A DNA stretch of 35,750 bases from Thermofilales archaeon (GCA_028275925.1 JAPWTS010000011.1:1-35750); one strand, 5' to 3'. Shown: positions 1-35,750, counted from the first letter of the stretch. The notes: generated by a model not told the origin, from the sequence alone. A program made the numbers and translations.

Positions 1-1800
1 GGCTTTGAGCACCGCCGCCGCTTCCCTGCTCAGCGGCGGCCCTCCCGCCATCCTGGCGCGCACCATGGTGGATAGCGAGCGCAGCCTCGCGAGCGCCTCG
101 CTCTGCGCTGCGCGGGGCGCGGGCCTCGCGGCGACTTGGACGACGACCTCCTCCCTCGGTAGGGGCGCGACGATGGGCGGCTTGGGCTTCACCCTCAGCT
201 CTTCGAGCTCGCCTCTCGCCAGCTCGTACACTTCCCTCGGGTTCACGTAGTACCGGTTGATCCAGACGAACACGTCCCTCGTGTCCTTTATCCCCTTCAG
301 CTTCATCCACTCGAGCACCGTCCTCCGCCGCTCGATCTCCTCCATCACCTCCTCCACGCTCTTCCCCACTCTCGCGGCGACGGTCGCGAGGTGGACGCTG
401 CTGCCGACGATCGCGTGCTTGTCGGTTGCGGGATCCCAGCGCACGATCTCCCTGTACTTGTCGTAGTCCTCCACCTCCCAGAGGTTGCGCATCCTCCTCC
501 CGATCCTCCCGTCCGGCAGGAGGGTCCGCTCGACGTAGACGGCGATGTTCATCGCGGGTATGTAGGCTGGCGCGACGTTCATGGGGGGGCTGGTGAGCCT
601 CCTGATCGCGGCCCACAGGGACTCGGCGTGCATGGTGGACATGCCCCCGTGGCCGGTGGCCATCGCCTGGAAGAGGACGAAGGCTTCGGCGCCCCTCACC
701 TCGCCGACGATGATGTAGTCGGGCCTGTACCTGAGCGAGAGCCTGACCAGGTCGTACAGGGATATCTCGCCGACTTTGGAGGCGCCGAGCCCGTAGCTTT
801 CCCTGCTGGTGAGCTGGACCCAGTTCTCGTGGGGTAGGTTGAGCTCGGGTGTCTCCTCGATGGTGACCACCTTGAAGCCGGGCTTGAAGAAGTTGGTGAG
901 CGCGTTGAGGAAGGTGGTTTTGCCCGCCGCCGTGGCGCCGATCACCATGACGGTCATCTTGTTCTCGATCATGAGCCAGAGGTAGGCTGCGGTCCACGAG
1001 TCGAGGTTCCCGCTCTCGAGGAGCTCGACGATGGAGAAGGGCCTCTCCCTGAACTTCCTGATCGTGAAGGTGCTGCCTCTGGGCGAGACCTCCTCGCCGT
1101 AGGTGGCCGCGAGCCTGTGCCTGCCCGGCAGCATCGCGTCGACGATGGGGAAGGCGGCGGAGATGTGCTTGCCCGCCATGTGGGCGAGCTTGACGACGAA
1201 CTCGCGGAGCGCGTCCCTGCTCCTGAACACGACGTTGGTGGGGATGCTCTCGTAGTCCCTGTGCCACACGTGGATGGGCCTGTCGACGCCGTCGCAGCTG
1301 ACGTCTTCCAGCTTGTAGTCGCGCATGAGCACCTCGATGGGCCCGTAGCCGACCAGGTCCCTCTCGATGTAGTAGAGGACCTTGCCCCAGCTGGCCTTCG
1401 GCACGCGGACCGCGGACCTGTACTTTTCAGCGAGCCTCCTCGCCTGCTCGATGATGTGCTGCCTCACGTCCGCCTCGAACGAGGCGGGGGGTTCGAGCTC
1501 GACGCTGAGGATGTCGATCAGCTTGTCCACCGCCCTCCGCTCCTCCCTCGTCAGCTGCACCTCCTCCACGTAGTACGCCTTCTGGCCGCCCAGCTCCGGT
1601 ATCTCGACGATCTTCACCTTCGCGTAGGGTTCGACGACCCAGTACTCCTCCACGATCTTCCAGCCCTCCTTGACGGGGAGGAACTCGACGCCCTCGCTCA
1701 GCTCCGCTGCCTCGAGCGCCTTCTTCCGCTCCTCCCTCTTCTTCCCCCCCTCCTTCCTACTCGCCTCCTGCTTCCTCACCTGCGTGGCCGCCTGCTCCAA
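1..1800 (-). CDS. TadA/GspE-type secretion and type IV pilus ATPase (3' end cut by window)
   Basis: Cytoplasmic hexameric ATPase that powers assembly of archaeal type IV pili or related filaments. The frame stays open for 600 codons from a TTG at 1798-1800 to the window edge, so the C-terminus is missing. A GGAGGAG Shine-Dalgarno-like run lies 9 nt before the TTG. Seen in order: a charged N-terminal tail, an N-terminal domain, a Walker A motif GATAAGKTT with Lys about residue 294, the segment VVTIEETPEL (Asp-box region), a His-rich ATGHGGMSTMHAES motif and DYIIVGEVRGAEA (Walker B). These are the hallmarks of the VirB11/GspE family. The cut C-terminal part is rich in Pro, Ala and Arg. It lies 49 bp downstream of the coiled-coil gene on the same strand and is divergent from its probable membrane partner TadC at 2819. 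Family assignment is secure; whether the filament is adhesive, motile or secretory is unknown. Confidence 0.93.
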   Translation of the reverse strand, partial: MEQAATQVRKQEASRKEGGKKREERKKALEAAELSEGVEFLPVKEGWKIVEEYWVVEPYAKVKIVEIPELGGQKAYYVEEVQLTREERRAVDKLIDILSVELEPPASFEADVRQHIIEQARRLAEKYRSAVRVPKASWGKVLYYIERDLVGYGPIEVLMRDYKLEDVSCDGVDRPIHVWHRDYESIPTNVVFRSRDALREFVVKLAHMAGKHISAAFPIVDAMLPGRHRLAATYGEEVSPRGSTFTIRKFRERPFSIVELLESGNLDSWTAAYLWLMIENKMTVMVIGATAAGKTTFLNALTNFFKPGFKVVTIEETPELNLPHENWVQLTSRESYGLGASKVGEISLYDLVRLSLRYRPDYIIVGEVRGAEAFVLFQAMATGHGGMSTMHAESLWAAIRRLTSPPMNVAPAYIPAMNIAVYVERTLLPDGRIGRRMRNLWEVEDYDKYREIVRWDPATDKHAIVGSSVHLATVAARVGKSVEEVMEEIERRRTVLEWMKLKGIKDTRDVFVWINRYYVNPREVYELARGELEELRVKPKPPIVAPLPREEVVVQVAARPAPRAAQSEALARLRSLSTMVRARMAGGPPLSREAAAVLKA

Positions 1801-1849
1801 GCTTACCCGCTCCTCCGGAGCGCGGGGGATTAAAATTTGTGTCGCAGCC

Positions 1850-2701
1850 CTACAGCGGGAGCCTCGTCTTCTCGCGCATCGACTCGAGGAGCCAGACGCC
1901 CAGCTTCTCCGCTTCCTCGGCGGTGCCGGGCGCCGCTCTCAGGCAGTAGAGCACCGCCACCACCCTGCCGGGCAGCTTCTCCGGCCACCTCCTCTTCGCT
2001 TCCTCAACCCTCTCGACCAGCTTTCTGACGGCGCGGGGGCCCGCTCTCACCTTCGCGTCGCCGATTACTGTTAGCTGGCCCGTCGTCCCGTAGATGTCGA
2101 ACTCGTACCTCTTGTCGAAGACGGCGGGGCCTGTCTCGATGCTGATCCCCCTCTCCCTCAAGAAGTGGGTGACGACGAGGTTCGCTTCCTCCTCCTCGCT
2201 CATCGTCAGGTTCTCGAGCGTTTTGCGCATCGAGCGCAGCTCGCGCTCCACCTTCCCCATACGCTCGTTGAGGGAGGAGACGTTAGCCTCCACCCTATCC
2301 ATTCTTTCACTGAGGGAGGAAACGCTGGCCTCAAGCTTTTCCACCCGCTCGTTGAGGGAAGAGAAGCTGGTCTCTAGCCTTCCGACTCTCTCATCAAGGG
2401 AGGACACGGTGACCTCTAGTCTCCCCACGCGCTCGTTGAGGGAGGAGACGTTAGCCTCCAGCTTCTCCACTCGTTCATTGAGGGAGGAAACACTGGCTTT
2501 CACCTCCCCGAGGCCTTCCTCCAAGCTCCTGACTCTGGAGTTCAGCGCGTTCACGGCGTCTATGAGGGCTTTCACCGCCTCCGCGAGCTGGGCTAGGGCG
2601 GTCCTTATGTCCTCTAGGCCTAGGTAGCCGGCTACCGCGTACCTGAACTCCTCGTCCTCCCGGAGGAGGCGCAGGATCTCTCGCTTCAGCTCTGCGCTCA
2701 T
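1850..2701 (-). CDS. Coiled-coil protein with C-terminal PD-(D/E)XK nuclease-like domain (DUF3782-like)
   Basis: 283-residue protein of a type common in Thermoproteota; biochemical role unknown. Residues 1-69 are helical, residues 70-153 consist of six 14-residue coiled-coil repeats of the pattern xVSSLNERVxKLEA, and the last 115 residues carry E200-F-D202 and G-D215-A-K217, matching the catalytic layout of PD-(D/E)XK nucleases. The ATG at 2701 is supported by a TATATAA element about 28 nt upstream (2726-2732), so the transcript is essentially leaderless. The open frame continues far upstream, antisense to TadC, but that extension has no coding character. The gene sits between the pilus ATPase and TadC, which may be chance or may mean it was inserted into the locus. 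Nuclease activity is inference from motif geometry. Confidence 0.85.
   Translation of the reverse strand: MSAELKREILRLLREDEEFRYAVAGYLGLEDIRTALAQLAEAVKALIDAVNALNSRVRSLEEGLGEVKASVSSLNERVEKLEANVSSLNERVGRLEVTVSSLDERVGRLETSFSSLNERVEKLEASVSSLSERMDRVEANVSSLNERMGKVERELRSMRKTLENLTMSEEEEANLVVTHFLRERGISIETGPAVFDKRYEFDIYGTTGQLTVIGDAKVRAGPRAVRKLVERVEEAKRRWPEKLPGRVVAVLYCLRAAPGTAEEAEKLGVWLLESMREKTRLPL
2243..2494 (-). repeat. Six tandem 42-bp in-gene repeats encoding coiled-coil heptad pairs
   Basis: Within the coiled-coil gene the phrase encoding VSSLNERV recurs every 42 bp six times, with variants such as VSSLDERV and VSSLSERM. The repeats keep reading frame and two heptads per unit, so copy number can change without frameshift. 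This is protein-coding repetition, not a CRISPR array, because there are no unique spacers. Confidence 0.85.
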
Positions 2702-2725
2702 CTCCGAGCTTGCTGGGGCGCCGGG

Positions 2726-2797
2726 TATATAAGGCTCGCGCGAGCGCGCAGCAGCGGGGGGCGCGGCCTCGGGCTCTCCTGGAGCTAAGTATAAATA
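2726..2797. promoter_or_regulatory. Divergent promoter pair for the coiled-coil gene and TadC
   Basis: Two TATA-like boxes face away from each other in this 117-bp gap. TATATAA at 2726-2732 serves the minus-strand ATG at 2701 (about 28 nt), and TATAAATA at 2790-2797 serves the plus-strand GTG at 2819 (about 25 nt). The spacing places both transcription starts at or next to the start codon. Confidence 0.75.
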
Positions 2798-2818
2798 CTT
2801 TGGCGGGGCTCTGCCCCT

Positions 2819-4630
2819 GTGGCTAACCTGGATGGCTTCGCGTACGCGGTTTTCGGGTGGGCTGGGGAGGCGTTGAGCAGGATGTTCCCCTGGCTGCGGG
2901 GAGACATCGTCTCGGCTGACATGCGGGTGTACCCGGCCGCTTACGCTTCGCGCGTGGTGCTGGTCTCGCTGATCGCTTTCGCCGTCGGCTTCGCCGTGGC
3001 TGCGCCCGTCTCCCTCCTGCTGGCTGGGGCCGGCGTGCTCGCTCCGCTGCAGGCTGCCGCCCTCTCGGCGCTCATCCCCTTCGCCGCCGCTGGCGCGGTT
3101 TTCGGGTTGGGCCTCGTCTACCCGAAGCTGAAGGTTGCTTCGCGCTCCTCCAGCTTCGACTTGGAGACCCCCTACTTCTCCGTCTACGTGACGGTGATGG
3201 CGACGGGCGGTATCTCGCCGTACACGAGCTTCGAGCGGCTCGCGAAGGCGCCGGCGGTCCTGTTCAGGGAGGTGAAGAAGGAGGCGATGCGCTTCTTCCT
3301 CCGGGTGAGGGCGATGGGCGAGGACCCGCTGACCGCGGTGGAGGAGATCGCCAGGCGCGTGCCGCACGGAGGCTTCAAGCAGCTGCTGCTCGGCTACGCG
3401 GCCACGCTGAGGGCTGGGGGCGACGTGGTCCACTACCTGCAGCGGCAGACGGAGATCATGCTGAGGGAGCGCGTCTCGCAGGTGAGGATGGCGGGGGAGC
3501 GGATCGCGATGCTGCTGGAGGCGTACATGGCGATGGTGCTGCTCACCTCGATGACGATCTACGTGATGTACGTGGTGAACGCCGCGCTCGCGCAGGCGGG
3601 GATGGGGCTCGCGGGGGGCGAGCTCCAGTTCGTCATGTTCTCCTACATCGTCATGCCGATGCTGTCGGGCCTCTTCATCTACATCGCCGACCTGATGCAG
3701 CCGAAGTACCCGGTGTACGACGCGCAGCCCTACTACGTCTTCTTCGGGGTGGGGCTGCCGGTGACCTTCTTCCTCTTCGCTTCGATGGCTCTCCCCTTCA
3801 TGGTCCCCGAACCCCTCTCCACCGCGCTGCGCTCCACCTTCGCCCCCTTCGCCTCGCTGACGAGCGCTCTGACGAGCGCGCTGAAGCTGGGTAGGGGCTA
3901 CGAGAGCGGCGTCGGCATGGTCGTGGCGCTGAGCGCCGGGCTGGTCCCGGCTGTTGTCGCGGAAGCGTACTCGAACGCGAAGTTCAGCGGGATCCAGTAC
4001 GGTCTCACCAGGTTCCTCAGGGACCTGGTGGAGGTGAGGAAGACGGGGATGTCGCCGGAGAAGTGCATCATAACGCTGAGGAGCAGGGATTACGGGCGGT
4101 TCACCCCCTACCTGAGGGACGTGGCGAAGCAGGTGGGCTGGGGCGTCCCGCTGGGCGAGATCTTCCAGCGGTTCGCGAGGGGGATGAAGAACTGGTTCGC
4201 GCTCATCTCGATGTACCTGCTGACGGAGAGCATCGAGGTGGGCGGGGGGATGCCGGAGACGCTGGAGGCTCTGGCGAGCTACGCGGAGACGCTGGAGCAG
4301 GTGGAGAGGGAGAAGCGCGCGACGCTCAGGCCCCTGATCCTCATGCCCTACGTGGGCGCGCTCATCATCACGGTCGTCGTCATCGTGTTGGTGGGCTTCA
4401 TGGGCTCGCTGATGAGGTTCGCGGGGCAGGCCATCTCGGAGGCGCAGCTCATCAACATGTTCATGCCGCCCGTCATCCTCAACAGCTACATCATGGGGCT
4501 GGCGGCCGGCAAGATCAGCTCGGAGCGGGTCGCGGCCGGCTTCAAGCACGCGCTGCTCCTCACCCTCTCCAACCTAGCCGCGATGATGGTCGGCCCCGCC
4601 ATCGTCTCGGGGCTCATGCCGAGGATCTAG
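2819..4630 (+). CDS. TadC/GspF-type membrane platform protein of archaeal type IV pilus, two fused GspF domains
   Basis: 603-residue polytopic membrane protein that would form the inner platform on which the TadA-like ATPase acts. It has two homologous halves. Each has an amphipathic cytoplasmic helical domain (first with PYFSVYVTVMATGGISPY and SFERLA, second with DLVEVRKTGMSPEK and GRFTPYLRD) followed by hydrophobic spans (for example about residues 236-256, 267-287, 300-325 and 500-525). This duplication is usual for archaeal FlaJ/TadC proteins. The GTG start fits a TATAAATA box 25 nt upstream. Its stop overlaps the stop of the convergent pilin-like gene in the tetranucleotide CTAG at 4627-4630. 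Pairing with the ATPase at 1-1800 is inferred from divergence and family. Confidence 0.93.
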   Translation: MANLDGFAYAVFGWAGEALSRMFPWLRGDIVSADMRVYPAAYASRVVLVSLIAFAVGFAVAAPVSLLLAGAGVLAPLQAAALSALIPFAAAGAVFGLGLVYPKLKVASRSSSFDLETPYFSVYVTVMATGGISPYTSFERLAKAPAVLFREVKKEAMRFFLRVRAMGEDPLTAVEEIARRVPHGGFKQLLLGYAATLRAGGDVVHYLQRQTEIMLRERVSQVRMAGERIAMLLEAYMAMVLLTSMTIYVMYVVNAALAQAGMGLAGGELQFVMFSYIVMPMLSGLFIYIADLMQPKYPVYDAQPYYVFFGVGLPVTFFLFASMALPFMVPEPLSTALRSTFAPFASLTSALTSALKLGRGYESGVGMVVALSAGLVPAVVAEAYSNAKFSGIQYGLTRFLRDLVEVRKTGMSPEKCIITLRSRDYGRFTPYLRDVAKQVGWGVPLGEIFQRFARGMKNWFALISMYLLTESIEVGGGMPETLEALASYAETLEQVEREKRATLRPLILMPYVGALIITVVVIVLVGFMGSLMRFAGQAISEAQLINMFMPPVILNSYIMGLAAGKISSERVAAGFKHALLLTLSNLAAMMVGPAIVSGLMPRI

Positions 4631-4983
4631 CCCCTCACCGGCGCGAGGCACGGGTACTCGCTGCCGCTCGTCTTCACGTTCACCTGCACCGCGTCCGCGC
4701 CCGGCACCTCGACCTCGAGCGCCGCGGTCTCGCCCGGCTTCACGGTGAGCCGGACCTCCCTGGGCTCCCCGTTGACCACCACCCCCACCACGGTCGCCGC
4801 CCTCGTGCCCTTGTTGGCGATTGCGACGGTGACGGCGACCCTCTCGCCCCGCCTCTCGGCCGCGCACTTGACTTCGAGGAGCTCGATGCCGGTGCTCTGG
4901 GTGGCGATGGTGGCGGCCCAGAGGGCTACGGCCACCGCCAGGGCGACTGCGACCGCTACCAGCAGCAGCGTGGAGAGCTCCAC
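4627..4983 (-). CDS. Small pilin-like or membrane-anchored secreted protein
   Basis: 118-residue protein with one N-terminal hydrophobic helix (about residues 4-29) followed by a soluble beta-rich domain with two cysteines. The hydrophobic stretch followed by the T-Q-S-T-G segment resembles the N-terminal helix of archaeal type IV pilins and minor pilins. However, I see no clear class III signal peptide (no charged leader ending in Gly before the helix), so processing by PibD/FlaK-type peptidase is uncertain. The domain with NKGTRAATVVGVVVNGEP and VKPGETAALEVEVPG reads like a CARDB/Ig-type fold. GTG start at 4983 has a purine-rich GAGGGG just upstream. Convergent with TadC, sharing CTAG for both stops. 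Role as filament subunit or minor pilin is inference from context. Confidence 0.75.
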   Translation of the reverse strand: MELSTLLLVAVAVALAVAVALWAATIATQSTGIELLEVKCAAERRGERVAVTVAIANKGTRAATVVGVVVNGEPREVRLTVKPGETAALEVEVPGADAVQVNVKTSGSEYPCLAPVRG

Positions 4984-5108
4984 GCGCCCCCCTCTTTCCG
5001 AAGCTTATCTTTGTTGCGGGAAGGGAGCGCGCCCTACACCCTCCTTTGCTTTCCGGCACCGCTTTCCTCAACGTAAGCTTTTTCACGGTGTTACGCGGGG
5101 ATTACCCG

Positions 5109-5480
5109 ATGAAGGGCAGGTACGAGGCTGTGAACCAGGTGCTGGAGGAGCTGAGGAAGGATAACCCGAGCTTGGACGCGGTGGCGCTGGTGACGAGCGA
5201 CGGTATGCCTGTGGCCTCGCAGATGGGCGAGGCCGACGAGCTGAAGGTTTCCGCGATGGCGGCCACGCTGCAGGGCGTCGCGGAGCAGGTGATCAAGGAG
5301 CTGAGGGGCGGCTCGCTGAAGCACGTGATCGTCACGAGCGAGGGTGGGACACTGGTGATCAAGAGCGTGGGGAAGGAGTTCGTGCTCGTGATGCTGGTGA
5401 GGTCGGAGGCGAAGCTGGGCTTCACGCTCTGGCAGGCTGAGCAGGCTTCCCAGCGGATCGATAAAATTTTAAGCCCGTAA
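5109..5480 (+). CDS. Roadblock/LC7 (MglB-like) domain protein
   Basis: 123-residue protein made of a single Roadblock/LC7 domain, the family that dimerises and acts as partner or activator of small Ras-like GTPases (MglB for MglA). Visible features are an N-terminal helix, the strand-turn DAVALVTSDGMPVAS typical of the fold, a long central helix (SAMAATLQGVAEQVIKEL) and the strands HVIVTSEGGTLVIK and FVLVMLVRS. The ATG at 5109 is preferred over longer starts because an AAGCTTTTT element at 5075-5083 lies the right distance upstream for a leaderless start. The next gene, 13 bp downstream, is a Rab-like GTPase, its likely partner. Confidence 0.9.
   Translation: MKGRYEAVNQVLEELRKDNPSLDAVALVTSDGMPVASQMGEADELKVSAMAATLQGVAEQVIKELRGGSLKHVIVTSEGGTLVIKSVGKEFVLVMLVRSEAKLGFTLWQAEQASQRIDKILSP
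5461..5470 (+). promoter_or_regulatory. TATA-like box inside the end of the roadblock gene
   Basis: ATAAAATTTT within the last codons of the roadblock gene lies about 28 nt before the GTG of the GTPase at 5494. This gives the GTPase its own leaderless transcript in addition to any read-through from the roadblock gene. Confidence 0.6.
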
Positions 5481-5493
5481 CCGCCACAGCCCC

Positions 5494-6018
5494 GTGGGGC
5501 CGGCCCGGGCCTTCAAGGTCGTGCTGTGCGGCGACGGGGGTGTGGGCAAGACGAGCATCGCCAGCGTCCTGGCGGGCGCCGGCTTCAACCCCTTGCAGCG
5601 CTTGACGGTGGGAGTCGCCCACTACGTGAAGGACCTGCAGACGGGCGACGGGGCCGTGCGCCTCGTCATTTGGGATCTGGGCGGCGAGGAGCGCTTCCGC
5701 TTCCTCGCCCCCGTCTTCCTCAGGGGGGCTAGGGGGGCGGTCTTCGTGTTCGACATCACGAGGGAGGAGACGTTCGAGCACCTGGAGGATTGGCTCGACG
5801 TGACGCTCTCGACGGTCGGCGACATCCCCCGCGTGCTCGTGGGGAACAAGGCGGACCTCGAGGAGCTGAGGGTTGTGCCGCGCTCCTACGCCGAGCTCTA
5901 CGCGAAGAGGAGGGGCTTCCTAGCGTACTTCGAGGTTTCCGCGAAGACGGGCGCGGGGGTCGAGGAGCCCTTCCGGAAGCTCGCCGAGGCTATCGCGGGG
6001 TGTGAGCGTGGCGGCTAG
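5494..6018 (+). CDS. Rab/Ras-like small GTPase (MglA-like functional class)
   Basis: 174-residue GTPase with all G motifs: P-loop GDGGVGKTS (residues 13-21), switch I Thr about 38, G3 D61-L-G-G64, G4 NKAD (118-121) and G5 SAK (149-151). The residue after the G3 glycine is Glu65 where Ras and Rab proteins have the catalytic Gln, so intrinsic hydrolysis may be slow and partner-dependent. No C-terminal prenylation motif is present. It follows the roadblock gene by 13 bp and overlaps the next gene by 17 nt. The GTG start fits the internal TATA box at 5461-5470. By analogy with MglA/MglB a role in polarity or control of the adjacent pilus machinery is plausible, but this is inference. Confidence 0.93.
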   Translation: MGPARAFKVVLCGDGGVGKTSIASVLAGAGFNPLQRLTVGVAHYVKDLQTGDGAVRLVIWDLGGEERFRFLAPVFLRGARGAVFVFDITREETFEHLEDWLDVTLSTVGDIPRVLVGNKADLEELRVVPRSYAELYAKRRGFLAYFEVSAKTGAGVEEPFRKLAEAIAGCERGG

Positions 6019-6793
6019 GGCGGTCCGCGTCCTGAAGCTCAAGTGCCCCGAGTGCGGGAGGGAGACCGCGATCCAGGTTGGGGAGGACACGCTGGTGGCG
6101 GCCGCGGCGAGCCCGACGGGGCTCGTCGGGGTCGCCGACTACCACGGGGACCACGTGCTCGTCGTCTACGTGGACGGCGAGGGGAGGGAAAGGGGCGTCC
6201 GCGCTTTCAGGACCCTGCAGCGCGGCGAGGTGCTGCGCGTCAACCCCTCCTTCCTGTCCTACACGAGCCTCGTCGCCGGGTTCCGCGCGTCGTCGGGCGG
6301 CTGGAGCGTCGAGTGCTTCGCGGGGAGCCCGCGGGCCCTCCTGAGGGTCCTCCGCGGCGAGCACGCGCTCGACCTCGAGCTCAGGAGCTTCGAGCACGCG
6401 GCGCGGGTCGTGGAGTGGGGCGGCGCGCTCCTCGAGGCGGTGGGGCGCGCGGGGCAGCCCGACCTCGGGGGGCTCCTGCTCTCGATCCTCCTCCTCGACG
6501 CGTACGCCGCCAGCCCGCCGAGCCCCTTCGCCGCGCGGATGTTCGGCATCGCGCTGAAGGCTAGGAGGCTGACCGTGAGGGTGGACCCGGGCGCAGCCGA
6601 GCTGCTCCGCGAGTACGCGGCGCGCGTGCCGGGCCTCTCGCCGAGGCTCGTCGACTTCGCCATCGGCGTTAACGGGTGGCGCCTGATCGACGCGATCGCG
6701 GGGCCCGACCCGCTGACGATCCGCGAGCGCCTGCAAGCGCTGCTCTCGCTGGAGAGGAGGGGCGTGGTCGGCTTGGAGGAGGTGGGAGCGTGA
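6002..6793 (+). CDS. Protein of unknown function with N-terminal CxxC knuckle, in GTPase operon
   Basis: 263-residue soluble protein that I do not recognise. An N-terminal CPECG motif near residue 16 is followed by strands of the type VADYHGDHVLVVYVDGEG, reminiscent of a zinc-ribbon-like or beta-barrel start, although only one CxxC pair is visible. The rest is helix-rich with several hydrophobic stretches (LGGLLLSILLLDAYA) not long enough to call membrane spans. The GTG start overlaps the GTPase end by 17 nt, and its TGA overlaps the GTG of the methyltransferase (GTGA). Tight translational coupling implies function with the GTPase, possibly as effector or adaptor. Confidence 0.85.
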   Translation: MSVAARAVRVLKLKCPECGRETAIQVGEDTLVAAAASPTGLVGVADYHGDHVLVVYVDGEGRERGVRAFRTLQRGEVLRVNPSFLSYTSLVAGFRASSGGWSVECFAGSPRALLRVLRGEHALDLELRSFEHAARVVEWGGALLEAVGRAGQPDLGGLLLSILLLDAYAASPPSPFAARMFGIALKARRLTVRVDPGAAELLREYAARVPGLSPRLVDFAIGVNGWRLIDAIAGPDPLTIRERLQALLSLERRGVVGLEEVGA

Positions 6794-7572
6794 GCGCGAG
6801 GGCAGCCGCCGTCGAGGCCGCGGGGGTTCTCGCCCGCGCGGTCTCCGGAGCCCCGTGGTCGAGGGAGGTCCAGCGGGCCGTCTCGATGCTCCCGCCGGCC
6901 CAGGGGCGGGCGGACCCGTACCTCCTCAAGGTCCTCCGCTTCCTCGCGGAGAGGGTTCTACCCATCAGGGAGTCGGAGGAGCCGTGGGCCGCCCCCCAGT
7001 TCAGGCTCTTCGCCGAAGCCTTCATGCTCTCCGGCGAGTTCCAGGAAGCCCTGCGGCAGGGCCTCGCCCAGGTGAGGGCGAGAGCCGACAGCGCGGCGCT
7101 TGACCTTCACTCGGGGCCCGGCGTTTGCCTGGAGGCGGTGGTGGGGCAGTGGGGCAAGCTGATCGCCGTCGACCCCTCGCCCCTCAACCTGGAGCTCGTC
7201 GAGGAGCGGCTTGTCGCCGCCGGCGCGCGCAGCTACGAGCTCGTCGTCGGCGACTGCACGAGCTTGAGCGGGAGGGTGAGGGACCCGGTGGGCTTAGCCA
7301 TCGCGGCCTCCCCCGTGAACTGGTTCTACGACGCGAGGTCCGTCGTCAGCCGCCTCTACACGCTGCTCGAGCCGGGCGGCTACCTGCTGCTGATCGCCCC
7401 GCTGGAGAGGGCCGGCGGCGTCAACCCGCTCAACCCGTTCATCGCGGCCGTGGGCGGCAGGCGGCCGCCGAGCAGGGAGGAGCTCGAGGACATGCTGCTG
7501 TCGGAGGGTTTCGCGAGGGTTAGGGTGCGGGAGGGGGAGCTGCTCTCCACGGTCGTCGCGGTCAAGCCTTGA
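6790..7572 (+). CDS. Class I SAM-dependent methyltransferase-like protein
   Basis: 260-residue protein with a Rossmann-type methyltransferase core. Motif I is seen as ALDLHSGPGVCLEAVV (D-x-x-S-G-P-G), the acidic residue after strand 2 as IAVDPSP, and the post-motif LLEPGGYLLLIAP. The N-terminal about 95 residues form a helical extension. The substrate is not apparent. The GTG at 6790 overlaps the stop of the upstream CxxC gene in GTGA, which fixes the start; an open frame continues upstream but lies wholly inside that gene. The 3' end overlaps the convergent GTPase gene by 11 nt. Its place as third gene after the GTPase suggests it modifies a component of the same system. Confidence 0.87.
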   Translation: MSARAAAVEAAGVLARAVSGAPWSREVQRAVSMLPPAQGRADPYLLKVLRFLAERVLPIRESEEPWAAPQFRLFAEAFMLSGEFQEALRQGLAQVRARADSAALDLHSGPGVCLEAVVGQWGKLIAVDPSPLNLELVEERLVAAGARSYELVVGDCTSLSGRVRDPVGLAIAASPVNWFYDARSVVSRLYTLLEPGGYLLLIAPLERAGGVNPLNPFIAAVGGRRPPSREELEDMLLSEGFARVRVREGELLSTVVAVKP

Positions 7573-8092
7573 GCGTGCCGAGGAGCACCCTGAGCACGCG
7601 GAGGCACGAGTCCCTGTCGGTCGCGACCGCCTCCACGACGGGCGCGTCGACCCTGCCGAAGAGCTCGAGGACCCGCTCGACGCTCAGCTTCGAGATGTCG
7701 CGCTTGTTGAGGGCGACTACGCGGCGCTCGAAGCGGTTGAAGAAGGGCTTCAGGTGGCGCTCGAAGTAGAGCTTGCTCCTGAGCACCGCCGCCTCGTCGG
7801 AGGTGTCCACGAGCAGCACGAGGTGCCTGCACCGCGAAGCCAAGCCCCTGATCGTGAAGTCGAAGCGCGACTGCCCCGGAGCCCCGTAGAGGACCAGCCT
7901 CCTCCCGTCCAGCTCGATAACGCCGATGTCGGCGAAGACGGTCGTCACCGGCTTAAGCCTGCGCTCCCCGAAGCTGGCCCGCTCCCCGCTCAGCTCCCTC
8001 TCCGCCGTGAGGAACTTCGCGCTGAGGGTGCGCACGAACGTCGTCTTCCCCGCTCCGAAGGCGCCGGCGACGAGCACGCTCTCCGCCTGCAA
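7562..8092 (-). CDS. CvnD/MglA-like small GTP-binding protein with altered G3 motif
   Basis: 176-residue P-loop GTPase. Motifs are GAFGAGKTT (10-18), switch I KPVTTVFADIG with Thr50/51, G3 region LYGAPGQSRF (68-77), in which the usual Asp of DxxG is Gly while the Gln is kept, and G4 NKRD (129-132). The G-x-P-G-Q form with a preceding KPxTT stretch is typical of the ATP/GTP-binding proteins found with roadblock proteins in actinobacterial conservons. The TTG start at 8092 is supported by CATATAAAAG about 31 nt upstream (8119-8128). It is divergent from the membrane roadblock-like gene at 8214 and convergent, by 11 nt, with the methyltransferase. Regulatory role is inferred from family and neighbours. 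Confidence 0.9.
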   Translation of the reverse strand: MQAESVLVAGAFGAGKTTFVRTLSAKFLTAERELSGERASFGERRLKPVTTVFADIGVIELDGRRLVLYGAPGQSRFDFTIRGLASRCRHLVLLVDTSDEAAVLRSKLYFERHLKPFFNRFERRVVALNKRDISKLSVERVLELFGRVDAPVVEAVATDRDSCLRVLRVLLGTLKA

Positions 8093-8118
8093 GGGACCCC
8101 CGCTCCCACTTCACTCCG

Positions 8119-8197
8119 CTTTTATATGGGTGTTGCTCGGTCCGCGCACCAGCGCCGCTCCGGCGGAAAGGGAAAACTAAAGGTAAGCTTAAAATAC
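8119..8197. promoter_or_regulatory. Divergent promoters of second GTPase and membrane roadblock-like gene
   Basis: The 121-bp gap holds CATATAAAAG on the minus strand (8119-8128) for the TTG at 8092 and AAGCTTAAAATAC on the plus strand (8185-8197) for the GTG at 8214. Both spacings fit leaderless or near-leaderless starts. A shared intergenic region would allow joint control. Confidence 0.65.
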
Positions 8198-8213
8198 GGT
8201 GAAATAAGCTCTC

Positions 8214-8564
8214 GTGGCGGTGGCGCCGCAGCTGCTCGAGACGGTGCAGCAGTGGGTTGTGCCGCTGCTCCTGGCAGCGGCGGTCGCGATCGTAGCCGTT
8301 GTCCTGCTCGCGAGGAGGGGTAGGAGAGCAAAGAATAAAAGAGCCGAAGTGCAGTTCAAGTGGGCAGCGGTAGTGGACTGGAGAGGGCTGGTGGTGGAGG
8401 CGCAGGGCCCGGTCGACGCGGCGGTGGCAGCCTACGCCGTGCAGGCAGCTAAGGTGCTGGAGGAGGTGGGCAAGCCGGTCACGCTGCGGGCCCGCGTCGG
8501 CTCGCTCGAGCTGGAGCTGACGCCCCACGAGGAGGAGGGGTTGTACAGGGTGGTGGCGAGGTGA
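8214..8564 (+). CDS. Membrane-anchored mini roadblock-like protein
   Basis: 116-residue protein: a short N-terminus, one strong transmembrane helix (about residues 15-34) ending in a positively charged RRGRRAKNKR stop-transfer segment, then a compact domain. The domain AAVVDWRGLVVEAQGPVD followed by a helix (AAVAAYAVQAAKVLEE) and strands TLRARVGSLELELTP matches the strand-turn-helix-strand order of Roadblock/LC7 folds, but it is short and divergent. The charge rule would place the domain in the cytoplasm. Its stop overlaps the GTG of the next roadblock gene (GTGA). Likely job: tether the roadblock/GTPase complex to the membrane near the pilus platform (inference). Confidence 0.85.
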   Translation: MAVAPQLLETVQQWVVPLLLAAAVAIVAVVLLARRGRRAKNKRAEVQFKWAAVVDWRGLVVEAQGPVDAAVAAYAVQAAKVLEEVGKPVTLRARVGSLELELTPHEEEGLYRVVAR

Positions 8565-8938
8565 GCGCCGAGCTGGTTTTGGGCGAGATGGTGAAGAAGA
8601 GCTTGGGGGAGCTGGAGCGGGCGATACTGGCTACGCCCGACGGCGTGCTCATCGCGGCCTCCAACCCCTCCGACATCGACGATATCGTCGCGGCTCTGGG
8701 GGCGGCCGTGGTCGCCGGCGTCGGGGACGCGTTCAGGCAGTACTTCTCCGCCGGCGTCAAGGACGTGACGGTGGAGCTGGAGGACGGGAAGATCGTCGTC
8801 ATGAGGGACCTCGGAACCGCCGTCCTCTGCCTCGTCACAAAGCCTAGGCCCAACCTCGGCCTAGTCTACCTGCTCCTAGATCGCTACACCGAGAAGATCC
8901 TCGCCGCCGTGAAGTCGGGCACCGCAGCCAGGAAGTAG
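8561..8938 (+). CDS. Roadblock/LC7 domain protein, second copy
   Basis: 125-residue single-domain Roadblock/LC7 protein. An N-terminal helix with VLGEMVKKSLGELE is followed by the strand-turn AILATPDGVLIAAS, a long helix (IVAALGAAVVAGVGDAFRQ), then strands VTVELEDGKIVVM and AVLCLVTK and a C-terminal helix. The GTG start lies in a GTGA overlap with the membrane-anchored gene, so the two are translationally coupled and may form a heterodimer. Divergent neighbour is the CvnD-like GTPase. A short T run at 8943-8946 after the stop may end the transcript. Confidence 0.9.
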   Translation: MSAELVLGEMVKKSLGELERAILATPDGVLIAASNPSDIDDIVAALGAAVVAGVGDAFRQYFSAGVKDVTVELEDGKIVVMRDLGTAVLCLVTKPRPNLGLVYLLLDRYTEKILAAVKSGTAARK

Positions 8939-9007
8939 CCCCTTTTCGGGTTAAGCTCGGGCGGTGTTGCGCGAAGCGAACTTAAGGGCCCTCGCACCGG
9001 CTGGTAG

Positions 9008-10879
9008 GTGCCGGCGCCCAAGGTCGCGCTGAGGTTCCCGTACAAGCCGAGGCCGAGGCAGCTGGAGGTCGCGGCGGAGGTCGCCAGCGCCTTGAGGAGC
9101 ACGAACGTCGTTCTGGAAGCTCCCACGGGCTTCGGGAAGACCCCCGTCGTCCTCAGCGCGCTGCTGCCCTTCGTCGAGCGGGGGAAGCGGGTCGTCTGGG
9201 CCGTGCGGACGGGGAGCGAGACGGACCGGCCGGTGGAGGAGCTGGCGGTCTTCCGGCGCGAGCTGGGGTTGAAGCTGGTGGGCTTGAGCTTCAGGGGGAA
9301 GAGGGACATGTGCCTCCTCGCGAAGCGCTTCGGCTCGGACCTCGACTACTCGGAGGTCTCCTACATCTGCAGCAGGGAGCGGAGCCGGTGCAGGTACTAC
9401 AGGAAGCTGGAGGAGGTGGACCCGGCCCCCCTCCTCTCGCGGGGCGCTCTCACGTACTCGGAGGTGTTCGAGTGGGCGAGCCGGGCCGGCGTGTGCCCCT
9501 ACTTCCTGCAGAGGAAGCTGCTCGCTTACGCGGACGTCGTCGCGCTCAGCTACAACTACGTGGTGGACGAGGGGCTCAGCTGGAGCGTGAGGACCGCGCT
9601 GCCCTTCGACGAGTCCATCCTCGTCGTCGACGAGGCGCACAACCTGCAGGGCCTGAACCTGGGCGGCGACACGGTGAGCGAGGGGACGCTCGCGAGGGCT
9701 CTGGAGGAGGCGAGGGAGGTGGGGAGCAAGGGCGCCGAGGAGCTGGTGCGCCACGCGGCCGAGTACGTCGCTGACCGCTTCTCCGGCTTGAAGGAGGAGG
9801 AGAGCGAGGTGTTCGACCCCCAGGACCTCGTCCCCGGCGGGGACCTGGAGCTGCTGGAGGAGGCGGAGAAGGCCGGCGAGGCGGTGCGGGAGCTCCGCTA
9901 CCGGCAGGGCAGGAGGCCGAGGTCGAGCCTCCACCACTTCGCCTCCTTCCTCAGGGCCGCGCTGGAGCTGAGGGGGGAGCGGGGCGTCGCGTTCGTGGCT
10001 GAGCGGCTCGACGGGAGGGTGAACCTGAGCATATGGGACATGCGGTCCGCCGAGCTCCTCGGCGCGGTGTGGCGGAGGTTCTGGAGGGTCGTGCTCATGT
10101 CGGGGACGCTGAGCCCCATCGAGGCGTTCGCGGAGACAGTGGGCCTCGAGCGCTACCACGCGGTGTCCGCGCCGAGCCCCTACGACGAGAGCAACGCCTC
10201 CGTGTACCTGGTCAACGACCTGACGACGAGGGGTGAGGAGCTGAGCGGGGAGATGGCGGGCATGTACGTGGAGGCGATCGCGAAGCTGCTGTCGAGGGTT
10301 CGCAGGAACACGGCCGTCTTCACCGCCAGCTACCGCGTGCTCGAGGGGCTCGTGGCGGCCGGGCTGCTGAAGAGGGCGGAGGAGCTCGGCTACGCGCCCT
10401 TCGTCGAGAGGAGGAGCATGAGCGGCATCGAGGCGGCGGAGGTGCTCAAGGGCTTCAAGTCGATGGCGAAGGAGGGGAGGGGGCTCCTCCTCGCCCCGAT
10501 GGGCGGCCGCTTCGCGGAGGGGGCCGACTACCCGGGCGAGGAGCTCATGTGCGTGTTCCTCGCCGGCGTGCCCTTCGAGAAGCCGACGACGAAGACGAAG
10601 CTGTACATCGGCTACTACCAGGAGCTGTACGGCGAGGAGAGGGGGAGGCTCTACGCCTACGTGTACCCGGCGATCCGGAGGGCCGCGCAAGCGCTCGGCA
10701 GGGCTTTGAGGAGCCCGAGGGACCAGGCGGTGCTCGTGCTCGGCGACTTCAGGTACAGGAGCTACCTGAACCTGATGCCCGACTACGTGAGGGAGCTGGC
10801 CACCGAGGTGAGCCACGACAAGCTGGACAAGGTCAGGCTACCCTGGCAGGAAGTGAAGTTCGGTAGCGGCTCAGCGTAG
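9008..10879 (+). CDS. XPD/DinG-family superfamily 2 helicase with probable Fe-S cluster
   Basis: 623-residue 5'-3' DNA helicase of the XPD/Rad3/DinG family, used in nucleotide excision repair or replication-linked unwinding. Walker A APTGFGKT has Lys44; the DEAH box D208-E-A-H211 and the motif VLMSGTLSP are present; motif VI is QALGRALRSPRD. Four cysteines at 102, 121, 128 and 163 lie between Walker A and DEAH, where the family holds a 4Fe-4S cluster; their spacing (18, 6 and 34) is wider than I recall for Sulfolobus XPD. GTG start; an AACTTAAGG element lies about 26 nt upstream. Single gene, convergent at a distance with glnA. Confidence 0.93.
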   Translation: MPAPKVALRFPYKPRPRQLEVAAEVASALRSTNVVLEAPTGFGKTPVVLSALLPFVERGKRVVWAVRTGSETDRPVEELAVFRRELGLKLVGLSFRGKRDMCLLAKRFGSDLDYSEVSYICSRERSRCRYYRKLEEVDPAPLLSRGALTYSEVFEWASRAGVCPYFLQRKLLAYADVVALSYNYVVDEGLSWSVRTALPFDESILVVDEAHNLQGLNLGGDTVSEGTLARALEEAREVGSKGAEELVRHAAEYVADRFSGLKEEESEVFDPQDLVPGGDLELLEEAEKAGEAVRELRYRQGRRPRSSLHHFASFLRAALELRGERGVAFVAERLDGRVNLSIWDMRSAELLGAVWRRFWRVVLMSGTLSPIEAFAETVGLERYHAVSAPSPYDESNASVYLVNDLTTRGEELSGEMAGMYVEAIAKLLSRVRRNTAVFTASYRVLEGLVAAGLLKRAEELGYAPFVERRSMSGIEAAEVLKGFKSMAKEGRGLLLAPMGGRFAEGADYPGEELMCVFLAGVPFEKPTTKTKLYIGYYQELYGEERGRLYAYVYPAIRRAAQALGRALRSPRDQAVLVLGDFRYRSYLNLMPDYVRELATEVSHDKLDKVRLPWQEVKFGSGSA

Positions 10880-10924
10880 GACCGCACCGCTCACCGATCG
10901 CACCCGAGGTATGTCATCACTGAG
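10871..10924 (-). ncRNA. Candidate box C/D guide RNA in helicase-glnA gap
   Basis: On the minus strand a C box GTGATGA (10914-10920) is followed 39 nt later by a D box CTGA (10871-10874), the standard size for archaeal C/D sRNA. Between them a degenerate D'/C' pair (GCGA, then GTGAGCG) divides two guide stretches of about 12 nt. A TATA-like GTTTAAGCTTAG at 10944-10955 would start transcription at about 10924, a few bases before the C box. The D box overlaps the antisense end of the helicase gene. I could not match the guides to a target, so this is a candidate only. Confidence 0.4.
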
Positions 10925-11016
10925 AGGCGGCACGCGCGAGGGGGTTTAAGCTTAGCGCACTCGAGCGAGAAGCGTTGCGCCCCCGCTCACCGATCGCGCC
11001 CAGGCGTATCATCACT
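10888..11016. repeat. Imperfect direct repeat pair (about 34 bp, about 96 bp apart)
   Basis: Units at 10888-10921 and 10984-11016 share CGCTCACCGATCGC followed by (A/G)CCC and end in TCATCACT, with differences in between. On the minus strand both contain a C-box-like GTGATGA and the shared GCGATCGGTGAGCG. The right-hand unit has no D box at the expected place, so it may be a decayed copy. The core holds the palindrome CGATCG, so a protein-binding site is an alternative reading. Confidence 0.7.
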
Positions 11017-11052
11017 CTTCAGCAGCGCCGCCCGCTCTTCGCGCGCCCGGCT

Positions 11053-12342
11053 TTAAAGGTACTTCCTGTACTCCCACTCGGTGATCTTGTTCCAAGTCTC
11101 CTCCCAGGGGCCGCACGCTTCCACGTACTCGCTCCACTCGGCTCTCTTCAGCCTCGCGTACGCCTCCGCCAGCTCGCTGGGGATGCCCAGCTCCCCGTGG
11201 GCGGACTCGAACTCCGCCGTGGCGGCGGCCAGGTGGGGCGGCGTCTCCTCGGCCGAGGCGAGCGTGTAGGCTGGGCCGGAGACGGGCTCGGGCGGCTCCT
11301 CCCCCCTCTCCAGCCCCCGCGCAGCCGCCTCGAGGAGGGCGGCGAGCGCCAGGTACGGGTTCATCGTGGGGTCTGGCTCGCGCACTTCGATGCGGTTCGC
11401 GAGGCCCCGGTAGCGCGGGACCCTCACGAGCGCGCTCCTGTTCGAGTAGCCCCACACGAGCCTCGTGGGGGCCTCGTGGTGGGGGACCAGGCGCTTGTAC
11501 GAGTTGACGGTGGGCGCCGCCAGCGCCGCCAGAGCCCGCGCCCGCTTCAGGATGCCGGCGAGGCAGTGGAGGCCCGCGGCCGAGAGGCTCCCGTCCCTCC
11601 CGAAGAGGCTCTCGCCCCCGCTCAGAAAGTTCAGGTGCACGTGGGCTCCGCTGCCGTTCACGCCCCAGAAGGGCTTCGGCATGAACGTGGCCCTCAACCC
11701 CCTGGCTCGAGCGACCTCGGAGGCCAGGTGCTTGAAGAAGAGGAAGCTGTCGGCCGCCCTCACCGGGTCGCCGGCCGGCAGGTTGTACTCGTACTGGCCG
11801 GGAGCCACCTCGTGGTGGACCTTCGACCCGCCCAAGCCGGCGGCCTCCGCCGCCTCCTCGATCTCCTCCGCGACCTTAAGCTCCGGCTGGGAGAGGTCGA
11901 AGTACCCTCCCCGGTCCGCCGGCTCCACCCTACCCCCTTCCACCCTCACGAGGAAGAACTCGACCTCGATCCCCACTCTCGCCTCGAGCCCCCTCTCCCT
12001 CAGCCTCTCCACCGTCCTCGCGAGGAGGGAGCGCGGGTCCAAGCCGGCCGCCCTCGGCGGGTCCTCGACGCGGCAGAAGACCCAGGCGGAGCGGTCGAGG
12101 GGGTCGACGTAGACGGAGGAGAGGTCCGGCACCGCCGTCACGTCGCTCTCGTGCACTTCGGCGTACTTGGCCACGGAGGAGCCGTCGAAGGTCACACCCT
12201 CCTCGAGCGCGCGCTTCGCTTCGTCGATCCCGAAGGAGACCCCTCTAGGCCTGCCGTAGAGGTCGACGATGACGAACTTTAACCTCCGCACACCGGCGCC
12301 CTTAAGGATCCTCCAAACATCCAGCGCTTCAACCTTGGGCAC
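11053..12342 (-). CDS. glnA: Glutamine synthetase, type I
   Basis: 429-residue enzyme that makes glutamine from glutamate, ammonia and ATP; cytoplasmic dodecamer in the family. Signatures seen in order: VTFDGSSVAKYAEVHESD, metal-binding GIEVEFFL, HHEVAPGQYEYN, KPFWGVNGSGAHVHLNF (ATP and metal site), APTVNSYKRLVP, GYSNRSALVRVPR and NRIEVREPDPTMNPYLA. I see no obvious Tyr adenylylation motif of the bacterial type. The GTG at 12342 has no Shine-Dalgarno, but CCGTTAAATAGC lies about 24 nt upstream (12361-12372), consistent with a leaderless start. Monocistronic. Confidence 0.95.
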   Translation of the reverse strand: MPKVEALDVWRILKGAGVRRLKFVIVDLYGRPRGVSFGIDEAKRALEEGVTFDGSSVAKYAEVHESDVTAVPDLSSVYVDPLDRSAWVFCRVEDPPRAAGLDPRSLLARTVERLRERGLEARVGIEVEFFLVRVEGGRVEPADRGGYFDLSQPELKVAEEIEEAAEAAGLGGSKVHHEVAPGQYEYNLPAGDPVRAADSFLFFKHLASEVARARGLRATFMPKPFWGVNGSGAHVHLNFLSGGESLFGRDGSLSAAGLHCLAGILKRARALAALAAPTVNSYKRLVPHHEAPTRLVWGYSNRSALVRVPRYRGLANRIEVREPDPTMNPYLALAALLEAAARGLERGEEPPEPVSGPAYTLASAEETPPHLAAATAEFESAHGELGIPSELAEAYARLKRAEWSEYVEACGPWEETWNKITEWEYRKYL

Positions 12343-12506
12343 GTGAAGGGGGTCTCGGGTGCTATTTAACGGTAACGCTCGGGCGAGCTTCCGCCTCCGA
12401 GAGCCAGCAAGCGCGACCTTCAGCGCCGCTGCCCGAGCGGCCCTCCGCGCACCGCGCTGGGCTCGGGGAGGGCGGCCATATTACCCCCTTCAGGGGAGGG
12501 GCTCCC
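12343..12506. promoter_or_regulatory. Divergent intergenic region glnA / small transporter
   Basis: 164 bp. It contains the minus-strand TATA-like box CCGTTAAATAGC (12361-12372) for glnA and a plus-strand CATATTACC around 12477-12485 for the transporter GTG at 12507. The GC-rich middle shows no tRNA, box C/D or riboswitch signature I can recognise. Confidence 0.5.
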
Positions 12507-12857
12507 GTGAAGGTGGGGGTCGCGCTCGCTCTGGTTTCGGCGCTGCTCGGTTTGCTCGGGCAGCTCGCCTGGAGGGCTGCAGTGCCGAGGGGCTCCGGCC
12601 TCGACCCGGCCTCCCTCGCGAGGCTCCTGCTCGATTGGAGGGTCCTCCTGGGCTTAGCTCTCTACGGGCTTTCGACCCTCGTTTGGCTCGCCGCGCTCAG
12701 CTACGACGAGCTGAGCAGGCTCTACCCTCTGATAAGCGTCAACTACGCTCTTACGCTGCTGGCCGGCCACTTGATCTTCGGCGAAGCTCTTACCGCAGCC
12801 AAGGTGCTCGGCGTCGCTCTCATCATCGCCGGGGTGGCGATCGTAGCGCTGGGATGA
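12507..12857 (+). CDS. Small DMT-superfamily membrane transporter (four helices, EamA/SMR-like)
   Basis: 116-residue protein with four transmembrane helices (about residues 3-25, 43-65, 72-92 and 97-114). The segment SYDELSRLYPLISVNYALTL followed by FGEALT and a final AGVAIVALG matches the half-size DMT family that includes SMR pumps and ArnE/ArnF-like lipid-sugar flippases, which dimerise. Substrate cannot be told; there is no conserved Glu in helix 1 as in EmrE, which argues against a classic multidrug pump. GTG start with GGGGAGGGG upstream and an AT-rich element about 26 nt upstream. The next gene starts 33 bp later with its own promoter. Confidence 0.85.
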   Translation: MKVGVALALVSALLGLLGQLAWRAAVPRGSGLDPASLARLLLDWRVLLGLALYGLSTLVWLAALSYDELSRLYPLISVNYALTLLAGHLIFGEALTAAKVLGVALIIAGVAIVALG

Positions 12858-12890
12858 AAACTTATAGGTGCGCACCCTCAACGATCCCGC

Positions 12891-13670
12891 GTGGAGCCCC
12901 TTGAGCTCAAGGTGCTGAGGGAGGGTGGCGCGGTTGTCATCTGCGTGTCGGTAAAGCCTGAGCTGCAGTGCTTCTGCCTCGAGCACGAGTGGAGGGTGAG
13001 GGCTGAGGGGCCCGGCGGGATCGTTCAAGAGTGGGGTTGGCGCGCTAGGGCCGGCGAGGAGGGGTACCGCGGCCTATCCCTGAGGTGGGTCCCGCCCGCG
13101 AAGGGCGAGTACCGGGTCGCCGCCGAGCTCGTCACCCACTCGCAGAGGGTGGAGGGGGGCTTCTCCTACCGCGGCCCGCGCGTGGCCGTCGTCTTCTACT
13201 CGAGGACGGGGACGACGCGGGCTTTGGTCGAAGCGCTCGCGAAGGGGCTCGAGTCGAAGGGGTTCGAGGTGGAGCTGCGGGGGCTCAAGCTCGAGCGCGA
13301 GTACGGTAAGCCGCTGCACGTGAACCCGAGGCTGGTCTTCGACACGTTTAGGGGGGTGGCGCGGCTGAAGCCGCTGGAGGGCTTCGACCCCTGCTCCTAC
13401 TCCGCTGTGGTCTTCGCGTGCCCCGTATGGATCGGGAGGCCCGCCGCGCCGATGGCGGCTTTCCTCAAGAGCTTGAACGTGCGCGAGAGGTGCGCGGGTA
13501 AGCCGGCCGCGTGCTTGACAACGAGCTTGGCTCCCGCCGACTACTCGGCCAGGCTGGCAGCGCTCGCTGAAGCGGCGGGCTTCAAGGTCGTCTACAGGTT
13601 CAACGCGAGGAGGGGGCAGCTGCCGGCCGGTGAGCTCGAGAAGATGGCGAGCGCTCTCGCTCAAACGTAG
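12891..13670 (+). CDS. Flavodoxin-like protein with N-terminal beta-sandwich-like extension
   Basis: 259 residues. The C-terminal about 160 residues form a flavodoxin domain: the FMN phosphate loop FYSRTGTTRALVEALA (about residues 102-117), then strand and loop VVFACPVWIGRPAAPM resembling the second FMN-binding loop. The N-terminal about 95 residues hold strands and three cysteines (one VICV, then CFCLEHEW) and a WVPPAKGEYRVAAELV segment like an Ig or fibronectin strand pair; I do not recognise this domain. Likely an electron carrier or NADPH-dependent flavin reductase (WrbA-like class). GTG start at 12891 fits an ACTTATAGG box about 26 nt upstream. The end overlaps the next, convergent gene by 10 nt. 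Confidence 0.85.
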   Translation: MEPLELKVLREGGAVVICVSVKPELQCFCLEHEWRVRAEGPGGIVQEWGWRARAGEEGYRGLSLRWVPPAKGEYRVAAELVTHSQRVEGGFSYRGPRVAVVFYSRTGTTRALVEALAKGLESKGFEVELRGLKLEREYGKPLHVNPRLVFDTFRGVARLKPLEGFDPCSYSAVVFACPVWIGRPAAPMAAFLKSLNVRERCAGKPAACLTTSLAPADYSARLAALAEAAGFKVVYRFNARRGQLPAGELEKMASALAQT

Positions 13671-14068
13671 CCGGGGGCTCGCGGCTGCCTCTCCTGCTGG
13701 GGGGCCGGCAGGGGCAGCGGGACCGGCGGCGGCAGCCCGATCTCCCTCGTGAGCAGCGCTAGCACCGGCAGCGCGTAGCTGAAGATGGAAGCCACCAGCT
13801 GGGGCGGCGGCTGGCCGCTCGCGGCGCTCTTCTCCAGCTCCTGCCTCTCCTCGTCGTTGAGCGGGGCGATGAGCGCCCTCCCCTTCATGTCCACGGCGGC
13901 GACGGGCGGCGCGTACTCCAGCTTGATCAGGAAGCTGGCCGCAAAACCCTGGTTCACCTTCTCGATCTTGCCCATCACGATGTTCATGTTGACGGACAGC
14001 TGCGCAACCGGCTCGAAGCTGTACCTCTCGGCCCTCACGCTCTCGATCTGGAACGAGATGTTCGGCAC
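13661..14068 (-). CDS. Conserved-looking hypothetical, possibly SecB-like chaperone
   Basis: 135 residues, no signal peptide. The pattern of alternating strands (SFQIESVRAERYSFEP, QLSVNMNIVMGKIEKV, ASFLIKLEYAPP) followed by a helix with IFSYALPVLALLTREIGLPPPVPLP recalls the SecB fold, in which an early FE-P motif, paired strands and a terminal 'Y-A-x-x-x-L-T-x-x-x-x-P-P' helix are conserved. This is a weak, by-eye resemblance. The C-terminal tail is Pro/Gln/Arg-rich and probably disordered. GTG start with AGCTATAAGG around 14095-14105. It overlaps the flavodoxin gene tail-to-tail. Confidence 0.75.
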   Translation of the reverse strand: MPNISFQIESVRAERYSFEPVAQLSVNMNIVMGKIEKVNQGFAASFLIKLEYAPPVAAVDMKGRALIAPLNDEERQELEKSAASGQPPPQLVASIFSYALPVLALLTREIGLPPPVPLPLPAPQQERQPRAPGYV

Positions 14069-14157
14069 TGCTCCCGGTTCGAGGGCGGCAAGCCCCTTAT
14101 AGCTTTAGCGCGCACCCCCCGGCTCCCCAGCCCAAGCTGTGGAAGCGCGACTCCTTC

Positions 14158-14484
14158 TCAGCCGAGGCTCCGCTCCAGCTGCTCGATGAGCGAGAGCGCT
14201 TCCTCTAGGTCGGCTTTAGCGTCCTTCAGCGCTTGCTCCCTCTCGACTCCGGGCGCCGCGACGCGCACGCGCGCCTTGGAAGCCTTGAACGCCCTTTCCA
14301 AGCTCTGCAGCTTGAACGCCAACTCGATGAAGCGGTCTTCGCGGCGGCGCTGGACCGGGATTAGAGCGTAGGCCCTTCGCACGGCTTCGATAGCGGCGCT
14401 GATGGCCGCGTCCGGCTCCTGGCTGAGCCGCTCGAGCGCTTCGAGCAGCGACTTCCTCACCGCCTCGAGCTCCGCTACAGCCAC
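14158..14484 (-). CDS. Small all-helical protein of unknown function
   Basis: 108 residues, predicted as an almost continuous helical bundle or coiled coil rich in Ala, Glu, Leu and Arg (for example AVRKSLLEALERLSQEPDA and KADLEEALSLIEQLERS). No cysteines, membrane spans or catalytic motifs are evident. The GTG start at 14484 is supported by CTTTTATCCC about 28 nt upstream (14508-14517). Single gene between promoters; the divergent transglutaminase-like gene starts 75 bp away, so the two might be co-regulated. No function is proposed. Confidence 0.75.
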   Translation of the reverse strand: MAVAELEAVRKSLLEALERLSQEPDAAISAAIEAVRRAYALIPVQRRREDRFIELAFKLQSLERAFKASKARVRVAAPGVEREQALKDAKADLEEALSLIEQLERSLG

Positions 14485-14558
14485 AACCGTGAATCGGGCA
14501 GCCGCGGGATAAAAGTGCCGTTAGGTTAGGTTTTTCACCGGCGCCGCCACCACCCCCT

Positions 14559-15983
14559 GTGCGGCTTGGGGAAAGCGAGCGCGGCAACGAGCTGTGGTTC
14601 GCCTCCGCGCCCCTGCCCAAGGCTGTCGAGGAGCTGCTGCGGAGGGGCGAGCTATCGAGGGCGGAGGGCGAGATCCTGAAGCTCCTCCCGGCCTCGACGG
14701 GAGCCGAGAGGGTTAGGCTGGAGTTCGAGCTGGATCGGATCGCGCGGTGGCGCTACGAGTTCCCCTACACGCTCGACCAGGGTTTCGAGGAGCTCAGGAA
14801 GCTGATCCCCGACCTGGAGCGGGGGGAGGTGGCGGTTTTGCTGGAGCGCGGGTGCCTCGACCACGCGGTCATCGACGGGGAGGTGAGGCTGCTCAGGAGG
14901 TTCGTCCCCAACGCGTTCTGGCTCTGCCCGGAGCTGAAGGGGAGGCGGAAGCGCGGGAGGAGCGAGCTCTCGAGGATCGCCAAGCTGGCGCTGAGGGACA
15001 GGGCGCAGCGCGTGCTCGAGGCGGCGAAGCGGGTCGGCGGCGGCTACGTGCTACCGCTAAGGTACCGCGTGAGGGCGACCGTGAGCGTGAAGCCCGGCGC
15101 CGTCCCCGAGGGCGAGCTCGTGAGGGTCTGGATCCCCCTGCCGCGGGTCTCGGGCCTCCACCCTGAGGTCAGGGTTCTGCGGGCGGAGCCCCAGCCGAGG
15201 CGCGTGGCGCCCGAGGACCACCCGCAGAGGACCGCGTACTTCGAGGTCGAGGCGGGGCGCGAGGGGGCCCGCTGCGAGATCGAGTACGAGTTCGTGGCGA
15301 GGGGCTTCCACGCCGAGGTGGACCCGCGCGAAGCTCGCGTGGACGAGGGCTCCGAGGTCTACGAGCTGTACACGGCGGAGAGGCCTCCCCACATCGCGTT
15401 CACGCCGTACCTGAGGGAGCTAGCCCAGCGGATCGTGGGCGGCGAACGCAACCCGTACCTCAAGGCGAGGAGGATCTGGGAGTGGATCACCAGCAACGTC
15501 CGCTACACGTACGCTCGCGACTACGCGCTCTACGACTGCATCAGCGAGTACGTCGCTAGGGAGAGGAGGGGCGACTGCGGGATGCAGGCGATCCTGTTCA
15601 TAACCCTCTGCAGGATCGCCGGCGTCCCGGCGAGGTGGGAGTCCGGCTGGTACATGAACCCGGTCGGGTACGGCATGCACGATTGGGCGCAGTTCTACGT
15701 CGAGCCGTACGGGTGGCTCTACGCGGACCCCAGCTTCGGCGGCAGGAGGCACGGCGAGGAGTGGAGGACGGAGTTCTACTTCGGGTCCACCGAGGGCTAC
15801 AGGCTGGCGGCGAACATCGAGATCTCGGCGCCCTTCGACCCGCCGAAGCGCCACTTCAGGTCCGACCCCGTCGACAGCCAGAGGGGCGAGGTCGAGTGGA
15901 GCGGCGGCAACCTCTACTACGACAAGTGGGACTTCGAGCTGAAGCTGCTCGAGGTCGAGAGCGTCGAGGAGGCGGAGGAGTAG
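14559..15983 (+). CDS. Transglutaminase-fold protein (cysteine peptidase or transferase-like)
   Basis: 474 residues. The catalytic triad of the transglutaminase-like superfamily is complete: Cys340 in RRGDCGMQA, His374 in YGMHDWAQFYV and Asp390 in LYADPSFGG. Upstream lies a beta-domain (about residues 175-260; VRATVSVKPG and VWIPLPR) often found before this core in prokaryotic proteins, and the first about 165 residues are a helical region I do not recognise. No signal peptide, so it appears cytoplasmic. Family members act as proteases, transglutaminases or amidases; the substrate here is unknown. GTG start about 30 nt after a T-rich element (14520-14535). Confidence 0.88.
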   Translation: MRLGESERGNELWFASAPLPKAVEELLRRGELSRAEGEILKLLPASTGAERVRLEFELDRIARWRYEFPYTLDQGFEELRKLIPDLERGEVAVLLERGCLDHAVIDGEVRLLRRFVPNAFWLCPELKGRRKRGRSELSRIAKLALRDRAQRVLEAAKRVGGGYVLPLRYRVRATVSVKPGAVPEGELVRVWIPLPRVSGLHPEVRVLRAEPQPRRVAPEDHPQRTAYFEVEAGREGARCEIEYEFVARGFHAEVDPREARVDEGSEVYELYTAERPPHIAFTPYLRELAQRIVGGERNPYLKARRIWEWITSNVRYTYARDYALYDCISEYVARERRGDCGMQAILFITLCRIAGVPARWESGWYMNPVGYGMHDWAQFYVEPYGWLYADPSFGGRRHGEEWRTEFYFGSTEGYRLAANIEISAPFDPPKRHFRSDPVDSQRGEVEWSGGNLYYDKWDFELKLLEVESVEEAEE

Positions 15984-16013
15984 CGGCACCGATATAACCC
16001 CCGTTACATCATC

Positions 16014-16029
16014 ACCATGATATCATGGT
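16014..16029. promoter_or_regulatory. 16-bp perfect palindrome overlapping a start codon
   Basis: ACCATGATATCATGGT is a perfect inverted repeat whose right half contains the ATG (16025) of the following ATPase gene. A TATA-like GATATAAC lies about 30 nt upstream, so the palindrome spans the expected transcription start, where a bound repressor would block initiation. Flanking TCACC and GTGA partly extend the symmetry. Confidence 0.6.
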
Positions 16030-17299
16030 AGTGATAGAGAGGTGGGAGTGCTGGAGCATCAGCAGGGGGCCGGTTGGGAGAGCTTGGCTGCTCGTGTACG
16101 GGAGGAGGAAGACCGGAAAGACGTTCCTGCTCAGGAGCTGCGCCGGTGCGAGCGTTTACGTGACCGTCGGCAGGAGCGGCTCCTGCGTCGTCGAGGAGGG
16201 GGAGCCGCGCGTCGCGAGCCTCGAGGAGGGGGTGAAAGCGGCTCTCCGCGCGGTCGAGAGCGGGTTCACGGCGGTGATCGACGAGTTCCAGCGGCTGCCC
16301 GAGGAGTACTGGGACCTCCTGGCGGTCTCGCGGGCGCGCGGAGGGGGGAGGCTGATCCTCTGCGGCTCCAGCTTGGGGATCGCGTCGAAGGTTTTCGACC
16401 GGAGGAGCCCGCTGCTCGGCCTCTTCGCGCCCTTTAAAGTGGATTTAGCATCCCCGTCCGACACCGTGGCGTCGCTCTCGAGGGCGCTGAACCCCGAGGA
16501 CGCGGTGAAGTGGGCGGTGGTCGCCCGCGACCCCTGGCTGCTCGGCATGCTGGAGCCGAGGGGCGACGTGGTCGAGGCGCTTGCGGAGGCGGCGCCCCTG
16601 CTGGCGGCCTCGGCTTCCGGCCTCGTGGGCGAGATCTTCAGGGAGGAGGAGAGGGCGCTGACCCAGCTGTACGACGCCGTGCTGAGGCTGCTCGCGCTCG
16701 GCTACTGGTCGTCGGCCGCGCTCGCCCAGAAGCTGCACGAGGCGAGGCTGTTGGCGAGGCCCGAGGCGTCCCACGTCACGGGCCTGCTCGCCCAGCTCGC
16801 CGCGATGGGCCTCGTCGAGCGTGTTAGGCTGTGGAGGACGCGGGGCGCTAGGGTCTACTACAGGCACAGGTCGAGCCTCCTCTCGCTGCTAACAGCCCTC
16901 GAGGAGAGGGGGGTTGAGGCCGGCTTCAAGCCGCCGCGCGAGACCGTCGGCAGCCTCCTCGGCGTCGAAGCGCAGTTCTTCGTGGGCGAGCTGCTCGCCG
17001 AGGCGACGGGGTTGGAGCGCGCGTACGCGGTCTCGGGCTCCTGGGAGGTGGACGTCGTGCTGGTGAAGGGCGGGAGGGCGGTGGCGGGCTACGAGGTGAA
17101 GCTCGGCCCCTTCTCGAGCTCCGAAGCCTCGCGGGCGGTGGAGCGGATCAGGAGCCTCGGCATCCCGAAAGCCGGTCTGGTGAGCTTGACGGAGGAGCCA
17201 CCTCCCGTAGCTGACGAGCTGTACGGCCCCCGCGACCTCGTGCGGCTGGCGCGCGAGGTGTCGGAGCGGCGGAAGCTGGCTCACGGCTCGATCTCGTGA
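16025..17299 (+). CDS. Archaeal P-loop ATPase with C-terminal DUF234-like nuclease-fold domain
   Basis: 424 residues. The N-terminal ATPase_2-type domain has Walker A GRRKTGKTF (26-34) and Walker B VIDEFQRLP with Asp86/Glu87. A winged-helix segment follows (about 225-290, LARPEASHVTGLLAQLAAMGLVE), and the C-terminal domain ends with WEVDVVLVKGG and AGYEVKLG, a D...ExK pattern of PD-(D/E)XK folds as in DUF234. This large archaeal family is often multi-copy and mobile-linked; its function is poorly known. ATG start embedded in a 16-bp palindrome. The 3' end overlaps the convergent isomerase gene by 19 nt. Confidence 0.9.
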   Translation: MVVIERWECWSISRGPVGRAWLLVYGRRKTGKTFLLRSCAGASVYVTVGRSGSCVVEEGEPRVASLEEGVKAALRAVESGFTAVIDEFQRLPEEYWDLLAVSRARGGGRLILCGSSLGIASKVFDRRSPLLGLFAPFKVDLASPSDTVASLSRALNPEDAVKWAVVARDPWLLGMLEPRGDVVEALAEAAPLLAASASGLVGEIFREEERALTQLYDAVLRLLALGYWSSAALAQKLHEARLLARPEASHVTGLLAQLAAMGLVERVRLWRTRGARVYYRHRSSLLSLLTALEERGVEAGFKPPRETVGSLLGVEAQFFVGELLAEATGLERAYAVSGSWEVDVVLVKGGRAVAGYEVKLGPFSSSEASRAVERIRSLGIPKAGLVSLTEEPPPVADELYGPRDLVRLAREVSERRKLAHGSIS

Positions 17300-18681
17300 A
17301 CTTCGATGCCCTTGAGCCAGCAGAACGCCCTGATCTCCTCGCTGTAGTCGCCCTCGACCGCGTGCAGGTGGTTCGCGCCCACGGTTTCCACGAGCTTGCG
17401 CATGCTCTCGGGGCGCACCCTCACGACGATGTGGGGCCACGGCTCCATGCTCTTCTTCAGCTCGCCCCTCTCCACCCTCACGCTCCGCGCCACCATGAAG
17501 AGCATGTGGTAGCGGCCCGCCACCCTGTAGAGGCGGGCGATCGTGAAGGTCCGCTCGGGAGCGACGTACTGGGTCGCCGCGCCGCCGGCTTTGCCCTGGA
17601 TCTGGGGGAGGAGGTGCACGCTCCTCAGGTTCTCCTCGGGCTTCGGCGAGGCTTCGGCGAACCACGTCGCCATGCCGCCGCAGTTGCCCATGAAGAGGAG
17701 CTGGCGCTCCGGGTCGTAGACGAGGAGGTCCATGAGGGTCGTCGGCTTGCCCCCGGACACGAGCTTGAGCAGCTGCATCGTGAGCGCCCCGTCCACGTCG
17801 GACTCGCACGCGCAGACCACCGGCTCCTTCGCCCCCTCGGCGTCGTACGGGTCGTTGAGCAGGGCTACGGCGACGCAAGCGTTCACGTAGCCGTCGCTGA
17901 GCTCGGGCTGGCACTTGAGCCCGCAGAAGGCGAAGCCCCTCTCCCCCACGATGCTCTTGAGCGCGAGGTAGACGCGGATCTGCCTCTTCAGCTTTTCCTC
18001 GGTGAGGACCCTGCCGTCGTACGCGATCCTCCCCACCCTCTCGGCGAGCCACCTGAAGTGCCTCTCGACGAGCTCCTCGCTTAAGCTCTCAGCCCTCCTC
18101 AGCACCTCCAGCTGGTCCACGTGCTCGACGTCCACGCCGAAGACGGCCTTCACTTGCGCCGGATCGGCTGTGACCGTGTACATCCCCAGCGCGCGGCCGC
18201 CGATCACGCCAAACGTGGAGCCCTCGAGCCTCCTCGCCGCCATCGCCGCCCTAGCGAGCTTCGCCACCCTCCCCACCACCTCGCCAGCGGGCCCCCAGAG
18301 CACCACCCTCCGCAGCCCCACCTGGCCGAGCGCGCCCGCCGAGGCGAGCAGGCCGCTCAGCACGTCCCCGTACACGGCCACGAAGGGCACGCGCTTCAGC
18401 GCCACCTCGGCAGCCCGCACGGTGATCGAGGGGTAGGTCCAGATCGGGATGTACAGGAGGACGAGGTCGGCGCCCCAGTCGAGCAGGCGCCCCACCTCCG
18501 CCTCCGCCTCGCCCTGGCTCCTGACCACGCTCCCGCTGGCTCGCACCTCGAGGCCCGCGGAGGAAAGAGCTCGGAGGAGCTCGGCCCCCCTCCTCGCCTC
18601 TTCCTCCCTCCACGGGACCTCTTCGCGGGGGTCGCCCAGCGTCACGAGAGCCAGCTTGGGCGTGTAGCTCACGGAGCTCAC
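17281..18681 (-). CDS. L-fucose/L-arabinose isomerase-like protein, copy 1
   Basis: 466-residue cytoplasmic ketol-isomerase of the FucI/AraA-like superfamily, which converts aldoses and ketoses using a divalent metal. Motifs: FCGLKCQPELSDGYVNACV, CESDVDGALTMQLL (metal-binding Glu), LLVYDPERQLLFMGNCGG, PWPHIVVRV and the C-terminal NHLHAVEGDYSEE (His at the metal site). The GTG start overlaps the stop of the PfkB kinase in GTGA, so the two form an operon: the isomerase would make a ketose and the kinase phosphorylate it. Exact sugar unknown. Related copies lie at 29634 and 35539. Confidence 0.87.
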   Translation of the reverse strand: MSSVSYTPKLALVTLGDPREEVPWREEEARRGAELLRALSSAGLEVRASGSVVRSQGEAEAEVGRLLDWGADLVLLYIPIWTYPSITVRAAEVALKRVPFVAVYGDVLSGLLASAGALGQVGLRRVVLWGPAGEVVGRVAKLARAAMAARRLEGSTFGVIGGRALGMYTVTADPAQVKAVFGVDVEHVDQLEVLRRAESLSEELVERHFRWLAERVGRIAYDGRVLTEEKLKRQIRVYLALKSIVGERGFAFCGLKCQPELSDGYVNACVAVALLNDPYDAEGAKEPVVCACESDVDGALTMQLLKLVSGGKPTTLMDLLVYDPERQLLFMGNCGGMATWFAEASPKPEENLRSVHLLPQIQGKAGGAATQYVAPERTFTIARLYRVAGRYHMLFMVARSVRVERGELKKSMEPWPHIVVRVRPESMRKLVETVGANHLHAVEGDYSEEIRAFCWLKGIEVHEIEP

Positions 18682-19685
18682 AGCGGGAGGTTCCTTATTT
18701 TGGTTTTCTCCAGCAGGGAGCGGCCCTGCCCCTCCACCAGCTCCTCTACCTTATCCCTCGAAACGCCTTCCGTCGTGCCGGGGGCCGTGCATGCGCTCGC
18801 GCCCGCAGCCTGCCCGTACAGCAGCAGCTCCGCCAGCTCCTCCCCGCCGGCTTCCGATAGCTCGCTAGCCGAGAGGCCGAGCTCGAGCAGCCTCCAGATC
18901 ACGCCGGCGCAGAACGCGTCGCCCGCCCCCGTGGGGTCGACGACCTCGACCTTGAACGCCGGCTGCTCCACGACGCGGCGCCTGTTGGCGGCGACCGCAC
19001 CCCTTTCGCCCATCGTCACGAGCGCCAGCTTCACGCCCCAGCCGAGGAGCTTGCGCAGCGCCCCCTCCAGGTCGGGGGCGCCGGTGAGGCCCCTCGCCTC
19101 GCTCTCGTTGCAGTGGAAGACGGCGACGTGGGGGAGGGCGGGGAGGATGTAGTCCCAGCCCTTCCCGTGGGGCGGCACCGAGTCGGCGAACGTGATCCGG
19201 CTGACGCGGGCGGCCCTCTCGAAAACCTCGCCGATTCTCGCGTCAACGAGGTCCGTGATCCCGCTAGCCAGGTAGAAGACTTCCGGCCTCTCGCGCTCCG
19301 CGAGCCCGATCACGGTTTCCGGCTTCAGCAGGTTGCTCGCCCCCAGCTCCACGTGGAAGCGCCTGTCCTCGCCCTTCACGACGAGGATCACGTTCTTGTT
19401 CGTGCTGGCGGGCACGCGCTCGATGAAGAGCTTGAGCCCGTAACCCTCCAGCGTCCTGACGATGAAGTCGCCGAAGAGGTCGCTGCCGACGGCCCCGCAG
19501 ACGCCGACGGTCCCCGGCTCCACGCCCAGCTTCACCAGGTCCACGGACACGTTGGCTGGGTGCCCCCCGACGGAGAGGACGATGCCGCGCGGCGCGTAGA
19601 CGAGCTCGCCGGGACCGGCGACCCTCTCGAGGTCAGCCACGACGATGTCCGCCACCAGGAAGCCGCAGGCCAGGACCCTCAGCAC
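18678..19685 (-). CDS. PfkB-family sugar kinase (ribokinase/fructokinase-like)
   Basis: 335-residue ATP-dependent carbohydrate kinase. Signatures: GGHPANVSVDLVKLG (residues 40-54), the PfkB N-terminal sugar-binding pattern; AFHCNESEA-type stretch (FHCNESEARGL); and the catalytic DPTGAGDAFCAG, residues 250-261, with Asp256 as base. Substrate probably a ketopentose, ketohexose or deoxy-sugar made by the co-transcribed isomerase. The GTG start at 19685 fits the bidirectional TATA box at 19709-19717, about 28 nt away. It is the first gene of a two-gene operon whose second start overlaps by 4 nt. Confidence 0.9.
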   Translation of the reverse strand: MLRVLACGFLVADIVVADLERVAGPGELVYAPRGIVLSVGGHPANVSVDLVKLGVEPGTVGVCGAVGSDLFGDFIVRTLEGYGLKLFIERVPASTNKNVILVVKGEDRRFHVELGASNLLKPETVIGLAERERPEVFYLASGITDLVDARIGEVFERAARVSRITFADSVPPHGKGWDYILPALPHVAVFHCNESEARGLTGAPDLEGALRKLLGWGVKLALVTMGERGAVAANRRRVVEQPAFKVEVVDPTGAGDAFCAGVIWRLLELGLSASELSEAGGEELAELLLYGQAAGASACTAPGTTEGVSRDKVEELVEGQGRSLLEKTKIRNLPL

Positions 19686-19708
19686 GCCGCGCTCTGCCGC
19701 GGCGCAGG

Positions 19709-19717
19709 CTTAAATAG
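19709..19717. promoter_or_regulatory. Bidirectional TATA box between PfkB gene and candidate sRNA
   Basis: CTTAAATAG reads as a TATA-like element on both strands. To the left it lies about 28 nt before the PfkB GTG at 19685; to the right about 28 nt before the C-box of the candidate sRNA at 19741. Confidence 0.6.
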
Positions 19718-19740
19718 GTGCTGCGCGCCGCGCTCGCGCT

Positions 19741-19792
19741 GTGATGAGTCCCCGACAGCCGGATCGATGAAGAACCTCTTTCCCCTCACTGA
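19741..19792 (+). ncRNA. Candidate box C/D guide RNA
   Basis: A C box GTGATGA (19741-19747) and a D box CTGA (19789-19792) frame 41 nt containing an internal C'-like TCGATGA (19764-19770). The first guide region would be GTCCCCGACAGC with a degenerate D' box, the second within AGAACCTCTTTCCCCTCA. The TATA box at 19709-19717 places the transcript start next to the C box. This lies in a gene-free 110-bp gap. The second spacer is longer than usual, and no target was identified. Confidence 0.5.
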
Positions 19793-19795
19793 GCT

Positions 19796-20872
19796 CTAGA
19801 GGAGCCCCGCGAAGTGCAGGAGGGAGGCGGCCACCATGAGGGCGCCGAGCGCCTTGTTCGCCAGCTTCAGCGCCCTCGCGCGGCGGGCGAGCGCCCTCGC
19901 CCACCTCACGGCTCCGGCCAGCGCGTAAGCGGCCAGGCCCGCGCCCCCCGCGAATGCCACGCTCGACGCTGCCGCCAGCTGCGGGGTTAACGCCGAGAGG
20001 GCCACGGCCGCGCCGGCCAGGGGGGCGGCGCAGGGCCCCCACAGCACGCTCGCCGCTAGGCCGAGCAGGAAGGAGTTCGCCGCCCGCTGCCGCGGGACCT
20101 TCGAGGCCAGGACGCTGGCCGCGTAGCTCAGCAGCCTCCCCACCCTCTCCACGGCGAGCGCTAGGCCGGAGAAGAGGAGGAGCGCGTAGGCGGCCGGCTC
20201 GAAGAGGCTGCGCGCGGCCAGCAGCAGGCCGCCCGCCGCGACCCCCAGCGCCGCGTAAGCCGCGAACAGGCCGAGCGCGAAGAGCCCCAGCCCCCTCCTG
20301 CCGCCGCGCGAAGCTGCTAGGTAGACGGCCGGTAGGAGGGGCAGGACGCAGGGGGTCAGCGGGGTGAGCAGGCCGAGCGCAAAGGCCGCCGCGACGCTGA
20401 GAGCCCCCTCAGCGGAGCCGCTTGCGGCGCTTCGCGCCCGGGGGGCCGGCCCGCTGCCGCACCTCTCCTCGGCCTTCGCCAGAGCTGTGTTCAGCAGCTT
20501 CACGAAAGCGCTGGGGTCCCGGTAGCCCGAAGCGTACCCCAGCAGGCTGCCGTTGGGGCAGAGGAAGACGTGGAAGGGGGTTCCGATGACCCAGTAGGAT
20601 GAGGCGAGGTCGGGCCTCTGCTCGACGTCAACCCGCGCCGGAGCGAAGCGGGTGTTGAGCAGCTCGCTGACGCTCGCGTTGGGGAACGTCTCCTCCTCCA
20701 TCAGCGCGCAGTAGGGGCAGCTCCTCGAGTAGAAGTAAATGTAGACCACCTTGCCCTCCGCTGCCGCCTTCGCCAGAGCGTCCTCGTAGCTGAGCCAGCG
20801 CACCGGCTGGGCGCTAACCGCGGCGGCGAGCGCCAGGGCGAGCAGCAGAGCGCGTAGAGCTGTACCGCGCAC
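19796..20872 (-). CDS. Thioredoxin-CcdA fusion, DsbD-like membrane thiol reductase
   Basis: 358 residues. An N-terminal signal peptide (about 1-21, ending in SAQP) precedes an extracytoplasmic thioredoxin domain with C52-P-Y-C55 in YFYSRSCPYCALM and a cis-Pro region VIGTPFHVF. A linker with Cys139 leads to a six-helix CcdA/DsbD-type membrane domain with the paired cysteines TPC176VLP and GPC282AAP. Electrons would pass from cytoplasmic thioredoxin through the membrane cysteines to the outer domain, keeping exported thiols reduced. In bacterial DsbD the order of domains differs (thioredoxin is C-terminal), so the N-terminal position is notable. GTG start supported by AAGCTCTTAAGG about 28 nt upstream (20895-20906). 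Confidence 0.9.
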   Translation of the reverse strand: MRGTALRALLLALALAAAVSAQPVRWLSYEDALAKAAAEGKVVYIYFYSRSCPYCALMEEETFPNASVSELLNTRFAPARVDVEQRPDLASSYWVIGTPFHVFLCPNGSLLGYASGYRDPSAFVKLLNTALAKAEERCGSGPAPRARSAASGSAEGALSVAAAFALGLLTPLTPCVLPLLPAVYLAASRGGRRGLGLFALGLFAAYAALGVAAGGLLLAARSLFEPAAYALLLFSGLALAVERVGRLLSYAASVLASKVPRQRAANSFLLGLAASVLWGPCAAPLAGAAVALSALTPQLAAASSVAFAGGAGLAAYALAGAVRWARALARRARALKLANKALGALMVAASLLHFAGLL

Positions 20873-20975
20873 GCGTACCGGGTTTGAAGCGGCCCCTTAA
20901 GAGCTTTCCACCGGCATACCCGCGCGAGCCTTCAGCCGCCCGCCGAGCTCGCGCGTTACCACAGCTGAAAACCGA

Positions 20976-21010
20976 TGAGCCGGCTCAACCGACTCCGCTG
21001 AACCGGCTCA
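20976..21010. promoter_or_regulatory. Tandem 12-bp palindromes, candidate operator
   Basis: TGAGCCGGCTCA at 20976-20987 is a perfect palindrome, and TGAACCGGCTCA at 20999-21010 is the same with one mismatch. Their centres are 23 bp apart, about two helical turns. They sit in the largest gap of the window, 100-135 bp upstream of the GH4 gene and about as far upstream of the DsbD-like gene. Confidence 0.6.
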
Positions 21011-21040
21011 GCGAGGTTCTTTCCCGAAAACGCGCGGGCT

Positions 21041-21090
21041 ATATGCTATCTTAAGGAGCGCTATCCCGAGAGATCGCCAAGCAGATATAC
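21041..21090 (+). promoter_or_regulatory. Possible tandem promoters of GH4 gene
   Basis: CTATATGCTATCTTAAGG from about 21041 and GATATAC at 21084-21090 are both TATA-like. The second lies about 25 nt before the GTG at 21112 and would give a leaderless mRNA; the first would give a leader of about 45 nt. Confidence 0.5.
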
Positions 21091-21111
21091 GGGGTTGCGG
21101 GCTCGGTCGCC

Positions 21112-22485
21112 GTGACCGGGGTCAAGATCGCGGTAATCGGTGCTGGGAGCGTCGCTTGGTCTTCGACCTTGATAAGGGACCTGTGCGTTACACCGGGCTT
21201 GCGGGGGAGCACTGTCGCCCTCATGGACATCAACGAGGAGAGGTTGAAGCTCGTCCACGCGATCGCGACCCGGTACGCGAAAGAGGTGAAGGCGGACCTG
21301 AAGTTCGAGGCTACGACCGACCGGAGGAGGGCGATCGAGGACGCGGACTTCGTCATCAACACGGCGATGGCGATGGGCCACTCCTACTACGAGCGCATGC
21401 GCGAGCTGTCCGAGAGGCACGGGTACTACAGGGGCATCAACAGCGTCGAGTGGAACATGGTGAGCGACTACCACACGATATGGGGCTACTACCAGTTCAA
21501 GCTCGCCCTCGACGTCGCGCGGGACGTGGAGGACCTGAGCCCCGAAGCCTGGCTCCTCCAGATCGCGAACCCGGTCTTCGAGCTCACGACGCTGATCGGC
21601 AGGAAGACGAGGGTGAAGGTGATCGGCCTCTGCCACGGGCACCTCGGCTACAGGGAGATCGCGGGGGCGCTCGGGCTCGACCCCGAGAAGGTGGAGTTCG
21701 AGGCGGTCGGCTTCAACCACGTCATCTGGCTCACCGAGTTCAAGTACGAGGGGGAGGACGCCTACCCGCTCATCGACGAGTGGATCGAGAAGAGGGCGGA
21801 GGAGTACTGGAAGGTTTGGAGGCAGCACCAGGCCAACCCGTTCGACATACAGATGTCGCCCGCCGCCGTCGACATGTACAGGACGTACGGGCTCTTCCCG
21901 GTCGGCGACACGGTCCGGGGCGGGACGTGGAAGTACCACTGGAACCTCGAGACGAAGCAGAAGTGGTTCGGCCCCACGGGGGGTCCCGACAGCGAGATCG
22001 GCTGGAAGATCTACCTGGATTGGCAGGCTAAAGCGATCGAGATGTTCAAGGAGGCTGTGGCGGACGCGAAGACGCCGCTGACCAGCTTGCTGCCCCCGAG
22101 GAGGAGCCTCGAGTCCGTCGTCCCCATCATCGACTCGATCGTCAACGACCGGAGGGGGCTCTACCAGGTGAACGTGCTCAACCAGGGAGCGCTCGTCGGA
22201 ATCCCCGACGACGTGGCGGTGGAGATCCCGGCGTACATCGACGGGCGCGGCGTCCACAGGATCTACGGCAGGAGGCTGCCCCCCAGGATCATGAAGCACG
22301 TGATGTGGCCGAGGATGATGCGGATGGAGTGGGCGCTCGAAGCCTTCCTGGAGGGCGGGCGGGACCTGCTGTTCGAGTGGTTGATCATCGACCCGAGGAC
22401 GAAGTCGAACGAGCAGGCCGAGGCGGCGATCGACGCGATACTCTCCATGCCAGAGAACGAGGAGATGAGGAAGCACTTCAGCTAA
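21112..22485 (+). CDS. Glycoside hydrolase family 4 (NAD- and metal-dependent glycosidase)
   Basis: 457-residue cytoplasmic enzyme. The N-terminal Rossmann fold IAVIGAGSVAW binds NAD, then ALMDINEERL, IANPVFELTT (about 151-160), the metal-binding C174-H175 in GLCHGHLGY, and GFNHVIWL with N202-H203. GH4 enzymes cleave alpha or beta glycosides by an oxidation-elimination route; the residues after CH help set specificity. CHGx has, as I recall, been linked to alpha-glucuronidase-type members, so a uronide or galacturonide substrate is possible but unproven. GTG start with GATATAC 25 nt upstream. Tandem palindromes upstream suggest regulation. The amidohydrolase gene follows 50 bp downstream. Confidence 0.92.
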   Translation: MTGVKIAVIGAGSVAWSSTLIRDLCVTPGLRGSTVALMDINEERLKLVHAIATRYAKEVKADLKFEATTDRRRAIEDADFVINTAMAMGHSYYERMRELSERHGYYRGINSVEWNMVSDYHTIWGYYQFKLALDVARDVEDLSPEAWLLQIANPVFELTTLIGRKTRVKVIGLCHGHLGYREIAGALGLDPEKVEFEAVGFNHVIWLTEFKYEGEDAYPLIDEWIEKRAEEYWKVWRQHQANPFDIQMSPAAVDMYRTYGLFPVGDTVRGGTWKYHWNLETKQKWFGPTGGPDSEIGWKIYLDWQAKAIEMFKEAVADAKTPLTSLLPPRRSLESVVPIIDSIVNDRRGLYQVNVLNQGALVGIPDDVAVEIPAYIDGRGVHRIYGRRLPPRIMKHVMWPRMMRMEWALEAFLEGGRDLLFEWLIIDPRTKSNEQAEAAIDAILSMPENEEMRKHFS

Positions 22486-22535
22486 CGCGCAGGCCTGAGG
22501 TTAACTTTTTCTCCAACTTTCTATCCCGAAGCCGC

Positions 22536-23396
22536 GTGAAAGCTAGCGTACCAGCGGTCGACTTCCACACGCACATCGGCGAAGTGAAGTCCTTCTCCCC
22601 CAGGCTGAAGGGCTGGGTGAGGGTCGGCGTCGAGGACCTCCTCAGCTACATGGGGGAGCGGGGGGTCGAGCGCGCGGTCGTGCTGTCGCTCCCGCCCGAC
22701 TCCGACCCCTACGCGAAGGTCGTCTCGAACCGGCGGCTGCTCGAAGCCGTGGAGCCGCACGCGGGGAGGCTGGTCCCCTTCTGCTGCCCCAACCCCCTCA
22801 ACGCCCGCGCCGCCTCTCTCTTCAAGCGGATGGTCGGCGAGGGGTGCAGGGGGCTCGGCGAGCTGAAGGTGCAGCTCAGGATCGACGACCCCCGCGTCGT
22901 GAGGCTGTTGAAAGCGGCTGAGAGCTTGGGGGTGCCGGCGCTCGTGCACATCGAGGAGGGGCCGCTCTTCAACTACTGCTACGGCGTCGATAAGCTCGAG
23001 GACGTTTTGAAGCTGGCTCCCGACCTCAAGCTCGTTGTGCACGGGCCCGGCTGGTGGAGGCACGTCTCCGCCGAGCCTGGTACCGAGGCGTACCCGAAAG
23101 GCCCCGTGAAGGGGGAGGGGCTCGTCCACCGGCTCCTGAGGCGCTACGACAACCTCTACGCCGACATCTCCGCCTCCTCCGGGCTCAACGCGCTAGCCCG
23201 CGACCCGGAGCACGCGCGGAGGTTCCTCGAGGAGTTCCAGGATAGGGTGGTGTTCGGCACCGACTTCCCCTGCCTCTCCGAGGAGGGGCAGTTCGGCAGC
23301 GACGGGGCGCACCTCCGCTTGATAGGGGGCCTCCAGCTGCCGGAGAGAGCGGTGAGGAAAATCCTCCGCGAGAACGCAGAAAAACTGCTGGCGTGA
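22536..23396 (+). CDS. Amidohydrolase-2 family TIM-barrel metal-dependent hydrolase
   Basis: 286 residues. VDFHTHIG near the start gives the HxH metal motif (His11, His13), ALVHIEEG supplies a further possible ligand (His), LVVHGPGWW another, and VVFGTDFP the Asp late in the barrel. This is the pattern of Amidohydro_2 proteins, which include lactonases and decarboxylases of sugar-acid or aromatic pathways. The GTG at 22536 was chosen because the frame upstream lies inside the GH4 gene and GGTTAACTTTTTCTCC supplies a promoter about 30 nt before. Its position just after the GH4 glycosidase suggests a role in handling a sugar lactone or acid (inference). Confidence 0.87.
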   Translation: MKASVPAVDFHTHIGEVKSFSPRLKGWVRVGVEDLLSYMGERGVERAVVLSLPPDSDPYAKVVSNRRLLEAVEPHAGRLVPFCCPNPLNARAASLFKRMVGEGCRGLGELKVQLRIDDPRVVRLLKAAESLGVPALVHIEEGPLFNYCYGVDKLEDVLKLAPDLKLVVHGPGWWRHVSAEPGTEAYPKGPVKGEGLVHRLLRRYDNLYADISASSGLNALARDPEHARRFLEEFQDRVVFGTDFPCLSEEGQFGSDGAHLRLIGGLQLPERAVRKILRENAEKLLA

Positions 23397-23408
23397 GGGG
23401 GCTGCGGT

Positions 23409-24662
23409 CTAGGACAGCTTGCGGGCCGCTTCCCTGAGCTCGTCGCCGGCTCTAGCGACCTTCTCGAGAGCTCTCGCCACGTCCTCCAGCTCCTCCGCTG
23501 GGGCGTTGAGCATGTGGCCGGGGAACCACATGCCCGTCTCGTAGCACAGCCTCTCGGCGACGGGGCAGAGGCCCCTCCCGTACCTAACCTGCCTGCCGAT
23601 CACCTTGAAAGGCACCTCGGGCATCCGCTCCGGGTCGCTGAAGATCGGGTTCTCGTAGACCGGCCAGTAGTAACCCTCGCTCAGGGGTATGCCTTCGGCT
23701 TGGACGACGCGCGCGAGCACCGCCTTGCTCACGCCCAGCTTGCCCGGGTCGTAGTCGGCGAGGTACAGGTGGTAGGCGTGCTTCACGTAGGGGGCCACGT
23801 AGCCGGGGCGCAGGAAGTCGAATTCGGAGAGGATCTTGCTCAGGCGCTCGGCGTTCCTCCTCCGCTCCTCGGTGATCGCCGGGAGCCTCCTCAGCTGGAC
23901 CCTGAGGATCGCGGCCTGAATCTCCGTCATCCTGTAGTTCCAGCCGAGCGACTCGTGGTAGTACCACGGCTTGTCCCTCCGCCTGCCGTGCTCCCTCAGC
24001 GAGACGCAGCGCTCGGCCAGCTCCTCGTCGTTGGTCGTGATCGCGCCGCCCTCGCCCGCGGTCATGTTCTTGCTCTCCTGGAAGCTGAAGATGGCGGCGT
24101 GCCCGATGCCACCCACCTTCCTCCCCTTGTACTCGGCCAGGTGCGCCTGAGCCGCGTCCTCGATCACGTAGAGACCCTTCTCCTCCGCTATCTCCATGAT
24201 CTCGTCCATCTCCGCCGGGTGGCCGGCTATGTGCACGACCACTATGGCCTTAGTTCGCTCCGTGATCTTCCTCCTCACCTCGTCCGGGTCGATGTTCCTC
24301 GTTCTCGGGTCTACGTCGGCGAAAACGGGGACCGCGTAGTTGTGGACGATCGAGGTCGCGGTCGCGATGAACGTGTACGGCGTCGTGATCACCTCGTCCC
24401 CGAGCTTGAGCCCGATCGCCCTCAGCACGACGTCTAGCGCCGCGGTGCCCGAGCTCACCGCCACCGCCCTCTTCACGCCGACAGCGGCGGCGAACTCCTC
24501 CTCGAACTTCGCTACCTCCTCGCTGCTGTACATGGACGCGAACAGCTTCCCCCTCCTCAGGACCCTCGCGACGGCCTCTACCTCCTCGTCCGTGATGATC
24601 GGCCACTTGCCCAGGGGCTGCCTCCTGACCGGCTCTCCCCCGAGAACAGCGAGCTTCGGCAC
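23409..24662 (-). CDS. DegT/DnrJ/EryC1/StrS-family PLP-dependent aminotransferase
   Basis: 417 residues (419 if the upstream TTG at 24668 is used). PLP-binding Lys is in SFQESKNMTAGEGGAI (about residue 198), with GTAALDVVLRA, TTPYTFIATA, IEDAAQAHLAEYKG and YRMTEIQAAI, all typical of sugar aminotransferases that make amino-sugars of surface glycans; some family members instead act as scyllo-inosamine-type aminotransferases. Both starts are possible: a TATA-like AGCTTTTTCTAC (24686-24697) is about 23 nt from the TTG and 29 nt from the GTG at 24662. It is tail-to-tail with the amidohydrolase, 12 bp apart. Confidence 0.92.
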   Translation of the reverse strand: MPKLAVLGGEPVRRQPLGKWPIITDEEVEAVARVLRRGKLFASMYSSEEVAKFEEEFAAAVGVKRAVAVSSGTAALDVVLRAIGLKLGDEVITTPYTFIATATSIVHNYAVPVFADVDPRTRNIDPDEVRRKITERTKAIVVVHIAGHPAEMDEIMEIAEEKGLYVIEDAAQAHLAEYKGRKVGGIGHAAIFSFQESKNMTAGEGGAITTNDEELAERCVSLREHGRRRDKPWYYHESLGWNYRMTEIQAAILRVQLRRLPAITEERRRNAERLSKILSEFDFLRPGYVAPYVKHAYHLYLADYDPGKLGVSKAVLARVVQAEGIPLSEGYYWPVYENPIFSDPERMPEVPFKVIGRQVRYGRGLCPVAERLCYETGMWFPGHMLNAPAEELEDVARALEKVARAGDELREAARKLS

Positions 24663-24742
24663 GCGCAAAATGCGCTCGCCCGTAGAAAAAGCTGTTGCCC
24701 GGCGGCGACAGCTTGAAGAGGTCCCCCGCTCCCTTCAAAGCG

Positions 24743-25015
24743 ATGGACGCCCTCGCGGTCGCTCTGGCGCTGTTCGCGCTCGGCTTCGCGCTAGCAGCAG
24801 CGGGGGCTCTGCTCGTCGCGCTCTCGGCGCTGAGGGGGGCGCGCAGGCCGGAGGGGGGCGTGGTACTGGTGGTCGGGCCGCTGCCGATCGCGATCGGCAC
24901 GAGCGAGCGGGCTACGAGGGCGCTGCTCGCTCTCGCGATCGCCCTGACCGCGCTGGCTTTCGCGCTCTTCCTCCTGCTCAGCTGGCTGGCGGGGGCCGCG
25001 CTCAAGGGGTGGTAG
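24743..25015 (+). CDS. DUF131 family membrane protein, copy 1
   Basis: 90 residues with two transmembrane helices (about 2-27 and 62-85). Between them lies GGVVLVVGPLPIAIGTS, the signature loop of the archaeal DUF131 (TIGR00304-type) family, whose function is unknown. The ATG at 24743 is preferred to longer starts because the extra N-terminal residues are polar and outside the family pattern. A second DUF131 gene begins 3 bp after its stop, so they form an operon, possibly a heterodimer. Confidence 0.83.
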   Translation: MDALAVALALFALGFALAAAGALLVALSALRGARRPEGGVVLVVGPLPIAIGTSERATRALLALAIALTALAFALFLLLSWLAGAALKGW

Positions 25016-25018
25016 CGC

Positions 25019-25312
25019 GTGGAGCTGGAGAGGCTGGGCTTCGCCCTGATCCTGACCGGCGTCGCCCTAGCGTTCGCGGCGGCGCTCTTCGCTGCCCTCT
25101 CGGCGGCGTGGGGCGGCGCGCTGAGCGTCGGGGGCTGCGTGCTCGTGCTCTTCTTCCCGATATGCTTCGGGGCGGGGCCGCTCGCCCCCCACCTCCTCGT
25201 CGCCTCGCTTGCGCTCGCCCTCGCGCTGGTGGCGCTCAGCTTCGTCCTGTGGAGGTGGGCGCTGAGCGAGGCGCGGCGGCTGGCTCAAGCGCCGGAAAGC
25301 TCGAGCAGGTAG
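25019..25312 (+). CDS. DUF131-like membrane protein, copy 2
   Basis: 97 residues with two membrane helices (about 4-29 and 57-80). The middle loop VGGCVLVLFFPICFGAGPLA follows the DUF131 pattern (G-G-x-V-L-x-x-x-P-I-x-F-G) but is more divergent than the first copy. GTG start 3 bp after the upstream gene. The 3' end overlaps the convergent dolichol-kinase-like gene by 28 nt. Function unknown; the two copies probably arose by tandem duplication. Confidence 0.8.
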   Translation: MELERLGFALILTGVALAFAAALFAALSAAWGGALSVGGCVLVLFFPICFGAGPLAPHLLVASLALALALVALSFVLWRWALSEARRLAQAPESSSR

Positions 25313-26022
25313 GAGAGGGCCGCCGTGCCCAGCGGCAGCGTCAGGTTGTCCTCGGGCGAAACCAGCTCGATGAGCGAGGCCGCGGCGCCGAGCAGGAGCG
25401 CGCGCAGGGGCCTCTCGCCCGCCGCCAGCAGGGCGGCCGAAAACGCGAGCGCGGAAGCCGCCACGGAGACGGGGTTGTGCTTGAGGATCCTCCGCCCCCC
25501 GAGGTAGAGCGTGAGCAGCGAGGCGACGGGGTCGACGACGGCTAGCGCGAGGATTCCGCGGGCGGTCGCCGCGGGGCCGAAGAGGGCGTAGCTGGCCAGC
25601 ACCGAGGCCGCGGCGCAGATCGCCGCCACGTAGCCGTACCGCTTCTCGTAGTCCCGCTCCACGGCGTCGACGAGGGCGAAGAAGCCCTGCTCCGCCCTGT
25701 CCAGCGCCTGCTCGATGCCCTCCACCACCTCGTGGAGGGGGCCCAAGCTCTTTACGTGCTGGAGCACGACCCTCCTCGCCTCCCTGGAGATCCTCAGGAT
25801 CGAGTCCCTCAGCTCGGGCTTCCTCACCCTAAGCGTCGACACGAAGAGGGCGGCGACGAGGAGGAGCGCGTAGGTGGAGAGGGCCGCGTCGCCCCCGAAC
25901 CCAGCGCTGGTTGCAACCTGCCCGTACCAGGGCGAGAGCGGCACGAGGAGGAGGAGCGCGAGCGCCACGTGCAGCAGCTTCCTAGCGAGCTCGCCCCCCG
26001 CGCGCTTCCGCTCGAAGCTCAC
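25285..26022 (-). CDS. Dolichol kinase / SEC59-DGK1-like membrane CTP-dependent kinase
   Basis: 245 residues with several transmembrane helices. The N-terminus reads ELARKLLHVALALLLLVPL, the RKxxH motif of the CTP-dependent polyprenol/phytol kinase family. Later VVDPVASLLTLYLGGRRI takes the place of the family's GDxxAsxxGxxxG, and LIELVSPEDNLTLPLGTA matches the 'E...P.DDNLTIP' motif that binds nucleotide. Predicted role: phosphorylation of dolichol or another isoprenoid for archaeal N-glycosylation lipid carriers. A long cytoplasmic helical loop (about residues 75-120) is inserted after the first helices. GTG start with CTTATTAAG (26044-26052) about 26 nt upstream. Divergent from the small gene at 26105. 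Confidence 0.85.
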   Translation of the reverse strand: MSFERKRAGGELARKLLHVALALLLLVPLSPWYGQVATSAGFGGDAALSTYALLLVAALFVSTLRVRKPELRDSILRISREARRVVLQHVKSLGPLHEVVEGIEQALDRAEQGFFALVDAVERDYEKRYGYVAAICAAASVLASYALFGPAATARGILALAVVDPVASLLTLYLGGRRILKHNPVSVAASALAFSAALLAAGERPLRALLLGAAASLIELVSPEDNLTLPLGTAALSYLLELSGA

Positions 26023-26104
26023 CCCAAAGCCGCGCCTAAGAGGCTTATTAAGCTGCGCGGTGTGCGCTGCGAAACCCTTTTATCGGGTCCCACAGCGCGC
26101 TCGC

Positions 26105-26323
26105 GTGGCTTTCAGCAGGGTGTACGCGGAGGTTGCTCGGAGGCTGCTGGAGAAGGGCTCGTTGAGGGCTGAGGAGGTGGCGGAGCTCGAGGAGCTCTAC
26201 GGCGACGACGCGAGGGACGCGATCGACGCGCTGGTAGCAGCGGGCGCGGCGCGCCGCGTCGGCAGCAGGATCGAGGTCATGGACGCTGACAAGCTGAAAA
26301 GGATCGCCAGGATGCGCGCATAA
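26105..26323 (+). CDS. Small winged-helix-like protein
   Basis: 72 residues: helix (AEVARRLLEKG), helix (AEEVAELEELYG), helix (ARDAIDALVAAG) and a short beta-wing (AARRVGSRIEVM). This order resembles a minimal winged-helix DNA-binding domain, but no close family is recognised. The GTG at 26105 fits CCTTTTATCGGG about 25 nt upstream; a longer frame upstream lies antisense to the dolichol-kinase-like gene and is not credible. It precedes the alpha-mannosidase gene by 55 bp and could regulate it, but the mannosidase has its own TATA-like box. Confidence 0.75.
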   Translation: MAFSRVYAEVARRLLEKGSLRAEEVAELEELYGDDARDAIDALVAAGAARRVGSRIEVMDADKLKRIARMRA

Positions 26324-26378
26324 GCCTTCAGCGCTACCTCGGCAACGCTTTTACCCTCCACGGCCCAGTTTTCCTGCC

Positions 26379-29300
26379 ATGGGCAGGCGAGCGGCGCTGG
26401 CTTTCGTCGCGCTGCTTCTAGCCTCACCTCTAGCCGCTCCCGCGGAGCTCCCGGGCTCGCCGAGCGGGCGCGCGCTGGAGAGAGCTAGGTTCGTGGTCTT
26501 CCTCATCCCGCACTCGCACTGGGACATCGATTGGCTCATGCCCTGGAGCCAGGCGAGCGAAGTTGCCAGGTCGATAATCCTGTCCGCCGCGCAGCTCGCC
26601 GATCGCCAGAGCGGGTTCAGGTTCGTGGCGGACCAGGTGGCTTTCCTCAAGTACTGCTGGGATCGCTCGAGCGAGGCGGAAAAGCGGCTGCTCCGAACCG
26701 CGGTCGAGAAGGGGTCGATCGAGGTGGCTGGGGGCATGGTCTCCCAGCCGGACACCGTCCTACCGAGCGAGCAGGGGCTGCTGTGGGACGTGCTGCTCGG
26801 CCACTCGTGGGTCGTCGAGACGCTCGCCGTTGAACCGTCGCCGGTGGCTTGGCAGTGCGACCCCTTCGGGCACGCGCCCACGCTGCCCGAGCTGCTGGTG
26901 GCCTCCGGCTACCGCTACGTGTACTTCGGCAGGTGCGGGGAGGGGCAGGAGGCCTGGCTGCCGCACGCCTTCTGGTGGGTCGGCCCCACGGGAGCCAAGG
27001 TGCTCGCCTTCTTCAGGGGCTACTGCGACGGCGAGTTCCTCCTGCGCGCGGCCAGCGCCGACGAGGTGCGCGACAGGCTTCTCGAGATCGTGAAAGACGC
27101 GATGAGCAGGGACGGGATCAACGCGACGATCCTGCCGGTCGGGTGCGACTTCACCCAACCACCCCCCAACCTCGTCAGGCTGGTCGACGAGTGGAACAGC
27201 AAGTACCTGGAGAGCACGGGCGTGGGCCTCGTCGTCGCCACGCCCACCGAAGCCTTCAGGTTCATCGAGGAGCGCTACGGCAGCAAGCTGCGGGAGGTGA
27301 AGCTCGACCCCAACCCGCTGTGGCAGGGCTGGTACCTGACGCATCTAGCCGCGAAGCTCGCTGAGCGGCGAGCATCCTACCTCCTCTCCGCCGTCACCAG
27401 GATGCTGCCGTTGGCCGGAATCGCCGGCCTCAACACCTCCCAGCTCGCCGAGCGCGCCCGCAGAGCGTGGTTCGAAGCCTGCATGAACCACCACCACGAC
27501 AGCATAACCGGAACGAGCCCCGACTCCACGTGGTTCCAGTCGATATGGCCCAGGTACGAGCGCTCGCTGGCCGAAGCTGAGAAGCTCTTCGAGGAAGCGT
27601 TGGAGAGCCTCGCGGCGTCGGTGGGCGGGCGGAGCCCCTTCAGCATCGTCGTGTTCAACCCCTCCGCTAGGGTGCGGCGCGGCGTCGTCCTGGCCAACGT
27701 GACGCTACCCAGCAACATCACGAGCCCCGTCGCGGTCGACGGGGAGGGCGGTGCCTACCCAGTGCAGGTGCTGCGCAGGTGGGCCCTCAACTCCACCCAC
27801 GCCCTGTACGAGCTGGCCGCGGAGACCGGCTACGTGCCACCCCTCGGCTACAAGAGCCTGGGGCTGAAAGAGGGGGGAGCGGAGGTGCCAGCGCCGGCTC
27901 GAGCGTCGCTCGAGGGGGATCGGGCCGTGCTGGAGAACGCGTACGTGAGGCTGGTCGTCAACCTGAGAGCCGGAGGCGTCCTCGAGGAGCTCGTCGACAA
28001 GGTGAGCGGCACCCGGATCCTGGAGGCGGGGTCGGGCGAAGTCGTGTACTACAGGGATTGGGGCGACGTCTACGGCTTCTCGCTGGGCAGCGCGATCGCC
28101 GTCAGCAGGAGCTTCCGGGTCGAGAAAGCCGAAGTGGTTTGGAGCGGGCCGTTGGCAGCCAAGCTTAGGGTCAAGCTGAGCGGTGCCGCCGCGCTAGAGC
28201 TCGAGTACACGCTCTACTACGACGAGCGCGGGTTCGACCTCGCCGCCACCGTGGCGGCGCTCAAGGATTCCACAGCAGCGCTCGCGCTGCGCGGGCTCTC
28301 AGGGCGCTTCGTGTCCGGCGTCGCCTTCGGGGCTGTGGAGCGCCCGCTCGACAGCCGCTTCTGGCCGGTCGGCTACTGGTTCGCCGTCGAGAGACCGGGC
28401 GGGCCCTCCCTCGCGGTTGTCAACCGGGGGGCCGCCCAGGGAGTCAGAAGCTACGCCGGTGAAATCGAGATCGGGTTGACGAGGGACTGCTCCACGCCCA
28501 AGCGCGATAAGATCACGTTCACCGACCAGGAGCCGCACAGGATCGAGCTCCGCTTCCTGATCTACGAGGGCAGCTGGAGGGAGCGGCTCCCGTGGCTCGA
28601 CGCGTACGACTTCAACTACCCGCTCATCGCGGTCACCGCACCGCCGGGGAACCCGGTGCTACCTCCCCAACTCGGGCTCATGAGCGCTGACGGCGGCGCC
28701 GAGCTCGTCGACGCGCTGCCGCTGGGCGACTCGACCTACGTCTTCGTGTTCTCGAACCCCCTCGCGGGAGCCTTCCAAGCGCTCGCCGCCTTCAACGTGT
28801 CCAAAGCTCGGATCTCGCTGGTGGACGGGCGGGAGCTGGGGCCGGCGCAGCTCCGCGCGTTGCGCGGGGCGTCGGAAATCGCGCTGAGCGGCGCAATATC
28901 GGCCGTCAAGCTCGGCTTGAGGGGCGGCTACGCCGAAGTGGGGAGGGGGGAGGTAGAGCTGAAGGTCGAGAACCTCACGGTGGAGGGCGGGAGAAAAGTT
29001 GACGCGCTGGTTTCGATGCGCGACGCGGCTGGCGCGCCGCTGGCCGGGAAGCTGGTCGAGCTGTGGTGCAACGGCAGCGTGGGTCCCATCCTGCTGGCGA
29101 GAGCGCTCACGGGCCTCGACGGGAACGCGCGCTTCAGCCTAGAGGTGAACGCGTCGGGGCCCTCCCGCGTGTTCGCGAGGTTCGCCGGCGACCTCGCCCA
29201 CCGCCCCGCTGAGAGCCGGCCCGCGCTCGCGGAGCTGCAGCCGCGCTACCGCGTTACGCTCCTCGTGGTCGGGCCGCTCGGCGAGCCCGTGGCCTCGGCC

Positions 29301-29588
29301 TACGTCTCGGCGGCCGGTGCGGGGGTGCAGGCTAGGGCTTACACCGACGCCTCGGGCAGAGCGGAGCTGACGCTGCCGCCCGGCTCTTACACGGTCAGGG
29401 TGCTCCACGGCTCCGCCCGGGCCGAGCTCAACGTAGACGTGGCGGGACCCCGCGAGATCCGCGTGACAATCAGCTCTCCGGAAACGGCAGCTCGGCAGCC
29501 GACCCTCTGGCTCGCCGCGCTAGCGGCGGGGGCCGCGCTGGCGGCCTTCGCGCTCGCTCGGCTCACCCGGAGGAGGGCTAGGGGCTAG
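26379..29588 (+). CDS. Secreted, membrane-anchored GH38 alpha-mannosidase-like glycosidase
   Basis: 1069-residue extracellular enzyme. A signal peptide (about 1-22) is followed by a GH38 catalytic domain: metal motif PHSHWDIDW (His47, Asp49), nucleophile Asp161 in QCDPFGHAP, and HHHDSITGT with His373 as fourth metal ligand. Mid and C-terminal beta domains belong to the GH38 fold, then two Ig/CarboxypepD-regulatory-like repeats (about 870-1040, with GLDGNARFSLEV and DASGRAELTLPPGSYTV) and a C-terminal helix TLWLAALAAGAALAAFALARL with an Arg-rich tail, probably a membrane anchor. It would trim mannosides or glycoproteins outside the cell. ATG at 26379, promoter GCTTTTACC about 30 nt upstream. 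The GH38 call is by motif; strict substrate is unknown. Confidence 0.92.
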   Translation: MGRRAALAFVALLLASPLAAPAELPGSPSGRALERARFVVFLIPHSHWDIDWLMPWSQASEVARSIILSAAQLADRQSGFRFVADQVAFLKYCWDRSSEAEKRLLRTAVEKGSIEVAGGMVSQPDTVLPSEQGLLWDVLLGHSWVVETLAVEPSPVAWQCDPFGHAPTLPELLVASGYRYVYFGRCGEGQEAWLPHAFWWVGPTGAKVLAFFRGYCDGEFLLRAASADEVRDRLLEIVKDAMSRDGINATILPVGCDFTQPPPNLVRLVDEWNSKYLESTGVGLVVATPTEAFRFIEERYGSKLREVKLDPNPLWQGWYLTHLAAKLAERRASYLLSAVTRMLPLAGIAGLNTSQLAERARRAWFEACMNHHHDSITGTSPDSTWFQSIWPRYERSLAEAEKLFEEALESLAASVGGRSPFSIVVFNPSARVRRGVVLANVTLPSNITSPVAVDGEGGAYPVQVLRRWALNSTHALYELAAETGYVPPLGYKSLGLKEGGAEVPAPARASLEGDRAVLENAYVRLVVNLRAGGVLEELVDKVSGTRILEAGSGEVVYYRDWGDVYGFSLGSAIAVSRSFRVEKAEVVWSGPLAAKLRVKLSGAAALELEYTLYYDERGFDLAATVAALKDSTAALALRGLSGRFVSGVAFGAVERPLDSRFWPVGYWFAVERPGGPSLAVVNRGAAQGVRSYAGEIEIGLTRDCSTPKRDKITFTDQEPHRIELRFLIYEGSWRERLPWLDAYDFNYPLIAVTAPPGNPVLPPQLGLMSADGGAELVDALPLGDSTYVFVFSNPLAGAFQALAAFNVSKARISLVDGRELGPAQLRALRGASEIALSGAISAVKLGLRGGYAEVGRGEVELKVENLTVEGGRKVDALVSMRDAAGAPLAGKLVELWCNGSVGPILLARALTGLDGNARFSLEVNASGPSRVFARFAGDLAHRPAESRPALAELQPRYRVTLLVVGPLGEPVASAYVSAAGAGVQARAYTDASGRAELTLPPGSYTVRVLHGSARAELNVDVAGPREIRVTISSPETAARQPTLWLAALAAGAALAAFALARLTRRRARG

Positions 29589-29633
29589 CGCCCGCGGCGC
29601 AAGCGTTTTGTACGTGCGAGCGGCGGGGGTTCC

Positions 29634-31031
29634 GTGAAGAAGATCAGGATCGGCTTCGTCCCCCTGCACCGGCGCCCCTTCGACGAGAAGTGGGCGCTCG
29701 AGCTCAAGGAGAGGTTCATCGCCGCGGTGAAATCCGGGTTCGGGGACGCCGTCGACCTCGTTTACCCGAGCGAGAAGGACACGAAGCTGGGGCTCGTCTC
29801 CGACGACGATGACGCGGAGGCGGTTGCGGAGCTGTTCAGGAGGGAGGGCGTGGACGGCATCGCGATCGCCGCGCTCACGTTCGGCGACGAGCTGGCCGGA
29901 GCCAGGGTCGCGGAGCTCGTCAGGAAGCCCGTCGTGATCTACGCGACGAAGGAGCCGCCCGCGCTGCCGGGCGGGTTCCGGCGCTCCGACTCCTTCTGCG
30001 GGACGCTCTCGCTGGCTTCAGCCCTCTACAGGCGGAAGATACCGTTCCTCTTCGGCGGGATCGTCCTGCCCGAGGAGGAGGGGTTCAGGAGGAGCTTCGA
30101 CGCGTTCGTGAGGGCGGCGAACGTGGTCAAGGTCTTCGTCGGCGCGAAGGTCGGAGCCATCGGCCCGAGACCCGAGAGGTTCGAGACAGTGACCTTCAAC
30201 GAGGCCGCGATGGCCGCGAAGTTCAACCAGAGGGTCGTCCACGTGGACCTCCTCGAGGTGGTGGAGGAGGCGCGCAAGCTGGGCGACGACGACCCCCGCG
30301 TAGCGAAGGTCGTGGAGGAGGTGGCTCGGCAGCTCGACGCTTCGGGGGCGCCCCGCGAAGCTCTAGTCAGGCTGGCGAAGCTGGAGGTCGTCCTGAGGGA
30401 GCTGGCGGAGCGGAGGGGGCTGGTGGGCTTGGGGCTGCGGTGCTGGACCGAGCTGCAGAGGTTCTACGGCGTGACGCCCTGCCTCGTCATGGGCCGCTTG
30501 ACCGACTCGGGGGTCATGGCCGCGTGCGAGGTGGACGTCTACGGCGCGCTGACGATGGCGATGCAGTACGCCGCTTCGCTGGGCAAGTCCGTCCCCTTCT
30601 TCATCGATTGGACCATCAAGCACCCGACGAGGGAGAACGTGTTCCTCGCCTGGCACTGCGGGAACATGCCCCCCTCCCTCTGCCACGGCGTGTGCAGGCT
30701 CGGCTTCCACAGCGTGATGTACAGGGAGGTGGGGGCGGAGCGCAGCTACGGGACCGTGGACGGGAGGATGAAGCCGGGGACCGTAACGATCAGCAGGCTC
30801 GTCGAGTACGACGGCGAGTTCAAGCTCTTCCTGACGAAAGGGAGGATCGTGGAGGAGCCGGGTGAGTTCAGGGGGAGCTGGGCTTGGGTGGAGGTCCCCG
30901 ACCTCGACAAGGTCTACAGGACGCTGATCGAGGAGGGCTTCGTCCACCACGCGTCGATGATCCACGGCGACCTCGCCGAACCGCTGGCGGCGGCCGCCAA
31001 GCTCCTCGGGATAAAGGTGGTGGCGGTCTAG
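29634..31031 (+). CDS. L-fucose/L-arabinose isomerase-like protein, copy 2
   Basis: 465 residues, same superfamily and length as the copy at 17281. Motifs: LRCWTELQRFYGVTPCLVMGRLTDSGVMAACE, then EVDVYGALTMAMQYAAS (metal-binding Glu), FLAWHCGNMPP, and SMIHGDLAEPL near the C-terminus (His). The N-terminal about 100 residues read as a Rossmann-like substrate domain. GTG start 45 bp after the mannosidase stop; TATA-like GCGTTTTGTACG about 26 nt upstream, so it may have its own leaderless transcript. A T-run terminator follows at 31050. Proximity to the mannosidase suggests it works on the released hexose or on mannose-related sugars (inference). Confidence 0.87.
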   Translation: MKKIRIGFVPLHRRPFDEKWALELKERFIAAVKSGFGDAVDLVYPSEKDTKLGLVSDDDDAEAVAELFRREGVDGIAIAALTFGDELAGARVAELVRKPVVIYATKEPPALPGGFRRSDSFCGTLSLASALYRRKIPFLFGGIVLPEEEGFRRSFDAFVRAANVVKVFVGAKVGAIGPRPERFETVTFNEAAMAAKFNQRVVHVDLLEVVEEARKLGDDDPRVAKVVEEVARQLDASGAPREALVRLAKLEVVLRELAERRGLVGLGLRCWTELQRFYGVTPCLVMGRLTDSGVMAACEVDVYGALTMAMQYAASLGKSVPFFIDWTIKHPTRENVFLAWHCGNMPPSLCHGVCRLGFHSVMYREVGAERSYGTVDGRMKPGTVTISRLVEYDGEFKLFLTKGRIVEEPGEFRGSWAWVEVPDLDKVYRTLIEEGFVHHASMIHGDLAEPLAAAAKLLGIKVVAV

Positions 31032-31046
31032 CGCACCCCGCTAGAC

Positions 31047-31055
31047 TCCTTTTTC
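31047..31055 (+). terminator. T-rich terminator after isomerase copy 2
   Basis: TCCTTTTTC, 16-24 nt beyond the stop codon, with no strong hairpin; archaeal transcription ends at such T stretches. Confidence 0.5.
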
Positions 31056-31180
31056 CCCCATCGGGTTTAACGTTTGTGCAGCGCGCCGGGGGGTGCGGAG
31101 CCCACGGGGCGCTCTCAACCGCCGAAGGATGCTGGAAAATCGGCAGAAGGGTTTACAAAGCCCAAACGCGCTGGCAGCGC

Positions 31181-31900
31181 GTGGCCAGAGCGAAGCTCGT
31201 GGCGGCTTCCTCCCTGATGGCGGCGCTCGTGTTCGTGGTTACGGCCAGCTTCTCCCTCTACATACCGGAGACCCGGGGCTACTTCAACTTCGGCGAGGCA
31301 GCCGTCTACGCATCGGCTTTCGTGCTCCCGCCACCCTGGGCCGCGTTCGCCGGGGGCGTGGGCTCGATGCTCGCGGACGTAGCGCTCGGCTACTACCACT
31401 ACGCCCCGGCGACCCTCGCGATCAAAGCCTGCGAAGCGTACGTCGCGTCGCTGCTCCTCAGGAGGAGGCCGAGAGCCGCCAGCAGGGCAGCGGGCTTCGC
31501 CGCCTCCCTCGCCCCGCCGGCGCTGCTGGCCGCTCTAGGCGCGGCCTTCTACACGGGCAGGGCTGAGGCGACGCTGGCGCTGCCGGCGAGCCCCCTCGCG
31601 GCGACCCTGACGTGGGAGATGAGCGTCGCTGCGTGGCTCGCGGCCGCTGCCGCGCTCGCTGCCTACTCCGCTTACGCGAGCTTGAAGAGGCCGGAGGCGG
31701 GTTGGGCGGCGGCTGCGCTGGCGGCGTCCGGCCTGGTGATGGTCACCGGCTACTTCCTCTACGAGCAGCTGATCCTCGGCGTCGCGGCCCTAGCGGAGGT
31801 GCCGTTTAACTTCATGCAGGTCCTCGTAGGGGTTAGCGCCGCCCTCCTAGCGGAGAGGAGGTTGAGCCAGCTGGCGGTGGACGCCGCTAAGGGACGATGA
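31181..31900 (+). CDS. ECF-type transporter S component-like membrane protein
   Basis: 239-residue hydrophobic protein. The N-terminal half GYFNFGEAAVYASAFVL, FAGGVGSMLADVALGYYHYAPATLAIKACEAYVAS matches the conserved S-component pattern (N-x-G-E/D-x-x-x-x-x-x-x, G-x-G-S-x-x-A-D, Y-A-P-x-T-x-x-I-K). The C-terminal half repeats as GYFLYEQLILG and VPFNFMQVLVG. S components bind vitamins or other micronutrients and share ATPase modules encoded elsewhere; none is seen nearby. The GTG at 31181 is supported by GGTTTACAAAG about 26 nt upstream. It overlaps the convergent dehydrogenase gene by 14 nt. The ligand is unknown. Confidence 0.85.
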   Translation: MARAKLVAASSLMAALVFVVTASFSLYIPETRGYFNFGEAAVYASAFVLPPPWAAFAGGVGSMLADVALGYYHYAPATLAIKACEAYVASLLLRRRPRAASRAAGFAASLAPPALLAALGAAFYTGRAEATLALPASPLAATLTWEMSVAAWLAAAAALAAYSAYASLKRPEAGWAAAALAASGLVMVTGYFLYEQLILGVAALAEVPFNFMQVLVGVSAALLAERRLSQLAVDAAKGR

Positions 31901-32831
31901 CGCCCTTGATGTAGTCCCGCGGCTTCTTCGAAGCGTACTCGAAGGCGGCCTGTATCTCGCTCAGGGGCCACTTGTGGGTGACCAGCTTCTCCATCTTGAA
32001 AACCCCTCTGCCCAGCATCCGCATCGCCAGGCGCAGGTTGGGGCGCATGTCCTCCGCCCTGTTCGGGTTGGTCATGATGACCTCGAGCCCCTTCGAGTCC
32101 CAAGCTGCGAGGTCCACGGGGACCGGGAGCGGGTGGAAGCTGAAGATGCAGAGCCTCCCCCTCCTCCGGACGAGCTTCGTGGCTACCTCCACGCCCTTGG
32201 GCGAGCCGGTGGCTTCGATCACGATGTCGAAGCCCCCGCCCACCTCGGCCGCCAGCTTCTCGGGGCTCTCGCGCTCCGGGTTGAGCAGCGTGTCGGCCCC
32301 GAACTCGGCCGCCAGCTCCAGCCTCTCCTCCTTCACGTCCACGGCCGCCAGCCGGTCGAGACCCATCCTGCTGAGGGCCTGCACGAGCAGGAGCCCCATG
32401 AAGCCCGTTCCCACAACGGCGACCGTGTCCCCGAACTTCGGCTCAGCCAGCCTGACGCCGTTCACCGCGCAGGCGAGCGGCTCCCCCAGCGCGTGCTCGA
32501 TCGGCACGCCCGGCGGCACGGGCTCCGCGTAGCTCTCGTCCACGATAACGTAGTCGGCGTAGCCCGGCCCGCCCAGCACCGCCACCCGGTCGCCCGGCTT
32601 GAACCTGGTGGCCCTGGGCCCGACGTCGACGACCACGCCGGCCGGCTCGTGGCCGAGCGCGGCGGGCAGCCGGTACCAAACAGGGTAGCCGAGGAACGCG
32701 TATATGTCGCCGGTGCATATGCCGCAAGCTCCGACCCTGACGAGGATCTCCCTCTCGCCCAGCGGCCGCACCTCCTCATCCCGCAGCTCGAACCTCCCTC
32801 TTTCCACAAGGTAAGCGACTCTACCCTTCAC
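31887..32831 (-). CDS. Zinc-type medium-chain alcohol/polyol dehydrogenase-like
   Basis: 314 residues with GroES-like and Rossmann domains. Zinc ligands: Cys in VGACGICTGD, GHEPAGVVVDVG (His, Glu), and a GEPLACAVNGV stretch; NAD(P) site VVGTGFMGLLLVQAL with acidic residue AAVDVKEERL. The four-cysteine structural zinc loop of classical enzymes is absent, making the protein shorter than usual (about 340-350). Substrate may be a sugar or polyol (sorbitol or threonine dehydrogenase class). GTG start supported by CTTATTAG (32853-32860). Divergent from the antitoxin gene at 32908. Confidence 0.88.
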   Translation of the reverse strand: MKGRVAYLVERGRFELRDEEVRPLGEREILVRVGACGICTGDIYAFLGYPVWYRLPAALGHEPAGVVVDVGPRATRFKPGDRVAVLGGPGYADYVIVDESYAEPVPPGVPIEHALGEPLACAVNGVRLAEPKFGDTVAVVGTGFMGLLLVQALSRMGLDRLAAVDVKEERLELAAEFGADTLLNPERESPEKLAAEVGGGFDIVIEATGSPKGVEVATKLVRRRGRLCIFSFHPLPVPVDLAAWDSKGLEVIMTNPNRAEDMRPNLRLAMRMLGRGVFKMEKLVTHKWPLSEIQAAFEYASKKPRDYIKGVIVP

Positions 32832-32907
32832 AGAGCAGGTGCGCGAAGCTCGCTAATAAGCGTGTTCCCGCGGGAAAAGGTTATTTGAAGCGGAACAGCG
32901 TTAAACC

Positions 32908-33141
32908 GTGGCCGCCAGCGCTGAAGAGCTCCTAAAAGAGTGGGAGGAGGAGGATAGGGAACTGAGAGAGCTGAGAAGGAGGAGCGCTGACTGGAAGTAC
33001 ATCGAGAGCCTACCGCCGCGGGTGAGGGAGGCGGTCGAGCTGTATATAGAGACAGGGGACATATGGCTGGCCGCCAAGCTGGCTGGCTTGACCGTGGACG
33101 AGTTCAACGAAATCCGAATCAAGGCGGGGATCCTCTGGTGA
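32908..33141 (+). CDS. Antitoxin-like protein upstream of PIN toxin
   Basis: 77 residues, Glu/Leu/Arg-rich N-terminal helix (EELLKEWEEEDRELRELRRR) followed by a helix-turn-helix-like part (LYIETGDIWLAAKLAGLTVDEFNEIRIKAGI). It is in VapB position, upstream of and overlapping a PIN-domain toxin (GTGA). I do not recognise a named antitoxin family. The second part can bind DNA as a HTH and the first can wrap the toxin. GTG start; TATA-like GGTTATTTGAAG is about 24 nt upstream. A paralogous gene lies after the toxin. Confidence 0.82.
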   Translation: MAASAEELLKEWEEEDRELRELRRRSADWKYIESLPPRVREAVELYIETGDIWLAAKLAGLTVDEFNEIRIKAGILW

Positions 33142-33692
33142 GCTTGCCCTCCACCTGCGTGCTCGATGCCTGCTTCATCATCGACTGGGCTCGGTGGAGC
33201 AAGCGCAACTCGCTGTGGAGGGTTTTCTCCTTTGGTTTCGTACCCGAACCAGTCTTACGCGAAATCTCGACATCAGGACCCCTCAGGGTCCTGAGGGAGT
33301 GGATGTCCGCAGGCTTCCTAACCGTACACCCCTCGTCGAGAGATCTCGAGGACGAAGCGTTAAGGCTGATCGTCGAAGCGAGAAGGAATCCGAGGATACC
33401 GAGGATCGACCCGCCCGAGGCCGTTTGCGTCGCCCTAGCCAGGCGCATCGGCGCGGTTGTTCTGACGGAGAACCGCGGCGTGATCAGGGCCTACGAAATT
33501 GCCAGAGAGAACCTAGCTCCAGCCGTCGTCTGGAACTCGCTGCGCCTTCTGGCCTACCTTTACGCGACAGGCGTCGCGGTTTCCAGCAGCTTCGAGGAAC
33601 TTGTCGCCGAGTACGAGCAGGAGGTTAAGCATACCTTCTCGCGGCGAGAGGTGGTTAGGGTTGCCAAGGAGTTCGGGATCCTTCAAGCTTGA
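33138..33692 (+). CDS. vapC: PIN-domain toxin (VapC-like ribonuclease)
   Basis: 184-residue PIN domain with acidic residues Asp10 in VLDACFIID, Glu42 in VLREIS, Glu94 in DPPEAVCVALA and Glu111 in VVLTENRGV. The last two are Glu where many VapCs have Asp, which still allows metal binding. Such proteins cleave RNA when freed from the antitoxin. GTG start overlaps the antitoxin stop, showing an operon. The C-terminal extension of about 55 residues after the core (NSLRLLAYLYATGVAV...) is longer than the shortest VapCs. Its end overlaps the second antitoxin-like gene by 32 nt. Confidence 0.85.
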   Translation: MSLPSTCVLDACFIIDWARWSKRNSLWRVFSFGFVPEPVLREISTSGPLRVLREWMSAGFLTVHPSSRDLEDEALRLIVEARRNPRIPRIDPPEAVCVALARRIGAVVLTENRGVIRAYEIARENLAPAVVWNSLRLLAYLYATGVAVSSSFEELVAEYEQEVKHTFSRREVVRVAKEFGILQA

Positions 33693-33912
33693 GGAGCTCC
33701 TAGAAGAGTGGGAGGAAGAGGATAGGGAACTGAGGGAGCTGAGGAAAAGGCGAGTTGACCGAGAGTACGTGGCGAGCCTGCCCTCTAGGCTTCGGGAGGC
33801 GGTCGAGCTGTACGTGGAGCAGGGGGACCTGAGGCTCGCCCACGAGCTCTCCGGCCTGCCGCTCGACGAGTTCGTCGAGGTCCTCAGGAGAGCCGGTGTT
33901 TGGGCGGGTTAA
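33661..33912 (+). CDS. Second antitoxin-like protein, paralog of the gene at 32908
   Basis: 83 residues. From residue 10 it aligns with the first antitoxin without gaps (LEELLEEWEEEDRELRELRK...; LREAVELYVEQGDLRLAHELSGL). The DNA around 33691-33750 is also close to 32923-32982, showing a recent duplication. TTG at 33661 is the likeliest start, inside the PIN gene's end; no clear Shine-Dalgarno was seen, so the exact start is uncertain. No further toxin follows on this strand. Convergent overlap of 29 nt with the TIM-barrel gene. Confidence 0.75.
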   Translation: MPRSSGSFKLEELLEEWEEEDRELRELRKRRVDREYVASLPSRLREAVELYVEQGDLRLAHELSGLPLDEFVEVLRRAGVWAG

Positions 33913-34762
33913 GCAGCTCGCCGCTCGAGGCGATCAGCCGCTTAAGGTAATCCACGCGCGCGTTGGGGTCGGGGCAGAGCCTCATCTCGCCCGGGATCTC
34001 GAGGTTCAGGGGCTTCCGGTAGCCGACCGCGTCCAGCGCCGCGAGCACCTCCCCCCACTGTATCGTCCCCCTCCTGGGGAAAAGGTGCTGGTCCCCGCTT
34101 CCGTCGTTATCGCTGATGTGCGTGGCGGCGATCGCCCTCCCCACCTCCTCCACGAGCTTGTGGACAGCGCCCCTGTAAGCCTCAATGTTCGCGTGGCCCG
34201 TGTCGACGCAGACGGCCACGCTGGGCGACAGCTCCTCGACGAGGCGGAGCAGGTGGCTCGCGAGGGACCCGTAGCCGCGCGCCGTGTTCTCCACCGCCAG
34301 CACCACCCCGCAGTCCTCCGCTACGCGAGCGAGCCTCCTGTACGCGCCGAGGTTCAGGCGCTCGAGCTCCTCTAGGCTCAGCCCCCTAGCGGTGAAGGGG
34401 TGGCAGACGAGCACCGCGACGCCGAGATCCCTACACCTCTCGATCCACTCCTCCACCACCTTCACCGATGCTTCCAGGTCCCAGATCGACTCCAGCTCGA
34501 ACGGCTTGAAAGGGCCGTGAGCGTGGACGAACTCGATCGGTGGCAGCGAACCCAGCTCGACAGGCCCCCTGCTTGCCAACGCCTCCGCCCTAGCCCGCGA
34601 TGCTGAATCGAGATAGGATCTCGCCCCCAGGCGGGCCAAGTACTCGTTGAAGTGCTCCGCTGAGAGCTCCAAGCGCGGGAACCCGCCGCTCCAGAGGCGC
34701 TCCAGCGCCTCCTCGAAGCTATACTCGACGAGCCACGACGTCCAAACGCTCCACTCGCGCAC
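33884..34762 (-). CDS. Sugar phosphate isomerase/epimerase family (xylose isomerase-like TIM barrel)
   Basis: 292 residues. Features of the AP endonuclease 2 superfamily: HAHGPFKPFEL, CHPFTARGLSLEEL, VLAVENTARG (metal-binding Glu), VCVDTGHANI (Asp/His), ATHISDNDGSGDQHLFPRRGTI (His, Asp) and LNLEIPGEM (final Glu). Fits sugar or sugar-acid epimerases/isomerases. The GTG at 34762 is chosen over a longer frame because a T-rich TATA-like region (34785-34797) lies about 28 nt upstream and the residues before it (WTRAAGPA) lack family likeness. It follows the LUD gene on the same strand with 40 bp between. Confidence 0.88.
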   Translation of the reverse strand: MREWSVWTSWLVEYSFEEALERLWSGGFPRLELSAEHFNEYLARLGARSYLDSASRARAEALASRGPVELGSLPPIEFVHAHGPFKPFELESIWDLEASVKVVEEWIERCRDLGVAVLVCHPFTARGLSLEELERLNLGAYRRLARVAEDCGVVLAVENTARGYGSLASHLLRLVEELSPSVAVCVDTGHANIEAYRGAVHKLVEEVGRAIAATHISDNDGSGDQHLFPRRGTIQWGEVLAALDAVGYRKPLNLEIPGEMRLCPDPNARVDYLKRLIASSGELLNPPKHRLS

Positions 34763-34802
34763 AGCCGGTCCAGCAGCTCGCGTCCAAAAACGGTTACCGC
34801 TG

Positions 34803-35438
34803 CTAGTAGCCGAGCTCCTCGTCAACCAGCACGACGTGGAAGTCGGCGCGGGAGGGCTTCCGCTCCAGCACGAGGAGCGCCCTGCAGGCGCGCTCCGGCG
34901 AGTCGCAGTCGACGCAGTAACCCAGCTCGACGCACGGGGTCCGCAGGCCCAGCCTCTTGCAGTTCATCACCGCCGCCACGTTCCTCGCCCTCCAAACCCC
35001 CTCCTCCACGCTGCGCGCGAGCTTGTTCCTCCCCGCGACCACGACGACCCGCTTCGGCCCGAAGAGCAGCGCCGCCGCGCGGTTCCCCACGCCATCCAGC
35101 ACCACCAGCTTCCCGTCCAGCGTTACGGCGTTCACGCTGCTGAGGAAGACGTCGGACACAAGCTCGGCCCTCCTCAGCGCGTCGAGCTCCTCGGGAGGAG
35201 CTTGAACCCAGTGGTGCACCACCCTGCACCCCCTCCGCTCGAGCTCCTCGATCAACCCCAGCTCCCTCACCGTCACCGAACCTCCCACGCCCACCGTCGA
35301 GCCCGGGGGGATCAGCGAGAGCACGAAGCTCCTAGCCTCCTCCGAGCTCCAAGCCACGTAAGCGGAGAAGCCGTTCCTCCTCAAGGCTTCAGTCGCCCGC
35401 TCCAGCAGCGCCCTACGGTACCACCTCCTCGCCTCCAC
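34803..35438 (-). CDS. LUD-domain (DUF162, LutC-like) protein
   Basis: 211 residues. TVGVGGSVTVRELGL matches the phosphate-binding-like loop of the LUD family, NAVTLDGKLVVLDGVGNR is the second conserved block, and near the end MNCKRLGLRTPCVELGYCVDCDSPERAC gives a cluster of Cys typical of these proteins. LUD proteins take part in oxidation of lactate or related hydroxy acids; stand-alone copies in archaea are uncharacterised. GTG start at 35438 fits a GCAAATAAGC box (35458-35468), about 25 nt away. Confidence 0.87.
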   Translation of the reverse strand: MEARRWYRRALLERATEALRRNGFSAYVAWSSEEARSFVLSLIPPGSTVGVGGSVTVRELGLIEELERRGCRVVHHWVQAPPEELDALRRAELVSDVFLSSVNAVTLDGKLVVLDGVGNRAAALLFGPKRVVVVAGRNKLARSVEEGVWRARNVAAVMNCKRLGLRTPCVELGYCVDCDSPERACRALLVLERKPSRADFHVVLVDEELGY

Positions 35439-35487
35439 GCGCTCCCTGCTCGCAAGCGCTTATTTGCATGGCGCCGCACCGAGAGAT

Positions 35488-35511
35488 GAAACAAAAAGAA
35501 AGAAAAGAAGA
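35488..35511 (-). terminator. Pyrimidine/T-rich terminator after partial isomerase
   Basis: The minus strand reads TCTTCTTTTCTTTCTTTTTGT through this stretch, 28-51 nt past the stop codon of the isomerase at 35539. It is by far the most A/T-rich purine/pyrimidine-biased stretch nearby and fits archaeal T-run termination. Confidence 0.6.
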
Positions 35512-35538
35512 CGTTTATCGGGGCTTGCCGCGGCTCAG

Positions 35539-35750
35539 CTAGCTGACGAGCTCCCAGATCGGCTTGTGGAACCTCTTCGCGTCCTCCCCCAGCACGATCG
35601 GCTTCACGCCTGCTATCTCGCAGAAGCGCACGAGCTCCTCCACGTGGTCGCCCGGGATCCCGTGGATGTGGTTCGCAGGGAACACGTTGATGAACTCCTC
35701 GAAGCTCGCCTTCAGCTTCACGTACATGTGCGGCCAAGTCGGGTTCGTCT
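35539..35750 (-). CDS. L-fucose/L-arabinose isomerase-like protein, copy 3 (5' part outside window)
   Basis: Only the C-terminal about 70 residues lie in the window; the frame is open at the edge. The visible part begins TNPTWPHMYVKL, matching PWPHIVVRV of copy 1, and continues NVFPANHIHGIPGDHVEELVRF, in which ANH(x)HxxxGD aligns with ANHLHAVEGDY of copy 1 (metal-site His). It ends at a TAG (35539-35541). The start of the gene is not visible. Family by alignment with the two full copies. Confidence 0.82.
   Translation of the reverse strand, partial: TNPTWPHMYVKLKASFEEFINVFPANHIHGIPGDHVEELVRFCEIAGVKPIVLGEDAKRFHKPIWELVS

Follow-up and report, generated by a model that had tools for sequence, protein, structure and literature searches.

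The isomerase-rich half of this archaeal contig is probably a modular sugar-catabolism island, in which an isomerase related to L-fucose isomerase (I1) converts an aldose to a ketose and an adjoining PfkB-family kinase turns the ketose into a ketose phosphate, with further modules formed by a GH38 α-mannosidase and a second isomerase (I2) and by a third isomerase (I3) with its neighbors. The window analyzed is the whole of contig C36 (35,750 bp) from the MAG of a Thermofilum-related archaeon (1.95 Mb, 95% complete). It was compared with the 27 genomes of the order Thermofilales, among which G018 represents the same genus; genes outside the window were called by codon usage, and their starts are approximate.

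The first-pass annotation described three FucI/AraA-like isomerases, and three are present: two complete genes, I1 (466 residues; 17281–18681, minus strand) and I2 (465 residues; 29634–31031, plus strand), and a 3′ piece of I3 comprising 69 codons and the stop (35539–35750, minus strand), all scoring above the Pfam cut-off. Each contains a C-terminal domain matching Fucose_iso_C (PF02952; 1.6e-12 for I1, 7e-18 for I2 and 40 bits for I3 at 35602–35748, minus strand), and I1 also matches Fucose_iso_N2 (4e-9). The columns of FucI residues E337, D361 and H528 are occupied by Glu, Asp and His in all three proteins, the metal ligands being E293/D318/H438 in I1 and E299/D325/H439 in I2, which suggests active enzymes. 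The earlier description of these genes as paralogs holds at the level of the superfamily and not as a close family, the pairwise identities being 19.5–34%. The phylogeny suggested there (44 rows, LG+C20) places them on three different branches, which do not correspond to subfamilies with established substrates; the outcome named there as a refutation is thus obtained in half. The pocket columns split the isomerases in the same way as the tree. I1 and I3 retain the columns of FucI Q300 and N527–H528 (the Q/NH class in I1), and I2 belongs to the W/HH class, as do apiose- and sulfoquinovose-isomerase-type proteins. The matching split of tree and pocket columns indicates that the island is a meeting of old subfamilies rather than the result of local duplication; a recent triplication was rejected on the basis of the 20–34% identities and the three separate branches. 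A fourth, more distant copy is located on contig C71. FucI itself (PDB 1fui, 3a9r) shares the fold of I1 and the E/D/H ligands, but is 591 residues long compared with about 466–500 for the island proteins, with 20–24% identity.

The AlphaFold model of I1 (pLDDT 91) has the three-domain fold of the superfamily. Its best matches in the PDB are L-fucose, D-arabinose and L-arabinose isomerases, and all 41 matches with E ≤ 0.001 belong to these enzymes. I1 groups with its Thermofilales orthologs with full support (100/100) and more weakly with proteins from Jordarchaeia/Njordarchaeum (81/86), and the E/D/H ligands are fully conserved across 12 proteins of the branch. NCBIfam models for sulfoquinovose isomerase (SftI, 57 bits) and FucI (41 bits) score below their cut-offs of 700 and 775–850, respectively. 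The I1 branch extends through archaea and several bacterial phyla; no characterized member was found in it, and we know of none with an established substrate. Literature searches on Thermofilum fucose or mannose isomerases returned nothing relevant. The branch may contain several specificities, because its gene contexts in other phyla differ and include transketolase, FGGY kinases and SSF or ABC transporters.

The kinase gene (18678–19685, minus strand; PF00294, 3e-42) shares a 4-base overlap with I1. Its model (pLDDT 85) adopts the PfkB fold, with PDB matches to ribokinases, KDG kinase, fructokinase and YihV, of which fructokinase is the best match by sequence. The catalytic GAGD motif lies within the segment DPTGAGDAF, and a second segment, GGHPAN, fits the GGxPAN pattern of fructokinase/IolC-type kinases; this motif and the fructokinase match would suit a ketohexose substrate. 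The two genes are adjacent in four of the five Thermofilales genomes that contain I1 (G000, G017, G019 and G001), down to a PfkB identity of 59%, and a PfkB ortholog is present in all five, as opposed to three of the 22 genomes lacking I1 (Fisher p = 7e-4, for genomes that are related and not independent). Together with the gene overlap, this distribution upholds the carbohydrate-catabolic, operon-like pairing that had been proposed, and makes it quite improbable that the adjacency is fortuitous and the enzymes serve separate pathways. Such a separation would fit the location of the PfkB ortholog on a different contig from I1 in G011 and the occurrence of the kinase without an I1 ortholog in G002, G013 and G009. 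In G002, where I1 was not found, the PfkB ortholog overlaps a gene for a xylose-isomerase-like TIM barrel, as if another type of isomerase had substituted for I1.

The use of PfkB instead of an FGGY kinase beside a FucI-like isomerase had been considered uncommon, a view that is weakened by several precedents. Isomerases of PF02952 are found with PF00294 kinases and aldolases on plasmids of Deinococcus peraridilitoris (isomerase, PfkB, tagatose-bisphosphate-type aldolase and GH31) and Persicobacter (PfkB, isomerase and FBA), and in Jordarchaeia, where a relative of I1 lies beside PfkB and a DeoC/LacD-class aldolase gene. Sulfo-EMP clusters into which the isomerase SqvD has been swapped are also described (PMC9594981). 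The pair in the window is a new variant of this known arrangement. The plasmid clusters resemble it in pairing isomerase and kinase, but have W/HH-class isomerases and distant kinases and include an aldolase that the window lacks; a plasmid search with I1 as query gave no match. An absence of FGGY kinases does not explain the use of PfkB, as the genome encodes five of them, along with one ROK-family kinase.

The island encodes two glycosidases. The GH4 α-glucosidase (21112–22485, plus strand) resembles Thermotoga maritima AglA (NCBIfam model, 557 bits; PDB 1obb, 505 bits, 1.6e-150); the match is full-length and close to, but under, the equivalog cut-off of 650, and the host here is archaeal. 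It is followed after 50 bases by an Amidohydrolase_2 family gene (22536–23396, plus strand; PF04909, 1.4e-20). The GH38 α-mannosidase (26379–29588, plus strand; Pfam 3e-41, with PDB matches to α-mannosidase II) contains the zinc and nucleophile motifs of its family, HSHWD at residue 45, DPFGH at 161 and HHHD at 371. It begins with a signal-like hydrophobic stretch and ends with Ig-like and carboxypeptidase-regulatory-like domains and a transmembrane anchor, as would be expected of a secreted, membrane-anchored enzyme. Its stop codon is 45 bases from the start of I2, so that an isomerase does directly follow a predicted secreted mannosidase, as first annotated. I2 has no match in a PDB sequence search at E = 0.1; it scores 156 bits with the SftI model (cut-off 700) and does not match the FucI model. 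Downstream is an ECF transporter S-component-like membrane protein (31076–31900, plus strand; PF07155, 4e-20), whose true start is probably further downstream. G017 likewise has an ECF S component near I2, and G019 has one near I3.

On the opposite strand, I3 is accompanied by a zinc-dependent dehydrogenase (inosose/threonine dehydrogenase-like by Pfam and NCBIfam; 31887–32831), a xylose-isomerase-like TIM barrel (AP_endonuc_2, 8e-31; 33884–34825) that is a candidate ketose epimerase, and a LUD-domain protein (Pfam 1.8e-42; 34803–35438) encoded between the TIM barrel gene, which it overlaps, and I3. The GH4, amidohydrolase, dehydrogenase and TIM barrel genes lie on the strands originally assigned; the LUD gene and the ECF S component also count among the island modules. 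The contig end truncates I3, which continues on contig C130, with an exact end overlap of 127 bases. Aligned at full length over 497 residues, the joined reading frame has 87% identity with an uninterrupted G018 gene. The LUD, TIM barrel and dehydrogenase genes come after the isomerase in G018 too; the LUD protein and the dehydrogenase are 76 and 73% identical to their G018 counterparts in the same placement. Because of the overlap with C130 and the contiguous G018 gene, we consider the third isomerase real and probably intact.

Comparison with G018 reveals the modular construction of the island. Both genomes share the order XPD, TGase, DsbD, GH4, amidohydrolase, membrane protein, ADH, TIM barrel, LUD and I3, including the GH4–amidohydrolase pair, with an amidohydrolase copy that is 60% identical. 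G018 lacks PfkB–I1 between TGase and DsbD, and GH38–I2–ECF between the membrane protein and ADH. In G011, the TGase–I1 junction is retained and a full-length GH38 gene occupies the place where PfkB would stand. The island is thus probably composed of modules that were separately gained or lost, each with its own FucI-superfamily isomerase, and the series of presences and absences formed by G000, G018, G019 and G011 could link each isomerase to a glycosidase and a kinase. A link between FucI and RuBisCO, seen in G009, was dropped since it is not conserved in other genomes. The DsbD-like, DegT, membrane-protein and PIN-like genes within the stretch have no obvious role in sugar catabolism.

We propose that the island serves carbohydrate catabolism through modules that would each use a metal-dependent aldose–ketose isomerase. 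In the I1 module, a free aldose released by a glycosidase would be converted by I1 to the ketose, which PfkB would phosphorylate for entry into glycolysis. We hold this sequence of aldose, ketose and ketose phosphate with good confidence; co-transcription of the genes, the direction of flux and every substrate are inferred. In the second module, the extracellular, membrane-anchored GH38 may free a sugar that I2 then isomerizes, and in the third, I3, on the FucI branch, may act with the LUD protein, the TIM barrel epimerase and the dehydrogenase. The deoxy-sugar substrates suggested in the first-pass annotation are most plausible for I3, and nothing specific points to them for I1 or I2.

In the I1 module, our best single guess is D-mannose to D-fructose to fructose phosphate, although we have low confidence that mannose is the sugar. 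The guess is based on the GH38 and GH130 context, the GGxPAN motif and fructokinase match of PfkB, and the apparent replacement of the isomerase in G002. In G011 the direct neighbor of GH38 is I1, in the window it is I2 and in G018 it is I3, and three isomerases are found within 4 kb of GH38 compared with 0.43 expected (Poisson p = 0.01). This signal is modest because none of the 27 genomes in the order lacks GH38; finding the enzyme is therefore not specific, and finding it adjacent is so only weakly. In G001, PfkB–I1 is preceded by genes for a GH130 mannoside phosphorylase and a member of the phosphomannomutase family. On the other hand, the characterized enzymes nearest to I1, namely fucose and D-arabinose isomerases, use sugars other than mannose, the ROK-family kinase could phosphorylate mannose directly, and with five FGGY kinases in the genome PfkB is not the sole candidate partner. 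It is possible, though we would not expect it, that I1 founds a subfamily of free-hexose isomerases with a FucI-type pocket and, with a co-transcribed PfkB fructokinase, forms a route from α-mannosides in hyperthermophilic archaea in which isomerization precedes phosphorylation. If true, this would be a non-homologous alternative both to the AGE-type mannose isomerases and to hexokinase with phosphomannose isomerase. One assay within the I1 branch would assign a widespread group of enzymes. A hyperthermophilic mannose or other hexose isomerase with the FucI fold would be useful, too, for the production of rare sugars and fructose.

Among the other substrates that the isomerases might use, L-fucose or D-arabinose is the strongest candidate, albeit an unlikely one. 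A classical pathway of this kind would employ I3, and perhaps I1, with FGGY kinases encoded elsewhere, of which the genome offers its five, while the dehydrogenase and the LUD protein would handle lactaldehyde; LUD domains occur in proteins of lactate utilization. I3 is placed beside Escherichia coli FucI in the tree (94/86), and I1 and I3 share the FucI Q300 and N527–H528 columns. The E. coli FucI branch is long (2.51), however, leaving this placement unsure, and the FucI models give I3 119–140 bits, far under their cut-offs of 775–850 (SftI has no match). No fuculose-phosphate aldolase or fucosidase gene is present in the island, and the kinase adjoining I1 is PfkB and not FGGY, which distinguishes the I1 module from FucI systems. 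The assignment of I2 as a D-apiose isomerase (ApsI), with the island breaking down plant-derived apiose, is improbable. In the tree, I2 groups (100/99) with proteins of Rahnella, Sodalis, Listeria and Monoglobus whose genes adjoin those of split transketolases and of kinases of the FGGY or glycerol type. The combination of isomerase, split transketolase and kinase is reportedly the layout of apiose operons. The known apiose route is excluded for I2 because the genome has no transketolase for the apulose-phosphate step: the transketolase N domain (PF00456) was found neither in this 95% complete genome nor in any of the order's 14 genomes of highest quality. I2 is also only about 30% identical to the apiose-context proteins, and it adjoins GH38 rather than FGGY or any other kinase.

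Archaeal sulfoglycolysis, with I1 or I2 as a sulfoquinovose isomerase (SqvD/SftI), PfkB as the sulfofructose kinase and archaeal N-glycans as a possible source of sulfoquinovose, is likewise improbable. SqvD is a member of PF02952, and the kinase and aldolase of sulfo-EMP come from PF00294 and PF01791, respectively (PMC9594981). An isomerase of this family feeding a ketose kinase is common to the sulfo-EMP and sulfo-EMP2 systems and the island, and the aldolase finds a parallel in the Jordarchaeia gene order. I2 shares the W/HH pocket with SftI-type proteins and is the better match to the SftI model, yet both isomerases score far below its cut-off and the apiose-context proteins reach 104–117 bits with the same model. 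I1 has a FucI-type rather than an SftI-type pocket. The sulfonate-binding residues of YihV, K27, N109 and R138, are all missing from the aligned window kinase, and the two GH31 enzymes of the genome are MalA-like and lack the R/W stretch of the sulfoquinovosidase YihQ. No genes for sulfolactaldehyde processing were seen nearby, and a sulfoquinovose pathway has not been characterized in archaea (PMC12890257). Kinase residues, pocket class and the GH31 enzymes together disfavor sulfoquinovose for I1 and PfkB, and the sequence of aldose, ketose and ketose phosphate is retained as the preferred reading for this pair. Apart from the island genes, the window encodes archaeal markers, namely an XPD-type helicase, a Ras-like GTPase and a type II/IV secretion ATPase.

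The window ends inside I3, the third FucI-superfamily isomerase, whose last 69 codons occupy 35539–35750 on the reverse strand. The terminal 127 bases of the window (35624–35750) are an exact match to the end of contig C130 (L075, 16270–16396), an overlap that makes C130 very likely the continuation of the window, with the junction inside I3. A stand-alone LUD-domain protein gene (34803–35438) is fixed between I3 and the TIM-barrel epimerase-like gene in two genomes. Between the TIM barrel and the dehydrogenase lies an ORF (33063–33692) that is PIN-nuclease-like by eye and has no Pfam match.

ECF S components of the riboflavin-type family recur close to I3 or to I2, the isomerase that follows the GH38 α-mannosidase, in three genomes (window 31076–31900; L068 4554–5075; L064 17594–18142). 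These could be uptake partners, or their proximity a coincidence.

The genome under study encodes an additional FucI-like isomerase (L076 on contig C71, 3035–4498) adjoining an FtsX-like permease protein. It shares a branch with a RuBisCO-adjacent copy from a second Thermofilales genome, G009, where a pair of overlapping FucI-like isomerases (454 and 448 residues) lies directly 5′ of, and on the same strand as, an intact-looking form III-type RuBisCO gene (whole arrangement at contig C56, L071 11746–15847), with a divergent sugar ABC transporter alongside. This adjacency is absent from the other genomes, in which RuBisCO is located elsewhere.

The tree and alignment also delineate a FucI-like branch, confined to archaea, with asparagine at the position of FucI Asp361, the second metal ligand. 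Its members (L071 13144–14508; L079 2223–3560 and 7706–8998; L081 13216–14613; L083 9289–10533) may be non-isomerases or differently metallated.

The island also contains a DegT-type sugar aminotransferase (23409–24668) with no nucleotide-sugar genes around it; a second DegT, 43% identical, lies ∼11 kb from I2 in G019. A membrane protein without a Pfam match (25285–26022; C-terminal end SPEDNLTLPLG) is, by eye, reminiscent of CTP-dependent polyprenol/phytol kinases of the SEC59/VTE5 type. Elsewhere, this Thermofilales genome encodes a Ras-family small GTPase (window 5494–6018; Pfam 3e-40).
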